Below, piece after piece: positions 1 through 64,000 of a stretch of DNA of 64,000 nucleotides. The first letter of the stretch is position 1. Each line of letters begins with the position of its first letter. The DNA comes from Crossiella cryophila (GTDB taxonomy: Bacteria > Actinomycetota > Actinomycetes > Mycobacteriales > Pseudonocardiaceae). The translations under genes were made by a program, and so were the position numbers. The stretch spans positions 8,891,501 through 8,955,500 of the forward strand of contig NZ_JACHMH010000001.1 in NCBI RefSeq assembly GCF_014204915.1. The letters run 5' to 3'. The notes under the pieces were generated by a model. That model ran no database searches. It was not told the origin of the DNA and was given only the letters and a program-made list of their open reading frames with translations.

Positions 1-2266
1 TGTCCCGCTCGTCGAGTTCGGTGGCCAGCCGGACCAGGTCGGGCAGCCACTGGTGGATCAGCGACATCTCGCCGGGGCGGCGGTCCAGCAGCATCCCGGC
101 GAGGGTGGTCATGGCCGCCCTAGGGTCGCCGTCCTGTTCCAGCACCACACACTGCGCGGCGACCAGGAAGTCCCGGTTCTCCCGGTCGCCGATGGTGGTG
201 ATCGGCACCGCGCCGCCGGTGCGCAGGTGCTCGCGGGCGGTGTCCCGGTTGTCCTGGCGGGCGGCGATCAACGCGGCCACGCCATGCCACAGCAGTGACG
301 GACCGGGTTCGCGCAGCCCTGAATAGGTGAAACCAACCACGTCCAGGTGATTCGGATCGAGTTCGGCCAGCGCGTCGCCCCACTCCCCCAGCCAGTACAG
401 CAACACCGCCGCGGTCACCCCGAGCCGGGTGCCGGTGGAGCGGTGCGCGGTGTCCTCGCGTTCCTGCCGGAGCGCGGCGGCGGCCTCCGGCCAGCGGCCG
501 AGGTTCTGCAGACTGAAGATCCGCCCGTCCTGGGCGTAGGCGTGCAGATCGGCGTGGTCCGGCCCGCCGCGCAGGACCTCCAGGGCACGATCGATGCTGG
601 TCAGCGCGCCGAGGTGATCGCGGCGGATGGACTGGTTGAGCCAGCGCACGGTCAGCGCGTAGGCGGTGGCGAAGGAGTCCCCGACGCTCTCGGCCAGGTT
701 GAGCGCCTGCCGCGCGGTGATCTCGGCGGCGTCCACGTCCCCCTCGCCCGCGCGCTGGAACATGGCCAGCGACACCAGCAACCGGGCCCGCCAGGCCACC
801 GGCAGGTCGGTGCGGGACAAGGCTCGCCGCACCGCCTCGACCGCCTCGGTGTTGCGCCCCAGGCTGAACAGGGCCCGCACCAGCACGAAGTACATCTCGG
901 CCCGGTGCCCGGTCCGGGTCGCCGCGGCCAGTCCCTGCCGGGCCCGCACCACCGCGTCGTCGTGGCGGCCGACGCCGAGCAACACCCAGGCCAGCACCAC
1001 CAGCAGGATCTCGCCGTGCTCGTCCTCGACCAGGGTCTGATCCACATCCCGGCAGAGCAACTCGATGGCCACCTCCGGCGCGTGCGCGGCCAACGCGGTG
1101 GCTGTCCCCGCCAGCCATCCACGGGCCCAGGCATCCCCCGGCTGCCCGGAGGCGAGCAACTGCTCGGCCACCCGCAACGCCCCGGCCCCCGACACCGCCA
1201 GCGCCTGCGCCGCCTCCCGGTGCAGCGCGGCCCGCAACGCCGCGGACATCCCGTCGTAGAGCGCCTGCCGGATCAACGGATGCCGAAACGCCATCTGCCC
1301 ACCGGTGTCCACCACGATCCCCGCGGCCAGCGCGTCCTGCAGCCCCAGCACCAGCTCCGCCGCCGACCGCCGCATCAGCACGGCCAACTCGGTGACCGCG
1401 AACCGCCCACCCAGCAGGGCGGCCATCCGCAAGATCTCCGCCGATCCCTCCGGCACCACCCGCAACCGCCCGGTCAACGCCTCCGCGAACGAGGTCGGCA
1501 ACTCCACCTCGCCCGCCCCCACCGCGTTGTTGCGCCGCACCGCGTCAGCCAACTCCCGCAGGTAGAGCGGATTCCCCATGGCCAACTCCCGCAACCGATC
1601 CACCACCCCCGCCCCCACCTCCCCCACCAGCCCGGAGAGCATCGCCGCCGCCTCATCGGCCCCCAACGGCTCCACCATGAGCAACGGATGCCCCCGCCGG
1701 CCCAACGCCGCCCGCAGCTCAAGCACCTCCCGCCGCCGAGGCACCGGCCGACAGGTGGTGACCAGCAGCAACGGCAACTGGTCGACCGCGGTCACCAACC
1801 GATGCCACAACAGGAAGGAGGCCTCATCGAGGTACTGAAGGTCATCCACCACCAGCACGGTCGGCCCAGCCGTGCACAACTCGTCAACCAACCCCGCCAA
1901 CAACTCGATCTCAACCCAGGCGACATCAGCGGCCTCCAACAACCCCAACCGCCGCTCCCGCAACATCCCCGCGATCCGAGCCCGCCGAGGATCCACCGAC
2001 CGAGGCCCCACCTGCAGCAAATCCAACATCACCCGCAACGGCGACCGCTGCGACATCGGATCCGCCACCCCAACCAACACGTCATACCCCGCAACCCGCG
2101 CCGCCCCCAACCCCCGCGCGACCAGCGCCGACTTCCCAATCCCCGGCTCCCCCTCAACCCACACCACAGCCCCCGTCCCCCGCCCCAGGGCGTCGACGGC
2201 CGACCGGAGGACCTCGAGTTCCTTGTCGCGACCGATCCACATGTCCGACGGGGGTCCGGGCAGCAT
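1..2266 (-). CDS. LAL-type LuxR family regulator, 3' end outside window
   Basis: Large ATP-binding LuxR (LAL/MalT-like) transcriptional regulator; 755 codons are visible and the reading frame is still open at the left edge, so the C-terminal HTH expected for the family is not in view. The first ATG at 2266 gives MLPGPPSDMWIGRDKELEVL, followed by the Walker A motif GEPGIGKSAL near residues 39-48; a Walker B-like VLVVDDLQYLDE lies near residues 134-145. The rest is the alpha-helical, TPR-like repeat region of LALs. A second ATG at 2242 (MWIGRDKE) is an equally good start; neither has a clear Shine-Dalgarno. The N-terminal half uses many GGG and TTG codons on the coding strand, unlike the C-terminal half. 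The target genes cannot be told from this window. Confidence 0.88.
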   Translation of the reverse strand, partial: MLPGPPSDMWIGRDKELEVLRSAVDALGRGTGAVVWVEGEPGIGKSALVARGLGAARVAGYDVLVGVADPMSQRSPLRVMLDLLQVGPRSVDPRRARIAGMLRERRLGLLEAADVAWVEIELLAGLVDELCTAGPTVLVVDDLQYLDEASFLLWHRLVTAVDQLPLLLVTTCRPVPRRREVLELRAALGRRGHPLLMVEPLGADEAAAMLSGLVGEVGAGVVDRLRELAMGNPLYLRELADAVRRNNAVGAGEVELPTSFAEALTGRLRVVPEGSAEILRMAALLGGRFAVTELAVLMRRSAAELVLGLQDALAAGIVVDTGGQMAFRHPLIRQALYDGMSAALRAALHREAAQALAVSGAGALRVAEQLLASGQPGDAWARGWLAGTATALAAHAPEVAIELLCRDVDQTLVEDEHGEILLVVLAWVLLGVGRHDDAVVRARQGLAAATRTGHRAEMYFVLVRALFSLGRNTEAVEAVRRALSRTDLPVAWRARLLVSLAMFQRAGEGDVDAAEITARQALNLAESVGDSFATAYALTVRWLNQSIRRDHLGALTSIDRALEVLRGGPDHADLHAYAQDGRIFSLQNLGRWPEAAAALRQEREDTAHRSTGTRLGVTAAVLLYWLGEWGDALAELDPNHLDVVGFTYSGLREPGPSLLWHGVAALIAARQDNRDTAREHLRTGGAVPITTIGDRENRDFLVAAQCVVLEQDGDPRAAMTTLAGMLLDRRPGEMSLIHQWLPDLVRLATELDERD

Positions 2267-2542
2267 GCGCAGTAACTTACGACCCGGCGGATGTCGAGGG
2301 CCAGCAGGCTGGGGGTCGGGCCGGGGGTGTGGCTGGTTCTGGACATGCAGGTCAGGTGGGTTGCGGGCGAGAGGCAGCGCGGGCGGGCGCGAGTGTGCGC
2401 GGGGCAGCGCGAGTGTGCGCGGGTCGCCGGGCGAGAGAGTGCGGGTGTGGGCGGGTTGCGGACGCGGGGCCAGCTCTGGGGCACGGGCGGAGCGGTTGCG
2501 TGTGCGGCTGGGTCCGAGCCACGGCCTCGGGTGGTGAGCCAT

Positions 2543-2662
2543 GGACGTCCGGCCACTGCCCGTGGATGCCTGGCCAGCGAGCTGAAGTCTGGTGGCAGCA
2601 CTGGGAGCCTGGCGGGGCCGCGGGGAGTCTGGCGGTAACACTGGGAGTCTGGCCGGAGAGCT
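2543..2662. repeat. 20-bp imperfect tandem repeat, about six units
   Basis: Six consecutive units of 20-21 bp share a skeleton GGGAGTCTGGC...CT. Units begin at about 2543, 2564, 2584, 2603, 2623 and 2643, and the last two match best. The spacing is almost perfectly periodic although the sequence has diverged, which suggests an old tandem expansion. It lies about 280 bp upstream of the LAL regulator start. Confidence 0.6.
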
Positions 2663-3217
2663 GTGACCGCGAGGCTGCCCGGCTCCGGCGTGCCCGGCCT
2701 GGCACCCGCTCCATGTACTCCGCGTGCGGGACCATCCGTCCCCAGTCCGCCGGACCGACCTGCCAGGCCGGCCTCGACGCGAGCCCCGTGCGGACCGCGC
2801 CGCGCCCACCAGCCCGGCGGCCCACCAGCCCGACGTGCCGGGCAGAGCCCTGCGGCTCGCGGCCTTGAGTTCGCTCGGGACGCCGGGTTCGCTGTCTCGG
2901 AGCCGGTCGGAGCCGGTTCGCGGGCTCAGCCTCGCTCGGCGCGTCCGCCGTCGCACCCGCTTGGCCGCTGCATTCTCTTACTCGCCGCGTCGGCTGCCCT
3001 GCTGACACGGGTGCCCCGCGCTTGCCGGCGCCGCTGTTCTCCTGCGCAACGTGGGTAACACCGATTCGGTTCCTTGCCGTCTGGATCTTGCCCAGAAAAC
3101 CAGGTCCCGAACGCCCAACCCAGCTCCGCCCGAACCCAGTCCACCATACCTGAGCAGCGCATTCACCCATCCCGCGATGCCCGGTCCGGAAGCAGAGGTC
3201 ACCTGAAGGTGTGGCGA

Positions 3218-3259
3218 ACCGGTGCTCGGCGTCAAAGAACCGATGCTCGGCGTCACAGA
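3218..3259. repeat. 21-bp direct duplication
   Basis: Two adjacent 21-bp copies (3218-3238 and 3239-3259) share the core TGCTCGGCGTCA and differ at only two positions. They sit in the gene-poor stretch ahead of the small gene at 3487. Confidence 0.7.
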
Positions 3260-3486
3260 CAGCGGGCAGCGCCGGAACCGACCGTTGGCAGTGGAGACAT
3301 CGGTGGTCTGTGGGCGAGATTGTGGTCAGTCGAGGGCGGTACGTGTCCAGAAGAGGTCTTCGGGGTGTCCGTGCGGGCAAGACCGGTCGGGTGTCTGGGC
3401 AGATCTTGGGGGGTGGGGGTATCGGGCGGGGGGTGGGGAGTAGTGGACTTCTGAGCGGTCCGATCGGCGGGTTGCGGAGGCGCGGG

Positions 3487-3804
3487 ATGGCGAGCAGCGA
3501 CACCGGGTACGGCGGGCTTGCGGGTGATCTTTTCCTTCGGCTGGCCGCTGATGGCTTGCTCGCGTTGGACGCCGAGCAGGCGGCGGGGATTGTCGCGGAG
3601 CTGGTGCGGACCTTGGACTCGGTGTGCCTGTTGCTGCGGTGTGCCGGGGAGGACGAGCGGGAGTCGGCCGCGGACTGGTTGATTCCCGGGGAGCGGGTGG
3701 CCGCGGTGGCGGTCGACCGGCGCAGTCTGGAGGCGGCGCGGCTGGAACTGCCGAAGTACATCGAGGCGTTTCGGCTGGTTCGGGATCGGGCCGCCGCCTC
3801 CTAG
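3487..3804 (+). CDS. Small uncharacterised protein, 105 aa
   Basis: I do not recognise a family. The ATG at 3487 is preceded by a GGAGG about 7 nt upstream, so I prefer it over the upstream in-frame extension, which looks non-coding. The product (MASSDTGYGGLAGDLFLRLA...) is predicted mostly helical, with leucine-rich stretches around residues 10-50, several Asp/Glu residues and one Cys. There is no signal peptide or membrane segment. It is followed at once by a repeat-filled convergent intergenic region. A small cytosolic helical protein is all that can be said. Confidence 0.6.
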   Translation: MASSDTGYGGLAGDLFLRLAADGLLALDAEQAAGIVAELVRTLDSVCLLLRCAGEDERESAADWLIPGERVAAVAVDRRSLEAARLELPKYIEAFRLVRDRAAAS

Positions 3805-3811
3805 CCGGCCG

Positions 3812-4080
3812 CCACCGATCCCGGCCGGCCGATCCCGCTCCCGACCGATCGTTGCCGCTTCCGACCGATCGTTGCCGTTTCAAGACGATCGCTGTCGAGT
3901 CAGGGCGATCGCTGTCGCTTCAAGCCGACCGGTGTCGCTTCGAGTGGATCGCCGCCGCTCCTGGCCGATCTTCGGACCAGGCTTATCGATCTCCGGGCCA
4001 GCCAGCCGCTCTCCAGATCAGCCAGCCGCTCTCCGGGCTGGCCAACCGCTCGCCGGGTCGGCCAGCCGCTCGCTGGCCGG
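3812..4080. repeat. About 20-bp imperfect tandem repeats in convergent intergenic region
   Basis: About twelve degenerate units of 20-21 bp fill the whole gap between the small gene (stop 3804) and the LuxR regulator (stop at 4081). Read on the minus strand, one half follows GCGATCGGCTTGAAGCGACA and the half next to the regulator follows GGAGAGCGGCTGGCTGGCCC, with transitional units between. The array starts directly at the regulator's stop codon. The consensus differs from the GTGTTGGCC arrays elsewhere in the window, but period and placement are the same. Confidence 0.7.
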
Positions 4081-6138
4081 TCAGTCGATCTCTGGGCCGG
4101 TCCAGGCGAGTAGGTCGCCGCGGCCGGTGATGGCCAGTTTGCGGTACACGCTGGACAGGTGGAACTCGACCGTGCGGCGGGCCAGGCTCAGGTCTTCGGC
4201 GATCTCGGTGTTGGTGTGGCCGCGGGCGACCAGGCGGGCGATGCGCCGTTCCTGTGGAGTGAGCAGGGGGCGGTCGGGCTGGTTGAGGACGCCCAGGCGT
4301 TCGCCAAGGGCCGCGGCGCCGCAGTAGTCGACGAGTTCGCGGGCTCGGGCCAGGTGGGGTACGGCCTCGTCGGCGGATCCCGCCTCGCGCAGGGCCAGGG
4401 CCAGGTCGTAGCGGGCGTGTGCCTCCGAGAGCGCGGCACCCGCGGTGAACAGGTGTTGCGCCGCTTCGGTGAGCAGCTCGATCCGCTGGGCGCCGCGCTG
4501 GGTCAGCGCGCGGGCGTAGGCGGCGAAGCCCAGGGCGCGTGGGGTGCCCCAGGCGGTCGCGGCGGTCTGGTCTGCCTCGGCCAGGGCTACCGCGTCGTCG
4601 TGGCGGTCGGCGCGGAGCAGGGTGAGCACCGCCTCGAAGCGCCAGGGCAGGAACTCGGCGTTCAGCTCGGCCCAGCCGGTGACGTGCCGGCCGCAGTCGA
4701 GTTGCGCGGACAGCGCGGTGTCCAGGTCGCCGTTGGCGGCGGCGACCGCGCCCCGGCCACGCAACAAGCACATCGAAGAGCCGGTGTCGCGGATGTCGCC
4801 GTCGAGGCGGTACTCCGCGAGCACCTGTTCCGCCCGCCTTAGTGCTCCAGTGTGCACCAAAGTCTCGGCCAGGTTGGCGGCCGCGGTGGCCACGATCGGG
4901 TGGTTGCGGGCCAGGCCGTAGTCCGCGCACGCGGTCAGCAGACTGTCCAAAGTGGACACTGTGGCGCGTAGTTTTCCCTGTCGCCGCAGGTAGTAACCCT
5001 TGGTCAGTTCGCAGCCGAAGCGCTGGATCTCGGCGCCGTCGGCGGGCAGGTCGGCGTCCAGGCCGCGGCAGGCGCGTTCGGTGGCCTCGTCGTCCCCGGC
5101 GAGCAGCAGCGCGGACAGCGACAGCCAGCAGGCGTCCCATTCCCGTTTGACGTTGGCCTCGGCCAGCACCGCGGTGGCCAACTCGATCGCGTCACCCGCC
5201 CGTGGCTCACGCAACGCGGCCAGGCAGGAGCGGACCGCGGCCAGGCCCCGGCGGGCCACCGGATCGGCCAGGTCGGCCTCGGACAGCCAGCGTTCGAGCC
5301 TGCTCAGCCGGGTCGTGCCGCCCGGCCGGAACAGCGCGAACCCGGCCCTGGTGAGCTGCAACCGCACCGCGGCGGCCGGATCGTGCTGGTGCACCCGGTC
5401 GGCGGCCTCGTCGAACAGGCGCAGCACGTCCTGGGTGCTGGGCAACCGGGTCGCCAGCCGCCGCAGCAACCCGGTGGTGGCGGTGACCTCGGCCGGGGTG
5501 TCCGGCCGCCGCAGCTCCTGCAGCAGGCAGGTCACCGCGGCCAGCGGGTCGGTGTCGGTGAGCATCGCGGCCAGCCGCTGGGTGTAGTCCACCCGCTCGG
5601 CCACCGGCAGCGGTTCGGCCAGCGCCTGCCGCAGGTACTCCGCCGCCGCCCGCCAGTCCCCGCGATCCAGTGCCTGTGCCGAGGCGGCACACAGCGCGTC
5701 GGCCGCCCAGTCCAGACCGACCGGACCGATCAGCACCAGCTGGTCCGCGGTCCGCTCGACCGCGCCGGGCAACGCGCGCAGCAGTTCGGCCGCGCGCAGC
5801 CGCACGGTGATCCGCGCGCCCACCGGCAGTCCACTCAGGACGGTCTGCGCGGTCTCGGCCGCCCGGAAGGACAGCGGCACCTGGTTGACCAGCACGCCTG
5901 CCGCGGTCAGCACGTCCACCGCGGCGAGGGTGTCCGGCAGGCTGAGCTGGGCGAGTTCCGCGGTGTCCCGCAGCGGCGCGTCCGGACCGAGCACGGCGAC
6001 CGCCACCGCCACCGCGCCCGCGTGCGGTCCGAGGCCCTCGAACACCGGCGGACCCGGCTGGCCACTGACCTCCCGCTGCGGTTGGCGGGCGTCCGGGACC
6101 CCTTCGACCGCGCGCAAGGCGTCGACGTTCAGTCCCAT
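4081..6138 (-). CDS. LuxR-family regulator lacking the LAL ATPase domain
   Basis: 685-residue regulator with a C-terminal LuxR-type HTH (about residues 622-680: LTPQERRIARLVARGHTN... then RRTVEFHLSSVYRKL). The body aligns in style with the part of LAL regulators that follows the ATPase: a winged-helix-like segment near residues 30-100, then TPR-like helices. No Walker A or B motif is present, and no room remains for an ATPase: upstream sequence in the same frame runs into the P450 gene ending at 6221. I use ATG 6138; a GTG at about 6156 is possible. It follows the P450 gene by 82 nt in the same direction, so the two may be co-transcribed. Whether the ATPase was lost or this is a stable ATPase-less subfamily cannot be decided here. 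Confidence 0.82.
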   Translation of the reverse strand: MGLNVDALRAVEGVPDARQPQREVSGQPGPPVFEGLGPHAGAVAVAVAVLGPDAPLRDTAELAQLSLPDTLAAVDVLTAAGVLVNQVPLSFRAAETAQTVLSGLPVGARITVRLRAAELLRALPGAVERTADQLVLIGPVGLDWAADALCAASAQALDRGDWRAAAEYLRQALAEPLPVAERVDYTQRLAAMLTDTDPLAAVTCLLQELRRPDTPAEVTATTGLLRRLATRLPSTQDVLRLFDEAADRVHQHDPAAAVRLQLTRAGFALFRPGGTTRLSRLERWLSEADLADPVARRGLAAVRSCLAALREPRAGDAIELATAVLAEANVKREWDACWLSLSALLLAGDDEATERACRGLDADLPADGAEIQRFGCELTKGYYLRRQGKLRATVSTLDSLLTACADYGLARNHPIVATAAANLAETLVHTGALRRAEQVLAEYRLDGDIRDTGSSMCLLRGRGAVAAANGDLDTALSAQLDCGRHVTGWAELNAEFLPWRFEAVLTLLRADRHDDAVALAEADQTAATAWGTPRALGFAAYARALTQRGAQRIELLTEAAQHLFTAGAALSEAHARYDLALALREAGSADEAVPHLARARELVDYCGAAALGERLGVLNQPDRPLLTPQERRIARLVARGHTNTEIAEDLSLARRTVEFHLSSVYRKLAITGRGDLLAWTGPEID

Positions 6139-6220
6139 CCGTCCCGACCCTGCCACGTCACGCTCCCACCTAGGCCCGGTTCCGACCGTAGTCCTTCGGC
6201 GGGCGCGGGCCGAGCCGACT

Positions 6221-7384
6221 TCAGGTTCCCCGCACTGAGACGCGCAGGCCACGCAGCTCGTACGCGGCGATCTCCGGTCGGAACGCCACCGTCGGCGCAC
6301 TCTCCAGGGTGATCCCCGGCTGGGTGAACAGGGCGTGCAGGAAGAGGTCGCTCTCCAGCATCGCGATGTGCGCGCCGGGACAGCGGTGCGCCCCGTCACC
6401 GAAGGCGAGCGCCACCGGTCCCGGCCCGCCGGGCAACTCGCGACCTGGGCAGATGTCGGCCGGGCTGTCGCCGACCGCGGCCGGGTCCACGTTGGTCGCG
6501 CTGATCTCGATCTCCACCAGATCCCCGGCCGGGATGGTCACCGGACCGGCCTCGCCGGCTAGCTCGATCGGGGCGATTGTCCGCCTCTTCAGGGTGTTGA
6601 CCACGGGTTCCAGCCGGAGCAGCTCCTGCAGGATGGCGAGCCGATCCGCTTCGCCCGCGGTGCGGTAGCGCTCGCACAGCTCCGGGTCGGCGAACAGGTG
6701 CCAGGCGGCCAGGTTGATGAACTCCCTGGTGGTGACCATGCCGGCGGCGGCGAAGGTCAGGCATTCGCCGAGGATCTCGCTGTCCCGGCAGCCCTCGTCG
6801 ATCAGGTGCGAGATCAGGTCGTCCCGGCGCGCGCGGCGGCGGGCGCGCACCGCGGGCCGGACGTCGCCGAAGTGGAACCGCAGCCAGGCCAGGTTGAGCG
6901 CCAGGAACCCGGGTGGGCGGACCGGGAAGAACGCCTCCAGCCGAGCCGCCATGCCGGGCTTGCTGTCGGTCAGACCGACCACCTCGGCCACCACGGTCAG
7001 CGCCACCTGGAAGCTGAGTCGCCCCAGGTCGACGCTTTTCTCCTGGTGCAGCAGGGCGATCTGCTGCTCGATCACCCGGCGCATGAGCGGCCGGTAGTGC
7101 TCCTCGACCCGGCGCGGGGTGAAGAACCTGGCGGTCTGCCTGCGGTGTTCGCGGTGCTCGGGCCCATCCCGGTAGAGCACCGGCCGCCGCAGCGAGCTGG
7201 GCAGCTTGTCCATCCGCTCGATGGCCAGCCCGGCCTGCCGGGTCTCGGTGCTGCGCAACACCGTGCGGCCCGCGGCCAGGCCACGGACGGACCAGTGCCC
7301 CGCGGCCACCTGGGTGACCGGGCAGTCGGACGCCCCGTCCCGGATGAGCCGCCGGTCCTGGCCCGTGCCCGCCTCGCCGCCCAT
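6221..7384 (-). CDS. Cytochrome P450
   Basis: 387-residue soluble bacterial class I P450, a heme monooxygenase. The heme-binding loop FGDGAHRCPG (about residues 328-337, Cys335 as thiolate ligand) and the K-helix ExxR (ELLR, 254-257) are intact. The I-helix reads AAAGMVTT (212-219): the acidic residue usually before the conserved Thr is replaced by Val, which may alter proton delivery but is seen in natural P450s. The N-terminus MGGEAGTGQDRRLI carries no membrane anchor. No ferredoxin or ferredoxin reductase gene is nearby. The only likely partner is the LuxR regulator immediately downstream. The substrate cannot be inferred. Confidence 0.93.
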   Translation of the reverse strand: MGGEAGTGQDRRLIRDGASDCPVTQVAAGHWSVRGLAAGRTVLRSTETRQAGLAIERMDKLPSSLRRPVLYRDGPEHREHRRQTARFFTPRRVEEHYRPLMRRVIEQQIALLHQEKSVDLGRLSFQVALTVVAEVVGLTDSKPGMAARLEAFFPVRPPGFLALNLAWLRFHFGDVRPAVRARRRARRDDLISHLIDEGCRDSEILGECLTFAAAGMVTTREFINLAAWHLFADPELCERYRTAGEADRLAILQELLRLEPVVNTLKRRTIAPIELAGEAGPVTIPAGDLVEIEISATNVDPAAVGDSPADICPGRELPGGPGPVALAFGDGAHRCPGAHIAMLESDLFLHALFTQPGITLESAPTVAFRPEIAAYELRGLRVSVRGT

Positions 7385-7560
7385 GTCACACCCTGTTCTC
7401 GCGGTCCCTGCCGGAACGTTACGTGGTGGCCCAGTCGTGACCGCCGCTTCCCCGGTTCGTTGCAGCCCGTCGCCCGTAATGGTGAACGAAACCGGTGTGC
7501 GCTAACGACATCGCGTCACCCCGCGACCTCCGGGCACCAGCCTTCGCCCAGGGAGCGACC

Positions 7561-8331
7561 ATGACCCACCAGTTGCCCATCATGCCCGAAGCACCGCCGC
7601 AGCCGCCGCCACCGAAGTTCAGCGGCCTCGCCCTGACCGCGCTGATCCTCGGTCTGGTCGGACTGCTCGGCTCGCCGATCATCATCCTCAACAACGTCAC
7701 CGCGATCGCCGCCGGAGTCGGCCTGGTGCTCGGGGTGATCGCGCTGTTCGGCACCCGCAAGGTGCTGGCCGCCATCGGCGCCGCGCTGTGCGTGCTGGCC
7801 ATCGTCATCACGGTGGTGGTGCAGGTGGCCGCGGTCAAGGCACTGGATGAGGCACTTCAGGGCAGCACCAACCAGGGCCAGGTCAGTGACGGGGACCCGG
7901 GCAAGGCGAAACCGGTCGACAACCCGCCACCCGCGGAAGCACCGACCTGGGGTAAACGCTACACCTGGAAGGACGGGCTGGCCGTCGAGGTGGCCAAGCC
8001 GATCGCCTGCAAGCCAGGCAAGTTCTCCTCACCGTCCACAGTGGACCGTGCGGCCAAGTTCACCGTCACCGTGGTCAACGGCACCAAGGAGGCGGTCGAG
8101 ACCAGTCTGCTGCTCGGGCTCAGCGACGCCCAGTTCGACGGGCGGGAGGCCAAGCCGATCAGCGATTTCAACGGTCCATGCGGCACCGGCACGGACACCG
8201 GCACGGTGCTGCCGGGCAAGAGCTTCAGCTACGAGGTCGCCTACGCCGTCGGCGCCAAGCCTGGCGAGATGCAGCTCGCCTTCCAGCCGGGCTTCGGCCG
8301 GGACAAGGCGGTCTTCGTCGGCCCGGCCTGA
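7561..8331 (+). CDS. Membrane protein with C-terminal extracytoplasmic DUF4352-like domain
   Basis: 256 residues. The start at ATG 7561 is supported by AGGGAG 5 nt upstream. A proline-rich cytoplasmic N-terminus (PEAPPQPPPPKF) leads to two or three hydrophobic segments (about residues 20-42, 45-62 and 65-92) of the kind found in DUF4190-type proteins. A Gly/Pro linker (100-125) and an outer domain follow (about 130-256: YTWKDGLAVEVAKP ... FTVTVVNGT) that looks like the beta-sandwich DUF4352/TelA-like family of actinobacterial surface proteins. Function is unknown; the fold assignment rests on pattern, not on a search. Confidence 0.7.
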   Translation: MTHQLPIMPEAPPQPPPPKFSGLALTALILGLVGLLGSPIIILNNVTAIAAGVGLVLGVIALFGTRKVLAAIGAALCVLAIVITVVVQVAAVKALDEALQGSTNQGQVSDGDPGKAKPVDNPPPAEAPTWGKRYTWKDGLAVEVAKPIACKPGKFSSPSTVDRAAKFTVTVVNGTKEAVETSLLLGLSDAQFDGREAKPISDFNGPCGTGTDTGTVLPGKSFSYEVAYAVGAKPGEMQLAFQPGFGRDKAVFVGPA

Positions 8332-8502
8332 GTCCACCGTCGGGGAAACCCGTGCAGCCTCTTTTTTCGCCGCGGATCTTGGTCGAGGGGCAGGTCAACC
8401 GGGGTGGCCGACGGAAAGCTCACCGTCGGTCACCGGCCCGGTCCACCCGTTCGGAACGCGCTGCGGCACAGCGTGTCGGCGGGTGTCGGTAATCTCGGCC
8501 CC

Positions 8503-10350
<1,848 letters not shown>

Positions 10351-10358
10351 GGTTATGA

Positions 10359-13300
10359 CTAGGACAGGGTGAGCGCGTACAACTCGATACGCGGATCGTT
10401 GGGCAGGGTGATGGAGCGGATCGCCTTGGCGGGATCCAGCGGCACGGTCTGGCCGAACAGCCGGACCGGTGGACCGTCGATCCCGGTGCCCGCCTTGATC
10501 CGGTGCGGCATCTCCAGCAGCACGGTGGTGCCGGCCGGGGTCGAACCCGCCCAGTCGCCGACGGCCAGCGCGGCGTCGACGGTGGTGCCGTCGGCGTAGC
10601 GGATGGACAGTGGCGCGGTGACCGGGCCGTTGTGGCTGGCGGAGACCAGTTTCAGGCTGCTGTGCCTGCCTTCGGGCAGCAGCAGGGACTGGCCGCGGGA
10701 TTCGACGAAGTTGGGCTTGGTCCCGCTGGGATCCGGGGCGGCGTAGGTGGTGGCCGCCCAGGTGACCGGGCCGGGCGCGGGCAGCAGGGCGGCGTCGTAG
10801 CTCCAGCCGCCGCCGTCGAAGTTTCCTTCGGCGGAGGCGGTCACGGTGGCGGTGCCGTCGTGGTCGGCCACGGTGGCCAGGTTCACCGCGCACTGGGTGC
10901 CGCTGGTGCTCGCACAGGTGGCGGCGGTGCGTAGCTCGACGGTGAGTTCGCGGACGACCTTGTTGCCGTCCAGGGCCTCCGCCCGCACCAGCACCGGGTA
11001 CTTGCCTGCCGGTGTGCCGGCCGGGACGGTGAGGGCCAGTGGCACGGTCTGCTGGGTCGGCAGCCGCTGGGAGCGCAGCAGGATCGGCGCCTGTGGGGCG
11101 TCGAGCCGCCAGCCCGCCGGGGCGGTGGTCCGGATCTGGGCGGCCAGGACGCCCGGGGACTGGCCGAGCACGTCCAGCGGCAGGGTGGCCTGTTGCGGGC
11201 TCGCCGAGGTGGGCAGCACCGCGGTGGGCTGGCGCAAGGACGCGTCGAGGTGGTGGCGCAGGTCGCCGATCGAGCGGTTGATCGACGGCGGCTCGTCCTG
11301 GCGGCCGGTGCCCCAGTTCGACGGGGTGCTGCCCAGGGTGTGCGCCAGGGTGCCGCCGCGGGCGAGGTCGGCCCAGGACAGCCAGGTCCGGGTGACCGGC
11401 CGGTTGTCCAGCGACACCCGTTGCACGTAACGGTTCGCATCGCTCGCGCCGGGCGCGGTGACGGTCAGCGTGCCGCCCTGGCGGCCGCCCCAGTCGCCGA
11501 TGCGCACGGTGGCGGACGGGAACTGCGGACTGGACAGGGCGAGGAAGTTGGCGCCGCTCATGGTCGGGTACAGCCCGAGAGAGGAGAAGACATACCAGGC
11601 TGACATGGTGCCCAGGTCGTCGTTGCCGGTCATGCCGTCCGGGCCGGTGGTGAACAGGGTCATCGCGGCGCGGACCACGGTCGCGGTCTTGGCCGGGGCG
11701 CCTGCCCACAGGTACATGTAGGGCGCGTGCAGGTCGGGCTCGTTGTTCGGGTTGTAGGTGGGTTTGCCGTAGTAGTCGTAGGGATCGGTGATCCAGTCCT
11801 TGCGTGCGGTGCCCGCCGGGTCGCGCAACAGCTTGTCGTAGGCGAAGAACCGGTCCAGTCGCTGTTCGGTGGCCTTGCGGCCGCCCATCAGCTCGACCAG
11901 TCCGGCCGGGTCCTGCGGCACCAGCCACTGGTACTGGTACGCGCCGCCCTCGTGGAACTGGTGCCCGGCGCCGACCGGGTCGTACGGCGTGACCCAGGTG
12001 CCGTCGGTGGTGCGCGGGCGGAACTGGCTGATGCCCTTGTCCCACAGGTTGCGGTACCACTGGCCGCGTTCGCCGAACATCCGCGCGTCGGCGCGTTCGC
12101 CGAGGGCGTCGGCGAGCAGGGCCAGCGAGGCGTCCGCGGCCGCGTACTCCATGGTCGCCGAGGCCGGGTGCACGCAGTCGTTGTCGCCGCCCTTGTGCGC
12201 GCAGTCGACGCCGAGTTTGAGACCGGAGGGGATGTAGCCACGCTTGTTGTAGTAGTCCACACCAGACCGTCCGTTGTAGACGGAGCCGGCCGGTGGGGTG
12301 GCGGTGGCGTTCTTGCGCAGCAAGGTGTACGCCTCGCGTTCGTGCCCGGTGAGCAGGCCCTTGGACCACGCCTCGACCAGGAACGGGGTGACCGGGTCAC
12401 CGGTCATGATGTTGGTCTCGCTGTTGGCCAGTGCCCAGCGCGGCAGCCAGCCGCCGTCCCGGCCCGCGGCCAGCACTGACAGCGCGACATCCCTGGCCAC
12501 CTGGGGTTCCAGCATTTCCAGCAGCTGGTTCTGCGGGCGGTAGGTGTCCCACAGGGACAGGTTCTGGTACGGGGTGAAGTCGGTGGCGGTGCGCACCTTG
12601 TCGTCGAAGCCGAGGTACTTGCCGTCGACGTCGCCTGCCAGGTTGGGGTGCAGCAGGGAGTGGTAGAGCGCGGTGTAGAAGGCGGTCTGCCGTTCGGTGC
12701 TGCCACCGCCCACGCTCACCGAGCGCAGCCGCTGCTGCCAGGCCTGGTGCAGCTTGGCGCGCACGGCGTCGAAGTCGTGCGCGGCGCCGGTCTCGGCGGT
12801 GAGGTTGCGGCGGGCGCCGTCCAGGCCGGTGTAGGACAGGCCGACCTTGACCACGACGTCCCGGTCGGTGGCCGCGTCGAAGGTCACCCAGGCGCCGTTG
12901 CCGCCCGCGCCGGCGGCATCGCGGGTGTCCGGGCGCTTGGTGGTGCCGCGCCAGGTGCCGAACGCGCTGAACGGACGGTCGAAACTGGCGCTGAAGAAGA
13001 CGGTGTGGTCGTCCTTGCCCGCGCAGAACCCACCCGCGCGGACCCGGCCCTCGATGGTCCGGTCGCCGACGACGTGGATCTCCGAATCGTGCACGCCCTG
13101 GTTGGCCTTGCCGGTGTTGAACAGCACGTTCGCCGCGGCGGTCGCCGGGAAGGTGTAGCGCTGCCAGCCGGTGCGCTCGGTCGCGGTCAGCTCGGCGTTG
13201 ATCCCGTAGCGGGACAGCCCGACCCGGTAGTAGCCGGGGCTGGCCTCCTCGTCGTCGTGGGAGTACTTGGAGCGGTAGCCGGTGTGCTCGACCGAGTCGA

Positions 13301-13706
13301 CCGGCCCGGTGGTGGGCATGATCGGCAGTTCCCCGGCCACCCCGCAGCCGACCCCGGAGAGGTGGGTCTGGCTGAACCCGTGGATCTGGTCCTGCTTGTA
13401 GTCGTAGCCGCCCTGACCACCGGTGTCCGGGCTGACCTGGACCATGCCGAAGGGCGCGCTCGCCCCCGGGAAGGTGTTGCCGAAGTTCTGGGTGCCGACG
13501 AACGGGTTGACCAGCGTGGTCGGGTCGGCCACCGGCTGCGCGGAGGCGGTCGCGGGCGCGGCCAGCCCGCCGGCCAGCAGCGCCACGGCCAGTGCGGGCG
13601 CGAGCACCCGGGCCCGCGTGAGCGCGGGCGTCCGGGCGAGCGAGCGTGTCCTGGCGGGTGCGAGTTTCCTGGCGTGCGTGACGGTTCTGCCGGGAGTTGG
13701 TGACAA
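10359..13706 (-). CDS. Secreted GH92 family alpha-mannosidase
   Basis: 1115-residue exported glycosidase of family GH92, calcium-dependent exo-alpha-mannosidases that usually cut alpha-1,2-linked mannose. After a long basic N-terminus and a hydrophobic signal (about residues 34-56, cleavage near ATASA-QPVAD) comes the family opening VNPFVGTQNFGNTFPGASAP. Further family marks are HEGGAYQYQW (about 585) and GNDDLGTMSAWYVFSSLG (about 692), which carry catalytic or Ca-site residues. The C-terminal 300 residues add an NEW3-like beta-sandwich (about 830-900) and an NPCBM-like module, both typical of secreted actinobacterial glycosidases. A perfect 12-bp palindrome 18 nt upstream of the start is a probable LacI-type operator. 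A start further inside the basic N-terminus is possible. Confidence 0.93.
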   Translation of the reverse strand: MSPTPGRTVTHARKLAPARTRSLARTPALTRARVLAPALAVALLAGGLAAPATASAQPVADPTTLVNPFVGTQNFGNTFPGASAPFGMVQVSPDTGGQGGYDYKQDQIHGFSQTHLSGVGCGVAGELPIMPTTGPVDSVEHTGYRSKYSHDDEEASPGYYRVGLSRYGINAELTATERTGWQRYTFPATAAANVLFNTGKANQGVHDSEIHVVGDRTIEGRVRAGGFCAGKDDHTVFFSASFDRPFSAFGTWRGTTKRPDTRDAAGAGGNGAWVTFDAATDRDVVVKVGLSYTGLDGARRNLTAETGAAHDFDAVRAKLHQAWQQRLRSVSVGGGSTERQTAFYTALYHSLLHPNLAGDVDGKYLGFDDKVRTATDFTPYQNLSLWDTYRPQNQLLEMLEPQVARDVALSVLAAGRDGGWLPRWALANSETNIMTGDPVTPFLVEAWSKGLLTGHEREAYTLLRKNATATPPAGSVYNGRSGVDYYNKRGYIPSGLKLGVDCAHKGGDNDCVHPASATMEYAAADASLALLADALGERADARMFGERGQWYRNLWDKGISQFRPRTTDGTWVTPYDPVGAGHQFHEGGAYQYQWLVPQDPAGLVELMGGRKATEQRLDRFFAYDKLLRDPAGTARKDWITDPYDYYGKPTYNPNNEPDLHAPYMYLWAGAPAKTATVVRAAMTLFTTGPDGMTGNDDLGTMSAWYVFSSLGLYPTMSGANFLALSSPQFPSATVRIGDWGGRQGGTLTVTAPGASDANRYVQRVSLDNRPVTRTWLSWADLARGGTLAHTLGSTPSNWGTGRQDEPPSINRSIGDLRHHLDASLRQPTAVLPTSASPQQATLPLDVLGQSPGVLAAQIRTTAPAGWRLDAPQAPILLRSQRLPTQQTVPLALTVPAGTPAGKYPVLVRAEALDGNKVVRELTVELRTAATCASTSGTQCAVNLATVADHDGTATVTASAEGNFDGGGWSYDAALLPAPGPVTWAATTYAAPDPSGTKPNFVESRGQSLLLPEGRHSSLKLVSASHNGPVTAPLSIRYADGTTVDAALAVGDWAGSTPAGTTVLLEMPHRIKAGTGIDGPPVRLFGQTVPLDPAKAIRSITLPNDPRIELYALTLS

Positions 13707-13723
13707 GGTTCCGCCCCCTCGCT

Positions 13724-13735
13724 GACAACGTTGTC
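13724..13735. promoter_or_regulatory. LacI-type operator palindrome upstream of GH92 gene
   Basis: Perfect 12-bp palindrome GACAACGTTGTC with the central CG typical of LacI/GalR-family operators, 18 bp upstream of the GH92 start codon. The extended 17-mer GCTGACAACGTTGTCGG (13721-13737) recurs, in opposite orientation, inside the rhaT coding region at 25377-25393. Confidence 0.7.
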
Positions 13736-13827
13736 GGAGTCAGAGCGACCATGCCACGGACCGCCGACCCACGAAAAGGGCCTGTCCGGGGAACTGTCCG
13801 ATTTTGGCCCGGACCGCGCGAACCGGC

Positions 13828-13862
13828 TTGAGTCTCCGGTTACTTGAGGGCTCACCGTGGCG
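13828..13862 (+). promoter_or_regulatory. MerR-type promoter and operator
   Basis: A -35-like TTGAGT at 13828 is followed by the interrupted dyad CTCnnGTnACnnGAG (13834-13848), the layout in which MerR-family activators bind an over-long spacer. It sits directly upstream of the hydrolase remnant and MerR gene, so it is the likely autoregulated promoter of that pair. Confidence 0.5.
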
Positions 13863-14321
13863 ACATGGCTGTCGAGAAGATCATCCAGGGCCTGTGGACA
13901 ACCGACCACGGCTGTGACGGTGGACCTGCGCGGGCACGGCCGGTCAGCGGCCGCGCCCTGGCCCTGGCCGGGTGCGCTGGCGGACCTGTCGGCGGTGGTG
14001 GACGGACTGAGGTCGGCCGCGCCCGCGGTGATCGGACATTCGCTGGGCGGGATCGTGGCCGCGCTGTGGGCCGCCGGGCACCCGGACTGCCCGTTGGCGG
14101 TGAACCTGGACGGACACACCAACCCGGCCCGTCCCGAGCACTACGCCGCCCCGGATCCCGATTCCGCGCACCGAGCCCTGCGCGGTTTCCTGGACGCCGA
14201 ACTGGCCGCCGCGGCGGCGGCGACCCCGTTGCTGGAGCTGATCCGGATCGAGTCCGGCCACGACGTCCACCGGGAGCGGCCGGCGGTGGTGGCCGCGCTG
14301 GTGAATCGGTTGACCGGCTGA
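13857..14321 (+). pseudogene. Remnant of an alpha/beta-hydrolase
   Basis: The 154-residue reading frame carries recognisable hydrolase pieces: VTVDLRGHGRS (about 20-30), the nucleophile elbow GHSLGG (about 59-64) and a C-terminal histidine region ESGHDVHRERP. It is far shorter than the usual 250-280 residues. The N-terminal strands before VDLRGHG are replaced by an unrelated Arg/Ser-rich stretch, and the segment that should carry the catalytic acid between nucleophile and His is missing. I read it as a gene eroded at its 5' end and deleted internally; a minimal functional protein is less likely. It sits 2 nt upstream of the MerR gene, which is also damaged. Confidence 0.5.
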
Positions 14322-14323
14322 CG

Positions 14324-15242
14324 ATGCTCAATGGTGTGCACTCGATCGGCGAGGTGTCCCGGCGAACCGGCCTGCCGGTGCCCACCATCCGCTTCTACTC
14401 CGACTCCGGCCTCGTCTCGCCCACCATTCGCACCGCCGCGGGCTACCGCCGTTACGACGAGTCGGCCGTGACCCGGTTTCAGCAGGTCCAGGCCCTGCGC
14501 GCACTGTGCCTGGACCTGCCGACGGTGGCCAGGGTCCTGGGTGGGGCGGCGCTGCCGGAGATCGCGGGGGCCGCGGCGGACGGACTGGCCGAGGCGATCG
14601 CGGACCTGCGGCTGCGGGAGGCGGTGCTGCGGCGGGTGGCCGACCGGGGGCTGGACGCGGTGGGGGCGCGGGCGGCGCTGGGCGTGGCGCGGTTGTCGGC
14701 GGAGCAGCGGCGGGGCTGATGCGGGATCTGATGGCGGAGGCGTTGCGCGGGTTGGCGGTGGATCCGGGGTTCGCGGCGAAGGTGCGGGCGGAGTTGCCGG
14801 AGTTGCCGGCGGAGCCGACCGCGGCGCAGCTCGGGTGGTGGCTGGAGCTGGCCGAGTTGGTGGCCGATGGCGAGTTCCGGGTGCTGGTGCGGCGGGCGTT
14901 CGAGGTGCATGCGGCGGATCGGCCGGAGGGGCTGCGGACAGGGAAGCGGCAGGCGGGGAAGCTTCAGGTAGGGATGCGGCGGGCAGGGATCTGGCGGCTG
15001 GCGGCCATGCGGCTGGGGACCGGGTTGCGGGGATTTTCGCGGCGGCATGCGGAGGTGTGGACGGGCCGGAGTTCCGAGAATGGTTGCTGCGGCGGATCCA
15101 AGCTGGGTGTCATCCCATGGTGCTGCGCTACCACGAGCTGCTCGACCTCGTTCGGGGCCGGGAGCCTGGGCCCGAGCTGCGGGCGGCCGTTGACTGGCTG
15201 GTTGGGGTGCTCGGGCAGACTGGCGGGCATGACCGTTGTTGA
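14324..15242 (+). pseudogene. MerR-family regulator split by two -1 frameshifts
   Basis: Frame one (14324-14719) encodes a MerR winged HTH (VHSIGEVSRRTGLPVPTIRF then GLVSPTIRTAAGYRRYDE) and stops at EQRRG. The C-terminal helical domain continues in the next frame from ATG 14719 (MRDLMAEALRGLAVDPGF, overlapping the stop as TGATG). After about residue 70 it continues again in the third frame (REAAGGEASGRDAAG ... FREWLLRRIQAGCHPMVLRY) to 15242. Each switch coincides with a GGGG run (14712-14715 and 14928-14931), and adding one G in each would restore a single protein of about 306 aa. Either sequencing dropped a G twice or the gene is decayed; the neighbouring hydrolase remnant favours decay. The start could also be GTG 14336. 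It overlaps the next gene by 14 nt. Confidence 0.72.
14941..15045 (+). repeat. 15-bp degenerate tandem repeat inside the MerR reading frame
   Basis: Seven successive 15-bp units, mostly beginning GGGAnG or GGGAnC, encode in the restored frame a five-residue repeat (REAAG, GEASG, RDAAG, RDLAA, GGHAA, GDRVA, GIFAA). This looks like an expanded linker between the helical effector region and the C-terminal domain. It begins 10 bp after the second G-run frameshift. Confidence 0.65.
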
Positions 15243-16167
15243 TGTTCGGCCGCGGCGGCGGGTGCTTTCCTGGCTTGGCTGGGTGGGGCTGGCGCCGGTG
15301 ACGTTGCTCGTCGTGGTCCGGGTCATGGGGCTGGATGACGGGAATGTGCTGGCGTTGCCGATGGCGGGGTTGCCGTTGGTGGCGGTGGGGACCGTGGTGG
15401 TCGCGGTGGTGCTGGGGGTTCTGCGGTTGCGGGCGGCTTGGCTGGCCGCGGTTCTGGCTTTGGTGCAGGTTGTGGTGATCGTTCCTCGGTTTGTCGCCAC
15501 GGGGGGCGAGGCGGGGCCGGTGCGGTTGCGGGTGGGGACGGTGAACAGCCTGGTGGGGCAGGTGGACGCGCGGGCCCTGGTGGAGTTGGTGCGGGCGCAG
15601 CGGCTGGATGTGCTGGCGGTGCAGGAACTTCCGGCGGCTGGGGTGCGGGCATTGGCGGCGGCGGGGATGGATTCGGTGTTGCCGCATCAGGAGTTGCGGC
15701 CGGAGGCGGACACCTCGCTCTACTCTCGGTTGCCGTTGAGTGGCGGTGGGTTGCTGGCCGCGCCGACCGAGTGGCCGCAGACGGTGGCCAGGGTCGAGGT
15801 GGGTGGGCGGTCGATCCAGTTCGTGGGGGTGCACACGTTCTGGCCGGTGGGGGATCCGGCGCAGTGGGCGCGGGATCTGGCGTCGTTGCGGTCGGTGGCG
15901 GGGCGGGATGTGGTGATGCTGGGCGATTTCAACGCGACGCTGGATCACGCCTCGTTCCGTGGGCTGTTGTCGGCAGGCATGGTGGACACGCACGCGGAGC
16001 TGGGGCGCGGGTGGGCGCCGACCTGGCCCGCTGATGGCTGGGTGCCGCCGGTGGTGGAGCTGGATCATGTGTTGCACGGGGCGGGGCTGACCGGGGTCTC
16101 GGTGGCCGAGCACAGCCTGGGTGGGACGGATCACCGGATGGTGGTCGCCGAGCTGGCCTTGGCCTGA
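15229..16167 (+). CDS. Membrane-anchored endonuclease/exonuclease/phosphatase family protein
   Basis: 312 residues: three hydrophobic segments (about residues 10-85), then an EEP (DNase I-like, Mg-dependent phosphodiesterase) domain presumably facing outward. Visible family motifs are the N-terminal strand RVGTVNSLVG, the glutamate in LAVQELP, GDFNAT (about 229-234), the LDHVL aspartate and the terminal GTDHRMV (about 299-305). Substrates in the family range from nucleic acids to sphingolipid or inositol phosphates, so the role is open. ATG 15229 overlaps the end of the MerR frame by 14 nt. Codons are rich in GGG, GTG and TTG, part of a G-rich plus-strand block. Confidence 0.88.
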   Translation: MTVVDVRPRRRVLSWLGWVGLAPVTLLVVVRVMGLDDGNVLALPMAGLPLVAVGTVVVAVVLGVLRLRAAWLAAVLALVQVVVIVPRFVATGGEAGPVRLRVGTVNSLVGQVDARALVELVRAQRLDVLAVQELPAAGVRALAAAGMDSVLPHQELRPEADTSLYSRLPLSGGGLLAAPTEWPQTVARVEVGGRSIQFVGVHTFWPVGDPAQWARDLASLRSVAGRDVVMLGDFNATLDHASFRGLLSAGMVDTHAELGRGWAPTWPADGWVPPVVELDHVLHGAGLTGVSVAEHSLGGTDHRMVVAELALA

Positions 16168-16211
16168 CCTGCGCGGAGTACAGTATCGGCTGGTACGGAA
16201 GGAGGGCCGGG

Positions 16212-16799
16212 ATGGCGATCGGGCGGCCTCGGGAATTCGACGTCGACCAGGCCCTGGACCGGGCGCTGGAGGTCTTCTGGCGGCATGGCTACGAGGGCGC
16301 GGCCATGTCCGACCTCACCGCGGCCATGGGCATCAACCGGCCGAGCCTGTACGCGGCCTACGGCAACAAGGAATCGTTGTTCCGCAAGGCGTTGGAGCGC
16401 TACACGACCGGTCCGGCACGGCATGTGACCGAGGCGCTGGCCGAGCCGACCGCGCGGGCCACGGCCGAGCACCTGCTCTACGGCACGGTGGACGCGGTGA
16501 CCGCGGACGGGTGCCCGCGCGGCTGTCTGGTGGTGCAGGGCGCGCTGGCCACCGGGAGTGGTGCGGAGGTGGTGCGGGCGGAGATCTCGGCGCATCGGCG
16601 GGCGGTGGAGGTTCAGCTGCGGGAGCGGTTCGAGCGGGCCCAGGCCGAGGGGGATCTTCCCGCGTCGGCGAGTGCGGCGGAGCTGGCGCGGCTGGTGATG
16701 GTGGTCAGCCAGGGGATGTCGGTGCACGCGGCGGATGGGGTTGGGCGCGAGGAGTTGCGCCGGGTGGTGGAGATGGTGCTGACGAACTTCCCGCGGTAG
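16212..16799 (+). CDS. TetR-family transcriptional regulator
   Basis: 195 residues with an N-terminal TetR HTH (about 10-55: FDVDQALDRALEVFWRHGYE then MSDLTAAMGINRPSLYAAYGNKESLF) and a C-terminal ligand domain of the AcrR/YxaF type, including a CPRGC pair (about 101-105) often seen in redox- or electrophile-responsive members. The start has AAGGAGG about 8 nt upstream. In the short leader, two GTAC half-sites separated by 11 bp (about 16177-16195) could be its operator. No divergent efflux or reductase gene lies next to it; the flanking genes point elsewhere. Confidence 0.9.
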   Translation: MAIGRPREFDVDQALDRALEVFWRHGYEGAAMSDLTAAMGINRPSLYAAYGNKESLFRKALERYTTGPARHVTEALAEPTARATAEHLLYGTVDAVTADGCPRGCLVVQGALATGSGAEVVRAEISAHRRAVEVQLRERFERAQAEGDLPASASAAELARLVMVVSQGMSVHAADGVGREELRRVVEMVLTNFPR

Positions 16800-16824
16800 G
16801 TGGGGAGGGGGCTCGTCGCGGTGG

Positions 16825-18201
16825 CTAGCGGGGCGGGTAGTGGGTCAGGGTTGCGCTGGTGCGGATCAGTTCGCGGAGTTCGGGCAGGGTTTGGTCGGTG
16901 CGGAGTTGGACCAGGGCGTTGCCAAGGGCGGCTGCTTCCACCGGGCCCGCGATGACCGGGAGCCGGCAGGCGTTGGCGGTGAGTTGGCAGAGCAGGGGGT
17001 TGGCTGCGCCGCCGCCGACCAGGTGGACGACCTCCACCCGGGTGCCGGACAGCTGGGCCGCCTTGGTGATGGTGTGCTGGAAGGCGTTGGCCAGGCTGTC
17101 CAGGATGCAGCGGACCAGCTCGGGGCGGGTTTGTGGGACCGGCTGGTCGTGGGTGGCGCACCAGTGGCGGATACGGGTGGGCATATCGCCTGGGGGCAGG
17201 AAGATCGGGTCGTCCGGGTTGATCAGGGACCGGGCGGGTAGGTCGGCGGCCGCCTGGAGCAGGGGGGTCAGGTCGGGTTGGGCGTTCCAGGTGCGGAGGG
17301 ATTCCTGGAGTAGCCAGAGGCCCATGTTGTTGCGCAGGTAGCGGATGGTGCCGTCGAGGCCGCGTTCGTTGGTGAAGTTGGCTTCGCGGCTGGCGGTGGT
17401 GAGGACGGGGCGGTCCAGTTCCACGCCCGCCAGGGCCCAGGTGCCGCAGGAGATGTAGGCGAAGTGGGGGGTTTGGGTGGGGATCGCGGCTATGGCGGAG
17501 GCGGTGTCGTGGCTGGCGACCCTGGTCACCGGGATGGGGTGCGGGAAGCCGAGGTCGGGTTTCAGCACACCCGCTGGGGTTCCTGGGTCGCGTAGTTCAG
17601 GGAAGATGTGTCGCGGCAGGCCCAGTTCGGCCATGACATCGGTGAGCCACTGTCCACTGTGGACGTCCAGGAGCTGGGTGGTGGAGGCGTTGGTGCGTTC
17701 GGCCGCGCGGTCGCCGGTCAGCCAGTAGGTGAGCAGGTCCGGGATGAGGAGGAGGCAGTCCGCGGCTGGCAGGCGTGGACCGTCCACTTCGGACATCAAC
17801 TGGAAGAGGGTGTTGATGCGGAGGAGTTGCAGGCCGGTGCGGGCGTAGAGCTGGTCCGATGGGATCTTGGCGAGCACACGCTCGAGCTGGCCTTCGGTGC
17901 GGTTGTCGCGGTAGTGCACGGGGAGGCCGAGCAGGCCGCCGTCCGGGGCGAGCAGGGCGTAGTCGACGGCCCAGGAGTCGATCCCGATGCCGTGCACGGG
18001 GTTTCCGTCGGCGGTGAGTTGGCGCAGGCCGTGCAGGATGCCCTGGTACAGCCGGATCGGGTCCCAGTGCAGGGTGTCCGCCAGGGTGATGGGGGTGTTG
18101 GCGAAACGGTGGACCTCGGTGAGGGTCAGGCCGCCCGAGCCGACCTCAACCGACATCACCCGGCCGCTGGAGGCGCCGAGGTCCACCGCCGCGACCCTCA
18201 C
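16825..18201 (-). CDS. rhaB: L-rhamnulokinase (FGGY family)
   Basis: 458 residues; phosphorylates L-rhamnulose to L-rhamnulose-1-phosphate in the cytosol. The N-terminal FGGY phosphate-binding loop VAAVDLGASSGRV, the substrate-region IGIDSWAVDYALL (about 72-84), SHDTASAIAAIP and the second nucleotide loop VHLVGGGAANPLLCQ (about 390-405) are all typical of RhaB. I chose GTG 18201 because it overlaps the upstream HTH gene's stop as GTGA, matching the other junctions of this operon; ATG 18225 is the alternative. It is the last gene of the minus-strand rha operon. Confidence 0.93.
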   Translation of the reverse strand: MRVAAVDLGASSGRVMSVEVGSGGLTLTEVHRFANTPITLADTLHWDPIRLYQGILHGLRQLTADGNPVHGIGIDSWAVDYALLAPDGGLLGLPVHYRDNRTEGQLERVLAKIPSDQLYARTGLQLLRINTLFQLMSEVDGPRLPAADCLLLIPDLLTYWLTGDRAAERTNASTTQLLDVHSGQWLTDVMAELGLPRHIFPELRDPGTPAGVLKPDLGFPHPIPVTRVASHDTASAIAAIPTQTPHFAYISCGTWALAGVELDRPVLTTASREANFTNERGLDGTIRYLRNNMGLWLLQESLRTWNAQPDLTPLLQAAADLPARSLINPDDPIFLPPGDMPTRIRHWCATHDQPVPQTRPELVRCILDSLANAFQHTITKAAQLSGTRVEVVHLVGGGAANPLLCQLTANACRLPVIAGPVEAAALGNALVQLRTDQTLPELRELIRTSATLTHYPPR

Positions 18202-18419
18202 ACAAGGCCCCGGCGTACCGCCCATACGATCACCTGGATGGAGCTGGAGAAGCCGAGCTGGTTGCACATGGCGCGGGTGCGCCTGCGCACGGTGCGCTCG
18301 GACAGTTCCAGCCTGCGGGCGACCGCGTCGATCGGCAGGCCGGTCGAGAGCAGCCGGAGCAGGGTGACCTCCTCGTCGCTGAGCACGGCGTGGTCACGGA
18401 TGTTGTCGGCTACCACCAT
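18198..18419 (-). CDS. Stand-alone LuxR-type HTH protein, 73 aa, inside rha operon
   Basis: A single DNA-binding domain with no receiver or sensor: LSDEEVTLLRLLSTGLPIDA, then VARRLELSERTVRRRTRAMC and QLGFSSSIQVIVWAVRRGLV, the four-helix GerE/LuxR fold. ATG 18419 is preceded by GGAGGGA at ideal spacing, which decides the start over ATG 18461. It sits 38 nt after the aldolase/dehydrogenase gene and overlaps rhaB by 4 nt, so it is co-translated with catabolic enzymes. Rhamnose operons are not known to me to carry such a gene. It could be a second, feed-forward regulator of the operon or act on distant targets. Confidence 0.85.
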   Translation of the reverse strand: MVVADNIRDHAVLSDEEVTLLRLLSTGLPIDAVARRLELSERTVRRRTRAMCNQLGFSSSIQVIVWAVRRGLV

Positions 18420-18457
18420 GGTGGTCCCTCCTGGCATTTCGTTGATCCTCTGGTAGC

Positions 18458-20485
18458 TCATCTCAGGAAGGCCGCCGTCACTCCGCTGTCCACCGGTATG
18501 TGCACACCGGTGGTACGGCTGAGTTCGCCCGCGGTCAGCACATAGACCGCGGCCGCGACGTGTTCCGGCAACACCTCTGCCTTGAGCAGGGTGCGTTGCG
18601 CGTAGTAGCTCCCCAGTTCGGTCTCGGGTACGCCGTACACGGCGGCGCGTTGCGCGCCCCAGCCGCCGGCGAAGATCCCGGAACCGCGGACCACCCCATC
18701 CGGGTTGATCCCGTTCACTCTGATGCCGTGCTCCCCCAGCTCCGCCGCGAGCAGGCGGACCTGATGTGCCTGGTCGGCTTTTGCCGCACCGTAGGCGATG
18801 TTGTTCGGACCGGCGAATACGCCGTTCTTGCTGGCGATGTAGACGATGTCGCCGCCGAGGCCCTGCCGGGTCATGGTCCGGGCCGCGGCCCTGGCGACCA
18901 GGAACGAGCCCCTGGCCATCACCCGGTGCTGGATGTCCCAGTCGGCGTCGGTGGTCTCGGTCAGTGGTTTGGAGATGGACAGGCCCGCGTTGCTGACCAC
19001 CAGGTCGACGCCGCCGAAAGCCAGGCAGGCCTTGGCGAAAGCAGCCCCGACGGAGGCCGAGTCGGTGACGTCGGCGACGACCGCGGCGGCGATGTCGGGA
19101 CCACCGATCTCCGCTGCCGTCGCCGCCGCCCTTTCACCGTCCACATCGGACACGACAACGCAGGCGCCCTCGGCGGCCAGGCGGGCGGCGGTGGCCTTGC
19201 CGATGCCGGAGGCGGCGCCGGTGACCAGCGCGACCCGGCCGGCCAGCGGTTTCGGGGCCGGGCGGCGGCGGAGTTTGGCCTCTTCCAGGTCCCAGTACTC
19301 GATGCGGAACTTCTCCGCCTCCGGGATGGGCTGGTAGCCGGAGAGGGCCTCGGCGCCGCGCATCACGTTGATGGCGTTGACGTAGAACTCGGCGGCGACC
19401 CGGGCGGTCTGCTTGTCCGGGCCGTAGGAGAACATGCCGACGCCGGGCACCAGCACGATGGCCGGGTCCGCGCCGCGCATGGGCGGGGAGTCCGGGGTGG
19501 CGTGCCGGGTGTAGTAGGCGCGGTAGTCCTCGCGGTAGGCGGCGAACTCGGCGGTGGCGGCGGCCGGGTCGGTGAGCACCAGCGGCCGGATCTTGGTGCG
19601 CAGGAAGTGATCCGGGCAGGAGGTGCCCAGCGCGGCCAGTGCGGGCAGGCGGTCCCGGCTGAGGAAGTCGAGCACCTCGGGGGTGTCGGTGAAGTGGCCG
19701 ACCTGGAAGCGACCGGTGTCGGTGCGACTGGAGGTGGAGGCCAGGCCGCGCAGCAGCGGGGCGAGTTCCGCCGCCCTGGCATGACGTTCCGCCTCGGGTA
19801 GTGGTGTCCATTCAGGACGTACGGCACCGAATGGTTCGGGGCGGCCGCGGTCCTCGATGAACTGCTGGGCGCGGCGGATGATCTCCAGCGAGTGCGCCTG
19901 GCATTCCGCGGAATCCTTGCCCCAGGCGGTGATGCCGTGGCCGCCGAGGATGACGCCGATGGCGTCGGGGTTCTCCCGGTGGATGGCGGCGATGTCCAGG
20001 CCGAGCTGGAAACCGGGGCGTCGCCAGGGCACCCAGGCCACCCGGCCGCCGAAGCATTCGCGGACCAGGGCCGCTCCCCCGGCGGCGGTGGCCAGCGCGA
20101 TCCCGGCGTCCGGGTGCAGGTGGTCCACGTGCGGCGCGTCGACCAGGCCGTGCATGGCGGTGTCGATGGACGGGGCCGCGCCGCCCTTGCCGTGCAGGCA
20201 GAAGTCGAAGGCGGCGACCATCTCGTCCTCGCGCTCGACCCCGGGGTAGACCTGGGTGAGGGCACGCAGGCGGTCCAGCCGGAGCACGGCCAGGCCGGAC
20301 TCGGACAGCGTACCCAGGTCGCCGCCGGATCCCTTGACCCACAACAGTTCCACGTCGGTCCCGGTGACCGGGTCGACGGCGGTGGCCTTGGCGGAGGCGT
20401 TGCCGCCGGCGTAGTTGGTGTTACGCGGGTCCGCGCCGAGTGCGTGGCCGCGGGCCAGCAGGGCGGTCACCTCGGGGTGGGTCAC
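18458..20485 (-). CDS. Bifunctional rhamnulose-1-phosphate aldolase / short-chain dehydrogenase
   Basis: 675-residue fusion. Residues about 1-400 are a class II aldolase (AraD/FucA type: NTNYAGGNASAKA, KGSGGDLGTL, the zinc ligands in HVDHLHPDAG and GGHG) that splits L-rhamnulose-1-P into DHAP and L-lactaldehyde. Residues about 410-675 are a classical SDR (VALVTGAASGIGKATA, the NAG motif in VVSNAGLS, the YGAAK catalytic pair near 561-565) expected to oxidise the lactaldehyde, as known for RhaE-type fusions. GTG 20485 overlaps rhaI's stop as GTGA. The fusion lets one protein complete the pathway, and no separate lactaldehyde dehydrogenase is present in the locus. Confidence 0.93.
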   Translation of the reverse strand: MTHPEVTALLARGHALGADPRNTNYAGGNASAKATAVDPVTGTDVELLWVKGSGGDLGTLSESGLAVLRLDRLRALTQVYPGVEREDEMVAAFDFCLHGKGGAAPSIDTAMHGLVDAPHVDHLHPDAGIALATAAGGAALVRECFGGRVAWVPWRRPGFQLGLDIAAIHRENPDAIGVILGGHGITAWGKDSAECQAHSLEIIRRAQQFIEDRGRPEPFGAVRPEWTPLPEAERHARAAELAPLLRGLASTSSRTDTGRFQVGHFTDTPEVLDFLSRDRLPALAALGTSCPDHFLRTKIRPLVLTDPAAATAEFAAYREDYRAYYTRHATPDSPPMRGADPAIVLVPGVGMFSYGPDKQTARVAAEFYVNAINVMRGAEALSGYQPIPEAEKFRIEYWDLEEAKLRRRPAPKPLAGRVALVTGAASGIGKATAARLAAEGACVVVSDVDGERAAATAAEIGGPDIAAAVVADVTDSASVGAAFAKACLAFGGVDLVVSNAGLSISKPLTETTDADWDIQHRVMARGSFLVARAAARTMTRQGLGGDIVYIASKNGVFAGPNNIAYGAAKADQAHQVRLLAAELGEHGIRVNGINPDGVVRGSGIFAGGWGAQRAAVYGVPETELGSYYAQRTLLKAEVLPEHVAAAVYVLTAGELSRTTGVHIPVDSGVTAAFLR

Positions 20486-21654
20486 GCGCCCCACCCCAGA
20501 CCGCCGCCGATCCGCTCGGCCTCGATGTGTTCCTGGTATCCACTGCGGTAGAACGCGCCCAGCGGGTCCGGGTCCAGTCCCTGGTCCTGGCGGACCTCGG
20601 CCAGCAGCGGGCGGACGTCGGTGCTGAAGGCGTCCATCACCACCGCGTGCGCGCCGAGCACATCGCCGTCGCGTTGCGCGTCCCGCAGCGCGTCCCGGTC
20701 CACCAGCAGGGCCTTGGCGGTGGCCTCCTGCACGTTGAGGATCGACCGGATCAGCGCGGGCACACTGGGTTCCAGGTTGTGGCACTGGTCGAGCATGAAC
20801 TCGATGCCGGCCTCCGGGGCCAGCCCGCCCGCGCCGTGGATCTCGTGCAGGATGCGGAAGAGCTGGAACGGGTCGGCCGCGCCGACCATGAGGTCGTCGT
20901 CGGCGTAGTTGCGGCTGTTGAAGTGGAAGCCGCCGAGTCGCTGTTCGCGCAGCAGCACGGCCACCAGGAACTCGATGTTGGTGCCGGGCGCGTGGTGACC
21001 GGTGTCCACCAGCACCTGGGCCCGTTCGCCGAGCCGCAGGCAGTGCGCGAACGCGGTGCCCCAGTCCGGCACGTCCATGGTGTAGAAGTGCGGTTCGAAG
21101 AACTTGTACTCCAGCAACAGCCGCATGCCCTCGGGCATGGCCGCGTAGACCTTGGCGAGACCTTCGGCGAGGCGGTCCTGGCGGGCCCGGATGTCGTCCT
21201 GGCCGAGGTAGTTGGTGCCGTCGGCCAGCCAGACCGAGAGCACGCCGGAGCCGGTCTGGCTGCCGATCTCCACGCATTCCAGCAAATGGTCCACTGCTTT
21301 GGCGCGGATGGCGGAGTCGGGGTGGCAGATGCTGCCGAGCCGGTACTCGTTGTCCTGGAAGACGTTCGGGTTGATCGCGCCGAGCCGGATGCCGCGACTC
21401 TCGGCGTAGCGGGCCAGCGCCGGGTAATCGTCTACCTGGTCCCAGGGGATGTGCAGGGCGAGGCTGGGGGCCACGCCGGTGAACTCGTGCACGCAGGCCG
21501 CGTCGTCGATCTTCTCCTCCGGCGTGCGCGGCACCCCGGCCTTGGCGAAGACCTTGAACCGGGTGCCGGAGTTGCCGTATGCCCAGGAGGGGGTTTCGAT
21601 CCGCTGGGCGCGCAGCACGCGTTTGGCGTTGTGCCGCAAGGTGTTCTCGCTCAT
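20482..21654 (-). CDS. rhaI: L-rhamnose isomerase (RhaI type)
   Basis: 390 residues; a TIM-barrel sugar isomerase converting L-rhamnose to L-rhamnulose. It belongs to the RhaI branch found in actinobacteria and Pseudomonas, not E. coli RhaA. Metal- and substrate-region motifs are visible: LLEYKFFEPHFYTMDVPDWG (about 186-205), VDTGHHAPGTNIEF, GGFHFNSRNYADDDLM and EFMLDQCHNLEP. The start is ATG 21654 with a strong GGGGGAG upstream. It follows the binding-protein gene by 16 nt. Confidence 0.94.
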   Translation of the reverse strand: MSENTLRHNAKRVLRAQRIETPSWAYGNSGTRFKVFAKAGVPRTPEEKIDDAACVHEFTGVAPSLALHIPWDQVDDYPALARYAESRGIRLGAINPNVFQDNEYRLGSICHPDSAIRAKAVDHLLECVEIGSQTGSGVLSVWLADGTNYLGQDDIRARQDRLAEGLAKVYAAMPEGMRLLLEYKFFEPHFYTMDVPDWGTAFAHCLRLGERAQVLVDTGHHAPGTNIEFLVAVLLREQRLGGFHFNSRNYADDDLMVGAADPFQLFRILHEIHGAGGLAPEAGIEFMLDQCHNLEPSVPALIRSILNVQEATAKALLVDRDALRDAQRDGDVLGAHAVVMDAFSTDVRPLLAEVRQDQGLDPDPLGAFYRSGYQEHIEAERIGGGLGWGA

Positions 21655-21670
21655 CGTCGGCTCCCCCCTC

Positions 21671-22732
21671 TCAGAAGTCGAAGCGGTCGACGTTGTCCGT
21701 GGTGAAGACCGTCGGTGGCCCCAATACGATCTCACCCGATTGGCCGATCGTGTACTCGCCGAGGCTGCCCGCAGCGAACTTCTGCCCTTGTGAACCAGTC
21801 ACCCTGCCCGAAGCGAGCGCCGCCGCGGCCTGGGTGGCGAGGTAGCCGAGCTTGGCCGGTTCCCACAGTGCGAAGGACTTCACCGTGCCGTTCTTGACGA
21901 AAGCCCGCAGCTGGTTCGGTGTGCCAAGGCCGGTCAGCGCGACTTTGCCCTGGTAGGCCGAGGAACTGAGGTAGCGGGCCGCGGCGGCGATGCCGACCGT
22001 GGTCGGCGAGATGATGCCCTTGAGGTTGGGATGGGCGGCCAACAAAGCCTGGGTCTTCTGGAAGGAGGTCTGGTCGTCGTCGTTGCCGTAGGCGGTCTCG
22101 ACCAGCTTCAGCTTGGTGTACCTGGGTTTCACCAGTTCCTGTTTCATGATTTCGATCCAGGTGTTCTGGTTGGTGGCGTTGGCGGTGGCCGAGAGGATGG
22201 CGAACTCCCCTTCTCCGCCAATGGCTTCGGCGAGCAGTTCGATCTGCTTGACCGCGATGTCGGTGGAGTTGACCTGGTTCACGAACACATCGCGGGCGTC
22301 CGCGGCCACGTCGGAGTCCAGCGTGACCACCTTCATGCCCTGGGCGCGGGCGGTTTTCAGCGCGGGTGCGACCGCGTTGGGGTCGTTGGCGGCCAGCACC
22401 AGGGCGTCCTGGCGTTGCTGGGCGGCGGTGTTGATGTAGGTGACCTGGGAGGCGGCGCTGGCGTCGGAGGGGCCGGTGGTCTTGACCTCGGCCTGGAGTT
22501 CCTTGCCCGCGTTCTCCGCGCCGCCGCGGACCACGGTGAAGTAGGGGTTGTTGACCTGCTTGGGCAGATAGGTGATCTTGAGGCCGGTGCGCAGCGGGGC
22601 CTGCGGGTTGGCGGTGGTGGCGCTGCCGGTGGGGCCGCCGTTCCCGGTGGAGTTCTCCCGGGTGGTGCCGCCGCAGGCGCTGATCAGCAACGCTCCACTG
22701 AGGACGGTCGCGAGCAAACCGAGTGGTCTCAT
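21671..22732 (-). CDS. rhaS: Rhamnose ABC transporter, substrate-binding lipoprotein
   Basis: 353 residues. An N-terminal lipoprotein signal (MRPLGLLATVLSGALLISAC, lipobox cysteine at 20) is followed by a Ser/Thr/Gly linker and a periplasmic-binding-protein type I fold (TGLKITYLPKQVNNPYFTVV, then VLAANDPNAVAPALKTA). This is the RbsB-like family that includes RhaS of Rhizobium. It captures rhamnose outside the membrane and delivers it to RhaPQ. ATG 22732 overlaps the permease stop by 4 nt. Assignment to rhamnose rests on the operon. Confidence 0.92.
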   Translation of the reverse strand: MRPLGLLATVLSGALLISACGGTTRENSTGNGGPTGSATTANPQAPLRTGLKITYLPKQVNNPYFTVVRGGAENAGKELQAEVKTTGPSDASAASQVTYINTAAQQRQDALVLAANDPNAVAPALKTARAQGMKVVTLDSDVAADARDVFVNQVNSTDIAVKQIELLAEAIGGEGEFAILSATANATNQNTWIEIMKQELVKPRYTKLKLVETAYGNDDDQTSFQKTQALLAAHPNLKGIISPTTVGIAAAARYLSSSAYQGKVALTGLGTPNQLRAFVKNGTVKSFALWEPAKLGYLATQAAAALASGRVTGSQGQKFAAGSLGEYTIGQSGEIVLGPPTVFTTDNVDRFDF

Positions 22733-23655
22733 GGGTCCTGCCTTCCGCGAATGGGTGCGAGCACGCTGACGAGCAGCAGCAGGCCGGTGACGATGGTGAG
22801 GACTTCGGTGGGGACGTCGTTGAGGATGAGCACGTTGCGCAGTGCGCCGAGCACCAGCACGCCGGCGATCACGCCGAACAGGGTGCCGCGGCCGCCGAAG
22901 ATGGACACGCCGCCGAGCAGCACCGCGGCGACCACGGCGAGTTCCAGGCCGGCGCCGTTGTCCGCGCGGGCACTGGAGAAACGCAGGGTGTAGACGATGC
23001 CCGCCAGGGCGGCGACCGCGCCGGCCAGGGTGAAGGCGAGGAACTTGACCTGGCGCACCCGGATGCCGGCGAACCGGGCGGCCTCGGCGTTGGCGCCGAT
23101 GGCGAAGACCGCGCGGCCGTAGGAACTCGCGTGCAGCAGCACCCCGAAGACCACGGCCAGCAGTGCGAACAGCAGCATGGGCCACGGAATTCCGGTGCCT
23201 GGCACCGGCTGGGTGCCGAAACTGGTGTAGCTGGGCGGGAAATCGGCCACCGCGGTGTCGCCGAGCAGGACCAGGGCCAGGCCGCGGTAGAGCGCGAGGG
23301 TGCCGATGGTGACGGCCAGCGAGGGCAATCCCAGTGTGGTGACCAGGAATCCGTTGAGCGCGCCGCAGAGCGCGCCGACCACGATCACCACCGGCAGGAT
23401 GGCTTCCAGGGGCCAGTTCGCCTGCCACAGCACGCCGATCAGCGCACTGGACAAGCCGAGCACCGAGGCCACCGACAGGTCGATCTCGCCCGCCACCACG
23501 ACGATGGTGAGCGGCAACGCGATCAGCGCGATCTCGCCGATGTCCAGGCCGAGGTAGAACAGGTTCTGGCTTGATCGGAAGCCGCTGCCCGCGCTGAGTG
23601 CGATGACCAGCAGCACGAAGACGAGTGCGGTTTCCCAGCGCAGCAGGGCTTTCAC
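22729..23655 (-). CDS. rhaQ: Rhamnose ABC transporter permease
   Basis: 308 residues with eight to ten hydrophobic segments of the BPD_transp_2 (RbsC/XylH) family; the signature GEIDLSVASVLGLSSALIGV lies near residues 57-76 and the GIRVRQVKF cytoplasmic loop near 210. GTG 23655 has GGAGGTGA just upstream and overlaps the preceding permease stop as GTGA. It works as a heteromeric pair with the neighbouring permease. Confidence 0.92.
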   Translation of the reverse strand: MKALLRWETALVFVLLVIALSAGSGFRSSQNLFYLGLDIGEIALIALPLTIVVVAGEIDLSVASVLGLSSALIGVLWQANWPLEAILPVVIVVGALCGALNGFLVTTLGLPSLAVTIGTLALYRGLALVLLGDTAVADFPPSYTSFGTQPVPGTGIPWPMLLFALLAVVFGVLLHASSYGRAVFAIGANAEAARFAGIRVRQVKFLAFTLAGAVAALAGIVYTLRFSSARADNGAGLELAVVAAVLLGGVSIFGGRGTLFGVIAGVLVLGALRNVLILNDVPTEVLTIVTGLLLLVSVLAPIRGRQDP

Positions 23656-24644
23656 CCGGTCACCTCCGTCGGGCGGCGGGCGGCGCGGCGCAGCGCGGCG
23701 GCCAGTCGCAGGGCGAGCAGCCGGTCCACGGTGATCGCGGCCAGCAGCAGTGCGCCGGTGATCGCCTGCTGCCAGAACGCGGGCACGCCCAGCACCGCGA
23801 GGGAACTGGCGATGGTGCCCAGCAGCAGCGCGCCGAGCGCGGCCCCGTGCGCGGAGCCGGAGCCGCCGAAGATGGCCACCCCGCCGACCACCACCGCGGC
23901 CACCACCTGGAGTTCCAGGCCGGTGCCCGCGGCGGCGTCGACCGTGCCGTAGCGGGCGGTCCACAGCGCGCCGGCGAGTCCGGCGATCAGGCCGGAGGCC
24001 AGGAAGACGCCGAACACCCTGCGCCGCACCGGGATGCCCGCCAGGATCGCGGCTTCCGGGTGTGAGCCGATGGCGTACAGCTCGCGGCCGGATCGGTGGT
24101 TGCGCAGGTAGTGGGCGGCGGCGAGGACCACGAGCAGGGTGAGCAGGACCAGGTTGGGCAGGCCGAGCAGGGTGCCGCCGCCGAAGCCGAGCAGGGCCTC
24201 GGGCAGGTCGCCCGCGTTGACCTGTTGTCCTTGTGCGATCAGGTAGTCCAGGCCGCGGAAGACGTAGAGCGTGCCCAGGGTGACCACCAGGCTGGGCACC
24301 CGGCCGAGTGCGACCACCGCCCCGTTGATCGCGCCGCAGACCAGGCCGATCCCCAGTCCCAGCAACAGGATCAGCGGGACCGGCAGGTCTGGGTTGGCGG
24401 CGGCGGTGCTCGCGGTGAGGAAGGCGGAGAGGCCGAGTACCGAGCCGACGGACAGGTCGACGTTGCGGGTGAGCACCACCGCGGTCTGCCCGACCGCGAG
24501 CAGCGCGATGATCGAGGCGTTCAGCAGCAGGTCCTGGATGCTTTGCCCGGCAAGGAAACGCGGGTTCACCAGGGCGGTGCCGAGCACCACGACGAGCAGG
24601 GTGGCGAGGATGCCGAGTTCGCGGAAGCGGGCCAGTGCGCTCAT
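23652..24644 (-). CDS. rhaP: Rhamnose ABC transporter permease
   Basis: 330 residues, same family as its downstream neighbour but only distantly alike, as expected for a heterodimeric pore. The family signature is [20 protein letters not shown] (about residues 59-78) and the ATPase-contact loop region is [12 protein letters not shown] (about 201-212). The C-terminus is an Arg/Ala-rich cytoplasmic tail. ATG 24644 overlaps the ATPase gene's stop as ATGA. Confidence 0.92.
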
Positions 24645-26155
24645 GCCGGGACCGCCTGACCGGTGGCGGCGAGTGCGATGTTCTCCTCGGTGGCGCGTTC
24701 GCCGCGGAGTTCGGCGGCCAGCCTGCCCTCGTGCATGACCAGCACCCGGTCGGCCAGGCCGAGCACCTCGGGCAGTTCGGAGGAGATCATCAGGATGGCC
24801 ACGCCCTCGGCCGCGAGTTCGCCGAGCAGCCGGTGCACCTCGGCCTTGGCGCCGATGTCCACGCCCCGGGTGGGTTCATCCACGATGAGCACCTTGGGCT
24901 TGCGGGACAACCACTTCGCGAGCACCACCTTCTGCTGGTTGCCGCCGGAGAGCCTGCCGACGGGATCGCCGAGCCGCGCGTACTTCAGCCGCAGCCGCAG
25001 CGCCCAGTCGGTGGCCAGGCTGGTCTCGGATCTTCGGCGCAGCAGGCCGCCGCGGCTCAGTTCGGGTAGGGAGGCCAATGCGATGTTGCGTTCGATCGAG
25101 GCGGCCAGGACCAGGCCCTGGGCGCGCCGATCCTCTGGTACGAAACCGATTCCGGCGGTCATGGCGGCTCGCGGCGAGCCCTGGCGCAACCGGCGGCCCT
25201 CGATCTGGACCGTGCCCGCGTCCGGCCGGTCGATGCCGAAGATCGCCCTGGCCACCTCGCTGCGCCCGGCGCCGACCAGTCCGGCCAGGGCGAGGATCTC
25301 GCCGGCGCGCAGCTCGAAGGAGATGTCGGTGAACACGCCCTCGCGGGTCAGCCGGTCGACCCGCAGCCGGACCTCGCCGACAACGTTGTCAGCTTGTGGG
25401 AAAAGGGCGGCGAGGTCACGGCCGACCATCCGGCGGACCAGCTCGGCGGGGGTGACCTCGGCCAGTTCGCCGGTCCACACCAGGCCGCCGTCGCGCAGCA
25501 CGGTGGCGTCCTGGCAGAGCGCGAACACCTCGTCCAGGCGGTGCGAGACGAACAGCACCGACACGTCCTGGCGCAGCAGCGCGCGGGTGACCTCGAACAG
25601 CCGGGCGACCTCGGCCGGGGACAGCGCGGCGGTCGGCTCGTCCATCACGATCACCCTGGCGGCGAAGGAGAGCGCCTTGGCGATCTCCACCACCTGCTGG
25701 TCGGCGATGGACAGGCCCCGCGCGGGCGCGGCCGGGTCCAGGGTCACGCCGAGCCGGGTGAACAGGTCTTTTGTCGCCCGATGCAGGGCGGTGTGGTCGA
25801 TCCGGCGGCCGCGTCGCAGTGGCTGGCGGCCCATGAACACGTTCTCCGCCAGGGACAGGTCCGGGAACAGCGCGGGTTCCTGGTGGATCACCGCGATCCC
25901 GGCGGCGCGGGCGGCGGCCGGGTCGGACAGGGTGGTCAGCTGGCCGTCGACGAGCAGTTCACCGCGGTCCGGCCGGTGCACGCCGCCGAGGACCTTGATC
26001 AACGTGGACTTGCCTGCCCCGTTCTCGCCGAGCAGCGCGTGCGCGCGGCCGGGGTGCAGTTCGAGCCCCGCGCCACTGAGCGCGCGGACCGCGCCGAAGC
26101 TCTTCCCGACCCCGCGCAACACGAGGATCGGCGGCCGTACAGACGACGATGTCAC
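24641..26155 (-). CDS. rhaT: Rhamnose ABC transporter, duplicated ATPase
   Basis: 504 residues; sugar-importer ATPase with two fused nucleotide-binding domains. The first has Walker [10 protein letters not shown] (about 43-51), signature [16 protein letters not shown] and Walker [12 protein letters not shown]. The second has the degenerate P-loop [12 protein letters not shown] (about 290), with signature [16 protein letters not shown] and Walker [11 protein letters not shown]. The degenerate second P-loop is normal for the RbsA/XylG family. First gene of the operon: the LacI-type operator at 26197 lies 42 bp ahead of its start. A 17-bp palindromic element identical to the GH92 operator lies within its coding region. 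Confidence 0.94.
25377..25393. promoter_or_regulatory. LacI-type operator-like palindrome inside rhaT
   Basis: CCGACAACGTTGTCAGC contains the perfect 12-bp palindrome GACAACGTTGTC and is the exact reverse complement of the 17-mer ahead of the GH92 gene at 13721-13737. It encodes Ala-Asp-Asn-Val-Val-Gly in rhaT at the junction between the two ATPase halves. It could be a roadblock operator or a coincidence of coding. Confidence 0.4.
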
Positions 26156-26196
26156 CCGGCAGCTCCCTTGTTCCTAGGCCCTGCCCCCGATCGGGA

Positions 26197-26208
26197 TGAA
26201 ACGTTTCA
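26197..26208. promoter_or_regulatory. LacI-family operator of the rha locus
   Basis: Perfect palindrome TGAAACGTTTCA in the intergenic region between the divergent rhaT operon (start 26155) and the lacI-type gene (start 26316). The central CG and TGAAACG half-sites are typical of LacI-family sites, so the regulator most likely represses both its own gene and the rhamnose operon from here. Confidence 0.8.
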
Positions 26209-26315
26209 ATCCTGCGGTGCCAGCCAGTTTGGGAGGGTTACAGTGCGCTGTCAAGGACAGCCGGAGGGGTTTTGATCCGGTGCACCCGGCCAGCCGAACG
26301 GAGCGAAGGCGGACC

Positions 26316-27377
26316 ATGGGCCATTCGGTGAGCGTGCGTGAGGTGGCCGAGCTGGCCGGGGTCTCCCTCGGCACCGTGTCGAACGTGCTGAACTCGCCGG
26401 AGCGGGTGGCCCCGCGCACCAGGGAACGGGTGCTGGCCGCGATGAGCGAACTCGGCTTCGTGCGCAACGAGTCCGCCCGCCAGCTGCGGGCAGGCACCGG
26501 GCGAACGATCGGCCTGGTGGTCCTGGACGTCAGCAACCCGTTCTTCACCGACGTCGCCCGCGGCGTGGAGGAGGCGGCCACCGAGGCAGGCCACTCGGTC
26601 ATCCTGTGCAACAGCGACTCCAACCCCGAACGCGAGCACCGGCACCTGGAAGTCCTTGCCCAGCAACGGGTGCACGGCGTGTTGATCACTCCGAGCCGGG
26701 ATTCGCTGGCGGAGATCCGGCGGTTGCAGCAGCGTGGGGTGTCGGTGGTGCTGCTGGATCATCCGGCCACGGCAAGGGACATCTGCTCGGTGGCGGTGGA
26801 CGACCGGACCGGCGGCGCGCTGGCCATCAATCACCTGCTGGCACAGGGGTTCGAGCGGATCGTGATGGTCACCGGGGCGGCGCATGTGCGGCAGGCCGCG
26901 GAACGGCGGTTGGGCGCCTGCGACGCGTTGCGCAAGGCCGGGCAGCCGGAGTCGGCGCTGCGGGTGCTGGAGGTGCCCGCGCTGACGGTGGCCGCCGGAT
27001 TGCGGGCCGGGGAGCAGATCCTGGCTGACCGGGATCGGCCGCGGGCGGTGTTCTGCGCCAACGATCTGCTGGCGCTGGGGGTGTTGCAGGCGATGGTGCG
27101 GGCGGGGCTGCGGGTGCCGGGTGAGATGGCGATCGTGGGGTATGACGACATCGAGTTCGCCTCGGCCGCGGCGGTGCCGTTGACCTCGGTGCGGCAGCCG
27201 CGGCACCTGATCGGGCGGACGGCGGCGCAGCTGGTGATCGCGGAGACGTCGAGCCCTGGGCAGCATGAGCATCAGCGGGTGTTCTTCACGCCGGAGCTGG
27301 TGGTGCGGGAGTCCAGCCAGGCTGGCGCGACCGGACTCCCGGACCGGGGAACTCAGCAGCCGCCGCACCCGGCGTAG
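26316..27377 (+). CDS. LacI-family transcriptional regulator of rhamnose genes
   Basis: 353 residues: an N-terminal LacI HTH (SVREVAELAGVSLGTVSNVL, about residues 5-24, with hinge helix ESARQLRAG) and a periplasmic-binding-protein-like effector domain (TIGLVVLDVSNPFFTDVARG through IVGYDDIEFASAAAVPLTSV). Divergent from the rha operon with the TGAAACGTTTCA palindrome between them, which makes it the presumed local repressor. The effector (rhamnose, rhamnulose or rhamnulose-1-P) cannot be told. I start at ATG 26316, since the upstream extension would run through the operator. It overlaps the convergent small gene by 25 nt. Confidence 0.92.
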   Translation: MGHSVSVREVAELAGVSLGTVSNVLNSPERVAPRTRERVLAAMSELGFVRNESARQLRAGTGRTIGLVVLDVSNPFFTDVARGVEEAATEAGHSVILCNSDSNPEREHRHLEVLAQQRVHGVLITPSRDSLAEIRRLQQRGVSVVLLDHPATARDICSVAVDDRTGGALAINHLLAQGFERIVMVTGAAHVRQAAERRLGACDALRKAGQPESALRVLEVPALTVAAGLRAGEQILADRDRPRAVFCANDLLALGVLQAMVRAGLRVPGEMAIVGYDDIEFASAAAVPLTSVRQPRHLIGRTAAQLVIAETSSPGQHEHQRVFFTPELVVRESSQAGATGLPDRGTQQPPHPA

Positions 27378-27634
27378 GGGTTGCGGTACCAGTTGGTCGC
27401 GTACACCGTCGACGGGTCCTCGTCACCGTAGAACACCACTCGGACGGCCTCCACGACCTGGGCGTAACCGATCTCCAGATCCTGGAACGCGCCGCACTTC
27501 GGGGCGTACCGCTGGATCTTCATGACCTTCTGCGCGAGCACGATCCGTTCCTCGCCGCTCGCCTCACGCAGGCGAACCGAGATCCGGGCCATGGCTTCGT
27601 TGTCGTTGTTCGGGTCGCGGTCGCACAGTGTCAC
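27353..27634 (-). CDS. Unrecognised cysteine-containing protein; 5' end unclear
   Basis: From GTG 27634 the frame encodes 93 residues (TLCDRDPNNDNEAMARISVR ... NPYAGCGGC) with cysteines near both ends. Coding character (C/G in third position, sensible amino acids such as GGGISVDFSARYVDRSHADQ) extends upstream in the same frame to about 27730. No ATG, GTG or TTG start exists between 27634 and the stop codon of the PucR gene, which is in the same frame. So either the 5' end with start and possible signal peptide was lost when it came to lie next to the PucR gene, or translation starts at GTG 27634 on a shortened protein. I recognise no family. Confidence 0.5.
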   Translation of the reverse strand: MTLCDRDPNNDNEAMARISVRLREASGEERIVLAQKVMKIQRYAPKCGAFQDLEIGYAQVVEAVRVVFYGDEDPSTVYATNWYRNPYAGCGGC

Positions 27635-27754
27635 CGCGATCTGGTCGGCGTGGGAGCGGTCGACGTAGCGGGCGCTGAAGTCGACGCTGATCCCGCCACC
27701 GGTCCCACTGCCGCCGCCCGCGGCGAAGGCGACCCATAGTGGGATTCGGTTGTG

Positions 27755-28966
27755 TCACCTGGGCGCGAAATCGCGGACGGTCAGGGCGGCGGCCAGGATG
27801 CGGGCGCCGGCCGGGTCGGCCGGGCTGTGGCCGGTGAGGGTGGCGATCCGGCGCAGCCGGTAGTTCAGCGTGTTGCGGTGGATGTGCAGTTCGGCCGCGC
27901 TCTGGCTCCGGTTGTGGCCGGTGCCCAGGAAGGTGCGCAGGGTCCACAGCAGGTCCTGGTGCGCGGCGAGCTGGTCCAGGATGCGGTGCAGGCGTTCCCG
28001 GCCGGGGCCCGGTCGGCAGAGCTGGTATTCGAGCAGCACGTCGTCGAGTTGGTAGGCGCCGGGTGGGCGGCCAAGGCGGGTGGCCAGGTCGGAGATGTCG
28101 GTGGCCTCGTCCACAGCGTGCGGGATCTCGGCCCGGCTGGGTGCGGTGGCGACGCCGGTGAGCAGGGTGGTGCCCGCGGCCAGGTGCAGGCGGTCGGCCA
28201 GGGTGAGGGCGGCGGCGACCTGGTTGGGGGTGTCCGGGTCGTCGGCGGGGAGTAGCAGGGTGCCGCCGGTGTGGTTGAAGGCGGCCAGGGCGTGTGCGGG
28301 GAGTTCGGCCTGCAGGCGGCGGACCAGGGCACGGGCCGCGAGTTGCAGGTCGGTGCCGTCGGTGTGCGGGGGTGGGCCCAGGCGCAGGTGCAGCACCAGG
28401 TGGGTGTGTGCCAGGGCCAGGCCGAGGCGTTCGGCCAGGGGTTCGGCGGGGGCGCCGGTGAGCAGCGCGGTGACCAGGGCGCGGCGGGACTCGCGGTGTT
28501 CGGCGTCCAGGGCCTGTTGTTCGTGCAGGTAGGAGGCTGCCACGGCGGGCACGGCGACGCTGAGGTAGCTGAACAGGCCGGGCACGCTGGCCGCCAGCTC
28601 CGGGATCTCCTCGGGTTCGGCGAGCGCGGCCATCGCCTCCCAGCCGACCTGGGCGGCGATGTGATAGGTGCTCAGCACCACGTCCAGGGGCACGCCCTGC
28701 TGGGCGCGGCGGATGGCGGCGGCGATCTGCTCGGTCAGCTCATCGGGTCGCGGCGGGCGTTGTTCGCGCAGGCAGCGCAGGTAGAGGTGCAGGTTGAGGG
28801 CGATGGCCGCGCTGATCTCCTGGCTGACCAGCTGTGGTGGCAGCTGCTGGTAGCCGGCGGCCCTGGCGATGAAGGCGGCCAGCACCTGTTCGGCGATCCG
28901 CGGGATCCGCTGCTCGGCCCGCCGGTACAGCGCCGCCCGTGGGTCGGGCGCGGGTAAGTCCACCAC
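27755..28966 (-). CDS. PucR/CdaR-type transcriptional regulator
   Basis: About 403 residues. The C-terminus carries the PucR-family HTH (TLRTFLGTGHNRSQSAAELH then IHRNTLNYRLRRI, near residues 340-380), and the middle is a GGDEF-like/RsbRD-like helical region. I prefer GTG 28966 over GTG 29041 because the extra N-terminal codons (GTA, GCA, ATT, CTT) do not look coding. A TTA leucine codon (28955-28957) is the fourth codon from the preferred start. Such regulators often control catabolic or transport genes next door; here the neighbours are unknown proteins, so no target is suggested. Confidence 0.83.
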   Translation of the reverse strand: MVDLPAPDPRAALYRRAEQRIPRIAEQVLAAFIARAAGYQQLPPQLVSQEISAAIALNLHLYLRCLREQRPPRPDELTEQIAAAIRRAQQGVPLDVVLSTYHIAAQVGWEAMAALAEPEEIPELAASVPGLFSYLSVAVPAVAASYLHEQQALDAEHRESRRALVTALLTGAPAEPLAERLGLALAHTHLVLHLRLGPPPHTDGTDLQLAARALVRRLQAELPAHALAAFNHTGGTLLLPADDPDTPNQVAAALTLADRLHLAAGTTLLTGVATAPSRAEIPHAVDEATDISDLATRLGRPPGAYQLDDVLLEYQLCRPGPGRERLHRILDQLAAHQDLLWTLRTFLGTGHNRSQSAAELHIHRNTLNYRLRRIATLTGHSPADPAGARILAAALTVRDFAPR

Positions 28967-29155
28967 CGCCTGAGCCTTGCCGACCGTTGCGGTAAGCGCA
29001 ATCCACCCTGCGGCTGCTACCCAGGTAGGCAGCCGCACCAATGGCGACCGCCCGGATTGTGCAGCTGCCCAGCAGTCCTCCCCTGATCGAGCGATGCGCG
29101 ACTTTCGTTGCGGGCGCCGGAGGCAGAATCGTGGGCTCCAGGCGGCGGGAGGACG

Positions 29156-29491
29156 ATGGGACAGGATGAGGGTACCGTGCCCAAGTCGGTGGCCGAGTGC
29201 ATGAAACTACTGCGGCGCAAGGGTTTTCGCCAAAGCCTGGTACGGGACGAGGTGGCCAGGACTGATGCGGTGATGTTCAACCGGGTCTGGCGCGGGGTGC
29301 GCGAGACCGTGCTGGCCTACTCCGAGTCCGAGGCGCTGGCCTACCGGGTGCGCACGGACGACGCGGACGCGGCGGATCCGTTCACGGTGGACCCGGACCA
29401 GCGGATGTGGCACCACGGCGGCGAGTTCCTGGACGTGGCCAGGCAACTGCTGGCGCTGCCCCCGCCACCCGGGCACAGCGTCTTCGGCTAG
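29156..29491 (+). CDS. Small uncharacterised basic protein, 111 aa
   Basis: MGQDEGTVPKSVAECMKLLR at the N-terminus, then RKGFRQSLVRDEVARTDAVMFNRVW and an acidic middle (TDDADAADPFTVDPDQ). No signal peptide, membrane segment or family motif that I recognise. ATG 29156 has GGGAGGA 3-9 nt upstream. The first 45 residues are Lys/Arg-rich and helical, and could bind nucleic acid; that is a guess. Its stop is followed within 11 nt by a GTGTTGGCC-type repeat array. Confidence 0.65.
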   Translation: MGQDEGTVPKSVAECMKLLRRKGFRQSLVRDEVARTDAVMFNRVWRGVRETVLAYSESEALAYRVRTDDADAADPFTVDPDQRMWHHGGEFLDVARQLLALPPPPGHSVFG

Positions 29492-29501
29492 CCGCCCGTC
29501 C

Positions 29502-29561
29502 ACAACGGCCAACACGGCGTACGACAACGGCCAACACTGCGTACAAGAACGGCCAACACGC
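29502..29561. repeat. 22-bp tandem repeat, three units (GTGTTGGCC family)
   Basis: Three direct copies, at about 29503, 29525 and 29548, of the unit CAACGGCCAACACnGCGTAC, the reverse complement of the core found at 47951 and 57685. The array begins 11 nt after the stop of the small gene at 29156-29491 and runs into a G-quadruplex-type tract, all within the 96-bp convergent gap with the GH78 gene. Confidence 0.85.
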
Positions 29562-29587
29562 GGGTTGGGGTTGGGTTGGGGTTGGGG
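29562..29587 (+). other. G-quadruplex-forming TTGGGG-like tract
   Basis: Five G-tracts of 3-4 bases separated only by TT (29562-29564, 29567-29570, 29573-29575, 29578-29581, 29584-29587) end directly at the GH78 stop codon. The two-base loops fit a very stable G4 in the plus strand and in the RNA of the upstream small gene; the GH78 transcript carries the C-rich complement. It may end or stabilise transcripts. Confidence 0.8.
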
Positions 29588-32500
29588 TCAGGTTTTGGTG
29601 GTGAAGGTCCAGGTGCCGGAGCCGACTTCGTATTCCGCGTGGCGTGGGGTGGCGCGGAGGCGGGTGGCGCCGGGTGGGGCGGTGGTCTCGCCGAGGGGCA
29701 GGTGGATCTCGGCGGTGGCGCCGACCGGGACGGTGGCGGTGAGGGTCAGGCCGGTGGGGGTTTTGGCCCAGCTGACGCCGGCCTGGCCGCGGACGGTGCT
29801 GATGCCGGTGCGGGCCCAGTCCACGCCGGTGCGGGCGTCGGGGCGGATCAGGAAACGCTCATAGCCGTTGGAGAGGGGGCGCAGGCCGCCGACGTTCTCG
29901 TACAGCCACTGGGTGACGGTGCCCTGGAAGTAGTGGTTGCGGGAGCGGGAGTCCTTGTGCCACATCTCCCACATGGTGTCCGCGCCCTGGTCGATCCAGT
30001 AGCCCCAGCTCGGTTCGGTGCGCTGTACGGCGATGGCGTGTGCGAGGTCGGCGTGGCCGTGTGCGGTGAGCACCGGCAGCAGCACGCTGGTGCCCAGGCA
30101 GCCGGTGTTGAGGTGGTTGCCGCGCCTGCGGATGTCGGCGGCCAGACTGTCCACAACGGACTGCACTGATTCCGGTGGCACCAGGCCGAAGGCGAGCGGG
30201 ATGGCGTTGCTGGTCTGCCGGTAGCCCTGGTCGCGGTCGCTGTTGTAGTGGCCGCCGCGCAGGAAGGTGCGGTTGAGGGTGTCCCTGGCCGCGTCGGCGA
30301 CCGATCGGTAGCGGGCCGCGATGTCCTTGTGCCCCAGCATCTCCCCCAGTTCGGCCACGCCGATCAGGGCGCGGTGCAGGTAGGCGGTGGCGGTGAGGCG
30401 GTTGTCCTCGGGGGCCACGCCCCAGGGCGCGTCCGGGGGCAGGAAGTCGCCGAGGGCGGTCAGCGCGAGGCCGTCGCGCATCCGGTTGATCTCCCAGTCC
30501 AGGTAGCCGGTGAGCGCGGGCCAGTGCTCGGCGGCCAGCCGGTCATCGCCGTACCAGCGGTGCATTTCCCTGGCCAGGAACGGGAACACGGTGGTCCACT
30601 CGGGGGTGGGGGCGAGTTGCCGGTAGCCCCAGCGGCCGCCGTTGGGCACGATCACCGGGACCTGACCGGCGGCGTCCTGGGCATCGGCCAGATCGCCCAC
30701 CCACTTGGCGAAGAATCGTTGCATGCCAAAGGCGTAGGCCATGCTGGGCGCGCCTACCTGGGCGTCGCCGGTCCAGCCGTTCTTCTCGTACTTGGGGGTG
30801 TCGGTGGGCAGTGCGTGCAGGTTGTTCACGATGGTGCGCCGCATCATCCGGTCCAGTTGCTCGAACATCGGTTCACTGCACCGGAATTCGCTGACCTCGG
30901 GCACATCGCTGTGCACCAGCCTGCCGAGCACCTGCTCCGGTCGCGGGCCGGTGATCTCGACGTAGCGGAAGCCCTTGTAGGAGAAGCGGGGTTCCCAGGT
31001 CTCCGCGCCGGTGCCGGCGGTGATGTACTCGTCGCGTTGCTGGCGCAGGTCCTTGACGTGTTCGTTGACCGACTGCACGCTGCCGTCCGGGTTGAGTTTC
31101 TCCCCGTGCAGCAGGGAGATCCGGGTTCCGGCGGGGGCGCGGACGGTGATCTGGGTCCAGCCCGCCATGGTGCGGCCCATGTCGGCCACGTGCACGCCGG
31201 GCCGCAACTCGGTGATGCTGGCCGGGCGGATGGTCTCGGTGATCCGGATGGGTTCGTTGGGCTGGGCGCGCAGGGCGCCGGTGGGGGCGGGCAGGGTGCG
31301 GGCGGCGGTCCACGGGCCGGGGGTGTGCCGGGCGTCGTGGGTTTCGCCGGAGTACAGGGAGTTGACCCTGGTGTGGCTGTCGGTGATCCGCCAGGTCCCG
31401 TCGGTGCCGATGGTGGTGCGGGCGCCGCCGGGGTGCTCGATCTCCAGCTGGGCCAGCAGTCTGGGTTCGCCGTGCCACTTGGCCAGGTGCCAGTCCCACA
31501 CGTTGATCGTGGTGAGGCCGTAGAACCCGCGGCCCAGGGTGACGTCGAGCTGGTTGTCGCCCTGGCGGAGTTGCCCGGTGATGTCGTGCACGGCGTAGAG
31601 CACGGTCTTGTCGTAGCCGGTGAAACCCGGGTCCAGGACCTGGTCGCCGATCCGGCCGCCGTTGAGCTGGGCCTCGTAGTAGGCCAGGCCGCTGATGTAG
31701 AGGCGGGCCCGCAGTACCGGGCGGTCGAGGCGGAAGTCCTTGCGCAGCAACGGTGCCGGTTGCTGGGTGGCGGGCACGGTGACGTTGCGGCCCCAGGGGC
31801 CCTCGCCGTAGCGGGCCAGCACGGTGGCGACCGGCCAGGCACTGTCGTCGTAGCCGGGGCTGGTCCAGCCGGGGTGCGCGGTGTCGGTGGCCCGCCAGCC
31901 GGGGCCGGTGAGCAGTTCGACGGTGCGGCCGTCGGCGAGTTCGACGATCAGGCGCAGCAGCAGACCGGCCGGGCCACCGCGGTTGGCGGCCTCGGCGGCC
32001 AGGGTCAGCGCGGATCCGGCCGTGCGGGCCACCTCGGTGACGTCGACCAGGTGCGCGGCCGCCCAGGAGTTACCGGAGGCCATGGCGGACAACACTTCCC
32101 GGCCGTGCAGGTGCACGGTGAGGTTGTCGTCGGCGGTGGCCACCAGGGTGGCCTTGCGGACCTCGTCGGGCAGGTCGAGGGTGGCGCGGAACCAGCGGGA
32201 ACCCAGGGGCGCGGTGCTCAGCGTCCAGCCGGGGCCGCCGATCCAGGACGCCGGGTCGGCCCCCGGCGGCGGAGGTGGCGCGGTCGCGCCGATCCAGTCC
32301 GCGGCCCACGGCCTGCCGAGCTGTCCGGTCTCCCACCAGGCCGGGGTGCTCCAGGCCGAGGGCCGGTTGTCGCCGTCCCAGACCCGGACCCGCCAGTGGT
32401 AGCGGGTGCGGGGTTTGAGCGCGGGGCCGTCGTAGTGGATGCCGAGGGTGCGGGATGAGCGCACGGGTCCGCTGTCCCAGTGCGGGCGGCGGTCCTCGAA

Positions 32501-32767
32501 CCGGCCGGGGTCGGTGACCACCTGGACCTGGTAGGCGGTCTGGGTGGCGCCGTTGCGGTCGGCCCGCAAGATCCAGGCCAGCCTGGGCTTGTCGACGTCG
32601 GTGCCCAGGGGGTTGGTCGCGTACTCCACGGTGAGCCGGTCGACGGTCAGCGCGCTCACGGCCGTGTCCTCCCCCGCCTCGGCGATCTCGCCACTCGACA
32701 GTGCCACCGCCGCCGCGCCCGCGCCAGCGCCGCGCAGGAAGTTCCGCCGGTTCACCCGCCTGGCCAT
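29588..32767 (-). CDS. Secreted GH78 alpha-L-rhamnosidase
   Basis: 1059 residues. A Tat signal with twin arginines (ARRVNRRNFLRGAGAGAAAV) exports the folded enzyme. The multi-domain layout of GH78 follows: an N-terminal fibronectin-like domain (about 45-160), a carbohydrate-binding-like domain (about 175-330), bacterial alpha-L-rhamnosidase N-domain (LRKDFRLDRPVLRARLYISG), the (alpha/alpha)6 barrel (TPKYEKNGWTGDAQVGAPSM, about 680-700, with acidic catalytic residues) and a C-terminal beta-sandwich. It hydrolyses terminal alpha-L-rhamnose from plant glycosides or polysaccharides, feeding the rha operon 3 kb away. ATG 32767 has GGGAGG upstream; a GTCCACAGTGGAC palindrome lies 29 bp ahead of the start. 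Confidence 0.94.
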   Translation of the reverse strand: MARRVNRRNFLRGAGAGAAAVALSSGEIAEAGEDTAVSALTVDRLTVEYATNPLGTDVDKPRLAWILRADRNGATQTAYQVQVVTDPGRFEDRRPHWDSGPVRSSRTLGIHYDGPALKPRTRYHWRVRVWDGDNRPSAWSTPAWWETGQLGRPWAADWIGATAPPPPPGADPASWIGGPGWTLSTAPLGSRWFRATLDLPDEVRKATLVATADDNLTVHLHGREVLSAMASGNSWAAAHLVDVTEVARTAGSALTLAAEAANRGGPAGLLLRLIVELADGRTVELLTGPGWRATDTAHPGWTSPGYDDSAWPVATVLARYGEGPWGRNVTVPATQQPAPLLRKDFRLDRPVLRARLYISGLAYYEAQLNGGRIGDQVLDPGFTGYDKTVLYAVHDITGQLRQGDNQLDVTLGRGFYGLTTINVWDWHLAKWHGEPRLLAQLEIEHPGGARTTIGTDGTWRITDSHTRVNSLYSGETHDARHTPGPWTAARTLPAPTGALRAQPNEPIRITETIRPASITELRPGVHVADMGRTMAGWTQITVRAPAGTRISLLHGEKLNPDGSVQSVNEHVKDLRQQRDEYITAGTGAETWEPRFSYKGFRYVEITGPRPEQVLGRLVHSDVPEVSEFRCSEPMFEQLDRMMRRTIVNNLHALPTDTPKYEKNGWTGDAQVGAPSMAYAFGMQRFFAKWVGDLADAQDAAGQVPVIVPNGGRWGYRQLAPTPEWTTVFPFLAREMHRWYGDDRLAAEHWPALTGYLDWEINRMRDGLALTALGDFLPPDAPWGVAPEDNRLTATAYLHRALIGVAELGEMLGHKDIAARYRSVADAARDTLNRTFLRGGHYNSDRDQGYRQTSNAIPLAFGLVPPESVQSVVDSLAADIRRRGNHLNTGCLGTSVLLPVLTAHGHADLAHAIAVQRTEPSWGYWIDQGADTMWEMWHKDSRSRNHYFQGTVTQWLYENVGGLRPLSNGYERFLIRPDARTGVDWARTGISTVRGQAGVSWAKTPTGLTLTATVPVGATAEIHLPLGETTAPPGATRLRATPRHAEYEVGSGTWTFTTKT

Positions 32768-32925
32768 GCCCGCCTCCCGTGACCCCGACCGCTTTGTCCA
32801 CAGTGGACAATGCTGGGCCGGTGCCGCCCGGACACGGACGATAGGGAGGCCGGTGCGCGGCAACAATCACGCTGACCGGTGTTGGTCAGCCGCGAACGGG
32901 TGAGCTTGGCTGGCAGACTGGGCTG

Positions 32926-33759
32926 ATGCCGCAGTCCGAGGCCGTCCGTATCGCCGCTCGTTACCTGGCCACCGCCGATCGCCTGCTCCCCGGCAAGATC
33001 GTCGGCTGCTACCTGATCGGCTCGGCCGCGCTGGGCGCCTGGCGGGCCGGGCGCAGCGATGTCGACTTCATCGCGGTGCTCGACGGCGACCGCGGTGAAC
33101 GCGAGTTACGCCGGTTGCGGATGCTGCACATCGCGGGCAACCTGCGCACCGCCGGGCGGGCGCTGCTTCGGGCCGACCCGAGTATCCCCGGCACCATGAA
33201 CGGCGCTTTTGCGGCGGCCGAGGACATGAACAAGCCGGTCACCCGGATCCGGCCGTTGGCCGCGCACAGCGGGCGAACTTTCAAGCGGGGCGCGGGTTTC
33301 GACGTGAACCCGGTGATGTGGAAGGTGCTCCTGGAGGGCGGGATCCCGGTGCGCGGGGACTCCCCGGACCGGCTCGGGCTGGACCCGGAACCCGGGCGGC
33401 TGCGGGACTGGAACCTGGACCAGTTGCGCGGTCACTGGCAGGACTGGGCGCGCCGGTGCGTGACCGATCCGCCAAGGGACAAGCCGCTGATCCCGGCGCA
33501 CCGGCAGGCCCTGGCCAGGGTGCTCGGTCCGCCGCGGCTGCACCACACCATCGCCACCGGCGGGGTGATCGCCAAGGAAACCGCGGCCGAGTACGCCATG
33601 GACACCTTCGACGCGCGCTGGCACCCGATGTTGCGGGCCGCGCTGGCCCAGCGCACCGGCGAGCCGGGCCCCGAATTCCCGGAGCCCGGCCGATTACCGC
33701 GACTGGCCGGTGAGTTCACCCTGGAAGTGATCGCGGCCGCGGCACGGTTGGCGCAATGA
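32926..33759 (+). CDS. Nucleotidyltransferase-fold protein
   Basis: 277 residues with the Pol-beta-type NTase signature GSAALGAWRAGRSDVDF (32-48), including the GS and DxD catalytic elements. The helical C-terminal domain (HWQDWARRCVTDPPRDKPLI, ATGGVIAKETAAEYAMDTFD) resembles that of aminoglycoside adenylyltransferases (ANT(3'')/DUF4111). This could be an antibiotic-modifying enzyme or a housekeeping NTase; activity cannot be inferred. Two TTA leucine codons are present (33106 and 33694), unusual at this GC content. It abuts the stop of the convergent LPMO gene. Confidence 0.82.
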   Translation: MPQSEAVRIAARYLATADRLLPGKIVGCYLIGSAALGAWRAGRSDVDFIAVLDGDRGERELRRLRMLHIAGNLRTAGRALLRADPSIPGTMNGAFAAAEDMNKPVTRIRPLAAHSGRTFKRGAGFDVNPVMWKVLLEGGIPVRGDSPDRLGLDPEPGRLRDWNLDQLRGHWQDWARRCVTDPPRDKPLIPAHRQALARVLGPPRLHHTIATGGVIAKETAAEYAMDTFDARWHPMLRAALAQRTGEPGPEFPEPGRLPRLAGEFTLEVIAAAARLAQ

Positions 33760-34365
33760 TCAGAAATTGACGTCGATGCACTGGTAGAACGCGTTGCCGG
33801 TGTCCGCGATATCCCACACCGCGAGGATCAGGTGCCTGCCGGACTTGCCGCCGGGCACCGTGCCGCTGTGCGAGACCGCGTTCGGCGGCCGCGCGCCACC
33901 GTTGTTGACGGTGATGAACGGGCTGGGATCCAGCGCGGCCCTGGTGAGTTTCGCGGTGGAGTTCCAGCCGTTGCGGGTGATGAAGTACTTGAACGAGGTG
34001 GTGGCGTGCGGCGCGGTCAGCCACCAGCTGAACGTGCGGCTCGCGCCGCTGGTCAGCTTGGTGGTGGGCCAGCTCCCGCCGCGCGGGTCGTCGAGCTGGG
34101 CGAACTGGCCGAGTCCGCCGGAACAAATGCTGCCGTCGGCAGGCCCGCGGGCCGGGAATCCCTTGGGTCCCTCGACACTTTGCGGTTCCCACTGGATCGG
34201 CCCGCAGTTCTTCGCGGTGCCGAGTTTGCAGAACTGGGCCCTGCTGTTCGGGTTGTTGGTGTATCCGTGCGCGCCTGCCGTGGCAGGCACCACGACGGAC
34301 AACGCCATCAGTGCCAGGCTCATGATGCCGACCAGAATTGATCGCTTGATCGGAGTGGTACGCAA
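33760..34365 (-). CDS. AA10 lytic polysaccharide monooxygenase
   Basis: 201 residues: a Sec signal peptide (1-32, cleavage before HGYT) exposes His33 as the mature N-terminal histidine. With His120 in WLTAPHATTSFKYF it forms the copper histidine brace of AA10 enzymes, which oxidatively cleave crystalline chitin or cellulose. Cysteines in AQFCK, KNCGP, SICSG and YQCID support the usual disulfides, and the final FYQCIDVNF is the family C-terminus. Single-domain, with no carbohydrate-binding module. Together with the GH78, GH92 and GH95 genes it gives the window a polysaccharide-degrading character. Confidence 0.95.
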   Translation of the reverse strand: MRTTPIKRSILVGIMSLALMALSVVVPATAGAHGYTNNPNSRAQFCKLGTAKNCGPIQWEPQSVEGPKGFPARGPADGSICSGGLGQFAQLDDPRGGSWPTTKLTSGASRTFSWWLTAPHATTSFKYFITRNGWNSTAKLTRAALDPSPFITVNNGGARPPNAVSHSGTVPGGKSGRHLILAVWDIADTGNAFYQCIDVNF

Positions 34366-34473
34366 GGCAACCTCCGCGATGTTTCCGGCGGCGGGGGTTG
34401 CACCTCATGATGACAGCGCGGCCGGATAACGCGGCAGCGACCAACGGGGGAATCAGGCCATCAATCGCGCTAA

Positions 34474-34511
34474 GGGCCGGGCGTTGTCGGAAATCGGACA
34501 ACACCCGGCCC
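34474..34511 (-). terminator. Probable terminator of gnd
   Basis: Inverted repeat with 15-bp arms and one mismatch (GGGCCGGGCGTTGTC at 34474-34488 against 34497-34511), 8-nt loop, 13 nt past the gnd stop. There is no U-tract, as usual in GC-rich actinobacteria. Confidence 0.75.
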
Positions 34512-34523
34512 CTGGCACCGGAA

Positions 34524-35987
34524 TCACTCGGCCTGTTCGGCCTTGTCCGGGGTGGCCCACAGGGTGTGGAAGGAGCCCTCGGCGTCCACCCGGCGGTAGG
34601 TGTGCGCGCCGAAGTTGTCCCGCAGGCCCTGGATCAGCGCGGCGGGCAGGCGGTTGCGGCGCAGGCCGTCGTAGTAGGCCAGCGAGGAGGAGAAGGCCGG
34701 GGAGGGCACGCCCTCGCGGACCGCGTCCACGACCACCCGGCGCCAGCTGTCCACGCCACTGGCCACGGCCTCGGCGAAGTAGGGCGCGACCAGCAGGCTG
34801 GGCAGGTCGGGGTTGGCGTCGTAGGACTCGCGGATGCGGTCCAGGAACCGGGCCCGGATGATGCAGCCACCGCGCCAGATGGTGGCGGTGGAGCCCAGGT
34901 CGATGTCCCAGCCGTACTCCTGGCTGCCCGCGCGGATGTGGTCGAAGCCCTGGGCGTAGGCGACCACCTTGGAGGCGTAGAGCGCCTTGCGCACGTCCTC
35001 GATGAAGGCGTCCCGGTCGCTGTCCTTGACCCAGCCCGCCCCGGCCTCGCCGCCGAATGCCTCGGCCGCGGCCGCGCGCTGGTCGGCGTGCCCGGACAGG
35101 GAGCGGGCGAAGGTGGCCTCGGCGATGCCGGTGATCGGCACGCCCAGGTCGAGGGCGCTCTGCACGGTCCAGCGGCCGGTGCCCTTCTGCTCGGCCTGGT
35201 CCTGCACCACGTCCACGAACGGCTTGCCGGTGCGGTGGTCGGTGTGCGCGAGCACGTCCGCGGTGATCTCGATCAGGAAGGACTCGAGGTCGCCCTCGTT
35301 CCAGCCGCGGAAGATCTCCGCGATCTCCGCCGGGGTGGCGCCGAGGCCGGCCCGGAGCAGGTCGTATGCCTCGGCGATGAGCTGCATGTCGGCGTACTCG
35401 ATGCCGTTGTGCACCATCTTGACGAAGTGACCGGCGCCGTCCGGGCCCACGTGCACGCAGCAGGTCTGGCCGTCGACCTTGGCCGCGATGGACTCGAAGA
35501 CCGGCCCGAGCCGCGCGTAGGACTCCTTGGACCCGCCGGGCATGATGCTCGGCCCGAGCAGCGCGCCCTCCTCGCCGCCGGAGACGCCGGTGCCGACGAA
35601 GTGCAGGCCCTTCTCCTTGAGCGCGGCCTCCCGGCGGCGGGTGTCGGCGAAGTGCGCGTTGCCGCAGTCGACCACGATGTCGCCGGGTTCGAGCAGCTCG
35701 GCCAGCTCGTCGATGACCGCGTCGGTCGGGCCGCCCGCCTTGACCATGACGATGGCCACCCTCGGCCGCTCCAGGGCGTCCACGAACTCGGCCAGGGTCT
35801 CCGCCGGGACGAAGGTGCCCTCGTCGCCGTGCTCGGCGACCAGGCTCTTCATCCGCTCCACCGACCGGTTGTGCACGGCGACCGGGTATCCGTTGCGGGC
35901 GAGGTTGCGGGCCAGGTTCCGGCCCATCACCGCCAACCCGGTCACCCCGATGCGTGCCGTCGCGGTCCTGGAGGTCTCGCTGCTCAT
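34524..35987 (-). CDS. gnd: 6-phosphogluconate dehydrogenase, decarboxylating
   Basis: 487 residues, the full-length dimeric form; oxidises 6-phosphogluconate to ribulose-5-phosphate with NADP in the pentose phosphate pathway. The Rossmann motif is IGVTGLAVMGRNLARNLARN (about 13-32, GLAVMG with NRS at the end of beta-2 for NADP). The substrate loop VGTGVSGGEEGALLGPSIMP and the signature VKMVHNGIEYADMQLIAEAY (catalytic Lys and Asn) are intact. ATG 35987 is used, with GTG 35996 an alternative. Monocistronic, with its own terminator. Confidence 0.96.
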   Translation of the reverse strand: MSSETSRTATARIGVTGLAVMGRNLARNLARNGYPVAVHNRSVERMKSLVAEHGDEGTFVPAETLAEFVDALERPRVAIVMVKAGGPTDAVIDELAELLEPGDIVVDCGNAHFADTRRREAALKEKGLHFVGTGVSGGEEGALLGPSIMPGGSKESYARLGPVFESIAAKVDGQTCCVHVGPDGAGHFVKMVHNGIEYADMQLIAEAYDLLRAGLGATPAEIAEIFRGWNEGDLESFLIEITADVLAHTDHRTGKPFVDVVQDQAEQKGTGRWTVQSALDLGVPITGIAEATFARSLSGHADQRAAAAEAFGGEAGAGWVKDSDRDAFIEDVRKALYASKVVAYAQGFDHIRAGSQEYGWDIDLGSTATIWRGGCIIRARFLDRIRESYDANPDLPSLLVAPYFAEAVASGVDSWRRVVVDAVREGVPSPAFSSSLAYYDGLRRNRLPAALIQGLRDNFGAHTYRRVDAEGSFHTLWATPDKAEQAE

Positions 35988-36083
35988 CCTGCCCACCGTT
36001 CCGTGTCTGTGGCTGGTGCTACCTAGCGCAACGCCAACCCTGCCACCCGTACTCCCTGTTCAACGTTCGGGATCCAGGATCGT

Positions 36084-37037
36084 TCACGAAGAGGCCCCGC
36101 GCAGCGCACGAGCGAGCGCGCCGAGCATGTCGTCGCGCATGCGGACGGTGACCGCGGCGTCCTTGACCACCCCGGAGCCGTGGAAGGTGCCCGGGTAGAG
36201 GTGCAGTTCGGTGTGCACCCCGGCCTGGACCAGTCGCTGCGCGTAGTCGATGCCCTCGTCCCGGAGCGGGTCGAACTCGCAGGTGGCCACGAAGGCGGGC
36301 GGCAGGCCGGACAGGTCGGTGGCGCGGGCGGGGGCTGCGTAGGGGGAGACCTCCGCGGTGCCGCGTTTGCCCTCGCCGAGGTAGTAGTCCCAGCTCATGA
36401 TCGCGCCGGGGCGGTGCCAGAGCGGGGTGTCGGTGTAGGCGGTCATGGACGGGGTGGTCAGCCGGTCGTCGAGTTCGGGGATGTTGAGCAGCTGGAAGAC
36501 CAGTTTGGGGCCACTGCGGTCCCTGGCGAGCAGGGCGACCGCGGCGGAGAGGCCACCGCCCGCGCTGTCCCCGCCGACCGCGATCCGGTCCGGGTCCACG
36601 CCCAGCTCGGCCGCGTTCTTCGCGGTCCACTCCAGGGTGGCGTAGCAGTCCTCCAGACCCGCCGGGAACGGGTGTTCCGGGGCGAGGCGGTAGTCCATGG
36701 CGACCACGACCGCGCCGATCTCGTCGGCGATCTGCAGCGCGCTGCCCTCGGCGGTGTCCAGGTCGCCGAGCACGAACCCGCCGCCGTGGATGTAGACCAG
36801 CGCCGGCCGAGGGCCGGGTTCGCTGGTGGGGGTGTAGACGCGGACGGTGACCTCGGGCGCGTCCGCGGGACCGGGGATGGTCAGCTCGCGGATCTCGACC
36901 GGGTTGACCGGGGTCGGCCGCGGGCTCTGCGCGGTCATCTCGACCATCCGGGCCCGCACCGTGGCCAGGTCCGACATCGGCAGTTCCGGGGCCATGGCCA
37001 GCCAGGTGGCCAGTTCCGGGTCGATCGCGTAAGTCAT
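36084..37037 (-). CDS. Alpha/beta-hydrolase of the hormone-sensitive lipase family
   Basis: 317-residue cytosolic esterase/lipase. The oxyanion motif HGGGF (about 85-89) and nucleophile GDSAGG (about 154-159) are followed by Asp in ATCEFDPLRDEG (about 254) and His in LYPGTFHGSG (about 285), so the catalytic triad is complete. The start is ATG 37037 (MTYAIDPELATWLAMAPELP), the normal N-terminus of these enzymes; upstream codons look non-coding. It probably acts on short-chain esters; the physiological substrate is unknown. It is divergent from a PucR-like regulator starting at 37130, a pairing that suggests control of the esterase. Confidence 0.92.
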   Translation of the reverse strand: MTYAIDPELATWLAMAPELPMSDLATVRARMVEMTAQSPRPTPVNPVEIRELTIPGPADAPEVTVRVYTPTSEPGPRPALVYIHGGGFVLGDLDTAEGSALQIADEIGAVVVAMDYRLAPEHPFPAGLEDCYATLEWTAKNAAELGVDPDRIAVGGDSAGGGLSAAVALLARDRSGPKLVFQLLNIPELDDRLTTPSMTAYTDTPLWHRPGAIMSWDYYLGEGKRGTAEVSPYAAPARATDLSGLPPAFVATCEFDPLRDEGIDYAQRLVQAGVHTELHLYPGTFHGSGVVKDAAVTVRMRDDMLGALARALRGASS

Positions 37038-37129
37038 ACCGGAAGTCTGCGCGGGGGCCGGTGCCCGCGCCCACCGCCAACCGCCGGTGCTCCCCGCCAG
37101 CTGACCCGCCACCTGGCTACGCTGATCAC

Positions 37130-38143
37130 ATGGAGGGCCTGCTGCTGCGCTTGTCCGCGCTGGACGCCGACGCGGCCAGCGAGGTGCGGGTGATCGCCTT
37201 CTTCGACTCGCTGATCGCCCGCCGGGTCGACCTGGACACCCTGCTGCGCACCACCGCGCAGCTCACCGAATGCCCGGTCGGCCTGGACGCGGCCGATCGC
37301 GGGCTGGCCCTGGCCGCCGAGGCGGTGGTGCGGGCCGGGGTGCCCACACCCAGGGGCGCGCGGGTGCGGGAGCTGCCGGACGGGGCCAGGGTGTGGCTGG
37401 CCAGGACCGGGCCGGAACTGCCCCTGGATGACATGGTCCTCGAACGGTTCGCGATCGCCGCCGAGCTGGCGCTGGCCCGCGGCACCCTGCCCGAGCTGGG
37501 TGATCCGGCGCTGGTGGAGCTGGTGCTGGCGGAGCGGGCCGGGGAGGCCGAGCGGTCCAGGGCACTGCACCTGCTGGGGCTGACGCCCGGCGCCAGGGTG
37601 CGGGTGCTGGCGGTGGCCGACGGTTCGGTGGAACTGGGTGGCTGGTCCGCGCCGCTGGGCCGGTCCCGGGCGGTGTTGCTGGCCGGACCGCCCGAGCTGG
37701 CCGCGGTGCGGGCGCCGACCCGGGTCGGGGTGGGTGGCGAGGTGGCCGCGATGGACGCCAGACAGTCCTGGCGGCAGGCACGGCTCGCGGTGCGGCTGGC
37801 CGGGGCGCTGTCCTGGGATCCGCCGGTGTGCTGGTGGGAGCGGCTGGGTTCGCTCGCCGCGGTCGCCGAAGGGTTGCGGGCCGAGGAGATCGGCCGGATC
37901 CCGGACGTGCGCGCGCTGGACCGGCTGGCGGCCGCGCCGGACCTGCTGCTGATCCTGTCCGCGGTGTGCGGGCACGATTCGGTGCGCAAGGCCGGGTACG
38001 CGCTGCACCGCCACCACAGTTCGGTCACCGCCCGGCTGGCGCAGGCCGAGACCGAACTGGGCTTCCCGGTGACCACGCCCGACGGCCGGTTCCGGCTGCG
38101 GCTGGCGCTGATGCTGCGGCGGCTGCGGGACAACACGGACTGA
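37130..38143 (+). CDS. PucR-like HTH regulator
   Basis: 337 residues. The C-terminal region (HDSVRKAGYALHRHHSSVTA then RLAQAETELGFPVTTPDG, about 275-325) looks like the PucR/CdaR HTH, which recognises long dyads. The N-terminal two thirds resemble a degenerate GAF-like sensing region (LLRTTAQLTECPVGLDAADR). ATG 37130 is preferred because the 23 upstream residues (MPAPTANRRCSPPADPP...) look like intergenic sequence. It is divergent, 92 bp from the esterase, and that gap is probably its operator region. Confidence 0.8.
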   Translation: MEGLLLRLSALDADAASEVRVIAFFDSLIARRVDLDTLLRTTAQLTECPVGLDAADRGLALAAEAVVRAGVPTPRGARVRELPDGARVWLARTGPELPLDDMVLERFAIAAELALARGTLPELGDPALVELVLAERAGEAERSRALHLLGLTPGARVRVLAVADGSVELGGWSAPLGRSRAVLLAGPPELAAVRAPTRVGVGGEVAAMDARQSWRQARLAVRLAGALSWDPPVCWWERLGSLAAVAEGLRAEEIGRIPDVRALDRLAAAPDLLLILSAVCGHDSVRKAGYALHRHHSSVTARLAQAETELGFPVTTPDGRFRLRLALMLRRLRDNTD

Positions 38144-38147
38144 GCAC

Positions 38148-40172
38148 TCAGCCGAGCCGGGTCCAGCCGGTGTACGGCGCGTCTCCTCCCGGCTCGATCT
38201 GACTGCGGTGCACCAGTTTCCCGTCTCCGGACACGGCGAACAGGTGGGTGCGGCCACCAGGGTCGACCGCGATCGCGGGCTGGTGCACGACCAGGCCGCC
38301 GAGGTCGGTCCAGTCCAGGTAGCCCAGGTCGGGGGCGGACTGCCGGGTGGCGCTCACCCCGCCGTCGCGATTGGTGGCGCACAAGGTGATCCGCGGTGAC
38401 GGGGTCTCGGCGATCCCGTGCCTCGGGTGCGGTGCGCTGGCCGCGGCGACCGGGCCGACGCCGCCGTGGCCGTCCAGGATCTCCGGTTTGCCGATCCACT
38501 CGCCGGTGCCGGTCTGCCAGGTGTGGCCGATCTTGCCCGCGTGCTCGCCCGCCAGGCGGTACACCACGTCCAGGGTGCCGTCGGCGCTGCGCGCGACCGT
38601 GGGCGGTCCGGCGGGTTCCAGGCCGGGGAAGTCCGGGTCGAGCCGGAAGGCGGCGCCGGATTCGCTTTGATGCCAACGTTTGAGCACCCCGGACCCGGTC
38701 TCCACGGCGAGTGCGAAGACCTCGATCCGGCCGCGCGAATCGGTGATCGCGGCCAGGCCGTCCTGCACTCCGGGTCCGCCGCCCAGGTCCTGCCAGCCGT
38801 CGACGGTCCGGGTGCTGAGGCCGCCGTCGCCGTTCTGCGTGAACACCTGGAATCCGCCATCGGCCGCGCTGGCGACAACGGGCTGGCCGATCTGCCTGGC
38901 CCGCCTGGACTTCCCGTGCGGGTTGCCCAGGTTCGCCCACCGCCGCGGCCAGTCGCCGTCCGGCCGCTGCTGGGTCAGGCAGACCACCTGGAAGGTGTCC
39001 AGGCGCAGCGCGAACACCCGGAGCCGACCGTCCGCGTCCCGCGCCACCGCCACCGCGGGCGCCAGCGGACCGCCGGGGTCACCCAGGTCGCGCGGGCCAA
39101 GCCAGCCGGATCCGCCGTCCTGCCACCAGGTGCGCAGGCCGCCGCTGTGCACCGCGAACGCCTGCAACCGCCCGGACGCGGTGCGCGCCACCCAGTTCGT
39201 GCCGCCCCAGTACCGGTGATACAGCCGTTGCGGCCAGCCGCGGTACCCGGCGGTGTTGGTGATCTGCTGGTCGAAGTGGGCGTAGGCGGCGAACTGCTCG
39301 TCCTTGTCCCGCTGCTGACCGGCGTCCAGGTTCACCGGGCCGTGCTGGATGTTGTAGCCGCGGTAGGTGATCACCTGAACGCGCTGGGTGTCCGGCAGGC
39401 GGCGCATCGCCAGGATGGCCAGCCGGGCGCCGCTGACGTGGTCGCGATGGTCGTGCAGCCGGTCCGCCGCGCCGTGCCGGAGGTCGGGTTCCGGGTCCTG
39501 CACCCGGACCACGGTGGGCCGGAACCGTTGGCACAGCCCGATCAGCAGGTTGATCAGGTCCTCACGGTCGTAACTCTGCCGCGTCCGCACCGGACTGCCG
39601 GCCGGGAGGACGGTGACCCGGCGGCTGTTGTCCTGCCAGAGGTGGAACAGCGAGGCCGCGTTGCCGGTCGGATCGGCCGGATCGGCCTTGGTGTCGGCGT
39701 GCTTGTCGGCCCATTCGGGCAGGTTCACGAAGATCAGGTTGACCACCCGGCCGTCCCGCTCAGCCCGGCTGAACTCGACCTGGCGGCGCAACCCGTTGGG
39801 GCCGTTGACGGTCAGCGCCTCGGTCCGCCAGTCCGCCGAGGTCGCGTCGGGAAAACCGAGCATCAGCGCGTAGGCGGCGCGGGCCCCGTCGTTGCGGCAG
39901 GCCGAGTACTGCTCACGGTCCAATTTGTACCCTGGACGACAGGTTGGCGCCGGGATGTCCGGTTCGGGACTCGGTTTCGCGTAGCCCTCGCCCGCGGTGA
40001 GGTACACGGTGGTGACCGGCAGCCGCGCGGTGATCGCGTTGGCCAGGTCCGGGTTCATGAACAGGATGTCGTCGTCCTGATGCGCCACCACGTGCAGGTG
40101 GTGGCCCCCGAATGCAACGGCCGCGCACGGTCCACCCGTGCGCGGCCTCCGCAAGTTCTCCCCAGTTGTCAC
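38148..40172 (-). CDS. PIG-L family deacetylase with C-terminal propeller-like repeats
   Basis: Up to 674 residues. The N-terminal domain is of the PIG-L/LmbE zinc-deacetylase family: HLHVVAHQDDDILFMNPD holds the metal-binding AHxDD, and DRLHDHRDHVSGARL gives the second metal site (HxxH). From about residue 330 there are five or more repeats of the type ...ASGRLQAFAVHSGGLRTWWQ and DGGFQVFTQNGDGGLSTRTV, a sialidase- or lectin-like beta-propeller common in secreted actinobacterial proteins. The start is doubtful: GTG 40172 reads through a perfect terminator hairpin, while GTG 40091 begins right at VVAHQDD. Neither gives the signal peptide expected for this architecture, so the 5' end may have been lost. 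Confidence 0.8.
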   Translation of the reverse strand: MTTGENLRRPRTGGPCAAVAFGGHHLHVVAHQDDDILFMNPDLANAITARLPVTTVYLTAGEGYAKPSPEPDIPAPTCRPGYKLDREQYSACRNDGARAAYALMLGFPDATSADWRTEALTVNGPNGLRRQVEFSRAERDGRVVNLIFVNLPEWADKHADTKADPADPTGNAASLFHLWQDNSRRVTVLPAGSPVRTRQSYDREDLINLLIGLCQRFRPTVVRVQDPEPDLRHGAADRLHDHRDHVSGARLAILAMRRLPDTQRVQVITYRGYNIQHGPVNLDAGQQRDKDEQFAAYAHFDQQITNTAGYRGWPQRLYHRYWGGTNWVARTASGRLQAFAVHSGGLRTWWQDGGSGWLGPRDLGDPGGPLAPAVAVARDADGRLRVFALRLDTFQVVCLTQQRPDGDWPRRWANLGNPHGKSRRARQIGQPVVASAADGGFQVFTQNGDGGLSTRTVDGWQDLGGGPGVQDGLAAITDSRGRIEVFALAVETGSGVLKRWHQSESGAAFRLDPDFPGLEPAGPPTVARSADGTLDVVYRLAGEHAGKIGHTWQTGTGEWIGKPEILDGHGGVGPVAAASAPHPRHGIAETPSPRITLCATNRDGGVSATRQSAPDLGYLDWTDLGGLVVHQPAIAVDPGGRTHLFAVSGDGKLVHRSQIEPGGDAPYTGWTRLG
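40119..40147 (-). terminator. Probable terminator of cobN
   Basis: Perfect 12-bp inverted repeat GGCCGCGCACGG / CCGTGCGCGGCC with a 5-nt loop, 36 nt past the cobN stop. It lies where the next gene (PIG-L) should have its 5' end. Confidence 0.8.
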
Positions 40173-40182
40173 ACGACCGAAT

Positions 40183-43800
<3,618 letters not shown>

Positions 43801-43839
43801 ATCCCTCGGGGTCCGCGCCCCATGACGGTCGGGGACGGT

Positions 43840-43926
43840 GAGCGGAGTGTCTGGCTCCCGGGCTCGCACCCGGTGACAGTGGCGGGACCGCGCCGGACTC
43901 ACACCGGCTTCCTCCGTGGTTCACCG
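43840..43926 (-). promoter_or_regulatory. Cobalamin riboswitch upstream of cobN
   Basis: Read on the minus strand, the conserved core GAAGCCGGTGTGAGTCCGGC, then GCGGTCCCGCCACTGT, and finally the B12 box GGGAGCCAGACACT (about 43846-43860) appear in the canonical order and spacing. The 3' part before the cobN start is short and can pair to hide the ribosome site. Its 5' boundary is about 37 bp from the divergent cobG start, so both promoters share this gap. Confidence 0.92.
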
Positions 43927-43963
43927 TTCGAGGCGACCCTACCTGCCGCGTAGCATCCCGCGA

Positions 43964-45079
43964 GTGCCCGCTTCGCCACATCGCCAGCGCCCGGACGCCT
44001 GTCCCGGCGCGGTCGAGGTGCACCCGGCGGCGGATGGCGGTCTGGCCCGCGTCCGGGTACCGGGCGGCACGCTGTCGGCGGCCCGGCTGGCGGTGCTACG
44101 GACCGCGGCGATCGAGCTGGGGGACGGGTCGCTTGAGCTGACCTCGCGGGCGAACGTGCAGCTCAGAGGGCTCGCGGCGGGGGCTGAGGTCGAGTTGGGG
44201 GCGCGGCTGGCCGAGGCCGGGTTGCTGCCCTCGCTGACCCATGAGCGGATGCGGAACATCGTGGCCGCGCCGCTGGCGGACAACCAGGATCTGGTGGACT
44301 CGATCGATGCCGCGTTGTGTTCGCGGGCGGAGTTGGCCGGGTTGCCCGGCCGGTTCCTGGTAGTCGTGGACGACGGCGGCGTGGTGAGCGGGCTGGGTGC
44401 GGATATCGGCCTGGACCGGGTTGGGTCTTCCTGGGTGTTGTTGCTGGCCGGGGCCGATTCGGGGCTGCGGGTGGCCGACCCGGTGGAGGCGGTGCTGCGG
44501 GCGGCCCTGGCGTTCCTGGCGGTGCGGGCCGAGCACGGCGGCACGGCCTGGCGGCTGGCCGAGATCGACGGCGGTGTCGCGGAGATCACTCGACGGCTCG
44601 GCGGGCCGGTGTCCGCGGATCGGGTGCCGGTGCGCGCGTCGCGACCGCTGCCCCCTGGTCCGCTGCCGGACGGGCGCCTGGTCGTGGGTGCGCCGCTGGG
44701 GCGGTTGGACTCGGACCAGTCCGGCGCGCTGCTCGCGGCGGAGCGGGTGCGGCTGACGCCGTGGCGCGGTCTGGTGCTGCCGCGGACGATCACGTTGGGA
44801 CACGGGCTGATCACCGATCCTGACTCGCCATGGCACGCGGTCACCGCCTGCACCGGCCGCCCCGGCTGCGCCAAATCCCTGGCCGACGTGCGCGCCGACG
44901 CGGTGCGGCACCTCGGCTTGCCCGGCGGGCCGGTGCACTGGTCGGGTTGCGCCCGGCGGTGCGGGCGGCCGCGCGGCGCGATCGACGTGCTGGCCACCGC
45001 GGACGGTTACCTGGTCGACGGACAACGGCACGAGGACACGGCAGCGGCGATCGACGCGGCCCGGAGGAAGCAGCAGTGA
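43964..45079 (+). CDS. cobG: Precorrin-3B synthase CobG
   Basis: 371 residues of the nitrite/sulfite reductase ferredoxin-like family; the oxygen-dependent monooxygenase that forms the gamma-lactone of precorrin-3B in the aerobic B12 pathway. The 4Fe-4S/siroheme-type cysteines appear as [12 protein letters not shown] (about 293-304) and [11 protein letters not shown] (about 325-335), and the N-terminal half shows [19 protein letters not shown] 43964 ([14 protein letters not shown]) is the only start clear of the riboswitch. Presence of CobG shows the aerobic route. Confidence 0.94.
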
Positions 45080-45702
45080 CCGAGTACATCAAGGACGGCA
45101 AGGAGATCTACCGCCGCTCCTTCGCCACCATCCGCGCCGAGGCCGACCTGGCCGGGTTACCGCCGGATGTGGCGCGGGTGGCGGTGCGGATGATCCACGC
45201 CTGCGGCATGGTCGACCTGGTCGCGGACCTCGGCCACTCCCCCGGTGTGGTCGCCTCCGCGCGCGCCGCACTGGCGGCCGGGGCGCCGATCCTGTGTGAT
45301 GCCAACATGGTCGCGGCCGGGGTGACCCGCCGACGGCTGCCCGCGGACAACGAGGTGCTGTGCTTCCTGGGCGATCCACGGGTGCCGGAACTGGCCGCGT
45401 CCATGGGCAACACGCGCAGTGTGGCGGCCCTGGAACTGTTGCGGGACAAGCTCGGCGGGGCGGTGGTGGCGATCGGCAACGCGCCGACCGCGTTGTTCCA
45501 CCTGCTGGAGATGATCGCCGGCGGCGCACCGAAACCCGCCGCGGTGCTGGGCATCCCGGTGGGGTTCATCGGCGCGGCCGAGTCGAAGGAAGCCTTGGCC
45601 GCCAACGGTCTTGGGCTGGAGTACCTGGTGGTACGGGGCAGGCGGGGCGGCAGCGCGATGACCGCCGCCGCGATCAACGCGATTGCGAGTGACGAAGAGT
45701 GA
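45076..45702 (+). CDS. cobH: Precorrin-8X methylmutase CobH
   Basis: 208 residues; moves the C-11 methyl to C-12 to give hydrogenobyrinate. Family marks: [31 protein letters not shown] (with the catalytic His) and [15 protein letters not shown], then [16 protein letters not shown] in slightly altered form. GTG 45076 overlaps the cobG stop (GTGA). One TTA codon occurs at 45157. Confidence 0.95.
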
Positions 45703-47198
45703 GTGATCTGGGACGGCTGTACGGCGTCGGGCTCGGCCCTGGCGACCCGGAGCTGGTGACGGTCAAGGCGGCCCGGCTGATCGGCGCGGCGGACGTGGTG
45801 GTCTTCCACAGCGCGCGGCACGGGCGCAGCATCGCCCGCGGCATCGCCGAGCCCTACCTGCGGCCCGGCCAGATCGAGGAACAGCTGATCTACCCGGTGA
45901 CCACCGAGGACACCGAGGACTACCAGGGCCAGATCGACCAGTTCTACGCCGAGAGCGCCGAACGCCTGGCCACACACCTGTCCGCCGGACGCGACGTGGT
46001 GGTGCTCGCCGCCGGGGATCCGTTCTTCTACGGCTCCTACATGCACATGCACAAGCGGCTGGCCCACCGGTTCCCCACCGAGGTCGTGCCAGGGGTGACC
46101 TCGGTCAGCGGCGCCGCCGCCGTGCTCGGACGGCCCCTCGTCGAGCGCGATGAGGTGCTCACCGTGCTGCCCGGCACGCTGCCGCAGGAGGAATTGGCCG
46201 AATGGCTGGCCACCACCGACTCGGCGGCGATCATGAAGCTGGGCCGGACCTTCGGCGCGGTGCGCGAGGCCCTGCACGCGGCCGGCCGTCTGGACGACGC
46301 CTGGTACGTGGAGCGGGCCACCACCGGACGGCAGCGGGTCGCCCCACTGTCCGAAGTGGACCCCGAGGGCGTGCCCTACTTCTCCCTCGCCCTGCTGCCC
46401 AGCCAGGCGCACGACACCATCGAGTCCACCCCCGCCGAATCCGCCAAGGGACCCGGCGAGGTGGTCGTGGTCGGCCTCGGCCCCGCAGGCCGGGAATGGC
46501 TGACCCCACAGGCCCAGGACGCCCTCGCCACCGCCGACGAACTCGTCGGCTACGGCCCCTACCTGGACCGGATCCCGCCCAACCCACGCCAGCGCCGCCA
46601 CCCCTCGGACAACCGGGTCGAGGCCGAACGCGCCGCCTTCGCCCTGGACCTGGCCAAATCCGGCTCCCGGGTCGCGGTCATCTCCTCCGGCGACCCCGGG
46701 GTGTTCGCGATGGCCAGCGCCGTACTGGAGGTCGCCGGGGAGGAGCAGTTCGCCGAAGTGCCGGTGCGAGTGCTACCCGGCCTGACCGCCGCACACGCGG
46801 TGGCCAGCCGCGTCGGCGCCCCCCTCGGCCACGACTACTGCGTACTCTCCCTGTCCGACCGCCTCAAGCCATGGGAGATCATCGAATCCCGCCTGGCCGC
46901 CGCGGCCGCCGCCGACCTGGTGATCGCGATCTACAACCCAGCCTCACGCACCCGCACCTGGCAGGTCGAATCAGCCAGGAAAACCCTCCTGGAACACCGC
47001 TCCCCAGACACCCCCGTGGTGATCGGCCGAGACGTCGGCGGCCCCGAGGAGTCAGTACGCGTCGTACGCCTGGCCGACCTCGACCCGTCCACTGTGGACA
47101 TGCGCTGCCTGTTGCTGATCGGCTCCTCCACCACCAGGTTCCGCACCGGCCCATCCGGCGAACCAGTGGTGTTCACCCCACGCCGCTACCCCGCCTGA
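45699..47198 (+). CDS. cobIJ: Fused precorrin-2 C20- / precorrin-3B C17-methyltransferase
   Basis: 499 residues made of two tetrapyrrole methylase domains. Residues 1-240 are CobI ([40 protein letters not shown]). From about 252 on it is CobJ ([50 protein letters not shown]). Each has its own SAM-binding glycine-rich start and GDP(F/G) motif, so both activities should be kept. This fusion is common in actinobacteria. GTG 45699 overlaps cobH by 4 nt. The 3' end overlaps convergent cobK by 26 nt. The 3' half shifts to a C-rich coding strand. Confidence 0.95.
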
Positions 47199-47919
47199 CC
47201 CACTCCACCGCCGCCGCCACGGTCGCCACCGTGTCGGCGGCGGGCACCGGCGGCCGCCGCACGATCACCACCGGCACGCCGAGTCGCCGAGCCGCGGTGA
47301 GCTTGGCCGCGGTCTGCTCGCCACCGCTGTCCTTGGTCACCAACACCTCGATCCGCTGCCGCCGCAACAACTCCAGCTCACCGTCCACTGTGTACGGACC
47401 CCGGTCGAGCAGGATCTCCACGTTGTCCGGGTGATTTTCCGGCGGGTCGACCGAACGACTCAAGAACCACAGCTCCGGATTGGCAAAGGCAGGCAAATCC
47501 CGCCGCCCAGTGGTGAGCAACACCCGCCGCCCCACCGAGGGCAACAACGCGGCCGCCTCGCCAATCGACGACACCCAGTGCCACCGATCCCCCACCTGCT
47601 CGGTCCACCCCGGCCGACGCAAAACCAACAACGGCAACCCGAGTTCCGCGGTCGCGGCGGCGGCGTTGCCGGTCATGATCGCGGCGAACGGGTGGGTGGC
47701 GTCCACCACCAGATCCACCGCCCGCTCCCGCAACCAGTCCACCAGCCCCCGCACCCCACCAAACCCACCGACCCGCACCTCCCCCACAGGCAACAACGGC
47801 TCCCGAACCCGCCCCGCCAGCGAGGAAACCACCCGAAGCCCGTCCACCTCACCCAGCGCCACGGCTAGCCGCCGAGCCTCCCCCGTACCACCAAGAACCA
47901 AAACCACCCGCGCAACCAC
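47173..47919 (-). CDS. cobK: Precorrin-6A reductase CobK
   Basis: 248 residues; NADPH-dependent reduction of precorrin-6A to 6B. The N-terminal VLVLGGTGEARRLAVALGEV, the middle DLVVDATHPFAAIMTGNAAA and TKDSGGEQTAAKLTAARRLG are the family's characteristic segments. Start GTG or ATG at 47919 (VARVVLVLGG). Convergent with cobIJ. On its upstream side lies the giant inverted repeat at 47951-48050 and then the GH95 gene in the same direction, so cobK needs its own promoter in the 31 bp between, or read-through. Confidence 0.95.
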   Translation of the reverse strand: MVARVVLVLGGTGEARRLAVALGEVDGLRVVSSLAGRVREPLLPVGEVRVGGFGGVRGLVDWLRERAVDLVVDATHPFAAIMTGNAAAATAELGLPLLVLRRPGWTEQVGDRWHWVSSIGEAAALLPSVGRRVLLTTGRRDLPAFANPELWFLSRSVDPPENHPDNVEILLDRGPYTVDGELELLRRQRIEVLVTKDSGGEQTAAKLTAARRLGVPVVIVRRPPVPAADTVATVAAAVEWVRRGSGVG

Positions 47920-47950
47920 ACCCCCACCTTAGATGCCTACGACCAGAACG

Positions 47951-48050
47951 GCGGAGTGTTGGCCGCTGTGGTACGGGGTGTTGGCCGTTGTGGATAGGCG
48001 AAGCCGTCGACAACGGCCAACACCCCGTACGACAACGGCCAACACTCCGC
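47951..48050. repeat. 41-bp inverted repeat built of 22-bp units (GTGTTGGCC family)
   Basis: Arms 47951-47991 and 48010-48050 are reverse complements at 39 of 41 positions, with an 18-nt spacer. Each arm consists of two copies of the unit GTGTTGGCCGTTGTCGTACG, so two direct units face two inverted ones. The right arm ends 4 nt from the GH95 stop codon. RNA from either strand would form a very long hairpin. Confidence 0.92.
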
Positions 48051-48054
48051 GGCG

Positions 48055-50439
48055 CTAGGTCGGTCGAACCGTCAAGGTCTCCCCAACCCGAAGAGACACC
48101 TGCCGCCGCCACCCCCCAGCCCGCAACTCCGTGCTCGTCCCCCCAACACTCCGCACCACCGCGCTCGTCACCTTCCCGTTGCGCCAGGCCAGATCCACCT
48201 CGAACCCGCCCTTGGCCCCGATCCCGGTGACCCGCCCCTGCTTCGCCCACGCCCCGGGCAGCGCCGGCAGGAACTCGATCACGCCCGGCCGGGAGTACAG
48301 CAGCATCTCCAGCATCGCGGTGGGTGCGCCGAAGTTGGCGTCGATCTGGAAGATGGCCCGATCCCCGTTGCGGTACATGTCGAAGAAGTTCGCCGAGGTC
48401 CCGTTCTCGTTCGCGATGCTCGGCCGCATCACCGTCAGCAACAGCTGATACGCCCGATCCGCATCCCGCAGCCGTGCCCAGCAAGCAGATCGCCAGGCAC
48501 ACGCCCACCCGAAGCTCTCCATCCCCCGGACCTCCAGAAGCTTCCGGATGCCCTCGATGGTGGCCTTCGGCGACACATCATGGTTCATATGATCACCAGG
48601 GAAGAACCCGATCAGCGGCGACAGATGCCGGTGCGTGCGCTCGCCGATGTCGTCCGGATGCATCCACTCCTGCAGCATCCCGGTCTTCGGACTGACCTCC
48701 GGCAGGTACAACCGCTCCTGCAGATCCTTGACCTGCGCGGCGAACTCCTTGTCCCGCCCCAGTTTCGCCGCCGCGAGCTGGAGTTCGCGGAACAGTTCCC
48801 AGACGATCTCCTGGGCGTAGCTGATGCCCAGCGCGTCCTGCGGCCCGTGCTCCGGCGACCAGTCCTTGTCATCGACCAGCACCTGCCGGGTGCTGCCGTC
48901 CGGGTAGGTGTGCGTGATGGTGATCAGCCGCGCGGCCCAGAACTCGGCCGCGCCCTTGAGCAGTGGGTAGATCCGCTCCAGGTACTTGGCGTCCAGGGTG
49001 AACTCGTAGTGCTCCCACAGCGACTGGCACAGCCAGGCGTTGCCGGCCGGATGCCACCACCAGCCGAGGCCGCCGTTGGTGTTGGTGGAGAAGGCCACCG
49101 TCCACCCGGCGATCTTCCCGGTGGAGTTCCGGAACCGGTTGCGCGGATCGTTGTACAGCCGCTGGGTCTGCCTCGACCACTCCGGCAGCTGGGCCAGGCA
49201 GTACTCGGCCAGCGCGGGGAAACAGCGGCCGAGACCGGCGCGGTCGGTCAGCCAGTAGTTCATCTGGATGTTGATGTCGGTGTGGTAGTCGGCGTACCAG
49301 TCCGGCGAGTTGTTGTGCAGCCACAACCCTTGCAGGTTGATCGGCAGGCTGTCCCTGGACCCGGTGATCATCAGGTACCGGCCGAACTGGAGGTAGCTGG
49401 CCTCCAGCTCCGGGTCCGGCTGCCCGGGATTGGTGTGCCGCACGGCCAGCCGCGACCAGGAGTCCAGATTCCGTTGCGAGCGGCTGGATTCACCGAGGTC
49501 GACGGTCATCTTCCGGTACAGCGACTGGTAGTCGGCGACGTGCGTGTTGAGCAACGCGGTCCCGGCCACCTTGGCCTTGGCCAGCGCCCGGTCCCGGGCC
49601 ACCGTCAGCGGTTCCACGGTGGTGTTCCGGAAGCCCTTGGCCGCGTCCGGCAGGTAGTCGGTGCCGCCGGAGACCACGATCAGCAGTTCCCGGCAGTCGG
49701 TGAAGGTCAGCTCGTTGCCGCTGACCGCGACCGTGCCGGTGTCGCTGAACGCGGTGACCACCGCGGCATAACGCAGTCCGTTGTCGAACCGGGCCTGCAG
49801 GGAGATCGTGCGCGTCCCCGCCTCGCCGGCGACGGTCTCCGTGCGGGTGGGCTCCAGCCGGATCCGTCCACTGTGGACACCACCACCGCGCTGGGTCAAC
49901 CGCACCACGACCACGTCGTCCGGATGACTCGCGTAGGTCTCCCGCCGGTACTGCGCGCCCTTGACCCGGTAGGAGGCGGTGACCAGCCCGTTGCTCAGGT
50001 CCAGCCGCCGCCGGTAGTCGCCGACCGCGGCCTTGGTGTGCCCGGTGACCTGCACCCGCACCTTGGCCAGCAACCCGAACGACCCGAAGTCGTTGGGCCC
50101 GTACGGGAACTGCCCGTCATCCTGCAGCACGTCGTTGCGATGCCCGGTCCACAGGGTGGCATCGGTCAGGTACAGCACATCGTCGGCCGGATCGGACCCG
50201 ACCAGCGCCCCCAGCCGGCCATTGCCGATCGGCAACCCCTGCTGGATGATCCGGCTCTCCTCGGCAGGCGCCGGGTACCACAGACTGGTCGCCTCGGACT
50301 CCGGCACCAGACTCACGCCCTGCGGCCGGGCCACCTCCTCTGCCTGTGCGATGAACGGCCGGACCCCGCTCAGCATCATCCCGGCGCCAACGGCGCCCGT
50401 GATGCGCAGGAAGTCCCGGCGCGACGGCGAGTCGGACAT
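48055..50439 (-). CDS. Secreted GH95 alpha-L-fucosidase-type glycosidase
   Basis: 794 residues. A Tat signal (SPSRRDFLRITGAVGAGMML) is followed by the GH95 N-terminal beta-domain opening WYPAPAEESRIIQQGLPIGN-G, and the (alpha/alpha)6 barrel with NLQGLWLHNNSPDWYADYHT (about 364-383, including an active-site Asn/Asp pair) and PLIGFFPGDHMNHDV. The family holds inverting alpha-1,2-L-fucosidases and alpha-L-galactosidases acting on plant or host glycans. ATG 50439 has AAGGGA upstream. Lies at one end of the block that interrupts the cob genes. Confidence 0.93.
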   Translation of the reverse strand: MSDSPSRRDFLRITGAVGAGMMLSGVRPFIAQAEEVARPQGVSLVPESEATSLWYPAPAEESRIIQQGLPIGNGRLGALVGSDPADDVLYLTDATLWTGHRNDVLQDDGQFPYGPNDFGSFGLLAKVRVQVTGHTKAAVGDYRRRLDLSNGLVTASYRVKGAQYRRETYASHPDDVVVVRLTQRGGGVHSGRIRLEPTRTETVAGEAGTRTISLQARFDNGLRYAAVVTAFSDTGTVAVSGNELTFTDCRELLIVVSGGTDYLPDAAKGFRNTTVEPLTVARDRALAKAKVAGTALLNTHVADYQSLYRKMTVDLGESSRSQRNLDSWSRLAVRHTNPGQPDPELEASYLQFGRYLMITGSRDSLPINLQGLWLHNNSPDWYADYHTDINIQMNYWLTDRAGLGRCFPALAEYCLAQLPEWSRQTQRLYNDPRNRFRNSTGKIAGWTVAFSTNTNGGLGWWWHPAGNAWLCQSLWEHYEFTLDAKYLERIYPLLKGAAEFWAARLITITHTYPDGSTRQVLVDDKDWSPEHGPQDALGISYAQEIVWELFRELQLAAAKLGRDKEFAAQVKDLQERLYLPEVSPKTGMLQEWMHPDDIGERTHRHLSPLIGFFPGDHMNHDVSPKATIEGIRKLLEVRGMESFGWACAWRSACWARLRDADRAYQLLLTVMRPSIANENGTSANFFDMYRNGDRAIFQIDANFGAPTAMLEMLLYSRPGVIEFLPALPGAWAKQGRVTGIGAKGGFEVDLAWRNGKVTSAVVRSVGGTSTELRAGGWRRQVSLRVGETLTVRPT

Positions 50440-50763
50440 GGTCGAGTCCCTTCGATGGGCTGTGGCGGAAGGTCCACCCGAGGCTCGATGTGGTGGTGCG
50501 GCGCAGGAAAGATACGATCTCTTAACAGAACCGTCAACGGTCCGTAGGCGTCAGCCAAACAGAGCAACGCCGAAAAAGGCCCATCTGCCAGCACTTCTGT
50601 GCCGTCAGGTCGCGCCGGAACAAATCGGAATAGATCACCCGCGAACCGGGACACCTCCGATGGGTCAAGATGACCGGTCGTATTCATCGCCAACCAGAAA
50701 ACCCCGGTGCACCCGCGCGATTCCTGCTGCGCGGGCACCCCGGGGCGGTTCACATCCTGCTGA
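50440..50763. other. 324-bp intergenic region
   Basis: No gene seen. It must hold the GH95 promoter near its left end (an AT-richer patch GATACGATCTCTTAACAG at about 50513-50530) and, at its right end, the hairpin at 50702-50745 that should end the transcript of the pseudoprotease gene. Confidence 0.5.
50702..50745 (-). terminator. Probable terminator of the 50764-52470 gene
   Basis: Inverted repeat: CCCCGG...CCCGCGC (50702-50718) against GCGCGGG...CCGGGG (50729-50745), 10-nt loop, with a short internal mismatch, 18 nt after the stop codon. Confidence 0.75.
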
Positions 50764-52470
50764 TCAGCGCTTCAGCGGCTCCGCCACATCCCAGCTCGAG
50801 TCGTGGTGGAAGTTCGCCTTGGTCTCGTACCACTCCGGCCCGTCGAACTTCGCCAGCCACACCTGGCTGTTGATGTGCCGGATGAACTTGCCGGGGAAGT
50901 TCCACGACTCCAGCGAGACCCCGGTGCCGCTGAGCCCGTCCTGGGCGCACCAGGTGGCGTCGGCGTTGAACAGGCCGGGGTCGCCAGAGGGGCCGTCCAG
51001 GCGCAGCCTGCCGCCGGCGTGCCGCAGGAAGTTGCCGGGGAAGTTGACCGACTCCAGGGAGTAGCAGCGGGCGTCGAGCCTGCCCGGCACCAGCCGGAAG
51101 GTGGCGTCGGCCCGGTCCAGTTCGGAGCTGCCCTGGGTGACCGGGGACAGGTTGCCCAGGCCGTTGGCGTGCCGGATGTGGTGGTTGCCGAGGCCGGGGT
51201 TGGTGGCGCGCAGGGACTTGCGGTCCTGGCCCGGCTGGGTCAGGTCGTGCCGGGCCTTGCCGACCACGGTGAGGAACCAGTGCTGGTCCGCCTCATGCCG
51301 GCTGGTCCCCTGGCTGACCGGGCTGCCCTCGCCGGTGGCGAAGTTCGCGGCCTCCAGCACCTTGTCCGTGCCGACGTTGCGCAGCTCGATCGAGCCCGCG
51401 CGCGCGGGCAGCGCCTCCCACCACAGCGAGCGGTCGGAGAAGTCGAGGCAGGCGCTCTGCACGACCTGGACGCCTGCCGCGTTCTGCCCGTTGAGCGGGC
51501 GCAGGCACTGGTGCTTGTTGTTCATGCTGCGCAGCGCGACCGTGTTCTCCGCCCGCTGCACGACCTCCCAGCGCTGGTTGGGCCCGGCGTGGCAGTTCGC
51601 GATCACGGTGTGGGTGTTGGGTTCCCAGCGCGCGAAGTAGACGTCGAGGCACTTCTGCGAGTGCACGCCGCGCAGTTCGACGATGTTGCCGTCGACCAGG
51701 CCGGGGGTCTGCCTGCCCTGCTTGATCAGGCCGCTGATCCACGGCTCCAGGTCGTCGGTGCGCGCGACGGCCGCGCCGGGCGTGCCGCCGGTGACGCCCT
51801 GGCAGCCCTGCTGGCCGGAGCTGGTGTGCACGCCGAGCAGTTCGGGCGTGCCCGCGCGCTCCCGGAAGGCCGGGCCGCCGAAGTCGCCGTCGCAGATCGC
51901 GGCGTTCGCCGGGCTCTGCGCGGCGAGGCTGAAGTTGTTGGCGCCCAGCGCGGAGGCGGTGAACAGCGCGGTGTGCGCGCGGTCCGGCCGGGCCTGCGTC
52001 GCGGTGCGGCCGTACCCGACGGCGCGCACCACCTCCCCCTCGCCGACCGGACCGGCCCGGTAGGCCAGCGGGGTGATGTCGTGCACCGGGTCGGTGAGCC
52101 GGGCCATCAGCACGTCCCGGTCCTCGTCCAGCCGGAACTCGGCCACCTCGCGCACCGCGGTGCGCGCCTTGGCCAGTCCCAGCCCCCCGAAGCGGACCGT
52201 GGTGCGCTGGGCCGGGCGACCGGACTCCAGCTGGTTGCCCTCCTGGGCCGGGTTCGGGTCGAAGCAGGCCGCCGAGGTGATGACCCACTGCGGGTCGATC
52301 AGCGCGCCGGAGCAGCGCTTGTCACCTTGGTCGAAGGCGGCGGTGAAGGAGTACGTGCCGATCTCCACCTGGTTGCCGTTGCTGATCGCGTGCGCCTGCG
52401 CCGTGCCCAGCAGGGTGAGCGCGGCCGTGATGATGGCAGCACTGACCACCCGCGAACGGGTTTTTGACAC
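50764..52470 (-). CDS. Secreted trypsin-fold pseudoprotease with ricin-type and AbfB modules
   Basis: 568 residues. A Sec signal (cleavage near AQAHA-ISNGN) is followed by an S1/trypsin-like domain (about 29-250). The catalytic residues are replaced: VITSAAC has Ala68 where the His of TAAHC belongs, GDFGGP has Phe197 in place of the Ser of GDSGGP, and only the Asp (Asp119, DRDVLMARL) remains. Disulfide cysteines and the GDxGGP scaffold are kept, so it is a folded but inactive protein. Then come a ricin-type beta-trefoil (about 262-405, NIVELRGVHSQKCLDVYFAR) and an AbfB/CBM42-like trefoil (about 415-568, SLRATNPGLGNHHIRHANG). GTG 52470 has GGGGG upstream. Likely binds glycans outside the cell. 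Confidence 0.88.
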   Translation of the reverse strand: MSKTRSRVVSAAIITAALTLLGTAQAHAISNGNQVEIGTYSFTAAFDQGDKRCSGALIDPQWVITSAACFDPNPAQEGNQLESGRPAQRTTVRFGGLGLAKARTAVREVAEFRLDEDRDVLMARLTDPVHDITPLAYRAGPVGEGEVVRAVGYGRTATQARPDRAHTALFTASALGANNFSLAAQSPANAAICDGDFGGPAFRERAGTPELLGVHTSSGQQGCQGVTGGTPGAAVARTDDLEPWISGLIKQGRQTPGLVDGNIVELRGVHSQKCLDVYFARWEPNTHTVIANCHAGPNQRWEVVQRAENTVALRSMNNKHQCLRPLNGQNAAGVQVVQSACLDFSDRSLWWEALPARAGSIELRNVGTDKVLEAANFATGEGSPVSQGTSRHEADQHWFLTVVGKARHDLTQPGQDRKSLRATNPGLGNHHIRHANGLGNLSPVTQGSSELDRADATFRLVPGRLDARCYSLESVNFPGNFLRHAGGRLRLDGPSGDPGLFNADATWCAQDGLSGTGVSLESWNFPGKFIRHINSQVWLAKFDGPEWYETKANFHHDSSWDVAEPLKR

Positions 52471-52567
52471 TGCGGAACCCCCCTATGAGTTCTCGGTGAG
52501 TGACGGGGCGAAGCCTAGGGCAGGCCTCTGACAGTTCGCTTAACGCCGAGTGTGAGGATGGCTGTTC

Positions 52568-53479
52568 GTGCCCCATCGTGTCCCGCTGATCCCACTGCTC
52601 GCCCTGGCCGTGGCCGTGCTCGCGGTGTCCACCTCCGGCCCGCTGATCGCCTTCGCCGCCGCGCCCGCGCTGGCGATCGCGTTCTGGCGCAACACGATCG
52701 CGGTCGGCCTGCTCACCCCGTTCGTCGCGGCACGCCGCGGCCCGGAGCTACGCGCCGCGGTGGCCGGGGACAAACGCGGCCCCGGCGGCTACAGCGTGCT
52801 GGCAGGCGCGATGCTGGCCCTGCACTTCGGCACCTGGATGTCCAGCGCCCAGCTCACCACGGTGGCCACCTCGATCGCGCTGGGCTGCACGCAACCGGTG
52901 TGGGCCGGGCTGATCGCGGTGTGCCAGGGCAAGCGCTTGCCGATGAGCACCTGGCTGGGCATCGGCCTGGCGGTGGCCGGCGCGGTGTGGACCACGGGCG
53001 CGGACTTCCAGGTCTCCGGCGCCGCGCTGTGGGGTGATGTGCTGGCGGTGCTGGGCGGCATGGCCGCCGCGGGTTACGTGGCACTGGGCGAGCACGCCCG
53101 CACCGCGCTGACCACCACCACCTACACCACGATCTGCTACGCCACCTGCGCGCTGGTGCTGCTGGTGGTGTGCCTGAGCGCGGGCATCCCGCTGACCGGC
53201 TACCCGGACACCACCTGGCTGGCCATCCTGGCCATCGCGCTGGGCGCGCAGCTGCTCGGGCACTCGATGTTCAACTACGCCCTGCACGCGGTCTCGGCCA
53301 CCACGATCAGCCTGGTCACGCTGCTGGAGGTGCCGGGGGCGGCACTGCTGGCCTGGGCCTGGCTGGGCCAGACCCCTCGGCCCGCGTCGCTGCCGGGGCT
53401 GGCGTTGCTGCTGGCCGGGGTCGCGGTGGTGGTGCTGGCCGGGGCCCGGCGGCCCGCGGTGGCGCCGGTGGCCGGATAG
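52568..53479 (+). CDS. DMT-superfamily (EamA) transporter
   Basis: 303 residues with ten hydrophobic segments in two EamA repeats (about 5-145 and 160-295); the second repeat has the family pattern AILAIALGAQLLGHSMFNYA, followed by TISLVTLLEVPGAALLAWAW. Inner-membrane exporter or importer of small metabolites; no substrate can be named. It lies between the two paralogous pseudoproteases but on the opposite strand. GTG 52568 is the start. Confidence 0.92.
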   Translation: MPHRVPLIPLLALAVAVLAVSTSGPLIAFAAAPALAIAFWRNTIAVGLLTPFVAARRGPELRAAVAGDKRGPGGYSVLAGAMLALHFGTWMSSAQLTTVATSIALGCTQPVWAGLIAVCQGKRLPMSTWLGIGLAVAGAVWTTGADFQVSGAALWGDVLAVLGGMAAAGYVALGEHARTALTTTTYTTICYATCALVLLVVCLSAGIPLTGYPDTTWLAILAIALGAQLLGHSMFNYALHAVSATTISLVTLLEVPGAALLAWAWLGQTPRPASLPGLALLLAGVAVVVLAGARRPAVAPVAG

Positions 53480-53483
53480 CCGA

Positions 53484-53516
53484 ACGGCCGGGGCGGCGCG
53501 ATGCCACCCCGGCCGT
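53484..53516. terminator. Bidirectional terminator
   Basis: Perfect 10-bp arms ACGGCCGGGG / CCCCGGCCGT with a 13-nt loop, between the convergent stops at 53479 and 53533. It can serve both genes. Confidence 0.8.
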
Positions 53517-53532
53517 CAGTTCAGCTGCTGTG

Positions 53533-55155
53533 TCAGGGCTTCAGCGGCGGGGCCACGGCCCAGCTGGTGTCGGCCTCGAAGGAGTTCGGCGTCTCGTACC
53601 ACTGCGAGCCGCCCTTGTAGGCGTTCCACACCTCGCCGTTGATGTGCCGGAGGTAGTTGTCCGGGAAGTTGAACGAGGCGAAGGAGACCCCGTTGCCAGC
53701 CGCGCTGTCCCTGGCGCACCAGGTGGCGTCGTTGGCGTACAGCGGGGATCCGTTGTTGTCGTCCAGGCGCAGCCTGCCGTTGGCGTGCCGCAGGTAGGCG
53801 CCGCGGATGTCGCGGGACTGCAGGGAGTAGCAGCGGCTGTCGGCCAGGCCGGGGACCAGGTCGAAGGTGGCGTCGGCCTTGTCCAGCGCGGGGCTGCTCG
53901 CGGTGATCAGGCTCAGCCAGCCCTCACCGCGGGCGTGCCGCAGGTAGTGGTCGGGCAGCCCGGCGTTGGTGGCCCGCAGCGAGGCGCGCTGCGGCAGGTC
54001 GTGCCGGACCTTGCCCTTGGCGGTGAGCTGCCACAGCTGGTAGTCGTAGGGGTGCATGCCGTCGCGCTGCACCACCCGCGCGCCCAGCTCCAGGTTGGGC
54101 ACGGCCAGACCGCCGAGGTTGCCCGACCGGCGCAGCTGCACGGTGCCGTTCTTGCCGGGCGTGATCAGCCAGTGCTGCTCGCCGCTGCCGCAGGTCATGT
54201 ACTCGACGCCGCTGCCGACCGGGACCAGGCACTTCTGCGTGTACAGGTTGCGCAGGCCGCGGTACTCGCCGGAGCCGACGACCTCGAACTCCTCCTCGGA
54301 CCGGCCGCCGCCGCAGACCGCGGTCACCGCGCCGCGCAGGCAGTAGCCGGTGATCTGGTTCTTCAGCTCGACGATGGTGCCGTCGGTCAGCGCCGGGTTG
54401 GCCCGGCCCGCCAGCACCTGCTGCTTGATCCAGTCGGTGAGGTCGTCCACCCGGACCGCGGTGGTCGCGTCGCTGGTCTCGGTCTCGCCGAGGCAGTTGC
54501 GCCGCGGCGCGGTGGCCAGGATGGCGCCCAGTTCCGGGTTGCCGTCGCGCTGGCGGATCACCGGGCCGCCGAGGTCGCCCCCGCAGATCTCCGCCCCGCC
54601 CGAGCCCAGGGTCAGCGTCGCACCCGCCTGGCCGCCCAGTGGGAAGGTGGCCGAGTGCAGCCGGTCCTCTTCCTCACTGGCCGCGGCGAGCGCGCCGTAG
54701 CCGGTGACGGTGAGCTGCTCACCGGTGGCGAAGCCGGAGGCCGTGGGCAGCCGGGCAGGCCAGGTGTCCGGCACCGGCTCGGTCAGCTTGACCAGCACCA
54801 GGTTGCGGTCGGCGTGCGGGACGAGCTGGCTCGCCTCGGACACCGCGCCGCCGCCGTGGGACAGCTTGGTGCGGCCGACGCTGACCACCGTCCGCTCGGC
54901 GGGCGCACCGGGCCTGACCTGGCCCGGCGTGCCGAAGCAGCTCGCCACGGTCAGCACCCACTGCTCGTCGACCAGCACACCCGAGCAGGCCTTCTCCGCA
55001 CCGACCCGCAGGTACGCGCTGTAGCTGTACCCACCGTTAGGCACCGGTGTGCCGCCGCTGATCGCGTGTGCGGGCAACGCGCCCAGCAGGCCGGTTACCA
55101 CCGAAGCGGCCAGCGCACCGGCCACCGCGGTCTTGCTCAACTTTGCACGCGCCAC
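53533..55155 (-). CDS. Second secreted trypsin-fold pseudoprotease with lectin modules
   Basis: 540 residues, a paralogue of the protein at 50764-52470 with the same order of parts: signal peptide (cleavage near LPAHA-ISGGT), S1-like domain, ricin-like trefoil, AbfB-like trefoil (SLRATNAGLPDHYLRHARGE). All three catalytic residues are changed: VLTVASC has Ser72 for His, RNLVLVKL has Asn118 for Asp, and GDLGGP has Leu195 for Ser. The replacements differ from those of the paralogue, so inactivation was either independent or ancient. GTG 55155 is decided by AAGGGGGA 6 nt upstream; a longer form from 55197 lacks such a site. Confidence 0.88.
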   Translation of the reverse strand: MARAKLSKTAVAGALAASVVTGLLGALPAHAISGGTPVPNGGYSYSAYLRVGAEKACSGVLVDEQWVLTVASCFGTPGQVRPGAPAERTVVSVGRTKLSHGGGAVSEASQLVPHADRNLVLVKLTEPVPDTWPARLPTASGFATGEQLTVTGYGALAAASEEEDRLHSATFPLGGQAGATLTLGSGGAEICGGDLGGPVIRQRDGNPELGAILATAPRRNCLGETETSDATTAVRVDDLTDWIKQQVLAGRANPALTDGTIVELKNQITGYCLRGAVTAVCGGGRSEEEFEVVGSGEYRGLRNLYTQKCLVPVGSGVEYMTCGSGEQHWLITPGKNGTVQLRRSGNLGGLAVPNLELGARVVQRDGMHPYDYQLWQLTAKGKVRHDLPQRASLRATNAGLPDHYLRHARGEGWLSLITASSPALDKADATFDLVPGLADSRCYSLQSRDIRGAYLRHANGRLRLDDNNGSPLYANDATWCARDSAAGNGVSFASFNFPDNYLRHINGEVWNAYKGGSQWYETPNSFEADTSWAVAPPLKP

Positions 55156-55207
55156 AGCGCAGATCCCCCTTGAGTCGACGAAGTCGTTACGTGCCAAGGG
55201 GACGCCG

Positions 55208-55223
55208 CTCCCCCGCAGGGGAG
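55208..55223 (-). terminator. Short hairpin, possible terminator of SulP-CA gene
   Basis: CTCCCC CGCA GGGGAG, a 6-bp stem with tetraloop, 25 nt past the stop at 55248. It is short, so the assignment is weak. Confidence 0.4.
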
Positions 55224-55247
55224 ACTATGCAGACCTTTCGGGGGCCG

Positions 55248-57404
55248 TCAATCCGCTGTTCGCCGTGTACCGGTGCCCACCGCCGGCACTGCTCCATCCG
55301 GGTCAAGTGGTCTGAACCGCTGGGTTTCGGGGTCCAAAATGGACAGTCTGGCCTGGCCGATGTCGAAGAACAGCCCGATCACCTGGAGCCTGCCCTCGGC
55401 GACCGCGGCGCGCACCATGGGCAGCCGGGCCAGCGCCTCGGCCTGCACCGCGACGTTGACCTTGGCCAGCCGGTCGGCCTCCTCCTGCTCGCCCGCGCCC
55501 GCCGGATGTCCGGCGCGGAAGGCCCGCAGGCTGGGCAGTCCGGCGCGCAGCCAGCGGCCCAGCGAGTCGTCCTGCTCGGCGCGGCCGGAGAGCAGGCTGG
55601 TCATGCCGGCGCAGGCGGAGTGGCCGCAGACCATCAGGGTGGGCACCCGCAGCACCTCGACCGCGACGTGCACGGAGGCCTCGATGCCGTCGTCGCCGGG
55701 GGGCACCAGGTTGCCGACGTTGCGCACGGTGAACAGGTCGCCGGGCCCGCTGGTGGTGATCATGTTGGGTACGATCCGGGAGTCCGCGCAGGTCAGGAAC
55801 AGTCCGTGCGGGCGTTGCAGCACCGCGAGCTGCTCGAAGAGCGGGCGCAGCAGCGGCGCGGAGTGCCGGTGGTACTCGCGCACGCCGGTCTCCAGCGGGG
55901 AACCCGAGCGCGGCCGGGGCAGTTCGCCCTGCCAGCTCGACCAGGGCGCGAACCAGCGCGGCAGCACGGGTTTGCCCTCGGCGCCGAGTTCGGCCACCAC
56001 CACGGTGCCGCCGCGTTCCTCGTGTTGCCGCCGCCAGCCGGAGAGGTGCTCGTAGGCGGCGTGGTCCAGGAACTCCGCGACCAGTTCGATGTCCACAGTG
56101 GACCGGTCAGGGATCTGCCCGAGCATCCGGGAAAGCCTTGGCAGGGAAAGGAAACTCAGCGTGCCCTCGACCAGCACCCGCCACCGGCCGGGCGCGGACT
56201 CGGTGACCCGGACCCTGGCCCAGACCACCCGGCGCAGCACCAGCACCACCGAGGTGGCCAGCCCGATCAGCACGCCCTGCAACAGGTCCAGGAACACCAC
56301 GCCGGACACGGTGGCCAGGTAGGCAAGGGCCTCCCGGTGCCGCCAGGCCGAGCGCACGTCCTCGATCCGGACCAGCTGCAGGCCGATGAACACCAGCAGC
56401 CCGGCCAGCGCGGCCATCGGCACCCGTTCGATCACCCCGGCCAGCAGCAGCACGAACAGCAGCACCCACACCCCGTGCAGGATGGCCGAGGCCCTGGTGC
56501 GGGCGCCGGCGGCCACGTTGGTCGAGCCGCGCACGATCACCCCGGTCACCGGCAGCCCGCCGAGCAGGCCGGAGGCGGTGTTGGCCACGCCCTGCCCGAA
56601 GAGTTCGCGGTCCAGGTTGCTGCGGGTGCCTGCCAGTTTGTCCACGGCCACCGCGGAGAGCAGGCTCTCCACGCTCGCGATGACGGTCAGGGTGAGCACC
56701 GCGAGCAGCACCGCGCCCCAGTCGCCGCCGGGGAGCTGGGGCAGACGCAGGGAGTCCAGCAGTGATCCGGGCAGGTCCACCCGGACCAGGTCGAGTCCGG
56801 CGACCTCGGCCAGCACGGTGGCCAGCAGCACCGCGACCAGCGGGCCGGGCACCCGGCGCACCGGCGCGGGCAGGAAACCCCACAGCAGCAGCACGCCCAG
56901 CACCAGCAACCCGATCAGCGCGGCGGGCCCGTGCAGGTCGAGGAGCTGACCGGGCAGTTCGAGCAGGTTGGTCAGCGCGCTGGTGCCGGGCTGGCCGCCG
57001 AGCAGCACGTGTAACTGACCGAGCACGATGACCAGGCCGATCCCGGCCAGCATGCCGTGCACCACCGCGGGGGAGATGGCCAGCGCGGCGCGGGCCACCC
57101 GGCACAGGCCGAGGATCAGTTGCAGCACCCCGGCGGCCACGGTGATGCCGCAGGTGACCGCCCAGCCGAACTGGTCGATGAACCCGGCCACCACCACGGT
57201 CAGCCCGGCCGCGGGCCCGCTGACCAGCAGCGGGGACCCGCCGAAGGCCGATGCCAGGATGCCGCCGACCACCGCGGCCACCAGCCCGGCCACGATCGGC
57301 GCGCCGGAGGCCACCGCGATGCCAAGGGACAGCGGCACGGCGACCAGGAAGACCACCATCGAGGCGGGCAGGTCGTACCGCAGGTCGTGTCGCAGCCAGT
57401 TCAT
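55248..57404 (-). CDS. SulP anion transporter fused to STAS and beta-carbonic anhydrase
   Basis: 718 residues. Residues about 5-390 are a SulP (SLC26) membrane domain with 10-14 segments (PASMVVFLVAVPLSLGIAVA; GLLGGLPVTGVIVRGSTNVA). A STAS domain follows (about 420-500, STVDIELVAEFLDHAAYEHL), then a beta-carbonic anhydrase (about 515-700). Its zinc ligands are intact: CADSR (about 536-540) and HSAC (about 592-595). Such fusions are thought to take up bicarbonate and hydrate or dehydrate it on the spot. ATG 57404 has AAAGGGGG upstream. It sits at the cobM end of the inserted block. Confidence 0.94.
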   Translation of the reverse strand: MNWLRHDLRYDLPASMVVFLVAVPLSLGIAVASGAPIVAGLVAAVVGGILASAFGGSPLLVSGPAAGLTVVVAGFIDQFGWAVTCGITVAAGVLQLILGLCRVARAALAISPAVVHGMLAGIGLVIVLGQLHVLLGGQPGTSALTNLLELPGQLLDLHGPAALIGLLVLGVLLLWGFLPAPVRRVPGPLVAVLLATVLAEVAGLDLVRVDLPGSLLDSLRLPQLPGGDWGAVLLAVLTLTVIASVESLLSAVAVDKLAGTRSNLDRELFGQGVANTASGLLGGLPVTGVIVRGSTNVAAGARTRASAILHGVWVLLFVLLLAGVIERVPMAALAGLLVFIGLQLVRIEDVRSAWRHREALAYLATVSGVVFLDLLQGVLIGLATSVVLVLRRVVWARVRVTESAPGRWRVLVEGTLSFLSLPRLSRMLGQIPDRSTVDIELVAEFLDHAAYEHLSGWRRQHEERGGTVVVAELGAEGKPVLPRWFAPWSSWQGELPRPRSGSPLETGVREYHRHSAPLLRPLFEQLAVLQRPHGLFLTCADSRIVPNMITTSGPGDLFTVRNVGNLVPPGDDGIEASVHVAVEVLRVPTLMVCGHSACAGMTSLLSGRAEQDDSLGRWLRAGLPSLRAFRAGHPAGAGEQEEADRLAKVNVAVQAEALARLPMVRAAVAEGRLQVIGLFFDIGQARLSILDPETQRFRPLDPDGAVPAVGTGTRRTAD

Positions 57405-57432
57405 CGGTTCCCCCTTTCCTACCAACACTATG

Positions 57433-57452
57433 GACCAATTGTCCGATTGGTC
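57433..57452. promoter_or_regulatory. Inverted repeat upstream of SulP-CA gene
   Basis: GACCAAT-TGTCCG-ATTGGTC, perfect 7-bp arms with a 6-bp spacer, 29-48 bp ahead of the start codon; a possible operator in the promoter. Confidence 0.5.
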
Positions 57453-57684
57453 GGGACAGCGCGGCGTCGGGGAACTACTTGGAGCGACAGGAATCGGACA
57501 CACTTCACCCGATCGAATGTCGGCCGTCGGGAACTCCGTTCAAGATCACCCAGCTCGTGGGCGTACGCGAGCCGGCTGGCACCGATCGCGCGCCGCGGCG
57601 AACCGCACACAGTTCACCCGCTTCAGTGACCCGCCACCGGGGGTCCAGACCCCCAGCCAGCAGCCCCGCCCACCCCTCACCAGC

Positions 57685-57865
57685 GTGTTGGCCGTTGTCG
57701 TACGCAGTGTTGGCCGTTGTCGTACACAGTCTTGGCCGAACTGGTACGCCCAATCGGCCAACACACCGCCCACAACGGCCAACACACCGTCCGGAACGGC
57801 CAACACCCTGTACGACAACGGCCAACACACCGTCCAGTTCGGCCAACACACCGTCCGGAACGGGC
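57685..57865. repeat. 22-bp tandem repeat array with orientation switch (GTGTTGGCC family)
   Basis: About eight units. The first three (57685, 57707, 57729) read GTGTTGGCCGTTGTCGTACG-like on the plus strand; the next five read as its reverse complement (CGGCCAACAC...). The array therefore folds back on itself at about 57750. It ends 8 nt from the cobM stop codon (57873). Units vary mainly in the segment after GGCC (GTTGTCGTACG, GAACTGGACGG, GTTCCGGACGG). Confidence 0.9.
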
Positions 57866-57872
57866 GGTGGGG

Positions 57873-58619
57873 CTAGGGGGTGCGGCAGCGGGTGGCGGAG
57901 TACAGGTGGCTGTCCGGGAAGGCGTTGGCGGTGAGGACCGCGCCGACCACGATCACCGCGGTGCGTTTGATCCCGGCGGCGTGCACGGCGGCGGCGATGT
58001 CGGCCAGGGTGCCGCGCAGCACGGTCTGCTCGGCCCGGCTGGCCATGGCGACCACGGCGACCGGGCAGTCCGCGCCGTAGTTCGGGATCAGCTCGGCGAT
58101 GACCGCGTCGATCCGCTGCACGGCCAGGTGCAGCACCATGGTGGCGCGGCTCTGACCAAGGGTGGCGAGGTCCTCGCCGGGCGGCATCGGGGTGGCCCTG
58201 GCCGAGGTCCGGGTGAGCACCACGGTCTGGCCGACGCCGGGCACGGTGAGTTCCCGGTTGAGCGCGGCCGCCGCGGCGGCGAAGGCGGGCACGCCGGGGG
58301 TGACGTCGTAGGGCACCCCGGCGGCGTCCAGGCGACGCATCTGCTCGGCCATCGCGCTGTACACCGAGGGGTCGCCGGAGTGCAGCCGGGCCACGTCCAA
58401 TCCCTTGGCGTGCGCGGAGACCAGCTCCTCGGTGATCTGGTCCAGGTTGAGGTCGGCGGTGTCCACCAGGTGCGCGCCGTCCGGGCACCAGCCCAGGATC
58501 TCCTGCGGCACAAGGGATCCGGCGTAGAGGCAGACCGGCGATTCGGCGATGATCCGCTGCCCGCGCAGGGTGATCAGGTCGGCGGCGCCGGGTCCGGCCC
58601 CGATGAAGTGCACGGTCAC
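57873..58619 (-). CDS. cobM: Precorrin-4 C11-methyltransferase CobM
   Basis: 248 residues; SAM-dependent methylation of precorrin-4 at C-11. Motifs: VHFIGAGPGAADLITLRGQR at the N-terminus, VCLYAGSLVPQEILGWCP, LHSGDPSVYSAMAEQMRRLD and YDVTPGVPAFAAAAAALNRE. GTG 58619 overlaps the cobL stop (GTGA), so cobL and cobM are translationally coupled. Followed directly by the repeat array that separates the gene from the SulP-CA promoter. Confidence 0.95.
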   Translation of the reverse strand: MTVHFIGAGPGAADLITLRGQRIIAESPVCLYAGSLVPQEILGWCPDGAHLVDTADLNLDQITEELVSAHAKGLDVARLHSGDPSVYSAMAEQMRRLDAAGVPYDVTPGVPAFAAAAAALNRELTVPGVGQTVVLTRTSARATPMPPGEDLATLGQSRATMVLHLAVQRIDAVIAELIPNYGADCPVAVVAMASRAEQTVLRGTLADIAAAVHAAGIKRTAVIVVGAVLTANAFPDSHLYSATRCRTP

Positions 58620-59833
58620 TGCGTCTCCTTGGTCACGACCCAGGTGGTCACCGGCAGCATCGGGCGCAGCGTGGTGAACCCGCCGACCGGCGCGGCCCGG
58701 CTGATCGCCACCCGCGTCAGGTCCCCGCCCAGCCGCGAATACCATTGCGCCACCAGGGATTCCGACTCCACGGTGACCGCGTTGACCACCAGCCGTCCGC
58801 CGGGCAGCAGGCTCTGCCAGCAGGTCTCGATCACCCCGGGCACGGTCGCGCCACCGCCGACGAAGACCGCCGCCGGCGCTTCCAGACCGTCCAAAGCGGA
58901 CGGTGCCTCGCCGAGCACGACCTCGATCCCCGGCACACCAAGGGCGTAGGCGTTGCGGGTGATCCGGTCGGCCCGTTCGCTCTCGCGTTCCACCGCGATG
59001 GCCCGGCAGCTCGGGTGCACCCTGGACCATTCGATGGCCACGCTGCCCGCGCCCGCGCCGACGTCCCACAGCAGCTGGCCGGGCACCGGGGCCAGCCGGG
59101 CCAGGGTGAGCGCGCGGACCTCGCGTTTGGTGAGCTGGCCGTCGTGGTCGAAGGCGGAGTCGGGCAGGCCGGGCACGGTGGGCAGCAGCTGGGTGCCGGG
59201 GTCGGCCACGCAGTCCAGCGCGATCACGTTGAGCGCGGCGGTGCGCGGCAGCGACCACTCCCCCGCGGTGCCGGTGACCACCCGTTCGTCCTTGCCGCCC
59301 AGGCGTTCCAGCACGGTCAGCCTGCTCGGGCCGTAGCCGCGCACGGTGAGCAGCGCGGCCACCTCGGCCGGGGTGCCGCCACCCGCGCTGAGCACCAGCA
59401 CCCGCCGCCCCGGCTGGATGAACGGGTGCAGCAGTTCGACCGGCCGCCCGACCGCGCTGACCACGTCCACCGCTTCGAGCGGCCAGCCCAGCCGGGCGCA
59501 GGCCAGGGACAGCGAGGAGGCGTGCGGCAGCACGTGCAGTCGTTGCGGGCCGAGCAGCCTGGCCAGGGTGGAGCCGATGCCGAAGAACATCGGGTCCCCG
59601 CTGGCCAGCACGCAGATCCGGCGGCCGCGGTGGCGTTCCAGCAGGCCGGGCAGGGCGGGCAGCATGGGTGTCGGCCAGGCAACGCGTTCGGCGGTGACCT
59701 TGTCCGGCACCAGGTCTAGCTGCCGGGAGCTGCCCAGCAGCACCTGAGCGGCACGCACCTCCAGCTGGGCGGGCGGGGCGAGGCCGGGCCAGCCGTCCGC
59801 GCCGATGCCCACCACGGCGACGGGCTCGGTCAT
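58616..59833 (-). CDS. cobL: Precorrin-6Y C5,15-methyltransferase (decarboxylating) CobL
   Basis: 405 residues: an N-terminal CbiE methylase domain (VVGIGADGWPGLAPPAQLEV, LASGDPMFFGIGSTLARLLG) and a C-terminal CbiT class I methyltransferase (LLWDVGAGAGSVAIEWSRVH, about 245-265; AVFVGGGATVPGVIETCW). The fused form methylates C-5 and C-15 and removes the acetate carboxyl. ATG 59833 overlaps the peptide deformylase stop as ATGA. Confidence 0.95.
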   Translation of the reverse strand: MTEPVAVVGIGADGWPGLAPPAQLEVRAAQVLLGSSRQLDLVPDKVTAERVAWPTPMLPALPGLLERHRGRRICVLASGDPMFFGIGSTLARLLGPQRLHVLPHASSLSLACARLGWPLEAVDVVSAVGRPVELLHPFIQPGRRVLVLSAGGGTPAEVAALLTVRGYGPSRLTVLERLGGKDERVVTGTAGEWSLPRTAALNVIALDCVADPGTQLLPTVPGLPDSAFDHDGQLTKREVRALTLARLAPVPGQLLWDVGAGAGSVAIEWSRVHPSCRAIAVERESERADRITRNAYALGVPGIEVVLGEAPSALDGLEAPAAVFVGGGATVPGVIETCWQSLLPGGRLVVNAVTVESESLVAQWYSRLGGDLTRVAISRAAPVGGFTTLRPMLPVTTWVVTKETQ

Positions 59834-60348
59834 CCGCTCAGACCGGCCGCGGCGAGGATTTCCTTGCGCTGCTTGACCGGGAGCCGGTCCACATAGGCCA
59901 GTCCGTCCAGGTGGTCCACCTCGTGCTGCAGGCAGCGCGCGGCGATCCCGTTGGTGCGCACGGTGACCGGGTTGCCCTCGGCGTCGAAGCCGGTGGCCTC
60001 GGCGTGCTCGGAGCGGGACAGTTCGGCGAACTGGCCGGGAACGGACAGGCAGCCCTCGTTGAACAGGGTCAGCTCACGCGGCGCGGGCGGCAGGACGAGC
60101 ACCGGGTTGACCAGGGTGGCGATCACCGGGTTGCCGTCGGCGTCCGGGCAGTCCATCACGAAGACCCGGGCGTCCACCCCGATCTGGTTGGCCGCCAGAC
60201 CCACGCCGCTGGCCGCGTACATGGACGCGAACATGTCCTCGACCAGGGTCTTCAGCTCGGCGTCGAAGCTGGTCACCGGGGTGCACGACCGGTGAAGAAC
60301 CGGGTCGCCATAGTGAACAATGGGCCGTGCCGTTCCGGTGCCGCTCAT
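59830..60348 (-). CDS. def: Peptide deformylase
   Basis: 172 residues; removes the N-formyl group from nascent proteins. All three motifs are present: GVGLAANQIG (48-57), EGCLSVPG (Cys100 metal ligand) and HEVDHLDG (His142, Glu143, His146). ATG 60348 is chosen from family length; ATG 60360 is directly next to GGAGG and too close for it to serve. First gene of the def-cobL-cobM unit, an odd partnership of protein maturation with corrin synthesis, perhaps only for shared transcription. Confidence 0.95.
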   Translation of the reverse strand: MSGTGTARPIVHYGDPVLHRSCTPVTSFDAELKTLVEDMFASMYAASGVGLAANQIGVDARVFVMDCPDADGNPVIATLVNPVLVLPPAPRELTLFNEGCLSVPGQFAELSRSEHAEATGFDAEGNPVTVRTNGIAARCLQHEVDHLDGLAYVDRLPVKQRKEILAAAGLSG

Positions 60349-60448
60349 CGCCGCCGTCATCCTCCCCGAGCCATCTGGTCGCCGACGATCGTAGGCTGGG
60401 CTGTTCGTCGGGTTTCGGCGACCCCGGGGCCGGGCTAGGTTGACCGGC

Positions 60449-61117
60449 ATGAGAAAACGCTGGTCAGTTGGTGTCGTGGTGGCCGCGTTGCTGGCCGCAC
60501 TGCCGGTCGGGGTGGCGCAGGCCGCGCCGGAGACCGACCTCGGGCGCTCGGTGCGCTGCACGTTCACCCCGACCCCGGAGGATCCGGCCGCCAAGCCGGT
60601 GCACCCGCCGCGGGCCAAGGCCAAGGCGCGCGGAACGGTCAAGGTCACCATCTCCACCAACCACGGCAAGGTGGTCATGGAGCTGGACCGGGCGAACGCG
60701 CCCTGCGCGGTGCACAACTTCCTGTCCCTGGCCCGGCAGCGCTTCTTCGACAAGACCCAGTGCTGGCGGCTGACCAACTCCACCCGGCTCGGCGTGCTGC
60801 AGTGCGGTGACATCTGGGAGGCGGAGAAGGGCGGTCCCGGCTACAAGTTCGACGACGAGGTCACCGGCAAGGAGACCTACCCGCGTGGCACGGTGGCGAT
60901 GGGCAACTTCGGCCCGAACACCAACGGCAGCCAGTTCTTCATCGTGCACAGCTTCGCCAACATCAAGCCCGCCTACACCGTGCTCGGCAAGGTGACCCGC
61001 GGCATGGCGGTGCTGGACAAGATCGTCGCGGGCGGCATCATCCCCGGCCCGACCAACCCGCTGGACGGCCTGCCCAAGCTCCCGGTGCACATCCAGCGCG
61101 TGCGCTACGGGCACTGA
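60449..61117 (+). CDS. Secreted cyclophilin-type peptidyl-prolyl isomerase
   Basis: 222 residues: signal peptide (MRKRWSVGVVVAALLAALPV, cleavage near AQAAPE), a Pro/Lys-rich linker, then a cyclophilin domain (about 65-220). Conserved pieces are ISTNHGKVVMELDRANAPCA, NGSQFFIVHS and YTVLGKVTRGMAVLDKI. The usual FHRVI active-site segment reads QCWRLTNS, so the catalytic Arg is kept in altered context. It probably acts on secreted proteins in the cell wall. Start ATG 60449; TTG 60440 is less likely. Confidence 0.92.
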   Translation: MRKRWSVGVVVAALLAALPVGVAQAAPETDLGRSVRCTFTPTPEDPAAKPVHPPRAKAKARGTVKVTISTNHGKVVMELDRANAPCAVHNFLSLARQRFFDKTQCWRLTNSTRLGVLQCGDIWEAEKGGPGYKFDDEVTGKETYPRGTVAMGNFGPNTNGSQFFIVHSFANIKPAYTVLGKVTRGMAVLDKIVAGGIIPGPTNPLDGLPKLPVHIQRVRYGH

Positions 61118-61129
61118 GCACGTGGGCCT

Positions 61130-61168
61130 GGCCGCGGAACCCGTTGTCCCACCCCGGGTTCCGCGGCC
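61130..61168. terminator. Bidirectional terminator
   Basis: Perfect 13-bp arms GGCCGCGGAACCC / GGGTTCCGCGGCC with a 13-nt loop, between the convergent stops at 61117 and 61183. Confidence 0.88.
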
Positions 61169-61182
61169 GGCTCCCCCGCGCC

Positions 61183-61980
61183 TCAGCTGACCTGGCGGAC
61201 GCTGCCCCCGTCGATCCGGAACTCCGCACCGACGATCCACTCGGCCTGATCCGAGGCCAGGAAGGCGACCACGTTGGCGATGTCCGCCGGCTTGCCCTCG
61301 CGCCCGGCCGGGATGCCGCCGACCAGTTCGTGCAGGGTGCCCAGGGCGGCTTCCTGGTCCAGGCCCTGGGTGTCCTGGATGTGCTGGACGAAGCTGTCCA
61401 CCGCCTCGGTCTTGATCAGCCCGGGGGCGATCCGGTTGACCCGGACCCCGCGCGGGGCGACTTCGGTGGCCAGCGATTTGCTGTAGGCGTTGAGCGCCGC
61501 CTTGGCCGCGCCGTAGTGCACCAGCGAGGACTCCGCGCGCAACGCGGCGATCGAGCTGATGTGGATGATCACGCCACTGCCGCGCTCCAGCATGCCGGGC
61601 AGCAGCGCCCGGTCCAGCCGCACCGCGGCCATCACGTTGAGCTGGTAGGCGTCGTGCCAGTGCTCCTCGGTCAGGTCGGCGATGCCGCTCGTGGCCGGCA
61701 CCGCGCCACCGGCGTTGTCCACGATCACATCGACCCCGCCGAGGATCTCCAGCGCCTCCGCGGCCAGCCCGGCCACGCCGGACTCGGTGGACAGATCGGC
61801 CTTGACGAACCGCACGTTCGCCGGCAACTCCCGCTCCGGCGCGGACCGGGCCGCGACCAGCACCGAGGCGCCAGCCCCGGCCAGTCGCGCGGCGATGCCC
61901 GCGCCAATCCCCTTGGTACCCCCGGTGACGACGACCCGCTTGCCCGACAGGCCGTCCTGACTCGCAACGTTATGGACCAT
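61183..61980 (-). CDS. Short-chain dehydrogenase/reductase
   Basis: 265 residues; classical SDR with the cofactor motif TGGTKGIG (about 17-24), NAG (about 90), the catalytic Ser in HISSIAAL and YGAAK (about 160-164). AARS after beta-2 suggests NADP. The C-terminal EWIVGAEFRIDGG is typical. Substrate unknown. Two starts are possible, ATG 61980 and ATG 61998; neither has a Shine-Dalgarno, and the TGGACC/GGTCCA dyad overlaps this zone, so a leaderless mRNA is conceivable. Divergent from the XdhC-family gene. Confidence 0.92.
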   Translation of the reverse strand: MVHNVASQDGLSGKRVVVTGGTKGIGAGIAARLAGAGASVLVAARSAPERELPANVRFVKADLSTESGVAGLAAEALEILGGVDVIVDNAGGAVPATSGIADLTEEHWHDAYQLNVMAAVRLDRALLPGMLERGSGVIIHISSIAALRAESSLVHYGAAKAALNAYSKSLATEVAPRGVRVNRIAPGLIKTEAVDSFVQHIQDTQGLDQEAALGTLHELVGGIPAGREGKPADIANVVAFLASDQAEWIVGAEFRIDGGSVRQVS

Positions 61981-61988
61981 GCGGTCCA
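61973..61988. promoter_or_regulatory. TGGACC-ATGC-GGTCCA dyad at the SDR start
   Basis: Perfect 6-bp arms with a 4-bp spacer, and a third TGGACC half-site at 62001-62006. The dyad overlaps the downstream candidate start codon of the SDR. It looks like an operator for a TetR/MarR-type repressor, none of which is adjacent. Confidence 0.5.
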
Positions 61989-62054
61989 CAATGCCCATTC
62001 TGGACCGTCTAGTCAAATACAACTTCTTGACCTCCCCCGGCGCACAATGGGCCG

Positions 62055-63158
62055 ATGCGCGAACTGATCGCCCCCCTGCTCGCCTGGTACCGCGAGGGGC
62101 AGCCGTTCGCCCTGGCCACGGTGGTGCGCACGTGGCGGTCCGCACCCCGGCAGCCCGGGGCGGTGATGGCGGTGAGCGCGGCGGGCGAGGCGCTGGGCAG
62201 CGTGTCCGGCGGCTGCGTGGAGGGCGCGGTGTACGAGCTGGCCCAGGAGGTCCTGCGCACCGGCGTGCCCGAACTGGCCAGCTTCGGCGTCAGCGACGAC
62301 GACGCCTTCGCCGTCGGCCTGACCTGCGGCGGCACCCTGCAGGTCTTCGTCCAGCCGGTAACGCCGCAGACCTACCCGGAGTTCCCGGCCCTGGCCGAGT
62401 CCATCCAGTCGAGCACCCCGGTGGCCATCGCCACCCTGCTCGACGGCGCCAACACCCCCGGCAGGCACCTGCGCATCACCCCGGAGGACACCGCGGGCGC
62501 CCTGGGCTCACCCCGCCTGAACGAGGCCGTCCGCGACCACGCCCGCGGCATGCTCGCCCTGGGCAGCACCGGTTTCCTGCACATCGGCGCCGACGGCGAA
62601 CAACGCGGCGACGACCTGTCCATCTTCGTGGAGTCCTTCGCCCCACCACCCCGGATGCTGGTCTTCGGCGCCATCGACTTCGCCGGCGCGGTGGCCCGCA
62701 TCGGCAAATTCCTCGGCTACCACGTCACCGTCTGCGACGCCCGCCCCGTTTTCGCCACCGCCAAACGCTTTCCCGAGGCCGACGAACTCGTGGTGATGTG
62801 GCCGCACAAGTACCTCGCGGAAACCACGATCGACGAACGCACCGCCATCTGCGTCCTCACCCACGACCCGAAATTCGACGTCCCCCTGCTCGAACTCGCC
62901 CTGCGCACCAACGCCGCCTACATCGGCGCGATGGGCAGCCGCCGCACCCACGAGGACCGGCTGAACCGGTTGCGGGAACTGGGTTTGACCGAGCCGGAGC
63001 TGTCCCGCCTGTCCTCCCCGATCGGGCTGGATCTGGGGGCCCGCACACCGGAGGAGACCGCGGTGTCGATCGCGGCCGAGATCATCTCGTTGACCTGGGG
63101 CGGATCGGGCCGCCGTCTCGCCGAGACGGACAACCCGATCCACCGGCCACAGCCCTAA
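62055..63158 (+). CDS. XdhC/CoxI family protein
   Basis: 367 residues: XdhC_CoxI N-terminal domain (LATVVRTWRSAPRQPGAVMA, SVSGGCVEGAVYELAQEVL, GLTCGGTLQVFVQP with the conserved cysteine) and an XdhC Rossmann C-domain (MLVFGAIDFAGAVARIGKFL; AYIGAMGSRRTHEDRLNRLR). Family members insert or sulfurate the molybdenum cofactor of xanthine dehydrogenase and CO dehydrogenase. No such hydroxylase gene is adjacent, so its client is elsewhere. ATG 62055; the 3' end overlaps the convergent reductase by 4 nt. Confidence 0.93.
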   Translation: MRELIAPLLAWYREGQPFALATVVRTWRSAPRQPGAVMAVSAAGEALGSVSGGCVEGAVYELAQEVLRTGVPELASFGVSDDDAFAVGLTCGGTLQVFVQPVTPQTYPEFPALAESIQSSTPVAIATLLDGANTPGRHLRITPEDTAGALGSPRLNEAVRDHARGMLALGSTGFLHIGADGEQRGDDLSIFVESFAPPPRMLVFGAIDFAGAVARIGKFLGYHVTVCDARPVFATAKRFPEADELVVMWPHKYLAETTIDERTAICVLTHDPKFDVPLLELALRTNAAYIGAMGSRRTHEDRLNRLRELGLTEPELSRLSSPIGLDLGARTPEETAVSIAAEIISLTWGGSGRRLAETDNPIHRPQP

Positions 63159-64000
63159 TCGGCCAGTTTGGACAGTGCCGCGAACTGCTCGTCCGACAGC
63201 GTCACCCCGGCCCCGCCGAGGTTGTCCTCCAGGTGCGCCACCGACTTGGTGCCCGGGATGGGCAGTACCACCGGGGAGCGGCGCAGCAGCCAGGCCAGGG
63301 CGACCTGGGCCGGGGTGGCGTCGAGTTCCTTGGCGACCGCGGCGACCGGGCTGTCCGGCTTGGTCAGGTCGCCGGTGGCGATGGGGAACCAGGGGATGAA
63401 GGCGATGTTCTCCTGGGTGGCGTGGTCCAGGAGGGCCTCGCTGGCGCGGTCGGTGAGGTTGTAGCGGTTCTGCACGCTGACGATCGGGGTGATCTTCCGT
63501 GCCTCTTCCAGCTCGGCCACGCTGACCTCGGACAGGCCGATGTGCTTGACCTTGCCCGCTTCGCGCAGTTCCACGAAGGCGCCGAGCTGGTCGGCCAGTG
63601 GCACGGCCGGGTCGATGCGGTGCAGCTGGATCAGGTCGATGTGGTCAAGGCGCAGGTGGCGCAGGCTGAGTTCGACCTGCTGGGTCAGGTACTCCGGGCG
63701 GCCGGTGATGGTCCACTGGCCGGGACCTTGCCGGGTGAAGCCCGCCTTGGTGGCGATGACCAGGTCGTCGCGATACGGGTGCAGGGCTTCGGCGATCAGG
63801 AGTTCGCTGACCAGGGGGCCGTAGGAGTCGGCGGTGTCGATGAAGGTGACGCCCAGCTCGACGGCGCGGCGGAGCACGGCGAGGGCGCCATCGCGGTCGG
63901 CCGGCCAGTCCCAGACGCCGGGACCGGTGATCTGCATGGCGCCGTAGCCGAGCCTGCCGACCGGGAGGTCGCCACCCAGCTCGAACCGGCCGCCGAGGAA
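63155..64000 (-). CDS. Aldo/keto reductase, 5' end outside window
   Basis: 281 codons visible; the frame is open at the right edge (FELGGDLPVGRLGYGAMQIT), so only about ten N-terminal residues are missing. TIM-barrel NADPH-dependent reductase: catalytic Asp and Tyr in FIDTADSYGPLVSELLIAEA, Lys in LVIATKAGF, His in LIQLHRIDP, and the cofactor-binding C-terminus PIPGTKSVAHLEDNLG. Most like the actinobacterial AKR11/13-type oxidoreductases. Substrate unknown. Confidence 0.93.
   Translation of the reverse strand, partial: FLGGRFELGGDLPVGRLGYGAMQITGPGVWDWPADRDGALAVLRRAVELGVTFIDTADSYGPLVSELLIAEALHPYRDDLVIATKAGFTRQGPGQWTITGRPEYLTQQVELSLRHLRLDHIDLIQLHRIDPAVPLADQLGAFVELREAGKVKHIGLSEVSVAELEEARKITPIVSVQNRYNLTDRASEALLDHATQENIAFIPWFPIATGDLTKPDSPVAAVAKELDATPAQVALAWLLRRSPVVLPIPGTKSVAHLEDNLGGAGVTLSDEQFAALSKLAD

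What the first reader, a model, noticed from the sequence alone, without database searches (positions are those of the whole stretch)
29502..57865. A family of 22-bp repeat arrays placed immediately 3' of stop codons
The same unit occurs at 29502-29561 (three direct copies), 47951-48050 (two direct plus two inverted) and 57685-57865 (three direct plus five inverted). In each case the array begins within 4-11 nt of a stop codon (29491, 48055, 57873). The unit has a constant GGCCAACAC part and a variable middle. I know of no named element with these properties in actinomycetes. It may be a new intergenic repeat class that spreads as tandem blocks and switches strand.
Basis: partly seen in the sequence, partly recalled or inferred. 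Interest (0 to 1): 0.8.

Follow-up and report, generated by a model that had tools for sequence, protein, structure and literature searches.

The report
22-bp repeat arrays at gene ends
An actinomycete of the genus Crossiella carries over a thousand copies of a short DNA unit, set in 22-base-spaced arrays just after the stop codons of genes where a transcription terminator would normally sit, and one close relative has arrays at the same places with a different core sequence.

Summary
The core CGGCCAACAC occurs 1,085 times in this 10.06-Mb genome (reversed-pattern control 61). Units repeat every 22 bp (sometimes 21), with a GTAC or GTCC linker, in direct and inverted blocks. In 1.46 Mb of the genome, 26 of 30 array clusters lie within 30 nt of a facing stop codon (random placement: mean 2.0, maximum 8); none of 222 divergent gene pairs has one. 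The genus is Crossiella. Siblings G002 and G003 share the core. Crossiella sp. S99.2 has arrays at 7 of 7 comparable sites, mostly with the core TTGGSCCAA. Sibling G004 has almost none, though it is 99.3% identical to array-bearing G002 over sdhB and part of sdhA. Arrays sit where terminator hairpins sit (median 12.5 versus 11 nt from the stop) and mostly replace them: a strong hairpin outside the array remains in 2 of 30 array regions versus 161 of 491 array-less ones. Best reading: a new REP-like family that takes over the terminator slot, probably through a protein reading the phased core plus large hairpins in inverted arrays. Protein, termination activity and spreading mechanism are inferred. 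REP elements elsewhere also sit just 3' of stops, so: new variant of a known kind.

The parts
29502..29561 (+). direct array, three + units, 22-bp period; fills most of the 96-nt space between two convergent stops (29491 + and 29588 -)
   Evidence: folds no better than shuffles (z 0.9)
47951..48050 (.). inverted array, two - units then two + units; 3' of the - gene that ends at 48055
   Evidence: folds as a large hairpin (z -13.1)
57685..57865 (.). inverted array, three - units then five + units; 3' of the - gene that ends at 57873
   Evidence: z -8.1
29270..29491 (+). gene whose stop codon precedes array 1 (start uncertain)
   Evidence: own gene finder; ORF
29588..32767 (-). convergent gene whose 3' end faces array 1
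48055..50439 (-). gene whose 3' end lies 9 nt from the last core of array 2
57873..58619 (-). gene whose 3' end lies 23 nt from the last core of array 3

Best explanation
These are a new REP-like family of extragenic arrays that has taken over the terminator slot at the 3' ends of genes in Crossiella. SHOWN: the unit is a near-invariant 10-bp core (CGGCCAACAC in this species) plus an 11-12-bp linker built round GTAC or GTCC; units repeat on a two-helical-turn period in direct and inverted blocks; clusters lie about 12 nt after stop codons and were not found between divergent genes; where an array is present the usual terminator hairpin is mostly absent; array sites are shared with a close relative whose arrays mostly carry another core. 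INFERRED: arrays end or insulate transcription arriving from either side. Inverted arrays could do so as very stable hairpins; direct-only arrays could not, so a host protein that reads the phased core in double-stranded DNA and acts as a roadblock is the simplest common denominator. Arrays spread by copying blocks between 3' ends and are renewed in place, which would let a new core sequence sweep through a genome. The copying enzyme is unknown.
For: Placement: 26 of 30 clusters within 30 nt of a facing stop; null mean 2.0, maximum 8 in 1,000 draws; 0 of 222 divergent regions (null mean 9.1). G002: 11 of 11 clusters within 30 nt; G001's TTGG-type clusters: 8 of 10; the one G003 cluster at 29 nt. 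Slot: strong hairpins in array-less regions start a median 11 nt from the stop, n=161; arrays 12.5 nt. Exclusion: strong hairpin outside the array in 2 of 30 versus 161 of 491, p=0.0018; convergent pairs of the three long blocks only, 2 of 9 versus 31 of 43, p=0.008. Swap: the space between sdhB and its convergent neighbour holds arrays in own, G001 and G002 and a plain hairpin in G003 and G004, while G002 and G004 are 99.3% identical over 1,414 bp of sdhB and part of sdhA. Shared sites: own array sites have arrays in G001 at 7 of 7 versus 2 of 146 other sites (p 1e-10); in G002 7 of 14 versus 1 of 321. Phase: spacing 22 bp in 68 and 21 in 15 of 83 pairs. Constraint: at two alignable own/G002 arrays the core differs at 1 of 60 positions and the linker at 6 of 76, against 0.209 at four-fold sites of a one-in-three sample of ownA orthologues. 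In 29 distinct hairpin centres of + then - arrays (own 21, G002 3, G001 5) the first base pairs with the last in 90% versus 56% when shuffled.
Against: No RNA, binding or termination data. Six of 30 clusters are direct-only and do not fold (median z -0.9), so hairpins alone cannot be the mechanism. Over six arm positions the covariation test is not significant (p 0.079); only position 1 (and weakly position 5) is, and a first version of the test that took the wrong arm gave no signal. G003 has arrays but at none of own's 7 comparable sites. In G002, 7 of 14 own array sites have none. Two array regions keep an ordinary terminator (own 1,942,264-1,942,862 and 1,997,748-1,998,708). The one cluster of own-type units in G001's fetched block lies 66 nt from a stop. 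G004 manages almost without arrays. The two alignable arrays were picked because they align; G001 arrays were called from single motif matches. Absence elsewhere could be plain selection against harm.
Confidence: 0.45

Rival explanations
1. Selfish or neutral REP-like repeats: they spread by an unknown route and survive only where they do no harm, that is between a stop codon and the next promoter. No function is needed.
For: REP elements elsewhere show the same placement (PMC3733652, passages: most conv-REPs under 20 bp from both 3' ends). Array blocks are shared between loci (L008/L011). Edge units are less exact than inner ones, 31 of 52 versus 86 of 93, as in decaying satellites. G004 has almost none.
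Against: Tolerance alone does not predict that ordinary terminators are missing beside arrays, or sites conserved across species with different cores. The edge comparison is biased, because weak inner units could be missed by the threshold.
Confidence: 0.3
2. The arrays act only as RNA: inverted blocks make giant hairpins that terminate transcription or protect mRNA 3' ends, with no binding protein.
For: Of the 24 arrays short enough to fold (of 30), 18 hold both orientations and have median z -10.5. Central hairpins such as GGAGGGGTTC-GGGTTT-GAACCCCCTCC recur with changed bases. G001 cores are themselves near-palindromes.
Against: Direct-only arrays occupy the same slot (window array 1; own 1,975,237-1,975,309) and at two sites own and G002 share a direct-only array, but such arrays do not fold. 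Helical phasing is not needed for an RNA hairpin.
Confidence: 0.15
3. The arrays are transposon ends: 22-bp binding sites of a transposase, as in Tn7, with short arrays as miniature elements and the ~700-bp noncoding X element as a larger non-autonomous one.
For: Where units flank X, the nearest left unit is always - (7 of 7) and the nearest right unit always + (6 of 6) among 10 copies examined; an eleventh side, the right of the L096 copy, runs into L097 and is also +. This is like inverted ends. X probe: 62+62 in own, 1+1 in G001, 0 in three siblings, suggesting a recent burst.
Against: No match to the Mu/Tn7-type C-terminal domain (PF09299) in own, G002, G003 or G004; one in G001. Other transposase families were not searched apart from PF01797. 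Target-site duplications were not searched for systematically; at sdhB the whole stop-to-stop space differs rather than being split by an insert. One X copy (L103) has no array on either side.
Confidence: 0.1

Closest known systems
REP elements and BIMEs (GTAG and CGTC super-families)
   Same: Many short extragenic copies, in both orientations, predominantly between convergent or unidirectional genes and close to 3' ends; CGTC families have no known transposase (PMC3733652, passages read).
   Different: The unit here is not an individual palindromic stem-loop; repeats are head-to-tail on a fixed 22-bp period with a constant core and variable linker. 'Actino' has 0 hits in that paper's main text.
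REPINs with RAYT transposases
   Same: Inverted pairs forming hairpins; block spread inside a genome (PMC3116915, passages read).
   Different: Array-bearing G002 and G003 have no Y1_Tnp match; own has one, with a stop inside.
Tn7 ends with 22-bp TnsB sites (recalled; the paper search was seen only as a listing)
   Same: 22-bp sites in direct arrays, inverted at the two ends; insertion just after a stop codon (recalled).
   Different: Many loci, no cargo genes seen, no Mu/Tn7-type domain match in four of five genomes.
Mammalian rDNA Sal-box terminators bound by TTF-I (recalled, no call)
   Same: Repeated protein sites just 3' of a gene that stop polymerase.
   Different: Analogy only; no binding protein is known here.

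Membership tests
REP / BIME | each unit is a short imperfect palindrome (stem-loop) | tested here: not met
   Own units are not palindromic; direct-only arrays fold like shuffles (median z -0.9, n=6). G001 cores TTGGSCCAA come close.
REP / BIME | extragenic, next to 3' ends, avoids divergent spaces | tested here: met
   26 of 30 clusters within 30 nt of a stop, 0 of 222 divergent regions, 2 of 184 units inside genes
REP / BIME | terminal GTAG or CGTC tag | tested here: inconclusive
   Linkers hold GTAC (58 of 83) or GTCC (23 of 83); a fixed terminal tag was not tested formally
REPIN / RAYT | associated Y1 transposase in the genome | tested here: not met
   PF01797: own 1 (one TGA inside), G001 3 matches, G002, G003, G004, G013, G044 none; G002 and G003 bear arrays
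Tn7-like transposon ends | Mu/Tn7-type transposase in array-bearing genomes | tested here: not met
   PF09299 matched in 1 of 5 genomes (G001)
Tn7-like transposon ends | target-site duplication | tested here: inconclusive
   only the sdhB site compared by eye; no shared target left to judge
Intrinsic terminator | G+C-rich hairpin followed by a U run | tested here: inconclusive
   Inverted arrays fold strongly; U runs were not scored
CRISPR array | unique spacers between identical direct repeats of about 23-50 bp (definition recalled) | tested here: not met
   Core 10 bp; 46 distinct linkers among 83, with re-used words; inverted units within arrays
Known Rfam RNA | match above gathering score | tested here: not met
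   Window: only Cobalamin; L138, L099, L049: none

The most novel reading that the evidence does not exclude
A genus-specific, protein-based way of ending transcription: a DNA-binding protein reads helically phased core arrays at roughly 130-210 gene-end clusters, replacing intrinsic terminators, and the core has been rewritten across much of one sister genome (CGGCCAACAC to TTGGSCCAA in Crossiella sp. S99.2) while the array sites stayed, so protein and sites have co-evolved.
Probability: 0.13. Interest if true: 0.9.

Novelty: new variant of a known kind. Interest (0 to 1): 0.62.

Why it matters
How actinobacteria stop transcription at G+C-rich gene ends is poorly settled (general knowledge, not from a call). 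Here nature gives a set of close relatives in which the same gene end carries a hairpin terminator, one array dialect, or another. That makes two questions directly testable: whether repeats can take over a terminator's job, and how a short motif can be rewritten at many loci within about 10% four-fold-site divergence (own versus G001).

Tried and rejected
REP/RAYT mobilisation: rejected as membership, since G002 and G003 bear arrays without a Y1_Tnp match. Tn7/Mu: kept only as a low-confidence rival. A wholly new dialect in G004: the one orthologous site read shows CGGCCGGC-type cores, but the generic GGCC-GTAC-GGCC pattern is at background there (6+1 versus control 5+2), so G004 is treated as array-poor; a dialect lacking GGCC or GTAC is not excluded. 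Linker complementarity as proof of RNA hairpins: the first test took the wrong arm, the second is not significant overall. Viral contigs for the sdhB protein: nothing. Bacteroidales hits in the named scan (L183, L184, L189): treated as chance tandem repeats on a rough mental estimate, not computed. Rfam for X-bearing loci: nothing. The number of clusters in the genome is rough: 10 in the 0.8-Mb grid scale to about 130, while 1,085 cores at 57 cores per 10-11 grid clusters give about 200. The other 0.60 Mb of own blocks includes stretches picked because they were array-rich.
Full report
Checking the finding. The core CGGCCAACAC is the constant part; each unit adds a linker of 11 or 12 bases. 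The window lies at G000:C1:8,891,501-8,955,500 of a 10,058,141-bp single-contig genome, which holds 550+535 exact cores against 28+33 for the pattern read backwards and 284+274 tandem pairs against 0.

Which organism. The genome's own record is not named. A same-genus genome, G001, has a contig of 994,210 bp, the length of NODE_2 of Crossiella sp. S99.2 in the named scan, so I take the genus to be Crossiella. In the 396-genome phylum sample the only genome matching the tandem pattern was our own. Among 150 genomes of the relatives set, own included, 8 matched: own, the four siblings G001 (49+38), G002 (115+116), G003 (54+38) and G004 (1+1), and G013 (5+1), G044 (1+1) and G117 (0+1).

Named hits elsewhere. 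The scan of named genomes returned 36 stretches: 18 of Crossiella sp. S99.2, 13 of Amycolatopsis acidicola, one each of A. alkalitolerans and A. deserti, and 3 of rumen or uncultured Bacteroidales (records of our own or very near genomes may be left out). The Amycolatopsis arrays have a 21-bp period (44 of 56 close pairs) and lie less tightly after stop codons: of 17 clusters in 15 loci, 8 have a facing stop within 35 nt (gene finder trained on the Crossiella genome).

Anatomy. From 71 exact cores in 0.86 Mb, the positions before the core favour A[CG]AA and the linker favours nCCGTACGA. Among 83 adjacent exact pairs in 1.46 Mb, spacing is 22 in 68 and 21 in 15; the linker holds GTAC in 58 and GTCC in 23. 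With a trained score of 16 bits or more there were 77 hits in 0.86 Mb and none in one Markov-random copy. Blocks run direct (+++), or + then -, or - then +; 6 of 30 clusters are direct-only. In + then - arrays the centre is itself mostly a hairpin.

Placement. I wrote a codon-bias gene finder and applied it to 1.464 Mb: a 40-point grid of 20-kb stretches, 0.60 Mb in longer blocks chosen partly for array richness, and the window. It gave 1,155 intergenic regions, 184 units (2 inside genes) and 30 clusters, a cluster being all units in one intergenic region. Twenty-six of 30 lie within 30 nt of a facing stop (median 12.5); random placement in the same intergenic space gives 2.0 on average, at most 8 in 1,000 draws. 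Clusters lie in 17 of 224 convergent, 13 of 709 co-directional and 0 of 222 divergent regions. The four exceptions are one at 60 nt that seems to interrupt a signal-peptide region (L070), one that lies about 215 nt 3' of a tRNA-Leu gene (L088), and two beside X elements.

Terminator slot. In array-less 3' regions, 161 of 491 hold a strong hairpin, starting a median 11 nt after the stop. In array regions, after masking units, 2 of 30 do (p=0.0018). In convergent pairs of the three long blocks: 31 of 43 versus 2 of 9. Downstream of sdhB, G003 and G004 have an ordinary hairpin terminator, while own, G001 and G002 have arrays. At two other sites a terminator is kept next to the array.

Relatives. 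Over comparable regions (adjacent reciprocal best matches), own array sites carry arrays in G001 at 7 of 7, other sites at 2 of 146. In G002 the figures are 7 of 14 and 1 of 321. In G003 they are 0 of 7 and 1 of 112. In G001's fetched 200 kb the exact core CGGCCAACAC is absent and TTGGGCCAA (9+12) takes its place, at 22-bp spacing; genome-wide G001 has 210 TTGGSCCAA pairs, own 1, and the other 88 of 90 genomes none. G001 also keeps CGGCCAACAC pairs elsewhere and has at least one array mixing both cores on the 22-bp period (L191). So the G001 change is a strong shift, not a complete replacement. Four-fold-site divergence from own is 0.099 (G001), 0.209 (G002) and 0.299 (G003) in a one-in-three sample of orthologues.

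The odd sibling. G002 and G004 are 99.3% identical over 1,414 bp of sdhB and part of sdhA, yet the generic pattern GGCC-N8-GTAC-N6-GGCC gives 116+126 in G002 and 6+1 in G004, where the control is 5+2. At another site, with outer flanks 97-98% identical to G002, G004 has a changed array with CGGCCGGC-type cores, and the gene between the two arrays matches G002's at only 72% over part of its length. Because own and G002 share idiosyncratic units at that site, loss in G004 is more likely than gain in G002; this rests on two gene regions for kinship and two sites for array history.

Movement. L008 and L011, about 10 kb apart, share three + units with both linkers and, with one mismatch, the centre; their - units are similar but not the same, and L008 has a further degenerate unit nearer its stop. 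Edge units are less often exact (31 of 52) than inner units (86 of 93), partly because weak inner units could be missed. A second noncoding repeat, X, about 700 bp, gives probe counts of 62+62 in own, 1+1 in G001 and none in the other three, and where arrays flank it they are inverted to each other.

Mechanism. What is shown is location, phase, partial exclusion of hairpins and shared sites with different cores. That arrays end transcription, that a protein reads them, and how they are copied are inferences. Literature: I read passages of PMC3733652, PMC1525189, PMC3116915 and PMC12306157 with its abstract and outline. They show that REP placement next to 3' ends is established. No paper naming this repeat appeared among the listed results of the ten searches, which cover open-licence papers only and list at most 15 papers each.

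The window's core count is 15 (14 exact), the Amycolatopsis counts are 44 of 56 and 8 of 17, the cluster estimate is 130-210, and the X copy at L096 does have array units, on its right.

Noticed in passing
own genome, e.g. L049:11970-12683, L138:740-1490: X, a ~700-bp noncoding element with long inverted repeats; probe counts 62+62 in own, 1+1 in G001, 0 in G002-G004; no Rfam match in three X-bearing loci. Looks like a recent species-specific expansion, often bordered by the 22-bp arrays.
   Followed up: partly
L070:8865-9028: An array sits between a start-like MKAKKTRTPK stretch and a signal-peptide-like stretch of a large downstream gene, as if it interrupts the gene's 5' part (read by eye). 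Described only.
   Followed up: no
window 43824-43957 (-): Cobalamin riboswitch, 45.7 bits.
   Followed up: no
window 2377-4071: Several other tandem repeats of 20-22-bp period with unrelated units, in a stretch with few called genes.
   Followed up: no
window 29562-29594: G-rich GGGTTGGGGTTGGGTTGGGG tract right after array 1, of the quadruplex type.
   Followed up: no
own genome 5.1-7.4 Mb: No exact core in the ten 20-kb grid stretches taken there, though array-like matches exist elsewhere in that region, so density is lower, not zero.
   Followed up: partly
G004:C31:15333-18215: The gene between two arrays in own and G002 is a much diverged version in G004 (72% over the matched part), with 97-98% identical outer flanks; arrays may mark exchange points.
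   Followed up: partly
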